Origin: Sinohyriopsis cumingii
Taxonomy: Eukaryota; Mollusca; Bivalvia; Unionida; Unionidae
Assembly (NCBI GenBank): GCA_028554795.2
Contig: JAPYKE020000037.1
Coordinates: 6,532,501 to 6,596,500, forward strand
Direction of reading: 5' to 3'
DNA: 64,000 nt
Shown here piece after piece: positions 1 through 64,000 of this stretch. The notes under the pieces were generated by a model. That model was not told the origin of the DNA, ran no database searches, and saw only the letters and a program-made list of their open reading frames with translations. The translations under genes were made by a program, and so were the position numbers. The number at the start of each line of letters is the position of its first letter. Positions within the stretch are counted from its first letter, which is position 1.

Positions 1-283
1 AGTATGGCTTAGTTTTTGAAGCTCAAAGTAACATGAACTTGTATTTTGTAACCTGGCCCTTTTGGAAAATGGCATCCGTTGTAAGATTGTAAAAACAGGT
101 TTTGTATCATGTTCGATGAGAAATTGGGTTATATGTATGTTTTTGGTCTGCACAGACGATACATGATATAATGACTTGTAGCCTTTGAGAATGATTTGGA
201 ACGAAATGCAGTATTTTGTACACTTCCATGCCAGATAAGTAAACTATACTCACTGTGATATATTATCTTTATTTTATTCATAG
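1..283. other. Intron or upstream sequence
   Basis: AT-rich sequence ending in a pyrimidine-containing 3' splice site (TTATTCATAG) just before exon 1 of the metalloprotease gene. I see no coding frame here. The signal peptide, prodomain and first part of the catalytic domain expected for the gene must lie outside the window. Confidence 0.5.
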
Positions 284-361
284 GTAGACCAACTCTATAA
301 AGGAAGATATGATCCTGATATATTAATCCATGTCAGGATTGGTGGATTCGTAATTTTCGAG
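284..361 (+). CDS. ADAMTS-like metalloprotease, exon 1 in window
   Basis: A 26-codon exon, phase 0 at both ends, between a TTCATAG acceptor and a GAG|GTAAAA donor. It reads VDQLYKGRYDPDILIHVRIG and then GFVIFE. In M12B (ADAM/ADAMTS reprolysin) catalytic domains this is the stretch after the first long helix, where a strand of the form 'I.V...G..I.E' follows 'D..Y'. The assignment is by family pattern and by the five later exons that continue the same fold. Upstream exons are outside the window. The next recognised exon (6406) starts in a different phase, so a short linker exon is missing between them. Confidence 0.7.
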
Positions 362-844
362 GTAAAATATATTTAAATATATAGCTACCTGCACGTCATT
401 GAGTGTTTCCGTTATAGTGTACGTTTTGTGGGTGAACACCCGTTTAAATCAGATATTTCATTTCAAAATTGTAACATTTAGGAAAGGAAGACTAAGATAT
501 TACTTCCATCATATACAAGTTAGGATTGCTGCTCCTGCTAAGCATGCGTACGTTTCTACATCAGCTGGATATATCTTTGATAAATTTATTAGAGAAATAT
601 TCAGATTGACTAACTTTTCATTACAATACTAGTTTGTTAATTTATGCTACTCTTATTCATCAAACCTAGTTACAAAGAGTTAGCGTTACCGGGTGGGGTA
701 AACTAAAATACACACAACATACACTAGAGATAGCACCTCACTGATATTATTGTTTCTTTTTTGTTGTTGAATACGTGTTGCGGTTCTCATTTTGTCGCTT
801 CTACGTCATCTTTATGCTTCTTGATAGTACAAAATCTATAGCTC

Positions 845-3585
845 CAATATGTATCAAATTGCACCAGGTGGTGCGATTGTGTGCGATATTCGGTTTCAAT
901 AATGACGCGATTCAGTGATGAATTTGTGGAACGTTTGAAGCATTTGTTCTGACATTGACCTTGACCTTTAATTGTTTTCCACTATCGGAAAATCTTCTTT
1001 CTGAGTTGCTTTCTGACATACAGGTGACGTAACCCGATCATCTCAACAGTGATTTAATTAGCAGGCAGCAGTTGCCTGGAAGGCCAATCCGCCTGAGAAC
1101 ATCTGTATATGGGAACATGCCCTTGTGTCTTATCCTAAAACGTTTCCTCTGAAAGTCTATGTGAAGTCAGCCATGGGGCTGGCACGATGTCCAGTTTTTG
1201 CAGGGACACAGAAGGGTTATCAATGCAATGACTTGCTGACTTTCAGTTTTGTTTGCCAACTGATCTGCCCTCAAACTAAGGGATACGCATGCTTCATATA
1301 CGGCCTGCACTTGGCAGTGATTGGCTGAGGCATGTGATCGTGTCCACAGTCACGGTGTTTGTTCATTACTATGAATATCGGCTCTACGCACGTCTTGTGT
1401 GGTATCGGTTGGTGCCTCACATCTGTTTTTTCAACACTGTTTGCTTCATTGAAATTGTCACAAGTCGCAGAGAAATACTACGCATGTCTAATAAGGCATT
1501 CAGTGATAATTCGCTAACAAATAAGATATTATTAACAGAACTTGCTCTTGGCCCAAAGTCTCTTCAAATATAATGACTTGACATTATGCCAGGATATACT
1601 GTCGATCACAGCGTCATAATCACGGACGGCATCAGTACGTAAAGCAAAGAAGAGCATGCTGAAGAGTAGTGAGACTAACACACCGCTTTGCATTGCCCCA
1701 CTGATGCATGATAATTGTTTTGTTGACTTGATATCCTCCACTAGCAAGCGAGGGAGCGAGCGAGAGATCTAAGAACTGCTGAATCATTACAATGAATTTC
1801 TCAGAGTAACCAAAATCTTTTAAGATGCACCCACTGAACACTGTGCCAAATGTGTTTTTACGGTCGATCTATGTGGCATTTATTGTTGAGTTTTGTTTCT
1901 TGCTCTTTGCAAACATTCATTACAATACATACGGCTCTGATTGATGTCGCAGGCGATTCATAATTATGATTAGGATTTTGTCAGCTATGGACAGTACGGT
2001 GATGCCCCTATGCATACTGCTTTTTCTTTCACTAATGCAGGTGAAAGAGGGATGTATACTGGATTCCGTAAGGTAGAGTTGCTTGAGTCGACATTGAATG
2101 GAATAATTCAGTCAGTTTATGTGCCACGTGAAATAGTCAAGCTATGTATACGTTTACTGGTGTACCGTCTCCACCTGTTGTTTCGAGTCGACATCGAGAC
2201 AATTGGTTTATATGCTTATGTCAGCTTCGGAGGTCCAACGTGTGATATGCTTATTTTCACATGGTCAGTGGCTTCCTCGCTGATATATAACTGTTAACTG
2301 ATGATGTTGCTGAAGTGTTCTGTCCATCTTTGAAACATATGTTCCTTGTATTTGAGTAGTGTGGGAATGTCGTCACTCATTATTGGAGACGTTCGAAATG
2401 ACTGTGGCACGTAGACGGTTTTCATAGCATCACATATATTGTGTATGTCATTCCTGCACTGGGCTGAATGAATCACATTTATTGCTCAGCGATAAGTCTT
2501 CTAACCATCTCATTTTTCATTGGACATCCATTTTGATGGTTTTGAAGGCTGTCTTCTTGGATGATAAAGTTCTGTTTACTAAGCAGTTCTTCTGTGGCTG
2601 TCGGAACTCATTCGTGAGTCTTTGTAGAGCAGAATCGATCGCTTCACTATAGTTGCAATGTTTACTTAGGGTGCAGCCGAGGGTTTCGTATGCACTTGAC
2701 AGCAAAGCGTCTCTGAGGGATGCCCAGTTTTATTCTAGCCTATCAAAGGTCATGTATATTGCATCTAGTTGGATGCACATTTCGTTAACAAATGTGTTTT
2801 ACATTAATATGTTTCAATTATGAAATATTTCGCGTTAGTTTCACTGATTTGCCTTTTAGATGCTGGCAAAGCTGCACCTAGATATTGAGCTTAGAGCCTA
2901 GTTTTCTGTGGTCAGTTCAGCATTCGGTATTTATGAATGCGTTGGGAATGATGTAGTATCCAGTGAAATGACAGTTCGTGGAAGGTTTGTGCCAACAAGG
3001 AGTCTTGTTTCGGTTCGGCTAGTGAATGTTTATGTTAGTCATCCGGACGTAGTGTTTAGATCATTTCCAATACGTCCCCATTATAATGATTTTGACCGCC
3101 GTTGGTTCTTCCGCCATAAATTCTCAAAGATTTCCAAACAGTTATCCTTGGTCTCACATTAGCCGCACTTGCTGGAAACATGCCAGCGATGATAGTTGCA
3201 TGTCTTTCTCCTTAAAGTGGGAGTCTCATTTTCAGTAGGCTGTCGTTCACGCCCTTTGGTAAATTTGTGAGCTTGCCCTCATGCCATGCCTTGGTAGCAA
3301 TCCCGATAAATAGCTTCATGTCGCTTTTAATGAATTTGGACACTCCAGAAGAAGATATTGCAGGCTCCTACTCCGGTGAGCTATTCTTCCTCAGCTATCC
3401 TTTGCTAGCCCAGGGCAGCAATTTGATTGGAAGTGACCCATTCAAAGATATGGAGATATGGATGTCCAATCTGTTCATTATTTTACTAACAAGAGTTGTT
3501 ATATTCACTGGTCGATCTGCTGATGTTTTTTTTTTTTTTTCATTTCGTGTGTCTATGCTCCAGGTCTCCATGATGGAGAGATAAT
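845..3585 (-). mobile_element. Degenerate antisense LINE (endonuclease plus reverse transcriptase)
   Basis: Read on the - strand, broken frames follow the order of a non-LTR retrotransposon ORF2. An endonuclease stretch near 3200-3300 reads LTNLPKGVNDSLLKMRLPLK. Next come linker segments at 2517-2750 (WASLRDALLSSAYETLG) and 2294-2476 (RWTEHFSNIIS). RT segments at 1632-1841 (LKDFGYSEKFIVMIQQ) and 1532-1747 (SGVLVSLLFSMLFFALRTDA) follow, and then C-terminal pieces near 950-1110 (TDVLRRIGLPGN, LLR.SGYVTCM). Many stops and frameshifts make it dead. It sits in an intron of the metalloprotease gene, in opposite orientation. The ends are approximate and no poly(A) tail or target duplication was found. 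Its family differs from the three CR1/L2-like copies in this window. Confidence 0.75.
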
Positions 3586-5150
3586 GTCATACATTGAATG
3601 CAAATTAAATTTAAATGATAGGACGTTGCGCAGAATCACCCTCACCTACACCTGACCACTCATGCGTGAATCCCAGTGTCAAGAAAATTTTGAGGCGTCT
3701 GGAGAGTGATGCCCATGAACTGGATGAGCACCAGTTCCTACTGAACCTTTATTGATGTATATGTTGTCTACGCAATTTGTACAGCTGCTCTACACATACG
3801 AATTGACTTTCAAATGGAACTTGGTGACACTATCCATCCTTGGTCAAACGTTACAGAAACCACTTTATACTGTTACTCAACTAATTCAAGCGTACACTGA
3901 CCTGACACTGATTCATCTTTATACTTCGTGAGATAGGGAAGTATATTATGTATACAAGACACTGAAACTAATAAGACAAATATAAATGTATGGTAGGTGA
4001 AATATTACCTGAAGAGGAGGCTCAAATATTTACCGAAAATATGTCTAGTTATTTTTTGTGGCAAAAATTGATATTACATTAGCCGAGGAAGTGGATGTTT
4101 TGCAGCTATATTCCATAACGGAACATTAGGATACACGTATACGTAACAAAAGTAGCCTAACTTATCAAGAGACCGTCGAAACGTACAATATATTTACTGT
4201 GGGAAATAAATAACGGCACAGATTGGAGTAGGTACAAATAAACAATCCATTACTATAATCAAATTGTACTGCTGTATAATGTTGATTTTATATGAGTAAT
4301 TAATAATATCATGAAGGATATATCAATAGCTACTGTGAGCCTGTCCTTCCATTAAAAAGCTTATTTATATTTTGGGGGGATTATTTTTGTGTATTTGTGT
4401 TTGTGAGCGACAATGAGAGGATATCTGAGAAAGTGTATATCGTTAAATAAATGTTTACTACGCCTGGAAGGTTAAGAGCGGAAGATGAAACATGATCGGC
4501 GTTGCTGAATTAACCGTTATAACTTGGAAGTTCTATGGATGATATAACCTCTTTGTACACGTCCTGAACATTTTCTGTGTTTTCATAATGTGGAATATAC
4601 ATTATGATATGTTGGTTCCATTAACTGTATTGTATCAATGTATAGGTGTTATGTTCATTATATGTACTGGGTCAGTTATAAATACAAACTTTGCTTCAAT
4701 TATCGGTTCAATTATGGACAGTTATATGTACAAACTTTGGTGTAAGTTTGGAACAAAGGTTCATGCTGTGATGCATCCCCCGTCTCAAGCAGTATATTAC
4801 AACCTTTTCAGTTAATATAAATGCCACCCTGTCAATAAATACTAAATATAAATTTACATAAATTATTTCACTCTCAAACATAAATATATTTTCATTTGTC
4901 TATCTATTTATATTTCGCACATTATTTTCAATACCTAATTCATATTTTATACCTAGATATCGCATCAGATAGAGATAGTTGTATACTTATAGTACCTATA
5001 GGTCACGTAGTACAAATAGTTCAAATAGTAAATATAGTGCAAATATCATACATATTGCAACTTGTATAGAAAAGTTGACTTAGGACAGATAATTTACGCA
5101 GGAGAGTTCCGTCACATAATACACAAGAGTTAAAATAGAGCATATGGCTC
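3586..5150. other. Intron sequence without recognised features
   Basis: Low-complexity AT-rich intron. Short frames such as the one at 4588-4815 have neither codon bias nor family resemblance. A short coding-like run near 3650-3755 could be the 5' untranslated part of the adjacent LINE. No exon could be defined. Confidence 0.4.
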
Positions 5151-5161
5151 ATATAGTACAA

Positions 5162-5480
5162 TCTGTGTTTGTGTGTTTGTGATCTGGACGTTTAACGTAG
5201 CTTTAACATGTTTTTCAGTCATATCGCTAGGATGTCTGCAGTTTGGTACTTTATAATGATATCTAGCACCGGGGCATCATGCCGCTGACATTAAGCATCA
5301 TGACCCACCATGTCACATTATCTTGTCAGCAGACCGTCCTTTCGTAACACTAACCTCTTAATGCTTAGCGTCAAGCGAGGCAACTGTTAGAACCATTTTT
5401 CCTCCCTCTTTGGTATGACCCGACCTGGGTTGGAACCCTCAACCTCCCACTCTAATCACATATGCCACCGAAGTTGAATT
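5162..5480 (-). mobile_element. tRNA-derived SINE, copy 1
   Basis: An older copy of the four-member SINE family in this window. The tRNA-like head is at the high-coordinate end and is eroded here. The body carries the shared core CAGTCATATCGCTAGGATG, and the low-coordinate end is a decayed GT-rich tail. It is flanked by a perfect 11-bp target-site duplication, ATATAGTACAA, at 5151-5161 and 5481-5491. That proves retroposition and fixes both ends. Confidence 0.88.
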
Positions 5481-5491
5481 ATATAGTACAA

Positions 5492-6405
5492 ATAGTTTAC
5501 GTAGTACATATAGTTCAAATTGTATAGGGGGTTAACATAATACTGATATCGGTAAAGAGAACAAAGATGCCATTATGTTATTATATATAGTTTATTTCAT
5601 ACGAAGGTCATGTACAGAACATTTATGAATTATATAGCATGAAGTGTAATTCTTCTTTTATATATCAACTGTTTTGTTGCCTTATGCATACCTAATATAT
5701 TATATAGAACTTGCTTCTCTTCGTTGAACCCTTTTAACGTTAGGTGAACCATGACAGCAAAACCAGTTCAAAGGATAATCTCTCACAGCTTTTTGAGCCT
5801 GTTCAAACACAGGATGAATTTGGCATAGTACCAAAAAAGAAATAATGAATTGAATTTAACAGAACAAACTGCAACCATTAATTTTATACAGTCCGAAAAT
5901 CAGAGTATATTTTATACACGAATCTGCTAACAACAAAACTAGTTCACATGCACGATGTGAAGGAACAAGGCGATATAATGTTACAATCATCTGAACCTAA
6001 AGTTAAAAGAGGATATCAGATTGGGAAAAAATTGCTTTAATACTTTGCAATTTAGAAGCTTTCCTTTGTTGAATCAACTATTTCTCTTCGATGCAAAATT
6101 CAAATACTTAAAAATTTCGTTTCAAACTATTCATTGCCATGGAAGCGTAATACCGAATGACTTACTTGTTATACTGTCTCCATAACTCTTCCTCTAGTCT
6201 TCTCTATCTCTTCCTGTCTGTATTACTAAACACATTATATGTTTGTGTTTTAAATATATATGCTTCATAGTCTCATATCGCTAGTTTTATATGGATATAG
6301 TTCTGTAACTAGCATCAATAAATGAAGAACACGAATTGCTATTTCGTTTCATCTGTTTCGTTTTTCTTTAAAGTGGGAGGCACATTTTCCACATCATTTC
6401 TCTAG
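5492..6405. other. Intron sequence leading to exon 2
   Basis: AT-rich intron with no recognisable element. It ends in the pyrimidine-rich acceptor CATCATTTCTCTAG. The linker exon expected between exons 1 and 2 could lie here or in 3586-5150, but no candidate fitted both phase and sequence. Confidence 0.4.
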
Positions 6406-6531
6406 AGTGCATACAGTTAACGGGACTAAATCGATTAATGCAAACTTGTATATTAAGGATCTTATGAGCTGGGACTCAAATAATGCACTTACGGGACATC
6501 AGGAATACGACCAAACTATACTCTTTACTCG
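6406..6531 (+). CDS. ADAMTS-like metalloprotease, exon 2
   Basis: Exon of 126 nt between TTTCTCTAG and CG|GTAAGT. In frame it contains NANLYIKDLMSWD and EYDQTILFTR. Reprolysins have here a helix of the form 'aL..F..W', then a loop, then the strand 'DhamLfT'. It ends with two bases (CG) that are completed by the first base of exon 3 to give Arg. Its start needs two carried bases, whereas exon 1 ends in phase 0. That mismatch is the evidence for an unseen linker exon. An alternative acceptor at 6415-6416 would need one carried base. Confidence 0.75.
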
Positions 6532-7951
6532 GTAAGTACATGTAGTGAAGGAATATGATGACTAGGCTCGTGATACACGAAGATGGGGTTCAAACAAGTT
6601 ACGGAATCAACAAATATGCCTTTCAATATTATATCAAGAAAGCTTAATAAATTGTAAAATCGTTGTACCTCACATAATACTATAACATGAAAAGTACTTG
6701 ACTCCCATTCTATCAGCATGTTTAAGCCTAAGAAACTGTCGTAAAGCATCTAGAAACCATCGAATGAAATTCAGCTATGATTCAACTTCTTCCTTGATTG
6801 TCTGAGAAAAGATGCAGAGATTAAATATTGAACAAGGACCTAATAGTTTCTGGTTGCGTGTGTATAGTTATAGCAATTTGTGAAGTAGATGTGATCTTAA
6901 TGAAACAAGTATAGTAAAGAAGGTTTTATAACGATTTAGACGTTGGCCTGAATAGGTCTGCAAAGCAGACTATGGACATTTGGAATAAACAATAATATAA
7001 AATAGGTGGTGACATAAATGTAAGGTCGTGGGAATTGTAAAATGAAATCCATATCACAAAGACGCAATGCAAGCACATTACCAGTACGCTGCTAAAATTA
7101 GATAACTGTTGATTTTATTATCATTGTTATTGATGTTTTTCATCTTCTTCTTCTTCTTCTGTTAGTATTATCATTATTATTATTACTATTAGTAGTATTA
7201 TTAGTAGTAGTAGCAATAATAGTAGTAGTAGTGGTAGTATCAGTAGTAGTGGTGGTAGTATTAGTAGTAGTAGTAGTAGTAGTAGGGTAATATTAGTCAG
7301 CGTTATTAAGTCATTATAAATAAACAATCTCTCCCAACCTATTAATACTCTTTCCATCAGCGTACAAATTGTATGAATGTTATTCTTTGCGGACATATCG
7401 CAAACTTGTCCCATAAACAGTGATTCATATTTTCACCCAACTTAGATATATCCCGTCAAACAAGAACTTAGTACTTGGAGCGGAAAAGTGAACCTAAGTT
7501 CTTCAATACTTAATAATCACAATAATACCAAAATAGTGTTTTAGCTACAAAATAATAAACAAGAAACACATTGCAATTAATGGTGTAAAAAGGTATACTG
7601 TACCTCTCACTTTATATCTGATCAAAAAAATAATGATTGCACAGACTGTACTTAGAATGTTAATGAAATAATCATATTTGTCTCAACTATATGTTAAAAT
7701 CTAAGACATTACAATGACCAGGATGTGTGTCGAATGTTTTCTTTCAGAACATACCAATTTCTTAACCAAGGCTAGACTAAGATCACCAGTAGATAGCTTT
7801 AGTAAAAATGACGATGAATTTAGGCCTTTGCTCCTCTATTGACACACACGGACAAATGGCATAGACACAAAATAAATTAAACATCAATTGCAGTTTGTTT
7901 GCAAAATTGTATGTTGTACAGATATACATAAGTGCTGTATTTTATATTTAG
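6532..7951. other. Intron 2 of the metalloprotease gene
   Basis: AT-rich intron holding the trinucleotide array at 7142-7287 and nothing else recognised. It ends in ATATTTAG before exon 3. Confidence 0.5.
7142..7287. repeat. Trinucleotide microsatellite (TTC, TTA, TAG)
   Basis: A compound imperfect array: (TTC)n at 7144-7160, then mixed TTA/TAT, then (TAG/TAT)n to about 7287. It makes a Leu/Ile-rich false frame on the - strand. Confidence 0.9.
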
Positions 7952-7995
7952 ACACTCGATGTATTTAAGTGAAACTGATCATACGCGCACTGCCG
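7952..7995 (+). CDS. ADAMTS-like metalloprotease, exon 3
   Basis: A small 44-nt exon between ATATTTAG and CCG|GTAAGT. The first base completes Arg from exon 2. The 14 full codons read HSMYLSETDHTRTA. The last base joins GT of exon 4 to give Gly, so the protein runs TAG then LSTGAFIC across the junction. This matches the reprolysin order 'T..D......TAG.ay...C'. Phases on both sides agree exactly, which is strong support for so short an exon. Confidence 0.75.
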
Positions 7996-9425
7996 GTAAG
8001 TACAGTCTCTCTCTATCTCTCTCTCTCTCCTCATCTCTCTGTTCTTCTACCTCTCTGCGAGCAGAGTTAAATGTACCATAACAATTATACTATACTAGAT
8101 GCAAACCATGAACTGATTTATTATTTTGGAGTCACTAACCAATAACAAGCTGTTTCCAATTGATTTGGTAGAAAATGTTTAAAGGGGTATATAATGTGTT
8201 AACATTCTAGACGTACAAAGTCAAAACGATCATTTTTGCCACATAAACAGTCTCAGATTAATTTTAGCGGTTATATTTTCCATGATTCTGTACGTTTACA
8301 ACTACTGAATATTTTTTCTTCTTTATGACGTACAATTTTAGAAGTCATACTTATTGTTAATTGACCAACACATTTGATTTATAGTTACATCAAAAACACT
8401 GATATGCAAAATGTTTAATATGCTTATTTTATAATATTAACGACATCAGCCATATACCATGGAATTTGCTTATTTGTTGTGCTCTACTAGGTTTAATGTT
8501 TACCAGATATTAAATGCCATGTCTTGTCCTAACCCTACTCAACTGAATCATTAATCTTAATTTGTGTTTGCACATAAGGCTTCTCTCAAGTCTAGGGACT
8601 TCATATTGTGGAGCATAGGATTTTATATGAACTCAATAATTAACATTTATAATCAATACATTGTTGCCGATATCAAATTCTTATAGACTTTAGCACCAAC
8701 AGCTTTCCTTCACAAAATGATCTACATTCGAACTGAAAAGGAAAACATAAAAAAAAACAGATGGCAGCGGGACGAGCCACACAAATTGTATAAAATATTA
8801 CAAATATACATTTGACAGCATGTTATGAGCAGCACAAGTTATATAGTTAGGACTGTTTATCCAGGGGTTGAAACGACCGATTTTCATAGACATGCTCGCA
8901 AACCTAAGTACGTATATATACATTTTATCCTTGTTATCATGCTAATGTTTGTGCAGAGGACAAAATAGACTTATAATGAGAAAGGCGTAACTTTATTGCT
9001 TCATCAGACTGAATTCAATATCATTGCTTAAGTCATTAAATATATTTTGTTTCTATGTGATCAATAATATAAACGATATGACATACACTGGATGATGTCC
9101 TAGCTTATATTTTACCATGCGTAATTATTTTATTTTTTAATGAATAATGGACATGGAAAAATGCATATTCAGTATTGATAAATGATAAATTGATACGTAA
9201 AATGCATAAAACTGGATCTTAAAGATACATTATCTCAATTGTTAACTATATCAAAACTTTATGAAAAATTGAGAGAAATTTGTTTTAATATTTTTCTTAT
9301 GTATAATGCACATTTTTAAAAATATATTGTAATTTGATATATTGCTAAAGAATATTCAATATTTCATCAGGACTCAAACAATATAATACAAATTTATTGC
9401 TTTATACTTATATATATAGGTTAGT

Positions 9426-10102
9426 GCATTTGTATGGGAAAATATAAACAAGTTTTGGGATGGAATAGTGCACGATCTTGAGAGTGCAGTATATCCTTCC
9501 GACAAAACGAGTTCATATTTTCCCATACAAATGCAGGTAAACGTTTTATTATATGCTCATTGTTTTATTCTACTAAGGTTTAATTATATAAACAAAATAC
9601 ACTACAAGAAACAACGTAAATGAATGAATGCCGTATTCTAAACTAAATACACAGGCGCATATTTATCATTACACAATGACATCATTATTAATGCGCACAT
9701 AACTCCGCCCAGATAAATTTGAACTTTGTCGCGCGCTCGACATGACTTTCGAAAGAAAATGGCGTGTCCAGCTAAAATTGGAATTCGCAGTCATATTGTG
9801 AATGAATGCGCATTGCAACAACTTTTCCATTTCATCTGGAGTGAATATAGTTTGGTATTTTGTTTCGATTCGACGAAGGTTTGTGATTTTGGACTTGATT
9901 CATCTGTGCAAATTATACTTGAAAAACGTCGGATTGAAACGGAGCGGGAGAAGCTTGTTTACATCTGTAAATGCTTTTCTGTTTCTGTCATTCAATGTTT
10001 GAAATCATAATGTGGGAAAACAATGAAGTCTTGCAATTGCAATTATCAAAAAGACGCTATGGAATTTAATGCTTATTTCATTTTGAGTGCAGTAAGGAAG
10101 AT
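9426..10102 (+). repeat. Dispersed repeat with inverted-repeat arms, copy A
   Basis: It begins with a perfect 20-bp inverted repeat: GCATTTGTATGGGAAAATAT at 9426-9445 and its reverse complement at 9515-9534, separated by 69 nt. About 570 bp of unique sequence follows, including CGCCCAGATAAATTTGAA near 9707-9724. The whole unit recurs collinearly at 39063-39732 in the same orientation. A 94-codon frame (9726-10010) lies in it but is not kept open in the other copy, so it is probably not coding now. No family name is recognised. Confidence 0.8.
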
Positions 10103-11780
10103 GCAATTGCACTTATCATCGAAATTACAGCACTATTTCAAAATGTGTAATCCAGATTGAAAACCTATGCCATGGCTCATGTAATTCGGATTTGCAGAAT
10201 TAAGAAAATAGATTGTGAGGAAATTTAGGATGTAAAACTAAGTATATTTTATTTTGTCATTCTTATCACCAGCTAAAGAAGAGAGCATATGACTTGTCAC
10301 TTGTATTTTATTTGTAAGGACCTTATCTTGCGTATGTTTATATACTGTAGGTAGCCTAAATCCGTAACATTGTGTCAACGCGAAATGTGCCAAAACACCT
10401 GGTATGTGGCAGTCCACGAAACATCTGTTTTAGTTCATTCAGAAACAAATTTAAACAACCACAACGTAAAGAGCCTCGTACGCGAGTGTACATGATTTGT
10501 GTACAAATCAAAAGTGCTTGCGTCTGCGTCCATTGTTTATTTAAAATAGAAAGTACTTCCTTTAAGCACGTGAACGCCATATGTGTGTTGTCGTGCGAGT
10601 TCAGTATCGGGCAATACTGGACGATTCTGACAAGGAATAGTTAATGGGGAAAAATGAGCATATAATAATCATATACATAAAATAAGTATTTTATAAACAA
10701 TTAAACATAATAGTGTAATAAAGTTGGAGTATGCTCATTTGGTTATAGCGCCTCGTTTTAAGGAATTCTTAGATTTCTGTTTTCACGTTTCTGATTATTG
10801 GAATTCGGTGCAAAAGAGATATTCCTTTTCCCGAAATAATAAGCCAATTACTAGGAGCAAACAAACGTTACAGAGTAAAGTGTTAGTGAGTTTCCATGAT
10901 GCCATGCTTCACCAGTAGTACAATTAGGTCCAAACCGAATGAGTGTCTATGGAATAATAAAGTCACTACTAAACTCTAGTTGTGTGCATTGGTTGTGTGA
11001 CTGCAATATCAGTATATACGGTAGGAAACCGGTACATTACACAATGAAATCAATAAGAAGGGGCTCGGCAGATACTGTTTATGTCGCCATGGTGACAAAT
11101 ATAGTAAAGTTATAATGTAGTAAAGTACCTGGAAACGATAATGCGACTGGCCTAAGGTGGCGTAGGTAAAATAGTTCAATGTGTTAAGGGTTAGTAGTAT
11201 AGTTTCTACGGCGTGAACTGCTGGCGGTACGGAAACCTAATAAAGAGAAACCATGCAGATGTGCGGTTGATAGATATATGGCAGGTTGTGAGATCGGTGG
11301 TCTTTGCATTGATTAGAGTAAAATGTATGCATAAAATGGACACGTCGGGGCTTTCTATTTACAACTGAAGTTGTATGGAAGTCTTTGTAAATTTGACGTC
11401 TAGCGGTAATCTTGCCAAGGTATGAAACCACTCGGTCAAGTAAAGACCCAGGGCTTGTAATACTATATTGAATATTTTTATATAATTCATCTTCTTTTTT
11501 TAAATAATAATGTACAAATGTCAATTAGAGTAATATAGTAATAGTTTTAAATAATTGTAAGACGGAGACAAAAACAAATCAAAAGTCTTAACATAGTTAA
11601 AGACCTTCACATGTTATATTACAAAATAATAAAAATATCAATGAATGTCGCATAGATTTTAATAATGTAGTCATTTTTCAATACAATAGGCTTCCTTTAC
11701 AAGACGTTCTATCACAGAACCAGCTATAGTCGTTAAGGAAAGATATTGGAAATTATGGGAACTGTCGTTATTATGTGCGG

Positions 11781-11784
<4 letters not shown>

Positions 11785-11869
<85 letters not shown>
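11785..11869. repeat. (AT)n microsatellite
   Basis: Pure AT dinucleotide array of about 42 units within intron 3, 200 bp upstream of exon 4. It produces Tyr-Ile false frames on both strands. Confidence 0.97.
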
Positions 11870-11870
<1 letters not shown>

Positions 11871-12074
11871 ACTATACCTGTTTATGACATGATAATATTA
11901 GCATTCTCTGTAGAGTTCGGTTGTGTATTTGCTCAGTACGATTCCATTTCATTTAAATGACTCAAATGAATTAAATTACAATAGGTATGGCTTGGTGGGT
12001 CATTTATTGATATCTTTGGTTAACAATTTTGTTTGCTATTATATATCTAGACTTTTTAATTTACTTCCTTCAAG

Positions 12075-12183
12075 GTCTTTCCACGGGAGCGTTCATATGT
12101 GTGCCTGGTAAGAGAGTTCAGCTTGTTCATTCGACTGATTATTTTAAGACGACGTCCGTTGCAGCACACGAACTTGGTCATAG
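12075..12183 (+). CDS. ADAMTS-like metalloprotease, exon 4 (first half of zinc site)
   Basis: Exon of 109 nt between CTTCCTTCAAG and CATAG|GTAAGT. It reads (G)LSTGAFICVPGKRVQLVHST, then DYFKTTSVAAHELGH, with AG carried over to make Ser with exon 5. HELGH holds two of the three zinc-binding histidines and the catalytic glutamate of metzincins. The preceding 'G...G.iC......v' strand and the 'A.HELGH' helix are typical of ADAM/ADAMTS catalytic domains. The exon-exon join with 17158 restores HELGHSLGALHD in frame. Confidence 0.93.
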
Positions 12184-13723
12184 GTAAGTAAAATTTTGTA
12201 CCCCATCCTCTCTTGTGAGTTCTCCTGCTTTCCAATGAAATTTCCTTTTACTTGATTATAGGTTTCAGTATGCGTAAATATTGACGTAAAGTTGCATATG
12301 TTTTCCGTTTTACTCCATGTACAGCAGTTTCTCATCTTTCGGCGAGAATGCTTAGGGTACAGCAATGCAATGGACATACAATACGTAAATCGAAATAATC
12401 AGCGAACCTTCTCAATTTGAGACATTTGATTAGCCATCTTTTAATATAGTTACATTTATAAAACAATTGTATTCTCCGCGAGAACATAATTTTGATTTAA
12501 ATAAGACTATGAAAAAAGTTGGGAACTATTCGCTAACAGTTAGCTAAGAGATATCAAGACTAACAACATTTAATTGTATCCATTTTGTGTCCTTTATGAC
12601 CTGTTTATTTATAATTAGAGACAATATTTACATTTGAAAGATTTGAACAAAAAAACTCATACAAGTACATGAAATAGCAGCGTTTTCTGAATATTTTAAC
12701 ACAGCAGAACCATGTTGATTAATTTCCGGGAGATTCACTATAGAAATAACACAAATGTTTCTAAACAATTTGAAATGCTAATGTAAAACATTTAATAAAT
12801 ATGTGCGAAGTCTGCAGATAACCTCTTTTTAATTTTCAGATTTTAAAATGTCCAGTTTAGAGGTATAGTTTAAGACTTTGGGATATTCTAATATTTAAAA
12901 ATTTGTCTTTAAATACATTATAGCATTCAATTTATTGCAAAATTATTTCTTCGTATAAATGTTCACAAAAATATCTAAAACAATTTGTTCTGTATTGCAG
13001 ATAAAAAGAAGTTTAAATATCAATGGTTACAAAATCATTGAGTTCTTAAGAGGTAAATGTGAATTTGTATTGTAGTGGATGTGAAAAATGAACTTACAGA
13101 CTTTTATAAGGCAAAATTACACACGCCTGACTTGCAGTTAGGACCGAAAATATGTATCATTATGTATATTCATTTTGGTGTTCTTAGTCATCATATAGTT
13201 TGTCTATTTATGAAAGTATGTTGTGTTTATTCCCCAATTACGTTGACATAAAAAAAATTCACAGGAGTTTAGATAAAAGATTGTATCCTGTAAGAAACCA
13301 TTTTGTTATATTCATATAAGTATTGACTTTAATTTAAACATTTTTTAAAATGATTATATTTGTCTAAATAATAAATAGCATAATTTTATAAAATCTTATA
13401 TTAAACTATGATGAGCAACAACAAATTATTCCCAACGTTACATTTCATTTATGGTAGTAAAAACGTAGATTTATAAAGTGTAATTGTATTATTACTTCTA
13501 CAACAGGAAATATTAAATTGAACTTTATTTTCATCTAAATTACAAATATACAAGCTACATATTTGTATATTAAGATAAATTGACTTATGGTTCAAAACAA
13601 TAACAAATACACTAAATATATTCACCCTCTCTTTAATTGTTATTAATATTTAACATATATTTAAGTGTCAAATAGCAATGGATCTAATATCTGATAATGG
13701 TACAATACATGAAATATATAAAT

Positions 13724-13730
<7 letters not shown>

Positions 13731-13814
<84 letters not shown>
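13731..13814. repeat. (AT)n microsatellite
   Basis: Pure AT array of about 42 units, roughly 90 bp upstream of the LINE copy. Confidence 0.97.
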
Positions 13815-13816
<2 letters not shown>

Positions 13817-13904
13817 TAAACATTAAATGTGAGTAGAGCATTGTTTAGAGAACCAACCCACCCATAAACATGGTCACATTTTATCTGGATTCTTCACAGA
13901 CCTG

Positions 13905-13983
13905 ATGATAAGATTCCACGGTCCTCCCTGTTATCCCATGAGACTGCATCAGATCACCTCTGCATTATATGCCATCCCTAACT

Positions 13984-14057
<74 letters not shown>

Positions 14058-16393
14058 AGAAACCTCCGTATGATAAATAGAACCAAACTAATGCATGACA
14101 TCCAAGCAAACCTAAAAACTTGCTTACCTCCTACCGCAGAACAACTCGATAACTGTCTGCGTTCATTACTTGAGAAACATGCCCTAGCTACCAAATGCAG
14201 AGTATCAATTCAAAAGTGTTCTCCATGGCTCCATGGTATAGCAGTGTTAGGGACCAGATTCGCACTGCTAAAACAGACCGCCGTAAAGCTGAGAGGCTCT
14301 GGCTTTCCATCAGACTCACTATTCATAAGCAAATCTATGAAGTCGCTAAGAAGAATGTCACAAATATAGTCCATGCAGCGAAATCAGCCCACTACACTAC
14401 TAAGGTCATGGAAAGGTCCAGCTGCAAAGAGCTCTTCGAGATTACTAACAAGCTAATGTCAAGGAATAAATCAACACCACTTCCAACTACCTTCTCTGCA
14501 GTCGACCTTCCGGACATGTTTGCAGATTTCTTCCGTGACAAAGTACAAACCATTATAGATAAGCTTCACACCACAATTTCAATTGACTCGTCGTCACCAT
14601 GCAGTTGGGATACAGAATTTGAGCGGCACCCATTAGCAGCATTTGAACCGGTCTATATGGATTTCGTACGTACAGTCGTGATGAAGAGTGCACCAAAGTC
14701 ATGTGAACTTGATCCAACTCCAACATCAGTGCTGCTTGAGTGCTTAGATCCAGTATTGCCCTCACTAACTGACGTTATTAATAGATCTCTCTCAGCTGGG
14801 GAATTCCCATCTTTTTTAAAAACTGCCATTGTAAAGCCTCTGCTCAAGAAACCAACACTAGACCATAACGTTTTAAAGCACTACCGCACAGTTTCTAATC
14901 TCCCATCCATTTCAAAAATCTTAGAAAAGGTTGTTCTATCCCAGCTTGTATCTCATCTAAATTCAAATCGTCTTTTTAGCAATGTACAATCTGCGTCTCG
15001 CCCTTGCTACAGTACTGAAACTACTCTTCTAAAAGTAATTAATGATATTCTCTGTGCGTTGGATAGCGGAAAGATTACAGTCTTCACCCTCCTTGATTTG
15101 TCTGCAGCATTTTACACAATAGACCACGATATATTACTTCACCGTCTCAAGCATATATTTGGCATTCATGATACAGCCTTACTGTGGTTCAAGTCCTACT
15201 TGGTCAACAGGACACAAATTGTATCTGCAAATGGAATACACTCCAGCCCAGTTGATCTATGTTGTGGGGTTCCACAGGGGTCTGTTCTTGGACCTGTTCT
15301 CTTCATTCTGTACACTCAGTCGCTTTCAAGTGTCATAAATCATCATCCAGCGTCTCACCAATTGTACGCTGATGACACCCAAATATACAAATCTAGCCAC
15401 CCAACTGAAGTTGATGCTACCACCCAAGGTGTAGAGAGGTGCATTTCTGATGTGAAATCATGGATGACATGTAACAAGCTGCAGATGAATGATGATAAAA
15501 CTGAGGCCATTCTGATCACAACACAAAGACTTTCTCATTCACATCCTTTACCTCAAACAATAAATATCAGCAACACCGACATTAAATTCACACAATCAGT
15601 ACGAAACCTAGGTGTTACTCTGGACAGTACTCACATTGCACCAACATGTCATGAACATATGGAAGGCTGGATATCTTGAGCTGAGACGCATCAGCTCAAT
15701 TCGCAAATATCTTTCAGTTGATGCCACTAAAAGACTTGTGTGTTCATTAGTACTTTCAAGACTGGACTATTATAACTCAATTCTGTCTGGTTCATCTCAA
15801 TATCTACTCCAGAAACTTCAAAAAAGTTCGAAACACAGCTGCTCGGATCATACTTAGAGTACCACGATCAGAGCACACCTCCCCGCTGCTATGTGCCCTA
15901 CACTGTCTATCCATTCGATCCAGAATCAAACACAAAATTTGTTCTCTGTGCTACATTTCACTGTCGGACTCTAGTCCAACGTACCTATCTGGCCTCACCC
16001 ATGTGTATACACCAGCAAGATACTTACGCTCCTCTTCTGACAATCGTATTCTCATTATTCCCACTATAAAAACAAAGTCATATGGACAGCGTTCTTTTGC
16101 ATACCAGGGCCCAGCAACGTGGAATAAATTGCCCACTGAACTTAAACACAAAGACACAGTGATCACATTCAAGAGGGCTCTAAAAACTCACTTATTTCGA
16201 CTGCAAGAACAAACTTAACGACCTAATAATGTTTCCTGCCTGAAATATTCTCAGCATGATTTTATTTTTTAATGTGTTTCTAATTTCATGTTGTTTGTTT
16301 TTGTAATAATATTATTATGTTTCTTTTCTTATAGGTGTTGTCTAATGTTGTAAAGCGCTTAGAGCTTCTAAATATTAGGCGCTATACAAAGTC

Positions 16394-16441
<48 letters not shown>
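13905..16441 (+). mobile_element. CR1/L2-like LINE, copy 1 (near-complete reverse transcriptase)
   Basis: A non-LTR retrotransposon of the CR1/L2 group, judged from the RT motifs and the tail. About 13905-13980 looks like the end of the endonuclease domain (a SDH-type stretch in one frame). The linker (14056-14200) and the main RT frame (14195-15679) follow. Motif A reads LLDLSAAFYTIDHDILL, and then come GVPQGSVLGPVLF and the active-site box YADDTQIY. The C-terminal domain continues in shifted frames at 15612-15857 and 16003-16218 (YTPARYLRSSSDN). The 3' UTR ends AAGCGCTTAGAGC...GCGCTATAC, followed by (ATT)n at 16399-16441. At least three frameshifts make it non-functional, but it is well preserved. 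An (AT)n array (13987-14055) sits inside the element. Confidence 0.93.
13987..14055. repeat. (AT)n microsatellite inside LINE copy 1
   Basis: AT array of about 34 units lying between the endonuclease-like and RT-linker parts of the LINE. It therefore arose or expanded within the element. Confidence 0.95.
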
Positions 16442-16442
<1 letters not shown>

Positions 16443-17157
16443 GTATCTGCGTAATTGAATTTATCATCAATTAGTAAGTTTTATACGATTCACAATCGAA
16501 CATTTTTAATCCAACAATTTTAGTGTGTATTTGTACACAATCAATTTATCCGAATGGGATTGCATGAAAATGATTTCGTTACAAATACTTTCCGTCAATT
16601 GTGCATATCAACGCAATGTGTGCAGTCTGATTTTGTTATATAACTGGATGGTGTGCACGTACTGTTCCAAACATTAATAAGATATTGAAACTAGTCGATG
16701 ACACATATACTTATGTATCGTTTGCGATATAAACTGTGGTTCAGTGAAGCACCATGTTTGGTTCAATAACCTTATATTAATAACAATAAAAGTGATGGTT
16801 TTTTAAGTAATATCATCCTTTCAATGTTATTTTTTAAGAACAATACATTAATAACAAAGACTAATTATATAAAAAGTAAGATATTTATTCAAATTATACC
16901 TGATCATTATGTCTGTGATAGATACAGTTTTACTATATATTGTATATGGTTCTGTACATACATCCTCTATAAATTTCAATTACCTGATGTGTAAAATATG
17001 TGACTATAGCATTGTTTACAGAAACAAAATACAATTTTTTTTTGTATTCTTCCATCCTGGAAATAATGTAAGGCACTAGCTGTCTATATATTGTGATCAA
17101 TCCAGGTTCTACATTTTGTACGGATTTGAAGATTCCTGCTTGAATTTTATGTTCCAG

Positions 17158-17328
17158 CCTTGGAGCTTTACATGACGGAGAAGTCAATTGTGCAGACTGT
17201 AAGGCGGAAGAGCGCTTTATTATGACTCCTATGGTAACAGTTTTCGATCCCAACAAGGATTACTCCAAGAACCCCTGGCTATTTTCAAAATGCTCCTTGG
17301 AGGCCTTTAAGAAGACACTAGCGAACAA
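17158..17328 (+). CDS. ADAMTS-like metalloprotease, exon 5 (second half of zinc site)
   Basis: Exon of 171 nt between TATGTTCCAG and AA|GTATGT. It continues (S)LGALHDGEVNCADC, then ERFIMTPMV, then NPWLFSKCSLEAFKKTLANK. LGALHD gives the third zinc histidine and the following aspartate of the HExxHxxGxxHD site. 'FIMTPMV' is the Met-turn region expected 10-20 residues later. 'W.FS.CS...f...L' is the C-terminal helix of the reprolysin domain. It ends with two bases (AA) completed by A of exon 6 to give Lys. Confidence 0.95.
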
Positions 17329-17588
17329 GTATGTAAAATATGTATAGAGACAAATATGCTAATAAACTGCATTGGTTGAAGATGTCTTTTCGTAAAGGTG
17401 CCTGTATAGAGACAAATATGATAATTGATGAAGAAGAACAAAGTTATTCACAGCAATTTGTGGAACCTGGTTGGTCTGTAGCCTCAGCATGTGTATTATA
17501 ATGTTAAAACAAGAAAATATAACATAAAATCCTTCGATCTATTGTATGTATGAACGTGAGTAGGTAGGTATTTAGCTAGGTACTTTGC

Positions 17589-17607
17589 ATATCTATCTAT
17601 CTATCCA

Positions 17608-17686
<79 letters not shown>

Positions 17687-17721
17687 ATCTATCCATCTCT
17701 CTATCTATCTATCTATCTATC
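17589..17721. repeat. Compound (TATC)n-(AT)n-(TATC)n microsatellite
   Basis: TATC repeats flank an AT array (about 17612-17683). It ends only 42 nt upstream of exon 6, so length changes here could affect the branch-point region of that intron. Confidence 0.95.
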
Positions 17722-17763
17722 ACGGTCTGTCTGTCACCGTGATTAATCCATTTCATATTTCAG

Positions 17764-17905
17764 AGATTGTGCAAAAACGAAACCTGTCTACACCAAACCC
17801 CAATCGGACGAATTGAACAAGTTTATGAGAAAACTGCCTGGCGAAAAGTACTCATATTCTATGCAGTGTCAACTCATCAACGGACGTGGCTCTACTTACT
17901 GTGGG
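17764..17905 (+). CDS. ADAMTS-like metalloprotease, exon 6 (disintegrin-like domain)
   Basis: Exon of 142 nt between CATATTTCAG and GGG|GTATGC. It reads (K)[19 protein letters not shown], then [19 protein letters not shown] and STYCG. 'LPG..Y....QC...fG....YC' is the signature of the disintegrin-like domain of ADAMTS proteases, which follows the catalytic domain directly. The phase agrees with exon 5 on the left. It ends in phase 0, as needed by exon 7. Confidence 0.93.
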
Positions 17906-18053
17906 GTATGCATCAAGTGTCAGTATGCGCAGTAAGAATGCATAATGATAACGACTAACACCCTCTCAATGTGCTCGCAAATCATATTTCACTCAAGGAT
18001 CATTTATGTGCAGTTTAGTTACAAACACTTTTGAAGCGAAGGATTAAGGAAAA

Positions 18054-18057
<4 letters not shown>

Positions 18058-18131
<74 letters not shown>
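18058..18131. repeat. (AT)n microsatellite
   Basis: Pure AT array of about 37 units. Confidence 0.97.
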
Positions 18132-18134
<3 letters not shown>

Positions 18135-19199
18135 GAGAATTTACAGTTGTGATTATATAGTAAGATACAAAATAAGTTATGTTAAAGTTAAAGTTTAAAA
18201 TAAATGCTAAAAAGTTTAGGATAAGAACTGCTTATATTTCAGTTTGTTATTCTGGGAGGCTGTAAATATTGATGCTTTATATTCCTAAGTATTGTCCATT
18301 ATGGTATGCAGTATTTACGGCTTCCTTAGAACCACCTTCTTCGTTTTTATTTCTTTCTTTAGCTTTCCACTTTCATTCCTTGAGTCCACTAATTATTGTT
18401 TCAACTGTTTTTTGGCAAAGTTCACTGATTCAATTTTCTCTTCCAACTACATTGTTCTTCTCACAACTTTAGATTTACACTGCTTTCATTAGATCGACAT
18501 TACGTTTATCGAACAGCATGGACACTATGGCAGATACTAGGATATTTAACCCCTCTCTCATCACTAATGAGTTAATGCCAGTTTCTATTTCGAGAAGTCT
18601 TTCTAGAGAATGGCAACACTACTCGCATCTTAACTAACCAAATCCCTGATTCTGAGTTTGTAGCTGACCTAGTAATTGGCCAGCGATTGTCTTTTCTAGT
18701 ACCAAGAAAATATAGTTCTTAGCATTGCTCATTTTGCCACAATAATCTGTATGGGTGCAGAGAGTTCTACACATTTAAATGCAGGGGATACAGTGACAGT
18801 GTTGAGTAAGTAATGTAGTTTGTGTTTGATGTCCGTGCAAATTGACACATGTTATACACAGAAGAAAACCAAACCACATATTCAGACTTATCTTGTTCAC
18901 AAATTTCGTAAAAGACGTAATCGAAAGATACACTGGAACCATATATTGCTCGATAAAATTCTCGAATTGCCTATTCTGATCATATTACTAATCGTGGCCT
19001 CCAACATAACCAGTATAATTGTGCTTCGTCTCACATCAGTCCTTAATATTCCTTCTTTGAACTTCAAATTTTAGTACCCACACTTGGAGACAAAATTAAT
19101 TTGTAAAAGCCAACACTGTACACATCATGATCATATTGTTAAACAGTAGGAATTCTGGCTCAGCCACAAATCATCACGGCTATTATACACAACATTTTA

Positions 19200-21063
19200 C
19201 AGCATGTAACTAAATAATGAACTCTTCCATGACAAAGTGCAAAATATTAGAGATAAGATTGACACCACAATTTCAATTGCCTTGTCGTCACCATACAGTT
19301 GGGATACAGAATTTGAACGGATACCATTAGCAGCATTTGCACCTGACTCTATGAATTTCGTACGTACAATCCGGATGAGGAGTGCACCACAGTCATGTGA
19401 ACTTGATCCAATTCCAACATTACTGCTGCTTGAGTGCTTAGATCCAGTATTGCCTTCACTAACTGATGTTATTAATACCTCTCTCTCATCAGGGAAATTC
19501 CCATCATTTTCAAAACCGCCATTGTAAAGCCTCTGCTCAAGAAACCAACAATAGACCATAACGATATAAAGAACTACCACCCAGTTTCTAATCTCCCATT
19601 CATATCAAAAATCTTAGAAAAGGGTGTTCTATCCCAGCTTGTATCTCATCTGAATTCAAACAGTCTTTTTAGCAATGTACAATCTGCATATCGCCATTGC
19701 CACAGTACTGAAACTACTCTTCTAAAAGTAGTTAATGACATTCTCTCTGCTTTGGATAACGGAAAGATTACAGTCCTCACGTCCCTTGGTTTGTCTGCTG
19801 CATTTGACACAAAATATCATGATATATTACTTCACCGTCTCAATCATGTATTTGGCATTCATGATACAGCCTTACTGCGGCCCAAGTCCTACTTGGTCAA
19901 CAGGACACAAATTGTGTCTGCAAATGAAATACACTCCAGCCCAGTTGATCTATGTTGTGGTGTTCCACAGGGTTCTATTCTTGGACCTGCTCTCTTTATT
20001 CTATACACTCAGCCGCTCTTAAGTGTCATATATCATCATTCAGTGTCTCACCAATTGTACGCTGATGACAGGCAAATATGCAAATGTAGCCTCCCAACTG
20101 AAGTTGATGTTACCACCCAAGGTGTAGAGAGGTGTATTTCTGATGTGAATTTATGGATGACATGTAACAAGCTGCAGATGAATTATGATAAAACGGAGGC
20201 CATTCTGATCACAACACAAAGACTTTCTCATTCACATCCTTTACCTCAAACAATAAACATCAGCAACACCAACATTAAATTCACACTCTCAGTACGAAAC
20301 CTAGGTGTTACTCTGGACAGTACTCTCATATTGCACTATCATATCATAAACATATGCAAGGCTGAATATCTTGAGCTGAGACGCATCGGCTCCATTCGCA
20401 AATGTCTTTCAGTTGATGCCACTAAAACATTGTTGTGTTCATTATTACTTTCACGACTGGACTTTTGTAACTCAATTATGTATGGTTCTTCTCAATATCT
20501 TCTTCAGAAACTTCACCTCCCCGCCGCTCTTTACCTTACACTGGCTATCCATTCGATCCAGAATCAAACACAAAATTTATTCTCTGTGCTACGTTTCATT
20601 GCCGGACTCTAATCCAACACACCTATCCGACCTCACCTATGCGTACACAAAAGCAAGTTAATTATGCTTCTCTTCTGACAATCGTACACTCTTTATTCCC
20701 ACTATGAAAATAAAGTCATATGCACAGCGTTCTTTTGCATACCAGGGCCCAGCAACGTGAAATGAATTTCCCATTGAACATAGACACAAAGGCACATTGA
20801 TACCATTCAAGAGTGCAATCAAAACTCACTTATTTCGAGTGCAAGAACAAATTTAAAGACACAATGTTTCCTAAATTAAATATTCTCAGTATGTTTTATA
20901 TGTTTTCTAATTGCACGGTGTTTGTGTAATCATATCATTATATATGTTTTATATCTTATAGGTGTTGTATAATGTTGTAAAGCGCTTAGAGCTTCTAAAG
21001 ATTAGGTACTATACAAAATCATCATTATAATTATTATTATTATCATTATTATTATTATTATTA
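19200..21063 (+). mobile_element. CR1/L2-like LINE, copy 2 (5'-truncated)
   Basis: Same family and orientation as copy 1. It starts within the linker before the RT (19237-19527: SWDTEFERIPLAAFAP, LPSLTDVIN). RT frame 19752-20612 contains GLSAAFDTKYHDILL, GVPQGSILGPALF and YADDRQICK, so the residue after the catalytic YADD is changed. An internal deletion near 20510 removes part of the C-terminal domain. The 3' UTR again ends AAGCGCTTAGAGCTTCTAA, with an (ATT)n tail at 21023-21063 running into (TAG)n. It is truncated and frameshifted. Confidence 0.92.
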
Positions 21064-21110
21064 TTAGTAGTAGTAGTAGTAGTAGTGGTAGTAGTATTAG
21101 TATTATTACA
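21064..21110. repeat. (TAG)n run after LINE tail
   Basis: Imperfect TAG/TAT triplets continue the ATT tail of LINE copy 2 and probably derive from it. Confidence 0.8.
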
Positions 21111-24100
21111 ATATTACTCACCTTGAGATGGAAAAAACAACCTGAAAATCTGCTGGTAGCTGGAAGTAAAGGACATAAAGAAATAAAGAAAGCATACGAA
21201 ATTAATCGTCATATTTAATTATACACTGAGTGATGCGTTTAATGAGTTTTTCCAATTAACTTTGTAAGAAATGTCTTTCTATGACGGAGGTAAATATTTT
21301 ATAGAGGAAAGATAAAATTGTTTACGAAACATGGTATAAAATGGTTTCTTATATGTTATTTAAAATCTCAAAAATAATGCAATCTTCTACTTATATAATG
21401 TGCTCCTCTGTTAATGTTTGTTGTGTCGTCGTTTTCAAAACCTGTTTTTACTAAAGCCCATGCATTTTGTTTTCAATCAGTGAACATGGTATTGTTCTGT
21501 TAATTAGAAAATCAAACGACGTTCAAGAAAGCAAACGATATTTGATGTTATTTTACATCACATTTATACTTCCAGCTCTTGCTGCCTGATACAGACTAAA
21601 ATGCAGTTCTTGCAGTTGATTATTACAATGTTGCAAATGATCGAATACAATTTATTATGTTGCAACAATGAAAAAAATAAAAATTAATCTGTGTTACTTA
21701 ATTTTAATAAATGACCACAGCAATGTATTGCGATAATTCTATAATCAACGAGTTATAGAGGCATCTACTGTACTGAACTGAACATAGCTGCAAATTTGTA
21801 AACATGAAATGTTATTTCATCTTCCTTTGTCAGATCAATAAAACAAACTCTATGCAATGGCAGCTTCTCATATGTATGAGTGACATTGCAAATATTTATA
21901 ATGTGGAGAGAACAAATTATTAATGATAATCTTCAAATAACAATTAATGACTAAATAATACAACAAAACAGGAAGATGAATCATTTTGATTTATCTAAAA
22001 GTATTTCATTACCTTATACGTAGCTATACTTACCTGTCCAAATATTAGAAAGAACTGGATAAATGCAAGACAGCTGTTATTCGCTTGACCCGCTAAATTA
22101 AACATAAGCAGTTATATATCTGCCTTCTAGACTCATATGGAGGAATTAAAAACACAAATATTGGTAGAAAGATGAAAGATTAATAGGTCATGTGGTGGCT
22201 TTAAATTTTTATGAAAAGGTTTTGAAGATAACGTTACTGCTCACGATGCTAGTTTTTCACAGTTGCAAGATATAATTACCACTAACGAAAACAGTTTATG
22301 ACATTACAAAGGAAAGAAATGAAGTCACAGACAAAACTAAAAGAAAGACAGAAATAAAGCGAAATAGGCATGAACGAATGTATGGTTGTGTCTATAAGAA
22401 CCTCATTCGATTGGTATTTCTGTGATAAGATTAAAGATCATAACCTGATGAACTCTTGAAGATAAGTTAACTGCTAAAATCGGAGATTTTAAAATAAACA
22501 CCATGGTTTCAACAGAAACGGCTCACGTATGGAACACTGGTAAAGAAGTATTTTGGGTCACAGTTAGCAGAAAGAAATTTAGAATACCATTTGAATTCCA
22601 GACACTAAAACATCATTATCCATATCATCACGTGTTCTTTCGAATGAGGTAAGATTGGTAATTACACATATTACATTATTTGAAGCACAGAAAGTGCAAG
22701 CCAAGATTTTGAATTAGTATATAATGCATTACAGTAAGATAATAACATTGACAATGGTTAAGATGGTACATTTTAAATTATATCGATACAATACTATGGA
22801 ATGACTTACAATGCCTACTTCTGGTAAAGAAAATGGTATAAAAGTCATTAAAGTACCATCTTTGCATTGTAGTCATGCAACTCACAATGCAAAGACAAAT
22901 TAAAATAGTTGATGGCATCACTGAAAAACCTCTTACCTTATTCCTGATCCAATAGGGCTTATATTAAACATTTTTATTGGTGTGAATGTAGCTTCAGTAA
23001 ACCAATAAAATGGATCCACGTATTCGTATTTGTTATTTCCATGTGATACATATAATTTTTTGATTTCAAAGTAAGGATACAGTACTGCATGGATGTTGCT
23101 TTTTTAATGTTGAATGACTTATGCAAGGCAATACATTAATAGTTCTATTTATTACTGTTCCTTGAAAAGATACAGTTAGTTGTTGAAAATTTTGAATTTA
23201 CAGATGATAATGTGTACTGCTTAATAAATATTCTTAATTCAGATCACTAGTTAAATTATGGATTATTTTGAGAAATGTTTCTTCGCTTTTATTCCCTAAC
23301 GAAATATAGGTCACTTTTTTAGACCGACTTAGCATAGTTGCATACCTTACGCGATAACTTTACTGAGTTACAATGCAGTAAAAATGTGCTTGTTTCGTTT
23401 TTACTTTACCGTCCTGAGAAACATGAATCATTGAAACGTTACATTAGACAAACGCATGGTTTTCCTTGTCGATTACTGTTGCATTTAACAAAGCTTAGTT
23501 TCTTGATTGCGTTGCTGCTTTTTGTATCAATTCTTTACTTTGTTTTCTTTAAAGTTATTCATCTCTGTTCGATCTGGAAATACATGTTTAAACAAAAAAG
23601 ACCTTACTTGTAGCTTGGCTACTATGCAAGTTTCACTTAATAATGTTCCAACAGAACGTATGATCTGGTTATCATCGAAGGATTAAACAGCTGAAGTGTT
23701 ACTGCTTTACACCAAATATTTCACTGGGGAAAATGGTTTGAGTCAATATTAATGTACTCCGGACATGTAGTTCGCGTTTGAATAGGTGGATTTTATCAAC
23801 GAATTTGACCTGCTTTAACTTAAGTCTTCGTTGCGTTTTCCATGGGAATGTCTAACAGTCTGACGTATGTATTTTAAATTATTTTACTTTTTTCTCAACT
23901 CACATAACTCTAATACTATTATATATTTAAAAAGGTTTCCTAAAGTTTCGATCGAAACATTTTTTTCGTCGGGGGAATGAAAGATTTAAATATGCAAAAA
24001 CAAACTCTTAACATTCTGTACAAACAATTCGAGACTCTTACGTAATATAACGACTACAGGAAATTTACTCCAAGAGATATAACAGCACAAAGTTGAGCAA

Positions 24101-24495
24101 ATCTAATAGACAAGCTGTTTATTTTATCTATCGCATTGCTAACCAGTAAGTTTTGACCTAATTTTAAGTGTGAACAAAATGCGGAAACACGCTCGGTGAG
24201 ACATTAACGCTGTCAATCCGATTGTATAAATAAGTTTATCTCCAGCTGAATTACTATCATTATCATAACTTTTGATTCATCGCGAAGTTAATTGCAGTTC
24301 TCGAACTACTGAATGAATTGGTGTGGGACATATGTATCAAATTAAGCATTGATTGTCTTTGTAACGGTATGTGCCTGCATCTGGGGTCTAGCTTGTAGTT
24401 TTGAGGGGCAGATATAGAGGGTGACCAGAGTAATAGATCACGTAACCCCATACAACTTGATGTAAAATTGTTTGTTTGTTATGTTTCCCATAAAG

Positions 24496-24606
24496 GTACT
24501 GCCTGGAAGGATTTGTCGGTTCATGTATTGTACGCATCCGACGACATTCAAATGCATGGATGTATATTTTAATGCAGCTCCTGGTACAACGTGTGGAATA
24601 AATATG
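24496..24606 (+). CDS. ADAMTS-like metalloprotease, exon 7 (disintegrin-like domain)
   Basis: Exon of 111 nt, 37 codons, phase 0 at both ends, between CCCATAAAG and ATG|GTAATC. It reads VLPGRICRFMYCTHPTTFKC, then MDVYFNAAPGTTCGINM. ADAMTS disintegrin-like domains have here 'C..lwC......C.....aa.GT.Cg...WC'. The final WC is supplied by exon 8. The acceptor context is only fair, but phase and cysteine spacing fit well. Confidence 0.9.
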
Positions 24607-25026
24607 GTAATCTCTGTCTCTATCTTTTTGTGTGTCTCTCTTCTCCCTCTGTCTCTATCTCTGTCTCTTTCACTGTATGCATGTCTTCCTCTTTCTGCTA
24701 ACAATTATGAAGAGCATCATGGCTAGATTTCTAGGCTGGACTAAACTCATTAATCAGATGACAATTTGTAAAACATGGATATGATGTAAGCAACGTAATT
24801 TCTAATAATTAAATTCTGTTTGGTTTTATAGGAAACCATTTAATGTCTTGTACCTTAATTTCAAGTTAAATATATTCATGTAATAAGCTATATGTACTAA
24901 ATTGCAAATCAATCAAAGTAAGAAGCATATGTGTGTATTGCTTCAAAATATGAAGGTTCGCTTTCCATTATTTTCAAGTATACATAAATTATCACTGTTT
25001 ATATATTTTGTTCTCTTTCTGTGCAG

Positions 25027-25068
25027 TGGTGTCAGCAAGGATTGTGTATTAAGAAAGGTCTGAAATAA
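25027..25068 (+). CDS. ADAMTS-like metalloprotease, exon 8 with stop codon
   Basis: After TTTCTGTGCAG the frame reads WCQQGLCIKKGLK and stops at TAA (25066-25068). 'WC..G.C' closes the disintegrin-like domain. In full-length ADAMTS proteins a thrombospondin type 1 repeat would follow, but here the chain ends. The stop is immediately followed by GTGAGT, a good 5' splice site, so the exon probably ends at 25068 and the 3' UTR is spliced. A plausible 3' UTR exon starts at 25511 after TATTTTCCAG, with ATTAAA at 25588-25593. Confidence 0.85.
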   Translation, partial: WCQQGLCIKKGLK

Positions 25069-26345
25069 GTGAGTACATCGTTTAAGTTTGTATCCAATGT
25101 TACAATAGTTTGCCTGCCGGATTCCTGATTAGAAGGATGCATAATAAAATCCAGCTCAGATCAAGAGTGACCTGTAGTCTCGGTGTTTCCCTTGAGCTGG
25201 CACTCTCTATAACATGTGCATATTTTGATGGTACAATAAACACGAAACAAATGCAAAAGTACACTTCAGGTTTATTTACTAATACAATTTGAAGCTTTAA
25301 TTCAAGTATTGCGATATATTAAAATTTGAAGTCCATTGGTTATTCTTTTACAATGATGTTGGTGATGATGATATGGTTGAAAATGATGATGACGACGAAC
25401 AGTATAATTAATATATGCACTTGACTGTTTCATTTATAAGAAAGCAAAAGTATCCCAATTGATTCGAGGTGACAATAAATTAAATCAGTCCCTTGTATTT
25501 TATTTTCCAGGTTGATACCGCAGTCTTCCAATCTCAGCCAAGTATGAAACTAAAAAATGTTTAAGGCTTCCGAGTGCAAGAAAAGATATTAAAACTTATT
25601 TTGTATTTTGTCAATGACAAATCACGTCAGATCACTTTTATGAATTCCATATATTTATCCCAGTAAACTAATCAACAACCTCAAAACCTTTTAAATGTCA
25701 TCAATTGCACCCAACCAGGTATTCTTACACACTTCAGCATTCAATTTTGATTCAAAAGTCTTAAAGGGGAAAATAGTTCTACATCGTACTGTCGTCTGTA
25801 TATGTATTGATTACATACCTCTCCATCTCATTTTCCTTGATGTTTAAGTTACGTAGCGCGATGTTACCATGCTACTGCTGTTAAAGTCAATTTGTCTAGC
25901 GTAATGGATCCAACTTGGTGAGTATTTACTGATAGTTTGCTAATAGTTTGTCAAGCGTCATGGATGTCATATGTTGATTATGTCGCTGTTACATTCATGT
26001 TTCTATCATAATGGATGCAATATTGTGGTTACTTCGCTGATTCCTTAATGCTGTCTAGTGTAATGAATCCTACAACGTTATTACTATGCTCAAAAATGTG
26101 TCTAGTTCAATGAAAACGACATGGTAATTACTTTACGGATAAATTCTTGCTAACCGAAGAAACTTATAATGTTTTTGCATCGGATCTTAAAGATTATAGC
26201 TAATCTGTAGTTACCAGGCTGGACAAAACGAAACTTAAAGGACTTTTTTTCCAAAAGAGACCCGTTTTATATAACAAAATTATTTTTGAGAAAATCAATC
26301 CTCTTGAGAAGTGTGCGTCCATTATTTCAGAATGTGCTCTCTGAA

Positions 26346-26349
<4 letters not shown>
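25069..26349. other. 3' flank of the metalloprotease gene
   Basis: Probable 3' UTR intron and terminal UTR exon (25511 onward), then AT-rich intergenic sequence. No other coding signal. Confidence 0.4.

Positions 26350-26416
<67 letters not shown>
26350..26416. repeat. (AT)n microsatellite
   Basis: Pure AT array of about 33 units, close to SINE copy 2. Confidence 0.97.
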
Positions 26417-26418
<2 letters not shown>

Positions 26419-26445
26419 TGTCTTCTAATGAGCCTCACCGAGTTG

Positions 26446-26720
26446 TGGGTGGGTGTGTGATTTGGAGTTTTAACGTATCTTGAACAATTTTCCAGTCATA
26501 TCGCTACGATGTCTGCAGTGTGGCAGTTTATAGTGATGTCTAGCTTTAGGGCGTCATGCCGCCGATCAGTCATAACATTAACCTCTTAATGCTGATCTCC
26601 TAGCTAGACAGCTGTTAGTACCATTTTTGTAAGTTGGTTTGAATCGGTCGGGGATTGAACCCACGACCTCCCGCATCCGAGGTGGATGCTCTAACCACTA
26701 GGCCACCGGAGCGGTCTAAT
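26446..26720 (-). mobile_element. tRNA-derived SINE, copy 2
   Basis: Read on the - strand it starts near 26720 with a tRNA-like head. TGGCCTAGTGGTTAGAGCAT serves as an A box, and GGTCGTGGGTTCAATCC as a B box about 30 bp later. The shared body with CAGTCATATCGCTACGATG (on the + strand) and a GT-rich end follow. A short CGAGTTG direct repeat (26439-26445 and 26721-26727) is a probable target-site duplication. The element is shorter than copy 4 because of an internal deletion near 26570. Confidence 0.85.
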
Positions 26721-26727
26721 CGAGTTG

Positions 26728-27601
26728 GAATACAATAACAACACATATATAACAATACAAAAAAACGATACTCAGAAAACACGTATGGGCTTTCCATCTA
26801 TAATAGCCCACCACGCAAAAAACTTTTGATAGACGGATACAAACATACACACGCACACGAGGTCAATATAATTTGGTATAGTGTGATACTTGGTTGCACA
26901 ATACACAATGCATTTTCTCTATATGTAACTCATTATATTTTGACGATAGCGACATTTATTTTGCTAAAGGTACATAATTCGTTTCGCAAGAATTTTGTAA
27001 AACAAATTAGATAGTTATAGTTACTTTTAATAACACTGATCCCAAAATTATTATGTTACATTTATAAATAAATGTGCAGTGAAGTGTGGGTTAAACTACA
27101 AAACTAATACAAATTATGTGCCAGACACACAGAATATATACATCACGTGCTACATAAATCCAAAATATCTCACGGGCTAGAGCAAATAAGATAGCAACCA
27201 GAAAAATGTGTTATGACATAACTTCATTCTTCAAACTTTATCAAACGCCCTTAATCCGATTCAAACATGCTTGAACAAAACATTTTGTCCATGGATTTAT
27301 ATTCCAGCTTAAATAGAGTGAGTGAAAGGGGTATGTGCCTACATTGCTTTGATCATAATTAGAACATGCGATATGTCTAAGATACTTTGAGTTTTAAAGT
27401 TAATGGAATTTAAGATGACCTAGAACTTGATCTTCACATCCAATTATTAATCTTTCGAATTCTTCATATTTCCTCTATCCTCCTTTTCACTTATTTCCCC
27501 TTAGCTCTAACATCCTTTATCTTTGTCATTGGTCATTAATCGCTGTCTATACTAAATTCAGAGACCTCTTTTAAGGCTGTTTCCTTTCTCTCTCTCTCTG
27601 T
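26728..27601. other. Intergenic sequence
   Basis: AT-rich, with a CT run near 27585-27603. Nothing recognised. Confidence 0.4.
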
Positions 27602-27826
27602 CTAACATTGGGTAGGATCAAATATCCGCAAGTGTCTATCTCTGTAAATATGGTTTACATTGACAATGCAATCCACAGCATTCTTCAGTTTGCCCAGTAT
27701 ACAATGGTCTATTGGCACGAACCCTTTCATCATCAGCTTGTCCTCTTCCACAGCTTGTTTGACAAGACATCTAGCTCTTTTTAGGAATGACTCGTGCGTT
27801 GGCCTGCAGTGTATGAAAGGATATCT
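27602..27826 (-). CDS. Unassigned coding-like frame
   Basis: An uninterrupted 74-codon frame without a starting ATG. It includes FLKRARCLVKQAVEEDKLMM and later GKLKNAVDCIVNVNHIYRDR. The balanced charge and hydrophobic pattern look like real or recently coding sequence, unlike the neighbouring AT-rich frames. I do not recognise the family. It may be an exon or a fragment of a mobile element related to the frame at 28558-28821. Confidence 0.3.
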   Translation of the reverse strand, partial: RYPFIHCRPTHESFLKRARCLVKQAVEEDKLMMKGFVPIDHCILGKLKNAVDCIVNVNHIYRDRHLRIFDPTQC

Positions 27827-28557
27827 TCAATATGTTTATATCTTTTGTACAAGATATTCCTCATCCACCATCATATGCCAAGCTTCTTGTAAATCAAGAA
27901 AATGTAATGTCCTTGTTCGTTGAAAAGCGTGTCCCTGTGTATGTCTGAAGCACGAACAAGAAGTAAAACATTCACTCACATACAAACATGCAAATTAGAT
28001 AGTAGATGGGACCTAAAATACACTCTGTTCCAACATTTACAAAGACATAAAAACACACTTATGCAAAATATATTATACAAGAAAAAAATGTTTAAAGATT
28101 CAATACAATCAAATGACCAGTATACAACATTCACAATCACTCAAGCAAGGATATTGAATTTGTCTAGTCACGCCACTAATCAATCACATAATAAGAATCC
28201 AAAAACGTAAATTATTAAAAAGAATTTATAGGCACAGAACTAACCCTCACATATAAACATACATGGGAGAAAGACAAGATATGCTTTTGTTGGAGAACAA
28301 AGCAAACACCTTCAAACAATAATACATAGTTATAGAAACACATAGAAAAGGGCCGTTTTGTTTCTCCAGTGCACATGGTTAATGCCCTCAACATCCAGGC
28401 TAATCACACACACATCAACGAATCTTGCCATGATACCATTAAATGGTGAAGTTAGGTAATACAAGGGGTTGGTCGGTTGAATTCAAAGTCATGATCCACC
28501 GTTACAGGTAAATGGAGGTTCCTATTTCCCTCTGAAGTTGTTTCTGTCCTGCTGTGT
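27827..28557. other. Intergenic sequence
   Basis: AT-rich. The + strand frame at 27920-28210 has an A-rich composition and no recognisable domain. Confidence 0.35.
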
Positions 28558-28821
28558 TCACTTGGGTTCCAACACCCGGCGCTGCTGCTCCAACGACAAC
28601 TCCAAATCCCATCTCACGATCTTCAGTTTTACGAAAGGTTTTGGTTTGTCCCTTAGCACTGACTTGACATGACAGGTGGGGCTGAATATAATGATTATGC
28701 CCTTTTTATGCGCCTTCTCTTCGTCTAGGGAAACGTAGTCGGCCAAACAACCTTGGACAGCTGGTCCAGGTAAAACGAACATTTTCCAGACGCGTTTGGA
28801 GTTCCAAGACATTCTGTCCAT
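28558..28821 (-). CDS. Unassigned 87-codon frame
   Basis: Starts MDRMSWNSKRVWKMFVLPGP and ends with ELSLEQQRRVLEPK. GC content is above the surroundings, and the middle part, KAHKKGIIIIFSPTCHVKSV, looks like folded protein. No family is recognised. A nearby minus-strand frame (27602-27826) could belong to the same decayed gene. It may also be a transposon or virus-derived fragment. Confidence 0.3.
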   Translation of the reverse strand: MDRMSWNSKRVWKMFVLPGPAVQGCLADYVSLDEEKAHKKGIIIIFSPTCHVKSVLRDKPKPFVKLKIVRWDLELSLEQQRRVLEPK

Positions 28822-30983
28822 TGTTCACTTTTGGTTGTAGCAACATTGTTCTTTCTTTCTATTCATGGATTGAAGTCAATTCCACCCCTTTGGCTATGTG
28901 CGACCACTTCATTCAGACTGACAAACACTCTGTTTTATATGCCTGAAGTACGTACAAATTACAATACACACCACACATGATCATAACATGGACATCATAT
29001 CTCCTGAGCGGTTATAAAATAAACGCTTTCTCTACTTTTTACGCAAGATACTACGACAAAAACATAAATGTCTACACCAAACCTACACATCATACACTAT
29101 CACATAAGCAATCTTGGTAAGTACTTATAGCTACACCACTAAACCCCAATAAAGAAATACAAAATATAATAGGGAGAGGGATTAGTAGGAACAGAATAAC
29201 AAAAATACACACACACGTGCCATATAGTTATTTTTTGTCAATTTGTCCCCTTCACTTCTGGGAGGATGACCCCGTCACAATGCATGCATTCGCATATGGT
29301 TCGGTCTGCTTCAAATGAAGGAAGAGGTGAAGTTCCGTGTGCCCACTTTACAATCACCACAGCCTGGCTCGAGATATTGCTTTTGTTGCTTTTGTTGCTT
29401 TTGCTACCGTACGTGTTATATATATGCCCACTTTTCCTGTTCTTGTCTCACTTTTCTCTAACAAACTATTGTATAAGGTCTTCGGCTATTTTGATAACCT
29501 TACAGTCTCCATTCCTCATGTTTCCTAATCATGCTTTTCCTGGCAAGATACGGATGTACCTAGTATTCGCTAAACTTGGATAACTTGAAAGGCATATTAA
29601 TGATTGACGAGTCAACGGTGGGTGGACAGACTGACTAATGCCCCGATTAAATGCTTCAAGGCAGAGTGATGGAAAACCTTTCTACGATTTTGTGGGAACG
29701 TAACATGCCCAAAATGAAAAGAGATAGGTACACAAAGAGCATATATGTATACAGTGCCATTAAAAACCCCACATATTCAATGAAACACTCCATCTGTTTT
29801 CAACTCTGCCCATGTGTGATTTTCTTTGGACAGTTATTCCATTCATTATTATAGCACGGGCGCTTACATGAAAATCAACCCTAAGGCGCCTAACAGATCT
29901 GGCGTGTCTGGGTTCCATGTCACGCAAGCATATTTAATGTTTGTTCTTGGCTTCTTTTCCATACGCCAAGATATTTTCACACCACCCATGCAAAGACTGA
30001 GACGTCATGAGTGATAAACAATCGAATCCGAATTCACCAATCAGTGATCTTTAGTTGCACGATATATATGGACAACAGAAATTAACATGAAAACTCGTTT
30101 GTAATTTGTACTTATCGAAAATTTCTGCACTGATTTGAGAAGAAGACACCAAGCTGAAAATCTCTTGAACAGTCTAAATGTATCCTGTCTTTATGCATAA
30201 AAAATCCTTTGAATTCCGAACAATTAAATTCCAGATAGAAAAAACTGCAGTTTAGAAACACACACAACCAAAAGGAAACATTATCTTTATACCTAAATGA
30301 ATACCACTTTTTTCCCCTTAAGCCAATATGTTACGAGATTGTATATGTATATACACAAATAACAACATGTTCTGTTCTGAGTGAAGTGCATCTTATGGGA
30401 CTGGCGATTTGAATTTATGGGGCTAAATTATTTCCGACTGTGGTATTTAGTTTAATTTTATTCATGACATCATTACTTAGTTTCAATTAAAGAAAGGTTT
30501 CGTTTTTATACCTCAGATTTAAGTAGGACAATAGTTTCCAGGCATTTACCCCATTCCTCTTTAGAATCTTAAATGCTCTCCCTTTGATAAAAATGTGGCA
30601 TCAACTTATGTTCAGGCCAGTTAAAAGTCTTGACCATTGTCAAATCTGTTGTAAAACGCTACCACCAGATGACATCATTTTCAAAATGAGTAAGGTGCTT
30701 TTCTATCGCACGGGGTACCTGGCGCTTTACAAATAATACATATAGCTCTAGTTATGGTCAAACCATTAATTATGGTTGTTTGACTGATTGACATTTGAAT
30801 AGTCGACAAATTATCACCACCGAAACATCATTAGTGATTTACAATTATCTACCATTTCAAGAATCAAGCAATCTTAACTTTTTTAAAACAAAAGAAAATG
30901 AAAAAACTTTGTATATTCTGCATAGGTATTGATAATATCGATAGTATTGCTTTAAACCAATACCTCAGGAACATGACTCAGCA
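28822..30983. other. Intergenic sequence
   Basis: No gene identified. Frames at 29266-29583 and 29651-30014 lack family resemblance. A small CTTTTGTTG tandem run lies near 29378-29403. Confidence 0.4.
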
Positions 30984-31181
<198 letters not shown>

Positions 31182-31816
31182 TAAACGTCCCTGATACTTG
31201 TCTCCCGATAGTCAAATTATTTTGTCCATGCTCATTACCGATCTCTAGGTTACAATCTATATATGATACATATATGTACTAACGACGTCATTTGGAACCA
31301 TACTATAAACATTTCCATATATTCGGGTACAGTCACAAATATACAGAGGGTATTTCCTTGAAACGAGTTAATAACGGATATATTTCATAGAGTGGAAGTT
31401 AAACTCAGTATTTCCATGAGCAAATATTCTTTTTGTTTATGCTCAAGCGCATTGTCTAGCAACCAACGCAGTAGCATATTTTGTACTGCGTCCCAAGCGA
31501 TAAGGTCAGCGGTTTACCGTTATAGTTCTGCGCTGTTTTGTGTATGTTTGCTCATAAATGATCAGTTGTTTAAAAATGCTCCTTCCCCATTCAAGGTAAA
31601 ACAGCAGATAAAAACATGTTTATCATTGGTTTGATTTAAACCCAAGTCGTTTTGATTTCCATATGGTTGTATTTATCTTTCCATTATGAAAGCATCGAAA
31701 TACATTGAAATTTCGTAAGTTTATTAGATATTGACGACCAATGAAAAAATCTGGGTTTTTTGCACTCTATGACGGTTAATTCACTGCCTAGAGTAAAATA
31801 AATATATACATTGATT

Positions 31817-31818
<2 letters not shown>
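31182..31818. other. Intergenic sequence
   Basis: AT-rich. The frame at 31392-31634 is not supported as a gene. Confidence 0.35.

Positions 31819-31909
<91 letters not shown>
31819..31909. repeat. (AT)n microsatellite
   Basis: Pure AT array of about 45 units. Confidence 0.97.
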
Positions 31910-31911
<2 letters not shown>

Positions 31912-33770
31912 AACATCATACTCCCCTTATTAATCAGTGGTGAACTAATATGCTGCGCTTTCTACAGACGATATATAGTGTTAAAAACATGTAGGTCATC
32001 CTTCATGTTACTGTAAATGTTTTCTGTCTCCACATAGTTGTCTTGTTTGAATAACACCCACGATATAAATCCAACATTGAACTCAATACAAACATGAGAC
32101 ATTAGGAAACAAAGGATTTTGAGAAAGAATTTATAAATGAGAAGCAATATTATATTTGGTAAATAGATGGAAAATCTCAGAAAGATAATAGCATTTATAA
32201 TATATAAAAATTAACAAAAATTATTTTCAAATCCCAGAAAGATTTATTATTTGTTTTGGTTTTCTCCCACATACGTGTGTCTATCAGATTTATATTAAAA
32301 TCCCTTTTCACATGCCGAGCCTACTTAATCTGTCCTCAAAGTGTTCAACAGGTCTTAAAAGCTGGTATCTACTATTCACCTTCAGTAGCTAGCATTGATA
32401 TTTGAATGGGTTTTAAAAATGCACATTTGTCTAAGTGACATTTATCTCTATGCCTGAAGACAAATTTCATTGCAATTTGGGCAGAAAATGATATTCCCCT
32501 CACTAAATGTATGATACTGAAATGATTGGTTTTCCTTTGTGCACTGCCGTTTCTTACGTTGAAAGATACCTTCTTTTTTAATTGTATTCTTAATTGCACT
32601 TTGCTTACCAGAATTTTCTATTAAAGGTTTCACAACTTTACAAACTTTATGAACCTGGTTAATGTGTCTAATTAGTTTTAAATATAGCTGTTCACATAAT
32701 TTTCATGGCCTCATTAGATTTCAGTAAACGTTGAAACTGAAAATGAACATGTTATTTCGTTAATATAATGTAAGCCCAAATACAAAGTCCGAATTCATCA
32801 CGTAACCTCTGGACGTGTAACAAGTTCAGCAACTAGAAACTAAAAATGATGTAAACTACAACTTTCACCAACAAATACATGATTATCAGTCATATTTTTG
32901 CTGACAGGAGCTTACTTGCAAATTGTGATCACAATGCATTCATATATATGGCAAACTTCAGCAATCCATGTCTAGATGCCATGTGTTTGTTCTTTTCTAG
33001 TCTCTACTGGACAACTGCTTTTGGGGGGAGTTTAGCAAATACGAACACATCAACATACTCACAGTTTGTATATGGAACTGTATTATGTGTATATTGTATT
33101 GTCATTAAATCAAGATGTACTTTATTATCTGTTCCTTAGTATATTTCATAACTTCGATTTATTACCTTAATGAGAGTAAGTCTTGGGGCATTATACGTAT
33201 TGGGACACGATTAATTCTTTGCAAAATAAATGTTTGATGACCTATACAGGTTGGGACATGAAGTTAAAGGAAATGTGTCATGTACCATAAGTTTTGGTAC
33301 ACCTAAAAGTTTGTGGTCTACCGATCGATCGGCATATTTTATCTATCATAACCTCATGTAACTTAAACATAAATTTGTGGTGTATGGTGATCTTCACAAT
33401 GTTGTCTTTACATCTGTTTGAGTCAACAAATTGAAGGACACCAATCATATCATATATTTTACCTGCATACACGTCTTTGAATGGAAACTGTTTGTTTAGT
33501 GTTCCAAGCCGTATTGTTATTATGATATCCCAGCATTAGCACTTTAAAAACTCTTTGTAATTTTGGGGTAGTTTTATCAGTCACAAATTCATTTATTTCA
33601 AGTGTTCCAGGTTAAAATAGATCATTGATATACACCAGGACCACAACATATGGGTGGTTTATATTACAATAAAATTTACAACATAAGAAAATAAAAAAAT
33701 ACAGCAAAAAACTACAAATGACACATGCCAGGCACACCTTGTTTGTTTTTCCACAACTTTGAACTTTGAA
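31910..33770. other. Intergenic sequence
   Basis: AT-rich. Two overlapping minus-strand frames (32372-32633) together carry a small cysteine pattern (FCPNCNEIC in one frame, KCHLDKC in the other). This could be a frameshifted zinc-binding remnant, but it is too short to name. Confidence 0.3.
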
Positions 33771-35335
33771 CCAGGGGTTTGACACTGGTATGATAGGGTA
33801 AAGGTTAAAAGTGACAGCCTGGAAACAAGCAACTGGGTTACATTATTCTTTGTTTTGACCTTGACCTTGACCGGAAGAGTGGCGTGACTGAATACACAAG
33901 ACAATGTCAAGACAAAGTGTCTATACCATGCTAAAATTTCATTCAAACATCTCCACTGGTTCAACAGTTTTACCTACACATCAATGCATGAAGACAGGTC
34001 ATTGGTTTATATTCTCCCTTGCAGTAACAATAACCTTGACGCAGGGGTCATTTCAATCACACGTAATACACAGTCTAGTCATAATGTATAACAAGTTAAA
34101 TGTTTTATTACAATATCTAAAGTAGTTCAAAGTTATGATGCGGACAAGGATAAAAGTTGCATTTGATCTTTACCTTGAGGTTGAGGTCATGGCTAAGGTA
34201 AGTGACATACCATCTATACATGATACATAACTGGCGAATGCTTCATTAAAACATCTACATTGGGTACAAAGTTGTGTTCCAGACACAGGCTGCAGTGAAC
34301 TTACCCTTGAGGCAGGGGGCATGGACATGGTACGTGACTCACCATCTAGTTATGGTATATAATTGGCTACAGTTTCAATAAAATATCTTTAGTGGTAGAA
34401 AAGCAAACCTGCAAATACTAAATATACATCAATAAGGCAACCATTATGTTCTGCAAGTTAAACCAAGATTTATTAAGGTGTAACAATGTATCATATACTA
34501 CTATTGTCAATGTGGAAATCGTGCATTTGAAAAGTTGTGATACGTAGGCCAATGATGGGAAAGCAATATTACGATGAACACTTCCGCCTAAATGACATTC
34601 AGTCCACTTTCATTAATTGCATCTACAAACCACATAGCAGTTAACGACTTCTTGATGGATCTACTTTATATAATCTTTGTGTGTTTTTATTTTTCATTCT
34701 TGTAGTAGAATTACTCATCTTTCCATCCAAGAGCTATGCTCATATTGACACAGCATAATGTACACTATCAAAGTTTCTGCATTGTATGACCTTTGTATCT
34801 GAATACTGTTTCTGTATACTGTTGACCCAAGTAATTGTTAAGAGGTTGATTGTCCCCTTCAAGTCCAACTTTTTTCAATCGATGGACCTCATACAAACCA
34901 TGCAAACGTTTTGCTGGGAATGGTCATTTGGTTGATTAAAGTGTCTAATATACACAATGTGAAGTTAGTCTGTTTCCTTGACCATTACCAGTGTGACCTG
35001 CACCAAACATAGACATGCCAATATTTAGATTTGACTACAACATTATTATTTTAGTTTTGGCTATTGTTCCATACGTCCACAATTTAAGAGTATTTTCAGT
35101 AAACCTTACGATACAATCATACTAGATGTCATGGGTGCAAACTTTGATATATGGAAAAATATATAAAAGTTACATTTTACCTTGATCTTGACCGACAGAC
35201 TAGGTCTGACTATGGTACATGACACACATAGTCGGACTGGTAATGATATATACATGAGCAACGTTTCATGAAAATTTCTCCGACAGTTACAAAGTTATGA
35301 GCCAGACTAACAAATATAAACAGATGGATAATCGA
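33771..35335. repeat. Degenerate tandem repeat with TGACCTTGA-like motifs
   Basis: Successive units share a series of landmarks: an ACCTTGA core near 33857, 34032, 34172 and 34303, then CA(T/C)-rich 'catgg.a...tga' text, then 'catctacattgggtacaaagtt' type text, then 'ccagac'. The first part has a period near 130-170 bp. A detached unit lies at about 35110-35335. Divergence between units is high. This type of CAAGGTCA-bearing repeat is common in mollusc genomes to my knowledge. Confidence 0.65.
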
Positions 35336-36141
35336 ACGCCTTGAAGAAGGTGCATAATTTTGATTTTCTATGAACCAAAAGGGCACAATGAATGCATGTT
35401 AAGAAATAGCTATTAAGCATTTATAAATGTTTAAAATAGTACTGAGATAGTGTTTCTGCAGTACAGTCTAGATAATGCTTTTCTCCGTTGAAAGCAAACT
35501 ACACACTAAACATATACAAAATTCCATAACAAGAAAACCTATTTAAATCTTGTTCAAACAAGCTTAAATTTTTAAATCTAAATATACCTTTCCATCTACA
35601 AGTTTTCTTTCGAAAAGTGCCCCAAAACCTTTTGTAAAGTGTATTGTCTTTTTCCCAAAAATGTTAATCTAAAGTAATGAGAAATTCAAACATATTTTGT
35701 TAAATATTCTTTTTCCTGTTTTTTTAAAATGCATCTCGCCTAGCGGTCATTTCACAAAGAAGAGTTTATTAGCTGAAATGTCATCTAAATAGACACTAGT
35801 ACCCTGGACAAATACCTTGGAAAAAGTTCGCTTCTTAACTTCTTGAAATGCCCATGTGAGCAAACACGAAACTTTAGCTGTGTGAAAGAAGACCAAAACA
35901 TTGTGCTAACTCTATACATGATCCTAAATGAAATATATATGGCTGTAATAATTTGTTGGTCAATATCAGCGTTGTGTCAATTTCTATTGCTTTTTATAAG
36001 GCCACTAAAATAAAAGCATTACATTTTGTTTATTGGCTTACATCACGATCAGTCTCAAATTTTTTAAATATCTGTGTACAGAAGTTCAAATACAGTACTT
36101 TACTCGATGGTTTGTAGACATGATAATTCATTATATATATT

Positions 36142-36167
36142 GCATAGTTGGCGAACATGGCAATTCA

Positions 36168-36210
<43 letters not shown>

Positions 36211-36330
36211 GGATAGGTGGGGACATGGCAATTCAGTATATATATATAAAAGATAAATGGGATACATTGTAATTCAGTATCTATATTGGATGGTTGGGGG
36301 ACAAGGGTAATTCAGTATAATATACTGTAT
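36142..36330 (+). repeat. Four-unit minisatellite with AT expansion
   Basis: About 36-65 bp units of the form 'GGATAGGTGGGGACATGGCAATTCAGTATAT'. They start near 36142, 36208, 36252 and 36288. The first two units carry AT runs of different length (36171-36207 is the longest). Confidence 0.75.
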
Positions 36331-36349
36331 GCCTCAGGGTCATTAAATC

Positions 36350-36353
<4 letters not shown>

Positions 36354-36398
<45 letters not shown>
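36354..36398. repeat. (GT)n microsatellite
   Basis: About 22 GT units. Unlike the GT run at 58937 it is not followed by a SINE body. Confidence 0.95.
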
Positions 36399-36401
<3 letters not shown>

Positions 36402-39062
36402 GGTTTAGATAGCCCACATGAGCTTTTTTCAAAGGACTTTGCTAGAACATTAAAAAATGCCAGGACTTCTAAACGTTTTCAGGGAGAAATTTATCTTACG
36501 GAAAATGGGTTATGCGCTCATTGTGAACTGCATAAAGCTCATTCCTTGTTTGGCCACATTCCTAATTCATTAGTTATACTTTTATATATGTAATTAGCAA
36601 GGTACTACTGCAAAGTTACTTTACTCCATCTAGCAACTGTTGTTTCATTTCATACTCACAATTTTATCCCATTTCAGTACTTTTGGAAAGAATGCAAAGT
36701 CTAGCATTCAGAAACTGATATATTGTATGCAATATTAACGTTTTGTATTCCTTCATAAATTAACGGAGCTACAAAATTCAAGGAGTCTGAAAAGTAACTC
36801 CTCAGATTCAAGGATTTGTAAAGGTTGTGTGAACCAAGGTGGTGTATAATACACAAACTAAATAGGGTACATATGACCAAATTGACAAATTGCAGTCTAT
36901 ACTGAATAAAATGGGGACGCACTATTTGAATGGTTACAGCCCCCAATCACTAATGGGTCATTTATTATTAGACATTTACTGCTATAATGTGTGTATAGTC
37001 ATCAATCTCATTTTATCTGCATACTATATTTAATTTAAGGTTGTCTAACTTTAAGCTGGTATTCCATGGATCCCATCAACAGCTGTAGATGGATTACTAT
37101 ATATTGGATAATTTGGAGATATATAAAAATGGTATGTTTTCCGAACGTAATGTAGGCATGCATGTATATATGGATGCATGTATGTATATCGTTTAGGGCC
37201 AATCAGCACACTACTGGATACATGGTGCCAATTTAAAAGTAAGGTTCAAAGGAATAACAAAGAAGTGCAATAAATAAATAAAATAAAATCACTTCGTCAA
37301 ACCTGTACAAAAACATATAACAAGATATTAGACAAAATGTAGTGTTACAGTTTTGTAAAAGGTATACAAAATAAAAGATAAGCGAAAAATAAAATCCTTA
37401 CATTATACGATCTAAATTTATTTCATAAACACCATTCCCAAATCAATGGTTTTATCTGGAGGTACGTCACCATAAAGAGTATCCATCTTACTTCAAATAA
37501 AAACTTCTGTCTTGCAGGTTCGAAGTTGTTATAATTGACACAAATGTATTTCAATGCCAATATACAGGAATGGTTTGAAGTCTGGTCAAAGTTCATCCAT
37601 TGAGAACCCATGACCCTGCCATTTGATCACATTCCTTCATGAACATTTAACGCATACCGTAAACACAGTTTTTATGTGGTGTGCCCTGTATATGGTAGGG
37701 TGTACATATATCTATGCAAGGCATTCCTTAAACATGGAAGTAGAAAATACAGATTTTATGGTACGACGAGGGGTTTGGTCGTCCCCCAACAAGCGTACAG
37801 GGTAAATGGTTGCTTTAACAGATTTAGGTGGGCAAATTACTTGGTTAATTCGAAGGGAATGTCCTACACTAACATAAGACAACGCTGAACAGGTACTCAT
37901 CCACTTATACAATGTGGGAACAATCACATTCGAGTAAATGATCCCCCACATCTTGTGTGTATGTCTATTTTTCAAAGTTGAATTTCCGATTGCTGCTCTG
38001 ATGACATAATATTCCAAAAAATGTATCAGAAAAAGAAGACATTTTATACATTCCGTAAACTATGTAATACACCTGTTCTGCCTTGGACTTTTGATTTTTT
38101 TCTAGGGGTTTTCATTTTCTCCTTTTAATTTAAACCGGCAGCACAAATGATACAACAAATTTTCTTTAGTCTGACTTTATTTTATCCTTCTCGTCTTTCG
38201 CATTGTTATCCCATTCTAAAGGCGAACTATTGATGATGACTCAAATATAGTCCCTTAAACCGTGATTCAAACGGATTTGTTTATTAGATTCAAAAAGTGC
38301 ACTGGGCAGGTGTGACAACGCAACGTTAGGTTTTCAAAAAATGCTTTTTGTTTACGTACGTATGTGGATGACACGTTTACTGCAATCGACGAGCCATCAA
38401 AGCATACCATAGTAACACTTATTTAAGCCTAGGGTATGCTCAACACTTTCAACACTGTGGCTTGTTTTTTCTAAGATATGTCTTTACTGCATGATCAGCA
38501 TTCTTGTGAAATCAGTTCTTTAAATTATGAACCATGAAATTTGCTTACTTCTAGGGAATTTGTTGCAACAGCGATGACATAAGTAGTATCACAGTAAGTG
38601 TTACATCCAAACAATCAGTTGTGTTTTTGATCGAGGAGGTATTATAACTTGTCTGTTCTCGGGCACGAACCTTTCTCTAAGGACTAATTAATATGTTCAA
38701 ACACAATCACACATGAAACCCTTGCATAATGGTTGGTTTATGTTTCAATTGATTTCGTAAACATTCATCAATATCTCTTTACAAAGGAATATAGGTGGGC
38801 CTGAACAATATCGGATGACATTTGTTTGAGTACCATTAAATTAAGGACAGTCATATTTCCATGATGAGTATTTGTAGTGAGTCAATGATAAATAAAGATG
38901 ATATTACACAATGGAACATCATTGACACGAATGTTGCAAGAAAGAAGAACGCGGTAACCCTAGGTTGACAATTGCAATTGCCCGTAATAGGATGACATAC
39001 ATGTCTAAAAAGACGTATTGGCCAAACGTTTTTACGACATGTGTTTGCAGTCATAGATTACT
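36399..39062. other. Intergenic sequence
   Basis: AT-rich with no supported gene. Short frames at 36701-36946, 37423-38017 and 38851-39054 have no recognisable content. Confidence 0.4.
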
Positions 39063-39732
39063 GCATTAGTATGGGAAATATGAATGAGATTGTTGGTTGG
39101 AAATACTGCCCGACATTGAGAGTGTAGGATATCCATCCGACAAAACAAGTTCATATTTCTCCATACAAATGGAATAACCTTTTCATTATACGTTCATTTT
39201 ATTATTCTACCTAATTCCTAATTATACATATATACAACACACTACAGGAAGCTGAATGTATTCCAAACTAAATACACAAGCGCATGTTCATCATTACACA
39301 ACAACACCATTTTTAATGTGCAAATAACTGCGCCCAGATAAATTTGAATTTATTCGCCTATTTACATAACTTTTGAAAGAAAATGACGGCGTTGGTCTAT
39401 TTTATTTGAAATTTGGAATCCTATTATGATGAATGCGTAATGCAATAACGTTTCCCTTTAATCTGGAATTAATTTATTTGTTATGTTTGTAGTTTCTACG
39501 AAATTTCATGATTATGGGCTGGCTATGTCTGTGCAAATTCTACATTAAGTAGGTCGTATCTCAGCGGCGACGGAGCAGCGTGCTGACATCGGCAAATGTG
39601 TTTCTGTTCTGTCATTGAATGTTTGAAATCAAAATATGGGAAAATATTAGGTCTTTTAATTGCAAATATCACAAACAAACCCCGTTATGGAATATAATGT
39701 TTATTTTATTTTGAATTCAGTAAGGAGGATAG
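39063..39732 (+). repeat. Dispersed repeat with inverted-repeat arms, copy B
   Basis: Collinear diverged copy of 9426-10102. The arms are GCATTAGTATGGGAAATATG at 39063-39082 and an imperfect inverse at 39151-39172. Between them is the conserved TATCCATCCGACAAAACAAG, and after them GCGCCCAGATAAATTTGAA. The copies match over about 670 bp with small indels. The frame open in copy A has stops here. Confidence 0.8.
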
Positions 39733-42700
39733 TACATGTACTATAAAGCATGTGATAGGTTGGGTGGCAAAGATTACAAATCAGGCCCTTCTCACTTTGG
39801 ACGGGGGGTGGGGGTTACTACCCATTATGAATATTACTGGTCCTAGATTCCAACCGGATATTTATGACATATGGGTTCAACATCTTACTGCCAGCAGAAA
39901 TGGTTTTCTGTAATGTTTTTCCCAGTCAATAATTTATGGATATAGTATGTCATGTACTATGCTTGTTTATTTCTCTCTTCTCAGTTCTGACTTTACCATT
40001 GAAGGCTATTATGTTCTTACACATGCGGTATTCTTGGTTATTAAAATTATATATATACACAGATAACTGAAGGTGAGTTCTCATTATTACCTAACAATTG
40101 TATTTACTGGGGATGTAGCAATTGATGGTCTGAGAATTCAAGTTAACTGGTTCAAAACTTGGGAAAACATCAAACTGTTTTCTTCTTTTGACAGTTCAGG
40201 CATCTTAAAGTTTTGCATCTTTATCTTTCTGATGACTGTGGTACACAAGTTATAAACTTTGCCTTAGAATGATCCTGATTGTTGATACTTGTTACTGAAT
40301 GGGGTGGGGGGGAAGTAACAAAATTATTAAAGGTGGAATGTATGCAAACCATGCTGGAAATACATGTGTCAGCAACTGCAACATGTAAGCTTCAATCGAT
40401 CTGGAAACTATAAGCTTTATGCTGTAAATAAGAACAGTTCACAACCTGTATAAAAGATGATTTTGTGTTTGATTAACTGGAACTGTTAATTTATTATGTT
40501 AAGAAATTTATTATTTTAACCCTAGTAAATGTAATATAATTAGGTCAAAAGTTCCAGTTTGTTTATTGTTTCCAAAATTGATTATTGTAACTGGAAGAAC
40601 CTGTTTCTAAGTTTTAAATGAACTGAAAGAGATATTGTTTACTCAAGTGATATAAAATAAAAGTTTAAAATGAACTGAAAGAAATATTGTTTATTCAAGT
40701 GATACAAAATAAATGTAAAAGTTTATATTCATTAAGAAGTGTATTATCTATTGCAAATAAATGAAGATTTATCTTATTTTGTTCTTTACTTGTATAAAAA
40801 ATTATACCTGGATTGGGCAGTAATTACTTGGACTCCATTTGGAAAAGAAAAATCTATATGTTCTAAATACATAATGTTCATATCATAATGCTCTTGTAAT
40901 GGATGATTATGCTTTTCAGCTGACTTTACCATATTGCCAAGTGAACTAATAGTATGGCCTTCGGTGTGGCCCACTAATCATATTTGTAAATGAATTGTGC
41001 ATACAATAGAGAAATAGCTCTTAAAATATCTTATGAGTTGAACAATGTGTGCACAAAAATAAACAAGAAGCAAATCTTTGAACTTGTGTGCCACACATGC
41101 AAGCGAATTGGTGGTATTCATATGTAACTTGTGTACTCTTATGGCTTTTGTCTGTATTACTTTCAGCCATTTCTATACACACACCAGAACACAACCTTTT
41201 TTGCTTGATTCAGGTGCTAATGCAAAACCTATTTCAGCTGTAACTGAAGTATACAGAATTTTTCCTGATGTTGAGGCCTACTGCTGTGTAGACAGAATAA
41301 CTGTTAGTCATCAAATCAAATGGAAGACAACAGTGTGCAGTTGAAGAAAATGATATATACCCAATACCATTTAGAGCTATCTTTAAAAAAAGTCACAATG
41401 CACACTGATACAAGTGTTGAAAATGCACAAGATTATTCTCAAAGCCAAGCCCAGGACAAGTGGTTTTAGAAAATGCATTTGTTTCACCTACATTTTAACT
41501 GAACCCAAAAGTTCAGTCTCTTGCCTAAAATTCAATCAGATGTATGCATTTATTCCATAAAACACAAAGAAATAATGTACCAAATCATTTTCATTATTGG
41601 GTTAGGTAGTAGGCTGTGTTAAAGAGTGCAATCACTTTATTGACCTTTTTCCATTTCGTTCTCATTTATTATAAAATGACATTTCTTAGTGGAGTGCTAG
41701 CAACTGTAACTTGAGGAATATTTTGTACATGCTGGCCTAAGTGTCATGAATAATCTGTGGTACAAATTGCTTTATTAGGTATAAAACTATCATGAGACTT
41801 GCTTGATTAAATCCTGAATTTGTCATTTACACTGGTAAAATTTACAATCTGTGACAGTTTGGGATCTCTTTTTTGCAGTAATCACTTTGCCTTCATAGTC
41901 AATGAATTCAAGCCATTGATAACTATCAAACCATTGTGGCTGAAAATGTGATTGTCTCTTAGTTGTGTCCTATTTGATAATTTTGCTGCCACATAGTCTG
42001 GATTATGTCTCTGAAGAAATAGTTCATCTAGACTCTGTTGCAGTCTTACATTTTATATGTTCAATTTAATGAATTTTCTTTCTTTGAATCATCCTGATGT
42101 CATAACTTGCGAAAATGGTTTAGTAAATAATATTTATTCTAACAGAAAGGATCACCTCAATTGACAACTCCTCCTACTAAAGTGATCATGGCATACATTT
42201 TATCTTTGAAATTCAAATATTGCCCGCTCCTTAATTAGTATAACTAATTCATACCGCACATTGAAGGTGATCCTATGCATAATCAGTTTAAAAAAATAAA
42301 GACTCAATACTATCATTTAATCACTGCATACAGGAAACAGACACTTGTGTCTGTAAAGTGCCTTTCATTGGATTACTTTGGTTTATTAAAACCAAACAGC
42401 GATCCACTCAGGATTTTCTAGGGTAGATACAGAGAATATAATATGGTCATTCAGAACACTATCAATACATCAGACTAGATTGTTTTTATTATTATTTAGC
42501 CAAAATAACTTAATAAGTCAAATAGCAAATATGAGGATAGTTTATGTGGAAATTGCATTGAATCATCTGATCCCAGAAGATTTGATACAATGTCACTGGC
42601 TGTGGTAATCATCAAGTGCATTTGCACGGCACCATACGAATTATCAAGATACCTTAAGCTGGAAAGATGAAGAAAAAGAAAAACGATGACGCAAAGACAA

Positions 42701-43412
42701 ATTCTGCAAACTGTATGCGAAAAACATTCCACAGATTACAGATGAAAACTTACTATATTATGCTTGAAGATATTAATAAATTCTGGATTACTTCCTCCAG
42801 TCTGCTACAATAATTCATGCCCATTGTACTTAGAAATAGATCACAATCCTTGCAGTATTTTGTGTGGGCCACAATATCTTAATTGATGCAGCTGATGCTC
42901 CATTCTTCAGTTCAGTGTTGATTCAAACATAGCAATGTCCCTTTGGGATGTGTGCATAAATAAAGAATGCCTGTCCCTTCATTACCACACTTATTGAATT
43001 TATCATGTCTCTCTGACAACTGTACCTTGTGAGAAGAATTTTATAAACAAACTGGACATACAGTATTGCTAGACATATACTCAGACCTGAGACTGCATGA
43101 AAGACTGCTTACTTGTGAGGCATTATCAGTGCTGGGGCTTGAGGTAATAACTTGCTATATGTTTGGTAAGGCAAAATAAGGAGCCTTATGACTTAAATTA
43201 AGTTGAAACTGTGAAAAAACAAAAGGTTCAAATGCATTAAACTTCTGTTTTTCCTCATTTGTTATATTACAGTGCCATGAATGGTCCTTTCTTTTATCTG
43301 TTTAATCTTTTGCCAATTTTAAGTCATCATCACTAACCAAGTCTCTAAATCAATTCTTGGTATATTTAGCTTAAATGGTGTCTACTGTTCCATTAAATCA
43401 TTGATTGTTTAG
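39733..43412. other. Intergenic sequence
   Basis: No gene could be supported. It includes a two-copy tandem duplication (40619-40720). The frame at 41078-41344 contains LLDSGA, but without any further retroelement domain. Confidence 0.4.
40619..40720 (+). repeat. Two-unit tandem duplication
   Basis: A unit of about 52 bp starting TGAACTGAAAGAGATATTGT is repeated once with a few substitutions (second unit from about 40670). Confidence 0.8.
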
Positions 43413-43560
43413 CTTGCTTGTATGGAGCTTAACACCATTTTTCAGGACATCATAGGCTTTACATGGCAGCCAGCATATTTATTGGAGGAAATCAACACAC
43501 ATAACGCTACTGGGAAGCTTTCTCATATACACACATTGGTTGGACTAGAGAGAGTTGATT
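43413..43560 (-). mobile_element. Diverged SINE-like fragment (second family)
   Basis: Aligns with the SINE at 48795-48983. Shared text includes 'ttaac.c.atttttcag', 'taggct.tacatgg.(a/g)gccag' and 'ggaagctttctca.ata..cacattgg'. The end with the tRNA-like box is lost. It is old, and no target duplication was seen. Confidence 0.6.
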
Positions 43561-44157
43561 AGTTTGAGTGATGTGTGTGCCTAGACCATTCTGTAACCCA
43601 GGGCCCCATGACTGAATACAGTTTAAAGAAATTAGCCCTAATTCAAATTCCTTGTTGCGTTTAAATCATAATACCCACCATACAAAGTGACACATGTCTC
43701 AAGATTTTCCAATTTGTATATTTGTTGCAACTTTTAATCCTGAGTTGATGCATGTGGATGTGGAAATTCAGTTACTGAATACTTAGCTACTTATATAAGG
43801 AACTCTCACATTGGTAAAAGCTTGCAATTGGGATTCTATTTGCAAGAGGGCAATTAATTGTTCAAAACACTGTTTTAGCTAGCTACATATGCCAAGGGTT
43901 GATGTATAAAAAAGAGGACCAGGAAATCCTAGCTGGTGAAGATAATTGTATCCAAACTTGGTAGAAAGCGAGAAGGCCTTTTAATTTTGTACAGCAGTTT
44001 CATTAAGGAACCAACTATAATACCATTAGAAGTCTATGAGCAAAAACCACATTTAGGACCAACTAGACATCAAAACCACATGCAGAGTTCCATTTACGGC
44101 CAACTAGACATCAAATAGGTCATCTAGTGAAAGCACAATATCAAAATAACCAGCCAT
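43561..44157. other. Intergenic sequence
   Basis: AT-rich. The frame at 43936-44118 partly overlaps small internal repeats ('aactagacatcaaa' twice, 44060 and 44101). Nothing further recognised. Confidence 0.35.
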
Positions 44158-44490
44158 CTAGGAGAAGTAGCAATGAAACGGTTTTCCAGATGCCCATTAA
44201 AACAGCCATATTGGAGGTTAGATTGGCACTATTTTCATTAACGTCCAACTTGACATACGAAGTCTTTCATTTATATGACGATTCATTCAGGAGAAGTAGT
44301 GATAACAAGATTTTCAGGATGGCCACGTTGGTGGCCTTATAGGATGTCCGTACAGCACCATAATTCTCATTCAGGACCTGCTAGACATCAACATAAGTAT
44401 TTTGTACACATGTTGACACGCTGACACAATTATCCATTCAGAAGTAGCGATAAAAAGTTTCTTAATATGGCCACTGTGGCAACCACATTG
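44158..44490 (+). repeat. Degenerate tandem repeat of about 130-150 bp
   Basis: Three units share 'GGAGAAGTAG(C/T)GATAA.A.G.TTTTC' followed by 'atggccac.(g/t)tgg(t/c)ggcc'-type text. They start near 44160, 44290 and 44441. Confidence 0.6.
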
Positions 44491-45019
44491 TATATGTTAG
44501 TGGCACCATCATGTTTTTTCTTCCGGATATTTTCACACAAATATCATATTTAAAGATAACATGAATTCATACAAGATCTTGTCAGTTTATTTCATAACAG
44601 ATTTTTCTCCCATATTAACATAATCTTTTGAGGACATTTATACATTATAGTTCTAGAAATTTTTCATAGTGCCAGAAACTTTTAAAATCACAACAGAAAG
44701 TGTTATGTTGTATCTTTATTCAGCACTGAAAAATATTTATGAACTGTTAAAGTTTTTTCCCCTATATTAACTTAATTTAATGAAGATTATCAGACTATAA
44801 CCTTTCCATTGGATTTATTTTTTCTAACATGGCGTAAAATGTATATGTTATAGTAACCAATTTTTACATTGCCTTCACCATCGCAGAAATCTCTATTGTC
44901 AATTTCCTAGTAAAGAAGAGCCAAGAAAATCAATGGACAGTTAATATTCGCTTCAGGGACACGGACCTGAGGCAAATATATCATTGTTAAATCAAACATT
45001 TTTATTGTGTTTCCTTTGA

Positions 45020-45021
<2 letters not shown>
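44491..45021. other. Intergenic sequence
   Basis: AT-rich. Nothing recognised. Confidence 0.4.

Positions 45022-45107
<86 letters not shown>
45022..45107. repeat. (AT)n microsatellite
   Basis: Pure AT array of about 43 units. Confidence 0.97.
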
Positions 45108-45108
<1 letters not shown>

Positions 45109-45558
45109 TTGCTGTTACTAAACGAATGCTGGTGACCCAGTTGATAACATAAGGATTTCAAAGCAAGTATGAGGAAATGAGAAACATGGCCAAAGAAAAT
45201 GCATACTAAGGTTCTACTTTGTAATTATTATGTACTTCTAACCAGCAGGGACAGGGGTAAACAGACCTCGTAAAATGCCGATTTGAGCCTTGTATCCACA
45301 AGACGGGTTGGGGTGAACTGACCTTTTTGGGGTTTTAATGGTCAGTCTTTAAAATTGAGGCCTTAAAAATGCTGAGATCTTATATTAAAAATGACAATTC
45401 GAGCCTTGCAGATTCGTGTCCACATGTGCCCAAATAAAAAGGGGGGGGGGAGTGCAAGGGGCAAGCTTGTTGATGTGTTATAAAATAACTGACTTATCAT
45501 TGGTGTGCTGACAGGTGATGTGTAATTAAATCACTGTTGTAATATTAATAATGAGTGA

Positions 45559-45741
45559 GTCTGCACTAAGGAATTTCATACAGCTAAACTAGCTCAACAA
45601 CTAGAGGAAATTAAGAAATATATCCACGTTTGTGATTCTGTCAAATGGCAGCTACAACAGCATCAGGATGCTCAAGTGGCGTTTACAGATGGGACGTGTT
45701 TGGATTTTGCCCTCAAGCTGGAGCAGTCGATGGGTATATAA
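45559..45741 (+). CDS. Unassigned exon-like frame
   Basis: An open frame of about 60 codons between stops. It contains AKLAQQLEEIKKYIHVCDSV and later TDGTCLDFALKLEQSMG, which looks like a helical, possibly coiled-coil protein. A possible acceptor (TTTCATACAG) precedes 45584, and a possible donor (ATGG|GTATAT) follows 45733. I do not recognise the family, and no partner exon was found. Confidence 0.35.
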   Translation, partial: VCTKEFHTAKLAQQLEEIKKYIHVCDSVKWQLQQHQDAQVAFTDGTCLDFALKLEQSMGI

Positions 45742-46056
45742 ATCGCCGTGGTCGGATATTACCCTCAAGCTGGGGTAATGGATTGGTAAACTCTTATCCA
45801 AAGTCGGGGTTTTATTCAAGCTTCATTTGCAAGTTTTTTGTGCATGTCCATGCCCTTGCATAAAACACAATTCCAAGTTTTTTTTTATAAAGTTATATTT
45901 CAGTTGTAGCGAGGAATAATAAGTATTTGCGAGTGTTTTAATGGAATGGGTTCATTATGAATCTAGTGGTACTACATTTCAAAAGCAAAATTGGATTGAA
46001 ATGCAAGAACTGTAGTACTGAATTAGTGTTGGTTCTGAATCGTTGAATGGAATTGT

Positions 46057-46375
46057 GTGTGTGTGATTGGATTTGTAACGTAGCTTGAATAATTTTTCAG
46101 TCATATTGCTACGATGTCTGCAGTGTGGCAGTTTATAGTGATGTCTAGCACTGGGGCATCATGCTGCAGACATGTAGCATGATGTCGCACCAAGTCACAT
46201 TATCCTGGCACCAGGCCGACAAGTCCTAACACTAACCTCTTAATGCTGAGCGTCTAGCGAGGCAGATGTTATTACCATTTTTGTAAGTCTTTGGTATGAC
46301 ATGGCCGGGGTTCGAACCCACAACTTCCCGCTTCTGAGGCGGACGCTCTAACCACTAGGACACTGGAGCAGTCAT
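46057..46375 (-). mobile_element. tRNA-derived SINE, copy 3
   Basis: The tRNA-like head on the - strand begins at 46375 (GTGTCCTAGTGGTTAGAGCG as A box, GTTGTGGGTTCGAACCCC as B box). The body has the shared core CAGTCATATTGCTACGATG, and the end is a GT run at 46057-46065. A perfect 11-bp target-site duplication, AATGGAATTGT, lies at 46046-46056 and 46376-46386. Confidence 0.92.
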
Positions 46376-46386
46376 AATGGAATTGT

Positions 46387-47661
46387 AACAATTACAATGG
46401 AAGCAATTTGTATTATGCTTGTTGGGGCATTCCTCACTGATGCCTGTCAGTGATATCGTCACGGGAATGAGTAACAGCCACATTTTGTAAGAACAAGGTG
46501 TAGTTGGTGAACAGGACAGCCACTTTTCTGCCATTTCACGTGGCATCATATCATATGATCTTCCCTCATTTTCCTCCATTTCCATGTATTTGGCCATGAA
46601 AGCAATGAAGACCTAGAGAGATTTAATAAAAATTGTAATTTAACTTGCTTTCATAATAGTCTGTGGGAGGGGTCCTCTTTCAGGCTGTCAGTGTCATCGT
46701 CGTGGAGAGGTGTAACCCAGTTAACAGTTACATGTTGCAATAACATTGCCATAAGATTGTGGCAACGTTGTCATATAATGTTGTGGCAATGTGATTTGGT
46801 GAACTTGCTGGAATGCTGTTTAATATTATAAAAAAAACCTTCCTACAACATCCTCACAACATATAAAACCTAATTGCAAATCTGATGAATGCTGCTTGTG
46901 TTTCTGAAACACATATTCCCTACTGGTGGCAAGAATATCCAAATCTACATTACAAAATGAAAACATTACCATCCATCTAGGATTTGCGAATGTATGAAAT
47001 CCTCTTATTGGGTAGTTTGAGTAACAGGCTTTACAGCAGGGCCTTCCGTTAGATTTAAATGTGGCAGGTAAGTTGACAAAGTAGGGCGGGGGTTGGGGGA
47101 ACCTACCCCAATGGGGATAATTAATTTTTTTTAAAGTAGCATTGTGTAAGGTAAAGGTAGATAAAGAATCCACTGAATTTACAGCCTGAAGGTTCAGACA
47201 TTTGTTTTTAAGAGACAAAAATGAAAGAAGGAAACAATACAACAGATATTTTAATATTACTTTATTTTCTAAATTTAATTAAGATTATGAATCAGAATCA
47301 GTCTCCAACTCGACTGTAAAGTTTATCTGTTACTTCTTCTGCTCAGGCACCTGCAAATTAAAAAAATAAATGTAATGCTTAAATAAAGTCATATCATCTC
47401 AGCACTACTTACATATGCAGAAGTCATGTCAACTAGCATTATGAAAATGTATGAAATTTTCTTCACTGCACTTCCCTTAATATCTTTAAGCCAAGGTACA
47501 AAGTAACTTTGCACTTACTTGTCATTTCAGGCAAATGGATGGTGCAATCAATTTGCGCAAAGATGAATTTATTTTGTCCAAATATTTCATGTGAATAAAA
47601 ATTCCAAATGGAGGCACTTGTCCAATCAGACAAGATGTATGTAAATTGTAGTTAGCTGTAC
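46387..47661. other. Intergenic sequence and possible 3' end of the minus-strand gene
   Basis: Minus-strand frames at 46355-46597 and 46826-47242 are open but have no recognisable domain. The second could be partly 3' UTR of the DUF4806-like gene. Confidence 0.3.
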
Positions 47662-47911
47662 TCAAGCTCTGATAGTAGTGGCAATAGGATAAGCTGATTT
47701 TGTTATCAATTTAAAAATGCATCCGCTTTGCAAATACCATGCTTTAAAAGACGAAAGTGAATCCAATATTGATGAAATAAGAGTCATTTGGATAACCTTG
47801 TATTTTATCCTTCTGCGTTGGTTGGGTGCATACTTGAGGGTTTCCGATATGGCCTCTTCCATTCCATTTGCCTTTGCTTTGCCATTATTTTTGAAGCAGG
47901 CTTCTGCAAGA
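47662..47911 (-). CDS. DUF4806-like gene, possible last exon
   Basis: Downstream of a good acceptor on the - strand (TATTACTCTTGCAG) the frame reads ACFKNNGKAKANGMEEAISE, then TLKYAPNQRRR. The 'ai...L..ap' helix resembles the tail of DUF4806-type proteins. The phase does not join cleanly to the exon at 48113-48259, so either the donor chosen there is wrong or the locus carries a frameshift. The stop is at about 47662. Confidence 0.4.
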
Positions 47912-48112
47912 GTAATACAATGTTTTAAAATAAGTTTCTCAACAAAAGGATGCATTGCATTTTTCCAAATGACAGCAATAATCAATGGAATATTTTTAAA
48001 ACGCGTACTTTGAAATGTGGTCTCGAGTTGCTTTATCCATTCATTTAAAAATCTCTGGCAAGTCACATGCAAAACAGACAATTTAAATCAAGCCATACTT
48101 TCTCATTAAAAC

Positions 48113-48259
48113 CTGACATATCACAAGCTCCTGAAATGCTTTTTTCCCTTTACGTCGCTTTAGGCTTTACTCTGGCCAGTCTTTTGTTCCAAGCTTTTTC
48201 ATCATCCTGCAGAAACTATCCCCAATTGTATACCTGCCAAGGGAGCTCAAGTAGCGTAT
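48113..48259 (-). pseudogene. DUF4806-like domain exon with in-frame stop
   Basis: Follows acceptor ATATTTTCAG. It joins exon 48591-48782 in phase 0, so the protein passes from NTKKM to IRYLSSLGRYTIGDSF and CRMMKKLGTKDW. The domain pattern 'L..lGg.t..d...rmm.k.gtn.lw..ys.kGrkGK.aF..l.ic' then continues as SLKRRKGKKAFQELVICQ. A TAA (48167-48169) sits in the same frame in between, where the family usually has Tyr. The frame continues coherently past the stop, so this is a nonsense mutation, a sequencing error, or a pseudogene. DUF4806 proteins have no firmly known function. Confidence 0.6.
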
Positions 48260-48266
48260 CTGAAAA

Positions 48267-48300
<34 letters not shown>

Positions 48301-48322
48301 TTATTTTTATATTATTATTAGT
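48267..48322. repeat. (TTA)n microsatellite
   Basis: TTA/TAG triplet array immediately upstream (on the - strand) of the 3' splice site at 48259. It supplies part of that intron's end. Confidence 0.9.
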
Positions 48323-48590
48323 AGTAGTATTTCATGATCGATGTGACAAAATATGCTTGTATATAGTTCTTTTTTGCCATGGTTTTGCAAGCAAATGTAT
48401 TTTCTCTAACTTGAAAAAAATTGATAACACTAACTACGCAACACATTGTACTAACAACAATTATAAAATAAATTAACCACCGTGAATATATTAACTTCAC
48501 AAATGACATTCACTCAAAGACTGATGTTCACTACAGCAAATAAAGGTTATAACAGTTTTTATTTTAATAGAAAATAAGGCTCCAATTTAC

Positions 48591-48782
48591 CATCTTCTTG
48601 GTATTCTCCTCCAACCTCTGGCAAAGGCCCTCTAGTTTCTCCACTGAATCACATGGCATTTCAAGAATTTCTTCTCTATATTCTGTGTCTGGGCCTTGTG
48701 TATGAACTAAACCTTTCCTTTGTAGGGCCAGCTGCTCCAGCAAATTCTCAATATTTGTGTCCAGTTTCATAAGTACACTGAA
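48591..48782 (-). CDS. DUF4806-like gene, central exon
   Basis: Exon of 64 codons, phase 0 at both ends, between ATTTCCAG and ATG|GTAAAT on the - strand. It reads FSVLMKLDTNIENLLEQLAL, then EEILEMPCDSVEKLEGLCQR and LEENTKKM. Proteins with a C-terminal DUF4806 domain have a similar coiled stretch followed by 'lPc.....l..l...l.......l' leading into the domain. The next exon continues it in phase. The upstream acceptor has been hit by a SINE (48795-48983). Confidence 0.7.
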
Positions 48783-48794
48783 CTGGAAATCTGT

Positions 48795-48983
48795 TGTTGT
48801 TGTTGTTCTATGGTTTAACGCAATTTTTCAGCACAAAATAGGCTATACATGGAGGCCAGTGTAAATGGTGGAGGAAGAACCCGGGAAACCCCCGGAAAGA
48901 ACCACCGACCCACGAGAAGGTACTGGCAAGCTTTCTCACATAACCACATTGGCCGAATCCGAGACTCGAACTCATGCAGACAG
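48795..48983 (-). mobile_element. SINE (second family) inserted at a splice acceptor
   Basis: A 189-bp element bounded by a perfect 13-bp target-site duplication, ACTGGAAATCTGT, at 48782-48794 and 48984-48996. The high-coordinate end on the - strand carries GAGTTCGAGTCTCGG, a good RNA polymerase III B-box-like sequence. The low-coordinate end is (TGTTGT)n, a short tail on the opposite strand. Related diverged text is at 43413-43560. The duplicated target contains the 3' splice site of the DUF4806-like exon. Confidence 0.85.
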
Positions 48984-48996
48984 ACTGGAAATCTGT

Positions 48997-49829
48997 AAGA
49001 CATTTGTGATGAAATTAGTTTTGAAAGATCAAGATCATTACTATTAACTCCTTATAAAGATCTGTACAGTGAACATGGGTTTAACAATGAAATATATTTA
49101 TGGAATGAAATACATGGTTTTTTGTACAATTTATTTGAAAATAAACAAAACTTTTCCCTGTAATCCTTTATTCTTTTATTCCCTAGTCATATTGTTTCAC
49201 TGCTGGTGTCTGTAAAGTCTGCATTCAATGTAGATGGCTTAGGCGTCTGACTTACAGATGACAATGGTATACCTAAGAAAGGAAAATAAAAAACCCAATG
49301 GAATGATGAACAGAGTAGACACATCAATGAAAATTTTTTATTGTTTATTTGCATTATGACCTATAATTTAATTAATTAACATCTCACAATGTTCAGAAAT
49401 ATCAGTATCTAAACTACAAGAGCTTGTGCTTTCATGTCATGATCTTCCATTTTCCAAACAAATACTGATGTTGACTCAATGTGTATGAAATTAGCATTGA
49501 ACACTAACATTCAAAATGTCTACAAGATGACAAGACTATTATCAACTGAAATGACAACAAACCAATGAGTTTTACATGCACTGAACATAAGCCTTGTTAG
49601 ATACTATAAAATGTGTTTTTAGTTTAATGCCACAAATTACCAAAAATTTAGTTAAACATAAAATAGTTCTACTGCGTTAGATGAGAATTAAATTCATGGA
49701 TACAGTGTATAATTGACTTACTCATATTTAGAGAGCAGTAAATGAAATAAGAGATTATATAAAAGTCAACACCTGTAGTATTTGTTTCATTATTCTATAA
49801 TGTACATTTTTTCCATCCTCAATACTTAC
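48997..49829. other. Intron of the DUF4806-like gene
   Basis: AT-rich intron on the - strand. A possible small exon at 49189-49274 did not fit the phases of its neighbours. Confidence 0.4.
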
Positions 49830-49919
49830 TAGTTGCAGAGGAACTGGCAGAGAGAAATCTTTATATTCTCCACTCCAGAGTGGATGGGGTTGGGGATAGT
49901 GTTGTCCTTCTGGATACAG
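49830..49919 (-). CDS. DUF4806-like gene, proline-rich exon
   Basis: Exon of 30 codons, phase 0 at both ends, between TACATTTAG and CTA|GTAAGT. It reads LYPEGQHYPQPHPLWSGEYK, then DFSLPVPLQL. Its phase lets it join directly to FSVLMKL of the next exon. Low-complexity proline-rich sequence before a coiled stretch is usual for this kind of protein. The function is unknown. Confidence 0.6.
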
Positions 49920-50257
49920 CTAAATGTACAAAAATAATCACTAGTCCTTAATTCAGTAAAAAAAACCCAAAGAAACCAGACTGGATTTTTTGGCATGTAA
50001 ACAAAATGCATACTGATCAAAATGACCACTGTATGTAAGGCAGTGATACAATATATCACAAAATGTATTCTTTTTTTAACAAAACGTCCAATCTCATATA
50101 TACAGCATCATGAGTAAGTAAGTACTTTTAAACACATCTTATTAAACAGACAGAAAAATGATGAAATTTATGCATTCGTTTGATAAGGAATTTCCAATTG
50201 TGGCATGGTATAAAAGCAATTGATAAAAAGAAACCAGATAAACTAAATAGAACATAC

Positions 50258-50359
50258 CAGCAGGAAAAGAGGAAATCTTGGAGTCTGCAAAATACTCTCC
50301 ATTTCAGGAGGTTTTGGATGAGATGGCTGACCGGAAAGGTTTCCACTTGAGATTTTCAT
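50258..50359 (-). CDS. DUF4806-like gene, possible first coding exon
   Basis: The frame starts MKISSGNLSGQPSHPKPPEM and ends PRFPLFLL at a CTG|GTATGT donor. A stop codon lies in frame just upstream of the ATG, and an acceptor (GATATTTCAG) lies 25 nt before it. The exon is therefore either the first coding exon with a spliced 5' UTR, or an exon read in the wrong frame. The phase fits exon 49830-49919. Confidence 0.45.
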
Positions 50360-50819
50360 CTTTTTATCAGTTCTTCATTTTCATCTGAAATATCAATGAG
50401 AACTTGTAAATACTGTATGAGTCCTTGAGTACACTGACAACTTGTGACATACAGAGTTTGCAGAACAATCGCTAGCAATATTCACCACTGTTAAATCAAG
50501 CTGGTGAATTTTCACCATGAAATGCATCCAAATGCAGTGAATAAGCCTGTATTAAAGACAAAATAGTGTACAGAAATGTGCAATAAATTAGTCAAGCTCC
50601 AGACAAAACAAAAATATGATTTATCTCCGATTCATAATGACTTTTCTTGCGCTAAACATTTTACCAATGCAAATTACATTGAAATTTGTAAATTAAATGG
50701 TACAATTAAGATATGTATATCAAAAGATTACTAATCTTCAGCTTTCCAATTAATGCTAAACAAAAGTATCAAGTCATGTATTTAGTCTCTCACCACCAAT
50801 AAATGCATTATTAAGTAAT
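50360..50819. other. Intergenic or 5' flank
   Basis: AT-rich sequence upstream of the minus-strand gene. No clear promoter. Confidence 0.35.
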
Positions 50820-52352
50820 CATCCTATTTTTACCATCCTGATGAAGAGTGCACCAAAGTCATGTGAACTTGATCCAATTCCAATATTACTGCTGCTTGAG
50901 TGCTTAGATCCAGTATTGCCTTCACTAACTGATGTTGTTAATACCTTTCTCACATCAGCATAATTCCCATTATTTTTCAAAACTTCCATTGTAAAACCTC
51001 TGCTGAAGAAATCAACTCTAGACCATAACGATTTAAACAACTACTGCCCGGTTTCTAATCTCCCATTCATATAAAAAAACTTGGAAAAGGTTGTTCGATC
51101 CCAGCTTGTATCTCATCTGAATTCAAACAGTCCTTTTAGCAATGTACAATCTGCATATCGCCCTTGCCACAGGACTCAAATTGTGTCTTCAAATGGAATA
51201 CACTCCAGCCCAGTTGATCTATGTTGTGGTGTTCCACAGGGGTATGTACTTGGACCTGTTTTCTTCATTCTATACACTCAGCTGCTCTCAAGTGTCATAG
51301 ATCATCATCCAGTGTCTCACCAATTGTACACTGATCACACCCAAATATGCAAATCTAGGCATCCAACTGAAGTTGATGCTACAATCCAAGGTGTAGAGAT
51401 GTGCATTTCCGATGTGAAATCATGGATGACATGCAACAAGCTGCAGATGAATGATGATAAAACGGAGGCCATGCTGATCACAAAACAAAGACTTTCTCAT
51501 TCACATCCTTTACCTCACACAATAAATATCAGCAACGCGAACATTAAATTCACACAATCAGTACGAAACCTAGGTGTTACTCTGGATAGTACTCTCACAT
51601 TGCACCAACATGTCATGAACATATACAAGGCTGCATATCTTGAGCTGAAACGCATCACCTCCATTCGCAGATATCTTTCAGTTGATGCCACTAAAACATT
51701 TGTGTGTTCATTAGTACATTCAAGACTGGACTATTGTAACTCAATCCTGTCTGGTTCATCTTAATACCTACTCCAGAAACTTCAAAAGGCTCAAAACATA
51801 GCTGCTTGGATCATACTTAGAGTACTACAATCAGAGTACACCTCCCCGCTGCTCTGTACCCTACACTGGCTATCCATTCGATCCAGAATCAAACACAAAA
51901 TGTGTTCTCTGTGCTACGTTTCACTGACAGACTCTAGTCCAACATACCTATCCGACCTCACCTATGTGTACACACCAGCAAGATACTTAGACTCCTCTTC
52001 TGACAATCATATACTCATTATTCCCACTATGAAAACAAAGTCATATGGACAGCGTTCTTTTGCATACCAGGGTCCAGCAACGTGAAATGAATTGCCCACT
52101 GAACTTAGACACAAAGTCACAGTGATCCCATTCAAGAGTGCTCTCAAAAGTCACTTATTCTGACTGCAAAAACAAACTTAAAGACCTAATAATGCTTCCT
52201 ACCTTAAATATTCTCAGCATGTTTTTTATGTTTTCTAATTTCATGGTGTTTATTTTTGTAATCATATCATTATGTATGTTTTTTATGTTTAAGGTGTTGT
52301 CTAATGTTGTAAAGCGCTTAGAGCTTCTAAAGATTAGGGGCTATGCAAAGTC

Positions 52353-52383
<31 letters not shown>
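50820..52383 (+). mobile_element. CR1/L2-like LINE, copy 3 (truncated, internally deleted)
   Basis: Same family and orientation as copies 1 and 2. It starts in the pre-RT linker. At about 51173 the sequence jumps from SAYRPC to RTQIVSSNGIHSSPV, which loses about 200 bp including motif A. The active-site box reads YTDHTQICK instead of YADD, so it is dead twice over. C-terminal frames at 51081-51764 and 51900-52085, then the same 3' UTR (AAGCGCTTAGAGCTTCTAAA) and (ATT)n at 52355-52383. Confidence 0.92.
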
Positions 52384-53360
52384 GCTTGGATGAATATTTT
52401 TAAAATCAGTGGCCATAACTAAAACAATGGGATTTTGTTTTCTGATCATAAAAGTATGTAGGACACCATCCATGATGTACAAAGTTGTCTGACATTTGCG
52501 CACATAAGGTTTCCATCTCCAATATTGAAGCAAAATGCATACCGAATTTAACCGATTGACGAAAATAAAATAAAGCAATGCTTTCCATTTGAAAAGAGGC
52601 AATTGTCACTAGAATATTCTATTCAAAATAATATTAATTTTGGACACAGGGGATACCGCCCCCATGTTTTCCTGACTCGCGATATGTCGGCCTATTCTGT
52701 GCACAGCTTTGAAATATGTAATGTATATCCATCAAGCTATAGAAATGAAACACATTATTGCAGACTGTTTCTGTCAGCAGTTGAGTAATTAGGTCAGTTT
52801 TATAGCTAGTTTTACAAAATTCAATGTAGAATGCCAATAAATGGCAAGATATATTTTTGCAAACTCAAGTGATCTTGTAACAGAATTAGTAAAGTTTAAC
52901 ATTTTATAAAAATTAAGCTATTACGTGAAGAGAAACAACAATGAATAGGATGCAATGTGTTTACGTCTTGTTGATGGGGAAAAATTTACTAAAATATAGA
53001 AACAGACTATATGCCGGGGAATTTCTTGAGAATTTATGTTCTACCGACAAGTTCACATATTGGGTAGCAGACGATTTTGTACATGTGGGACAACTTCTTG
53101 CAAAATTGAAATCATGGATAAAAATGCAGTATTGTTTTAAGGTATACATTTTCATATTTTATATAATGTATTGTATGATTCTAAAAGTTGCATAGTTAAT
53201 CGGAATTTCTGGATTACAGATTCAAGAAGGTTATGGAGTGGGTCTACATGTTGACTAATAAATTTCTATTTGATCCCTTAGGTGATATTTCAATTCTAAA
53301 TTAAAACCAATAATACTTAATGTATAACCAAAAATGCAACAACCTGGTGGAGAGGCAAAA
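52384..53360. other. Sequence between two LINEs
   Basis: AT-rich. The frame at 52941-53195 may be part of the 5' region of the following element, but has no recognised motif. Confidence 0.35.
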
Positions 53361-55761
53361 ATGGAGATAAAAAACTTTCATATAGCCTCAGCAAATTTAA
53401 GCTGAATAAATAGGGAAAAAAATGATTAAACTAAATAACAAGACAAATTATGATATGATTTTCATATAAGAAACACATAATAAGTTCACTAAAGAACTAA
53501 TAACTTTATGTGAGAAAAATTTAAATGGGGTTATAATTGTGAATGATTATAAAGGAGAAGATGTAAGGGGAGGGGTAGCTACTTTTATCAAGAATAAAAT
53601 GGGAGTAACATGGGAGCAAACAAACGAGGGAAACTTTTTTTGCGGGAAGATTGATACATATTGTGATAGAGGACACTCATTTTATAAATGTATAAATACC
53701 TGCTAATAAAAACAAAAAGCAACAATTCATTGAAAACCTGTTTAAATATTTAGAAAAAATTTCAATGGAAAACCTCATATTAGGAGGGGATTTTAATTGG
53801 GTGGGGGATAAAGTGGACAGGGTGGGTGAACTTCCTACTTTTTCACTAAACATAATTTGATAGATATATACAGAAGGTAAAGTTTGCTTAGGATGGATTT
53901 TACGTATATTTAAAAAGACAACCAAGGTAGTAGACTAGACAAGTTTTATTGCACACATTATGAGCACAACATTTACAAAAGTGCAGGGGTCACAGATATA
54001 AAAATATCTTATCATAAATTAATGTAACTAGAAATAAATACAGAAAATAAACATAAATGGGGTAAAGGGCATTGGAAATTGAACAATAAAATCCTGGAGG
54101 AAAAAGAATTTATTAAAGAAATCGTGGATGAAATAGAAAGTTTTACAAACAAAGGGAATAGATATATAATAAACAAATGGGACAAATAAAAACCCACTTT
54201 CATACAGAAAGTGATAAGATACTCTGCAATAAGGAGAGAGAAACAGAAAATGGAAAAAGAGGCAATTAAAAGGTAATTAGAAAAAGGAAATATAGTGGAA
54301 TTGGGAAAAACACTTAAAGAGAAACTTGACAAAATACTTGATGAGGAAAATCAGGGAATAGAAATAACAGCAAGAAAATCCATGGGGGTATATAAAAAAG
54401 CGGAAGGATTATATAAAAGGAGGAAGTACAAAAGGGTGGGAGAAAAATATATGGAAAAATTAAAAGATAAAGTGAATAAAGTAATATCGGGGAAAATTAA
54501 ATCTTAGAATAAATTAAAGAATTGTACAGCAACCTATATACATCACAAACGATTGAAAATGAAACTATAGATGATTACTTAGAGTGGATAAAGTGCAAGA
54601 GAATATTATCAGAACATAAAAGCCTATGTGATTTCATTTCCATAGATGAAATTAAAAAGAGTACAAGCCAATTAACAAAAGGGAAATTCCCAGGTGGAGA
54701 TGGACTCACCGCAGAATTCTATCAAAAGTTCCAAGGTGAGTTGTCGCCCATCCAAGAACGGTTATACTACAACATACTACTGAGAAATGAGACAATGTCT
54801 AAAACAATGAGGGAAGGGATCATAACATTAATACATAAAGCGAAAGAGGATAAAGAAGACCTTAAAAACTGGAGGCCCATCTCCCTCCTAAATACTGACT
54901 ACAAAATTTTAAGTAAAATATTTGCTGAGAGAATTAGAAAAGGAATCGATAAAAGAATTAACATTAATCAAACATGTGGGGCAAAAGAGCGGTACATTTA
55001 AAACAACATATTGAGCATAATAACTATTATATATTATTTACAGGAAGCAGGTCTGAAAGGTGCTATGGTACTTTTCAACCAGGAAAAAGCATTTGACAGA
55101 CTAGAACATAACTATATACAAAAAGTATTGGAGAAATTTGGATTTGGAATTAATTTCCAAAAATGGACTAAAATCCTGTATAACAAAGTAAGTGCAAGAG
55201 TACAGGTAAATGGTGCTAACACTGGGAGATTTGACATTGAGGCAAGGCTGCCCACTGTCAATGCTATTATATGCAACAGCGATTGAAATACTAAGCATAG
55301 AAAAGACTTAACAGAAATATAGAAGGTATTAATATCCCAAATATAAGGGATGAAATAAAAATGTTACAACATGAAGACGATTGCACAAACTTTATAAAAG
55401 ACCCAAATTCCTTCAAACATCTGTAAAGTGAATTTGAACAATTTTGTAAAGCTTCAGGGACTAAAATTAATCATGAAAGAACCAAGATACTTAAAATATG
55501 GAACTGGTGGAGAAATCATCTAGGATTACCCCCACATTTAATCAAGGATCGAGTAAAAGCTTTAGGAACTTGTTTTGGAAAAAGAGAAGAAATGGAAAAC
55601 AAAAAGTTATGAATAAAAAACAAATATACAGTAATGTAAATTCCTGGGCACTTATGCCACTATATTTAATTGAACGGGTCCAAGTGGCCAAGTCATATAT
55701 GTATTCCAATATTAATTATATTTTAAAATCCATTGACATAGAAAATAAAACTATAAGCTGA
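53361..55761 (+). mobile_element. Tx1/L1-like LINE, degraded ORF2
   Basis: The ORF2-like start at ATG 53361 reads MEIKNFHIASANLS. Endonuclease remnants (ETHNKFTKEL after 53470, GGVATFIKNKMG near 53570, LGGDFNWVGDKVD near 53780) follow. RT segments are 54522-55001 (GGDGLTAEFYQKF, LKNWRPISLLNTDYKILSK, QTCGAKERYI) and 55011-55286 (EKAFDRLEHNYIQKVLEKFG, then a frameshift in the RQGCPLS region). C-terminal pieces are at 55498-55761 (SWALMPLYLIERVQVAKSYM). 'KNWRPISLLN.DYKI' and 'DQTCG..gr.i' mark the L1/Tx1 clade. Multiple stops and frameshifts, a deletion in the YADD region and no poly(A) tail make it a fossil. Confidence 0.85.
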
Positions 55762-55849
55762 ATTAGTACAAAGTTGTCATTACTGTGAGATAGATATGCT
55801 TATCAATATGATCGACGCACATCTCCTAATGAATAATAACTGACAATAT

Positions 55850-56185
55850 TTGGATTTCTTCAGCAGGTCTCAACAAGATCATATATAATCTATGTATTTC
55901 TTGGGAAACAGTAGGCCTCAACAAGTTTATTGATCTAGTATACACTTCCTGGGAAACAGCAGGCCACAGCATGTTTATAGATATTGTACGTATTTCTTGG
56001 CAAACAACAGGTCTCAACATGTTTATTGATATTCTGTGCATTTATTGGGAAACAGAAGGACTCAACATTTTTATCGATCTAGCATACACTTCCTGGGAAA
56101 CAGCAGGCTACAACATGTTTATAGATATTCTATGCATTTATTAGGAAACAGCAGGCCTCAACATGTTTATTGATATTCTGTGTAT
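55850..56185. repeat. 48-bp minisatellite, seven units
   Basis: Units of exactly 48 bp share GGGAAACAGCAGGC followed by a CAACATGTTTATTGATATTC-like part. The GGGAAACAG landmark falls at 55903, 55951, 55999, 56047, 56095 and 56143. Since 48 is a multiple of three, a 16-residue repeat (SINMLRPAVSQEI type) is kept in phase on the - strand (frame 55826-56041), with stops in the higher-coordinate units. Confidence 0.92.
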
Positions 56186-56410
56186 CACGGAAAGAGTCCG
56201 TACTACACAACTGTGAAAATGATTGGAAACGGCAACGGATACTTGTTGTAAGCTTTCTTTGCATGGTAAATACAAACTGGGGGTAATTTTCAAGCATTGT
56301 ACACAAACTAAATTATACTTATTTTATTTAGTGAGCCATCTGTCATAATCGTCTTCACTAATTGCATCTCCAACATCTGGCTGACAAAATAAAAACCAAC
56401 CAGCTATCAA
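56186..56410. other. Intergenic sequence
   Basis: No feature recognised. Confidence 0.35.
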
Positions 56411-56625
56411 AATATCTGAGTTGTTATGATAGTAGTATAGTGGGGCACTCCAGGGACAATGTGACTTACCATTAAAAACAGGGTCCCGGCACTCTGGGGA
56501 CAATGGGAAATTTGTCATTGTGGGCCATTCTAGGGACAATGGGAATTTAAATTTGGGAATTTTAACATGAGTGGGTCTATAGAGGGATTGGGCCTGTCTA
56601 GGACAGTGGGAAAATACATTACAGG
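56411..56625 (+). repeat. Short degenerate tandem repeat
   Basis: Four loose units of about 35-55 bp share 'GGGCACTCCAGGGACAATG'. They lie near 56434, 56484, 56520 and 56578. Confidence 0.6.
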
Positions 56626-56999
56626 TAAGGTGACGTCACAGTACTGACGATTAGCAGCAATGTAACAAGGGGCTGACCTCAATCGAGACCAAAGAGCAGG
56701 GAAAAAAACCTAGAACGTTTGGGCGGGACAGAGACAGAGATAACACATGCAACAGACAACAGACAAACAACTATACAACTGCCTAGAAGTTGTATTAGGC
56801 AAGAAAGCAAATCTTTTCGAGGCGTAAGGGTTCTTCTTCTTCTATTTTCTCCATTTCTTCCACCATCTCCTCACTTTCTCAATAATTCCCTTCTTCTTCT
56901 TTTCCGTCTCTGGAATCCAGTCTGGATGTCCCATCAATCTAAATTTCTTATCCAGTTTTCATTCAGTTTTTCAAACTCCTTTTTTTTCTTTTTTCTTTG

Positions 57000-57416
57000 T
57001 CTTTCTTTCTTCAGACTACCTGTCTTGTATCTTGTTCACTTCTTCTTCCATCACCTTTCTCATCATTTCTATTATTTCTTCTCCTTTTAGTTGGTCCAGT
57101 CCGTACTTCACAAAGGACCACTCTGTCCAATGCAATATATCTAAACACATCTTACTTTCATCACATTATCAAGGGCCTCCATCAATGTGCCCACTCTCAC
57201 ATGCTGTAGTTGAACGAAGCCTCTTAACTTTTCTACTTCCTTGCCTATCATACCTTGTACCAGGTCAATGTCTACTTTCAGGCTGGTCACATTAATTGTC
57301 ACAAAGTCTTTGGTAACTGGATATCTCCATTCATGTTCTAGCCTTTCCACCACATAGGAGGCATCCATCATCCAGTACCAACTGTCCTTCAATTTGTTAA
57401 ACAACTCTATTGTCAT
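57000..57416 (-). pseudogene. Unassigned coding-like segment
   Basis: A 91-codon frame (57141-57416) starts MTIELFNKLKDSWYWMMDAS and includes DIDLVQGMIGKEVEKLRGF. Just beyond its stop another minus-strand frame (about 57000-57110) reads EEIIEMMRKVMEEEVNKIQD and becomes very Lys/Glu-rich, which suggests one gene broken by a frameshift. Helical and charged. The family is not recognised. Its place below the polymerase on the same strand suggests that it belongs to the Polinton-like element. Confidence 0.35.
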
Positions 57417-58000
57417 CTTCCTTTATTCAATGTTGAATGGCGCGAACGATCTATCTATGTTGGATTATAGAGGACGCTTTTCCGAGCATGTACCTCATAT
57501 TTGTGCCTACATCGTTGGCTATTTAATTGCTCTTAGGGGAAGGAATTGGAGCCACCGTCATCAGCTCCTATTCCAGGTAAGAGTGCAGCGTGTTTGTTGA
57601 CCCCTTCCCCCACACCCCAACGAGAAGAAATGAAAACTTAGGTTAAAAAGATGATTCCACTCCTCCTTCGACAGAAGTGAAAAAGAAAGCAGGGAAACCA
57701 GAAATGAAAAAAGAAAAGAAGACCAATGCCATCCCATTACCACCTCCACCACCACCACTACCTTCGATGTCTACTCCCGTGGCACAATGTACACCTAAAG
57801 CCGTTTCCAAACCACCATTTCACGCCATCCAAAGTTGCATCCTGGCCGAAGTGTCTCTCTTGCGGGTAGAAGATGTTTTATGTGGGTTTTTCTTTTTCTG
57901 GGGTTGTGACCTGGTCTTGACATCGTTGTTCTTTTTATTCTTTGGTGTGAGTGGCTTTTTTCTTGTGGAGAACTTTGGGAGCATTAGGATCCCATTTTAA
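57417..58000. other. Undetermined, possibly part of the Polinton-like element
   Basis: Both strands have plausible frames. The + strand frame 57677-58000 begins KKKAGKPEMKKEKK and has a run of eight prolines. On the - strand there are stretches such as WDPNAPKVLHKKKATHTKE. I cannot decide which, if either, is coding. Confidence 0.3.
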
Positions 58001-58009
58001 GAGGGAGCG

Positions 58010-58780
58010 AATGATGACACCTCATAGAGAACCACTACCTCCAGATTTCAAAATGATTTGCTTTTTGGTTTGAGTGTCGATGCGGAAATCGGTCAGCTGC
58101 GTCAAGGCTACTTTGTTTCTCTCAAAAAAAGTGTTTGGTTTGATGATGAATGTGAATGATACTTTGTAGTAATTGACGTGCTGTCACCGTAAACCATCGT
58201 AGGACTTCTCTGAGACTGGCTTCTAAGACACGAGCACGTATTTGTGGATCTTTCTCGCGACTGATGCCGTACAAGGCACGAATCAATTTGACGGGAAGAA
58301 GAGACTGAAGGGACATCATGTTGACACTGCGTGAGACAGATCCAAAGTGTCCTAGGTTTTGTTAGATTTTATTTGTTAAGTCGACGACTAGGACGTGTAC
58401 ACCAGTGGTGAAACAGATGGATTCGAAATGACAAATATCGGGGTTGAAGGGCTTTAAATCTACGAGCAAATAGGCGTGTGGGGTTTGAGTGGCATCGTCG
58501 TACGCATGAGTCAGCCAAAGTGTTTCTAACTGTTCCTAGAGCGAAATAATGAACATAGTGAGTAATTTCTGACCACTGCCATTCAGGGTAACAGTCAAGA
58601 ATATCAATAAAATCTGCTGATGTAAACGGTCTAAAGCGGAATAATAGGATGAACGCAAAATTGATCCAGAGAATCTGACGAGTTTGTTGACTTCTTTCAC
58701 TTTCCTCTTGTGAATGTCTCGAGACAAAAGTTCTACAGTCACCAATTGAGATTTTATTCTGGCAAAGTCCCTGTCAAAAC
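58010..58780 (-). pseudogene. Polinton-like element, small-protein remnants
   Basis: Minus-strand frames run almost without a gap. 58536-58745 is followed by a stretch with PHAYLLVDLKPFNPD (about 58440-58500). 58122-58319 then has LLPVKLIRALYGISREKDPQ and QLLQSIIHIHHQTK, and a shifted tail near 58040-58110 reads LTQLTDFRI and IILKSGG. The pattern 'L..h...L..L.......kk.il..GG' resembles a small basic protein often found beside polymerases in Polinton/adintovirus-like elements. That is a memory-based inference. Stops and frameshifts indicate decay. SINE copy 4 interrupts the region above it. Confidence 0.4.
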
Positions 58781-58933
58781 TCCTTGTATATTTTCTCTTG
58801 CAGTTCGTTTGGTAATCCTTAAATATTATTTTTCAAATGGGGTTTAAATACTTATCCAACGTTTGACTCCTAGCCAAGCTGGTTTCTTAAACGACATGGT
58901 ATTGCCACTTCAATGACTCGGTCGCACTAAAGG

Positions 58934-58936
<3 letters not shown>

Positions 58937-58977
<41 letters not shown>

Positions 58978-59282
58978 TTTGGATTTTTAACGTAGCTTTA
59001 ACAATTTTTCAGTCATATCGCTACGATGTCTGTAGTGTGGCAGTTTTTAGTGATGTCTAGCACTGGAGTATCATGTCGTAGACATGTAGCGTGATGTCCC
59101 ACCAAGTCACATTATCCTGACACCAGGCCGACCAGTCCTAACTCTAACCTCGTAATTATGAGCGCCAAGCGAGGTTGCTGTTAGTACCATTTTTGAAGTC
59201 TTTGGTATGACTCGACCGGGAATCGAACCCATGACCGCCCGCATCCGAGGCGGATGCTCTAACCACAAGGCCAACTAAGCGG
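58937..59282 (-). mobile_element. tRNA-derived SINE, copy 4
   Basis: The most complete copy. On the - strand it starts at 59282 with the tRNA-like head (TGGCCTTGTGGTTAGAGCAT as A box, GGTCATGGGTTCGATTCCC as B box), then the family body. It ends in (CA)n, seen on the + strand as (GT)n at 58937-58976. It is flanked by TAAAGGTAG at 58928-58936 and 59283-59291, a 9-bp target-site duplication. It inserted into the Polinton-like element and is therefore younger than it. Confidence 0.93.
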
Positions 59283-59291
59283 TAAAGGTAG

Positions 59292-59834
59292 GTAGTGACA
59301 ATCCGGAGACCATCGAGCATGTTCCAAGTAAGCCGAATCTTTCTGTTCACACTGGTGTAGCGGCACACCACAACTGAATCACTTGACTTCATCCCCTTCA
59401 CCACAAGTAGAAAAATCCGGCTCTGGCTAATTCTTCTGGGGTAGGTCCTCCTAGATATTTAGGCCATCTACCTTGGAAGGTTTGGAATCGACTTTCAAAG
59501 TTGCAATATTCAGTCAAACGCACAGGGAACGAAAATTCGCTTTCACAGGTTCATTTCGATGAGGGTAGGGTGAAATCCGCAGGTGTCTGCTCAGTTGTGG
59601 ATGACATTCGTAGGGTGGTAGCTGCACAGTTTCACGTGGAGGATAACATTGACTATGAAAACCAGTATAGAGCCCTAGAGAGCGAGTAAAGTTCCCATGA
59701 TGCTTTACTGCATCTCTGAGGTCACAGCGTACGGCATTACTCAGCATCGCACTCCACTTGAAAATCCCCAAGCTTGAATGATGTATGTTTAAAAGGATTC
59801 ATCTTTCTAGGTTGGTCTTGGTAGTTATAATGAA
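59292..59834. other. Undetermined segment of the Polinton-like element
   Basis: Open frames exist on both strands: + 59501-59689 (VHFDEGRVKSAGVCSVVDDI) and - 59514-59771. Neither is recognised. The position suggests the C-terminal end of the polymerase or the next gene, heavily changed. Confidence 0.3.
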
Positions 59835-62800
59835 CTATCGGTCTAGGACGTTGTCCGTTTTTATTTGCTGACCAATATCGACGTGATCGTACAGTAATGT
59901 GAAGTGGTTGGGAAGCCGCACTCGCTTCTGGTACACGATTTGATACAGTTTTTCCAAAGGCCGAATGGCGATTTGGTGTGTGGGTAAACGTACAATCTTA
60001 TGCGGTTTGTAGGTGGTCACTCTAAAATTTCCATCATGTGCAGACTGCAGGGCTTCTTTCAATACCCCAAAGTTCACCATTCGACAAGCAATTTAACATC
60101 ACTTTGGAAAACGATCGTCTGCTTTAGTTTTTCTCCACGTGGTCTAAAGTGATGCCTTCCTGCTTCCAGTATTTCTCTTTGAATTTCATTTGGTCTTCAG
60201 GAGTGTGGAGTCAGGAAGGATAACCGCTGACTTCTTGTTTAAGTTTCAAAAAGGCATCCACGTAGTCCGCGAAAATGCCTTTCTGAATCTCGTCTCCCTT
60301 GTTGTATTTTTCTGTCTTGGGAAAGTGGTACATTTCGTACACATCTAACAATTGGTATCCCAGGTCCAGAACTTTGAACAATTCCATGCTGACCCACGTC
60401 CCTGTCAAGACGCGTTCTTCCTGGGTGTGCTGAAAAGAATGGTCTTGGTTAAACGTCTCGGCACAAGTACGACACAAGGGAAACATCAGTTTTTCTTCGC
60501 AATGGTGAGGTAAAACGGGACGATACAAGTCCGTGGGAGGCAAGACTTTGCACTTGATCAATCCTTCGTATTGTAGAATTTTGTCCAGTTCGATATGTTT
60601 CGTCAGCAATTGCGGATGTCCTGCGTAAAAGCGACAATATTTTCACACGTAAGGATATAGCGAACACACGTCCAAGTATTTGATTTCTTCTCCTTTCTCC
60701 TCGTCAGCAAACAGGTGGCATTTTTCAGTCCTTCGTACAAACGGTCTCGCGGATTCAGTGGGTCCATCAACTTGTAACCTTTCTCGATGCGTTTAAACTG
60801 GGGATCGGTTTTCAAACGGTGATCGTACTCTTGTTCCCACATATCCACCACATGTTATCCTTGCTGACAAGCGCCGTTGACAAGTGGCCTCGTACAAGTC
60901 TTCCATAGTCCGTTGCACAAATTGATTTTTAGTGTCACTTTGAGGGTAGAAGAGGGGACATCCGTGAAATAAACTCGTACAGGATCTTGGTGTTTTCTAA
61001 GTCCCAATCATCCACCAAATACGTTCCAATGGTCTTTTCGATTCCTCCGTTGCTGTCATTTTGGATCCATTAGTCTTCCTTGTCGCACAAGTAATGTAGC
61101 CAGCGTAGGGCTTTGACCGAGTATTGACGTTTGACAAAGTTGGTCGTTTGGGGGCTGATGACAGCCAAGGTGTTTCTACGCATGAATCGTTGGCGGTACA
61201 CTAAGGAACACGTTTTGGCAATGGTGCAGGCTTCTTTCAAAGGATCGATCCCTCATTGTTCCATTAACAGTTCTCGAAATTTTCCACAGCAACGCCGTAA
61301 AATGTCCACGTCGGAACGACAATACTTCAACATTTCTTCCTGAAAGTCGAAGGGGTTCCAAACGTGAGTCTGTAACCAAGCGTAGAAAGCTTCTCGTTCG
61401 GTTCGCATGTTGTCGGGGTTGAAGTCGTGAGTTTCAGGCAAATGGGGTAGAACGGCGTGTTGATTAGCTTCGGTATTGAAAAATTGCTGAAAATAACCTT
61501 TGGCCATTTCTGTCACTCCGAACGTTTTAGGCATTCGATTCAAAGTCATGGCCAAGTAACACAACGAATCTTTAAACTGCACTTGACAAAACTTGCATGG
61601 AAATGATATTGGCTCCGTTCAAAGTCACTTTTGGACGTTCGTTGCCTTCTTTCGTATAACTGTCCATCGTATCCCGACACGTTGTGAGCCATCACCGTGG
61701 CATGGCGACGACAATCTCCGTAACGTTCGATGTCCTCTTGGCTCCACGTCTCGTCGATGGGGTCTAAGATCCATTAAGTGAAATCGGCTAGCGTGTTCGT
61801 TCCCTGAAAGATTTTTTCACGTCCTCCAGGATTCTTGCTGCAGTGAAGGCGATGACTAAAGTTAAGTTCCAGGATGTACTTCTCCCACGCTTGATGAGCC
61901 ACACAGAAATTAAGAATGTGAATGCCAGCCTCTTGCGTGCAATCGAATTCGAAAAAATTGAAATTGCCTTTTAATTGGTCATCTTCCTCCTCTTGTTTGG
62001 AATGGTATTTTTGAATGTAGCATTTGTGTTCAATGTCCTTGATTTGGTGACAAATGTGACATCGTTCCTTTCCTGACACACGCGTGTCTTGGCATTATTG
62101 GTACGTATGCCTTGTCCACAAGTAGGGAACAGTCTCAGCAGTTGACAAGTACTTTTCTGCTGTGAACCATGTGTCTTCAAATGCTGTTGGTAACATGCAT
62201 TTCTGACAAACGTGTGCTGGCAAGCTGGGCAATGAACTCGTTCTTGTCCTTCGTCCAGACATAGTTGAGGGGCCAAACATCCTGAGCATTTCGATCCACA
62301 ATGTTTGTGTTGCTCTCAATTGTTATAGCAATAGTCACATTTCTCATAGTAATAACTGTATCCCAAGAATGCAGTTATACTGGTGATGGCATCGAAATGT
62401 TCATCGTGATAATATATGTGAATGTATTTTCCGTCATTGAAATCTTTGCCTCGAAACAATAGAGGTCCGCGCACGTCTTGAGGGTGAACTTTCAAGGTGC
62501 AGCGTGGAGTTAGGACATCTTGCAATTTCTGCATTTCAAGAATACCTCAAGGTGTGTCTTTGGATAGCCCCGCTTGCTGCAACAGGAGTTCTGCTTCTCT
62601 TTGATATTTTTGCTTGGTTCAATTTTCGAATGCTCTCCCAGGTTCTTTTCCATTCTACCGTGTCGTTTTTGTTGGTATACATTCGTCCCACCTCGATGGC
62701 AATGGCTCAAAAAACATTTTATCTTGAGGGTTGTCAATTCGGACGAGACTCATTTTGGTGCTACGAAGGTCGTTAACACCTTTTTGCGTCTGGTCCATTG

Positions 62801-63221
62801 GGGAAGAGATACGTGAGTCATGAACAGTGTCACTTTTCCACCCGTGATGTGAAATGTTGTCGTCGGATTGTTGCACGTGTTGAATCTTGTCGATGACTTT
62901 GGAAGGTATCAGTCCTACTGGGCTACTAAGCTGAATCCAAACGGGAGAGTTCAAGCTGTCATGATGAATGGAAAGTCTCAAGCGATCGTCTTCTTTGGCT
63001 TGACATTGTCCTTTCAGAGTGGTTAACAAAGAATCCCACACCTCAGCGATGAAGCCCTCTGCTTTCCCCAGCTGTACCTTGAACTTGAAATCTTTAAACT
63101 TCACCGTGTAAGTGTAAGCCGTCGTTCTAACCTTTCTCGAATGTGGTATTACTTTTCAGGGTTTACTAATGGTGGTGAATTTTGGCTATGTGTAGAATCT
63201 CTGGGTCCGGATTCTGGCTCA
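59835..63221 (-). pseudogene. polB: Polinton/Maverick-like protein-primed family B DNA polymerase, decayed
   Basis: The - strand frames follow the order of the long PolB of Polintons and adintovirus-like elements. The N-terminal region starts at about 63221 (ATG, then 62655-63104 with RLRLSIHHDSLNSPV). At 62316-62534 it reads YHDEHFDAITSITAFLGYSY. A cysteine/histidine-rich zinc region follows (61971-62276, CPACQHTFVRNACYQQHLKTH type, abbreviated). Exonuclease motifs are I-like FFEFDCTQEAG (61774-62079), II-like AHNVSGYDG (near 61690) and III YCRSDVDILRRC (61253-61582). Palm motif A reads DVCSLYPYV (near 60650). The insert region is LIKCKVLPPTDLYRPVLP to FLKLKQEVSGYP (60211-60609). At least six frameshifts or stops occur, and no intact DTDS motif was found below 60200. 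It replicates the element DNA in intact relatives and cannot be functional here. Confidence 0.85.
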
Positions 63222-63590
63222 TTCATGTCATCTTCAAAATTACAGGCATGAATTTGTGCCAAAACTTCAGCTAATGTACGAGGCGATAAATCACGTTTCG
63301 CCTCTTACTTTCTTCTCCTTTCTCCACGACATGATGCGATCGTTTCATCTTGACTGCGAAAAGTCAAATGCCTACATTTTAAACGCCATGGGTCACTTTA
63401 TATTCATGTCAAACCAGTGTATATATAAAGGGTGTGTGTCGTCCCTTCCAAAATTCATTTCACTCTCAAACCGAGCAGAACGATCGAAGAGCCTACACAG
63501 ATCGAACTTCTGATCAGAGCTTTGTGAGGTGTCATAAGAAAATTTTCTTCAGACAAGCGGACCAACTACTTTCCCTCCTTTAGAGATTAA
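63222..63590. promoter_or_regulatory. Possible core promoter upstream of the zinc-knuckle frame
   Basis: A TATA-like TATATATAAAG lies at 63419-63429 on the + strand, and 25-30 bp later is CATTTCACTC, a possible start region. It lies between the start of the minus-strand polymerase and a plus-strand frame. The arrangement suggests divergent transcription, but only the TATA box itself is seen. Confidence 0.35.
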
Positions 63591-63779
63591 AGTCAAGATA
63601 CTTGCTATATCTGTAAGAAAGGTCATTGGGGTACAGAGTGTCCAGACCGTCAAAAATGCAAGACAGGTGTCAGAAGAGACAAAAGTCAAGATACCTGTTA
63701 TCATTGTCAAGAGAAAGAACATTGGTCTTCAGAATACTCTAAGAAACAACAGGAGCATGAGAAAGAGAGGGGTTCATAA
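63591..63779 (+). CDS. Two-zinc-knuckle protein fragment
   Basis: A frame of 62 codons with a tandem 31-codon repeat. The first unit is DTCYICKKGHWGTECP (C-X2-C-X3-H-X4-C). The second is DTCYHCQEKEHWSSEY (C-X2-C-X4-H-X4), with Tyr instead of the last Cys. Both are preceded by KSQ or SQ. Zinc knuckles of this kind bind nucleic acid in retroelement Gag proteins and cellular RNA-binding proteins. No ATG precedes it in frame, so it is an exon or a fragment. The Lys/Glu-rich sequence that follows (63780-63930) is in other frames. Confidence 0.5.
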   Translation, partial: SQDTCYICKKGHWGTECPDRQKCKTGVRRDKSQDTCYHCQEKEHWSSEYSKKQQEHEKERGS

Positions 63780-64000
63780 CAGGAAGATAGGTACACTCCC
63801 CAAAGGAAGAACTCAGACACGTGCAGAAAGAGAAGAAAAAAAAGAGAAGAAAAGGAGAAAGTGAGGAAGAAGAGGCGGAAAACCTGTGATAGTGAAGAAA
63901 TTCAAAAAACAGAGAGAGTGAACAAAGATACAGAAGAAGTCTATGAACTGTAAAGTGTTGTGTTGTGTTGCGAATTGAATTGTAAAATTTTCAAAAGAAT
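63780..64000. other. Lys/Glu-rich low-complexity sequence
   Basis: AAG/GAA-rich + strand sequence that would code for charged low-complexity peptide. It ends in a (TGTTG)n-like run at 63957-63970. No complete frame. Confidence 0.35.

Follow-up and report, generated by a model that had tools for sequence, protein, structure and literature searches.

Zinc endopeptidases of the M12B family are produced as secreted zymogens whose propeptide is removed, and they operate through three zinc-binding histidines, a glutamate-activated water molecule, and a cysteine-rich domain that aids substrate binding. Human ADAMTS-1, -4, and -5 additionally contain TSP1 repeats and other domains toward the C-terminus. 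To our knowledge, MIG-17 itself possesses no TSP1 repeat. This Caenorhabditis elegans protein is presented in one report as an ADAMTS-family protease at basement membranes (PMC7710118), and another attributes a prodomain, a protease domain, a disintegrin-like domain, and a cysteine-rich domain to the Sona-PA form of Drosophila Sona, which it describes as most similar to MIG-17 (PMC4989167).

The locus considered here lies in a window of 64,000 nucleotides (the whole stretch of DNA that was analysed) from the freshwater mussel Sinohyriopsis cumingii, in which the original prediction had placed an eight-exon, ADAMTS-like protease gene. The eight exons are confirmed as observed. As judged from their sequence, they very probably represent the 3′ portion of a freshwater mussel gene that is normal and probably functional and that encodes a TSP1-less M12B zinc endopeptidase, and its product would probably be a further, intact member of the mussel-expanded, TSP1-less, ADAMTS/MIG-17-like M12B family. 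The finding is correct but ordinary, in that this type of protease occurs in many copies in freshwater mussels.

Exons, introns, and mobile elements

When joined, the eight exons (Table 1) total 855 bases and read as 284 residues with zero internal stops. All seven introns start with GT and end with AG, and the phases agree at all seven junctions, including the six that had been predicted (6531/7952, 7995/12075, 12183/17158, 17328/17764, 17905/24496, and 24606/25027). The phase agreement asserted for exons 2 to 8 is thus borne out, and the junction of exons 1 and 2, for which there had been no earlier claim, is in phase as well. The start of exon 2 at the latter junction (361/6374) was fixed from the sequence; an alternative in-frame acceptor at 6380 scored 70.9 vs 72.9 and gave an alignment two residues shorter.

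Table 1. Coordinates of the protease exons and associated features in the window.
Feature	Positions	Strand	Length (bases)	Start phase	Content
Exon 1 (first in the window, but not in the gene)	284-361	+	78	0	VDQLY..VIFE; phase 0-0
Exon 2	6374-6531	+	158	0	WEAHFPHH..ILFTR
Exon 3	7952-7995	+	44	2	HSMYLSETDHTRTA
Exon 4	12075-12183	+	109	1	LSTGAF..AAHELGH; first half of zinc site
Intron splitting the zinc-binding motif	12184-17157	+	4,974		Reverse-transcriptase frame inside
Exon 5	17158-17328	+	171	2	SLGALHDG..FIMTPM..KTLAN; third His and Met-turn
Exon 6	17764-17905	+	142	2	DCAKTKP..STYCG; ADAMTS_CR_2 begins here
Intron with second reverse-transcriptase copy	17906-24495	+			Frame 19476-20612
Exon 7	24496-24606	+	111	0	VLPGRICRFMYCTHP..CGINM; bulk of ADAMTS_CR_2
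Exon 8, last coding	25027-25068	+	42	0	WCQQGLCIKKGLK, then TAA (25066-25068)
Possible polyadenylation signal	25143-25148	+			First AATAAA 3′ of the stop; consensus match only

The zinc motif in the joined translation reads HELGHSLGALHD, a complete HExxHxxGxxHD, and is followed downstream by a Met-turn, FIMTP. The codons for HELGH end at 12181, two bases short of the end of exon 4, and the intron separates them from SLGALHD at the start of exon 5. Residues H125, E126, H129, H135, D136, and M152 are invariant between the window protein and six relatives. Both the split zinc site and the roughly 5-kb, element-bearing intron had been predicted, and both are found: within this intron, a frame at 14174-15679 matches a reverse transcriptase (RVT_1, PF00078, 2e-30).

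A same-strand frame in the same intron (15751-16218) had no Pfam match at 0.001. The frame in the intron following exon 6 belongs to the same reverse-transcriptase family (4.3e-23), and the two intronic elements share 90% identity across 1.3 kb. Across the window, this element occurs as three plus-strand copies, ~85-91% identical, at 14529-16439, 19223-21066, and 50831-52383, the first two being the intronic ones. A decayed reverse-transcriptase frame (54513-55001; RVT_1 2.2e-5, under the cut-off) lies ~0.9 kb from a 48-base tandem repeat of 6.6 copies (55861-56179), which also shows longer periods of 96 and 144. Other repeats include a dispersed one of ~700 bases (9416-10102 and 39053-39730, 75% identical) and a ~300-base family at 5164-5451, 26444-26741, 46053-46397, and 58959-59283, whose aligned copies are 71-87% alike. 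Since the tRNA-Pro called by ARAGORN (59209-59280, minus strand) falls inside a copy of this family, it is probably part of a tRNA-derived SINE and not a tRNA gene; no RNA families were detected in the window at the gathering threshold. Finally, the G+C-richer right end contains two minus-strand DNA_pol_B_2 frames, at 60214-60642 (1.9e-5, just under the cut-off) and 61256-61618 (1.2e-6), together with two adjoining frames without a match. The frames at 60214-61618 are probably remains of a Polinton/Maverick-like element.

Protease identity and the case against chance

With exons as short as 42-171 nt, of which the two shortest gave nothing significant when searched singly, the gene could be viewed as a chance assembly of small frames picked to resemble a protease. 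Against this reading, tblastn was run with 16 relatives, hand-picked from 120 listed and excluding the joined sequence, with any match at E up to 10 being counted. Best E values were 4e-5 for exon 1 (10 of the 16 relatives), 1.6e-11 for exon 2 (14 of 16), 7e-12, 1.6e-20, and 2.7e-17 for exons 4, 5, and 6 (all 16 in each case), and 4e-10 for exon 7 (nine). Exons 3 (0.54, two relatives) and 8 (0.17, three relatives) are too short for significance alone by this method. For six relatives, the matches run in exon order along the plus strand. Outside the exons, the best E in the window was 0.14, and no second copy of the gene was found there, all off-exon matches of the relatives being at or above this value; the same 16 relatives searched against the reversed window gave a best E of 0.044. 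Relatives to which the original prediction had no access match six of the eight exons, and a chance assembly is scarcely credible.

Exons 1, 2, 3, and 8 were also approached by enumeration, across the permitted interval, of every open AG..GT segment (AG..stop for exon 8) with a suitable length and phase. Candidates were scored against segments from the 15 relatives of alignment A2, with 14 used for exon 1, all 15 for exon 3, 12 for exon 8, and, for exon 2, only those with a long enough segment. In this comparison, which is not fully independent because the alignment whose columns delimited the relatives' segments included the joined sequence, the proposed exon always ranked first (exon 1 of 60, exon 2 of 23, exon 3 of 163, and exon 8 of 916), and the runner-up was always that exon lengthened or shortened. 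For exon 8, the score was 32.4, followed by 14.8 for a shortened exon 8 and then 12.8. Moreover, some relatives' gene models appear to break at the window's exon borders: the P0011 model starts at the V of exon 1, where P0018 and P0004 join, and the end of exon 7 is the end of the P0011 and P0006 models.

Pfam profiles bear on the order of domains. Scanned singly, exons 4-7 gave best E values of 0.054, 0.052, 0.0013, and 2e-5, respectively, each under the curated cut-off, and exon 2 alone had no match. The joined protein matched Reprolysin (PF01421; 6.7e-11, 43 bits vs a cut-off of 20.8) and then ADAMTS_CR_2 (PF17771; positions 1-69 of 69, 7.5e-16, 58.8 bits vs 27.3), so the M12B order that had been claimed, with a profile search of the joined exons as the proposed check, holds above both curated cut-offs. 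PF25379 was a weak non-match at 0.9.

In a sequence search of the PDB, the top match was ADAMTS-1 (6.4e-19, residues 47-281). Venom metalloproteases were among the matches, both here and in the structural comparison below, but they ranked below ADAMTS-1, -4, and -5, and a snake-venom-type label is also contradicted by the ADAMTS-type cysteine-rich domain; the venom-type database names of the molluscan proteins P0037 and P0056 we take to be automatic naming. Folds were compared by means of an AlphaFold model of relative P0013 (pLDDT 77, pTM 0.72), for which chains of ADAMTS-1, -5, and -4 filled ranks 1-12 in the PDB (E 5e-17 to 1e-15). Over the full chain, these alignments had TM-scores that were low by query (0.29-0.32) and 0.52-0.59 by target at an rmsd of 16-18 Å, and because of these values the placement of domains in P0013 and ADAMTS is taken to disagree. 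Against catalytic domains alone (e.g., ADAMTS-5 at ranks 36, 45, and 48), the corresponding values were 4-5 Å and 0.76-0.77.

The two ends of the gene and the ADAMTS label

What had been read as a whole eight-exon gene is the 3′ part of one. Longer relatives, such as P0013 (554 aa), have ~270 residues N-terminal of the VDQLY position. The ..YFSYIMNG that precedes VDQLY in close relatives was not found in the window, and a search for an upstream exon in bases 1-283, conducted with relatives that contain it, gave zero matches. Since no relative matches these bases, the gene is considered to begin left of base 1.

The C-terminal end, by comparison, is held in common with seven mussel relatives (P0009, P0010, P0012, P0013, P0015, P0018, and P0021), which stop a few residues past [WK]C....CV, just as the window protein stops past WC....CI; the Dreissena protein P0030 does so too. 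Additional cysteine-rich sequence past this end is present in three of the 15 aligned relatives (P0035, P0040, and P0047), none of them Unionida by name. Given the common end, exon 8 most likely carries the gene's natural stop. It is conceivable that the gene instead encodes a full ADAMTS whose last exons, with the TSP1 repeats, were missed, a reading with which the domain order agrees through the cysteine-rich domain and which could draw on the GTGAGT immediately 3′ of the stop codon. Two self-written, tryptophan-based TSP1 patterns, however, had zero matches in the six frames of the window, and the seven mussel relatives end at the window's stop position. Similarly, Pfam recorded no TSP1 in the joined protein or, at 0.01, in relatives P0010, P0013, and P0030, and a full ADAMTS is very improbable. 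A match to a loose cysteine pattern for TSP1 (27741-27764, minus strand) has no tryptophans, adjoins a stop, and was rejected.

The description of the protease as ADAMTS-like is, accordingly, correct in part. An M12B protease with an ADAMTS-type cysteine-rich domain after it, encoded by short exons in transposon-rich DNA, is present, but no TSP1 repeat, at least one of which marks an ADAMTS, was found in the window. Because the repeat was looked for and not found, ADAMTS is used here for a type of domain and not for membership in the group.

Mussel relatives, possible short form, and likely function

A first protein search yielded six Sinanodonta woodiana proteins of 41-57% identity, the best being 57% over 82%, and a profile search yielded 128 proteins. 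Among the 120 listed, the top matches were mostly molluscan and, by name, at least 20 were from Sinanodonta, at least 15 from Potamilus streckersoni, and at least five from Dreissena, counts that favour the Sinanodonta group because Sinanodonta sequences were abundant in the query alignment and a length limit applied to candidates. Under this length limit, which applied to the protein searches, long TSP1-bearing proteins would escape. Sinanodonta and Potamilus are classified in Unionida and Dreissena in Myida. A midpoint-rooted tree was built from 50 chosen rows (the window, 19 Sinanodonta, 11 Potamilus, five Dreissena, and 14 others), of which 12 were under half filled and whose long branches meet away from the window. 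The window protein falls inside a 31-row set (support 100/99) that includes every Sinanodonta and Potamilus row and, the window apart, consists entirely of Unionida, and inside an 11-row subset (99/97) with seven Sinanodonta and three Potamilus rows; the choice of its closest sister is less firm (86/78).

To call the gene hidden was an overstatement: it is split, but its relatives in Sinanodonta and Potamilus are already annotated as peptidase M12B-domain proteins. Those proteins (ACJMK2_007429, 007435, 007439-007441, 007443, and 007514; CHS0354_007217) jointly align over all 284 residues, have the same zinc site and Met-turn as the window, and belong to the same 11-row set. They differ from the window protein in being 52-57% identical to it in alignments, and the P. 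streckersoni CHS0354_007217 model has an insertion of ~20 residues between exons 6 and 7.

Five Sinanodonta relatives bear the locus tags 007435, 007439, 007440, 007441, and 007443 and come from contigs recorded at one and the same length, a run that is taken as a cluster and that suggests tandem duplication. Dead copies are to be expected from such duplication, and the locus is rich in transposons, so the window could conceivably contain a recent, open but dead duplicate of a mussel M12B gene with its left part or promoter lost. Such a pseudogene is unlikely, given eight exons without a stop, a frameshift, or a non-GT-AG intron, and a zinc site and Met-turn that are complete. The preferred reading is, again, that of a normal gene.

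The region after exon 6 varies among the relatives. In five Sinanodonta models (P0001, P0002, P0003, P0005, and P0007), exon 6 is followed by other tails in place of exons 7 and 8, which are consequently not confirmed in that subgroup, and the partial records P0004 and P0008 extend no further than exon 6. Past its own exon-6 donor (17903-17935), the window reads VCIKCQYAQ and then a stop, resembling the tails of P0001 (VCTKSMCQCAQ) and P0003 (VCTKCTCQFAQ), and the nearest poly-A signal 3′ of this unspliced tail is at 18199. The tails may come from inaccurate or unspliced gene models, from coincidence, or from a shorter alternative product. One speculative and rather unlikely scenario is that Unionida have radiated a TSP1-less, ADAMTS-type family and that, in the window's subgroup, one gene gives rise to both a full and a short form. 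As part of that same scenario, the short form would arise by read-through of the exon-6 donor into the conserved tail VC[TI]K..CQ.AQ and would have no cysteine-rich domain. An unspliced form is best treated as a lead predicted from the letters, since the V-C start follows from a GTNTGY donor in frame.

As for the full protein, relatives suggest that it would begin with a propeptide, encoded by exons left of the window, followed by the reprolysin catalytic domain and the C-terminal, ADAMTS-type cysteine-rich domain. It would presumably be secreted as a zymogen and freed of its propeptide. The three histidines, whose residues are present, would then bind zinc, and the glutamate, likewise present, would activate water for cutting of the peptide bond. 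MIG-17 and Sona suggest, by analogy, that the cysteine-rich domain may help in binding the substrate or the matrix. By the same analogy, the product is likely a secreted protease that would depend on zinc to cleave a substrate outside the cell or in the matrix. Among the papers listed, titles and the beginnings of abstracts assign no role to the TSP1-less M12B family of mussels; one report places an ADAMTS transcript, named as ADAMTS only, among the shell-colour differences of a freshwater mussel (PMC12897141).

In practical terms, a reading of raw sequence recovered a gene of 42-171-base exons over 25 kb of transposon-rich DNA. The gene itself is one more case in the mussel protease family, and the protease family as a whole is a known one. 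With human ADAMTS-1, -4, and -5, the catalytic and cysteine-rich region aligns, and these enzymes also provide the top folds for P0013; their TSP1 repeats were not found in the window. A MIG-17 match from C. briggsae, P0068, is 31% identical and, unlike the window protein, also carries PF25379. Several of the molluscan matches, among those listed, are themselves named mig-17 or mig-17-like. Finally, MIG-17 and Sona, distant ADAMTS-type proteases of this short kind that are likened here by description, have the same propeptide, protease, and cysteine-rich order as that of the mussel protein.
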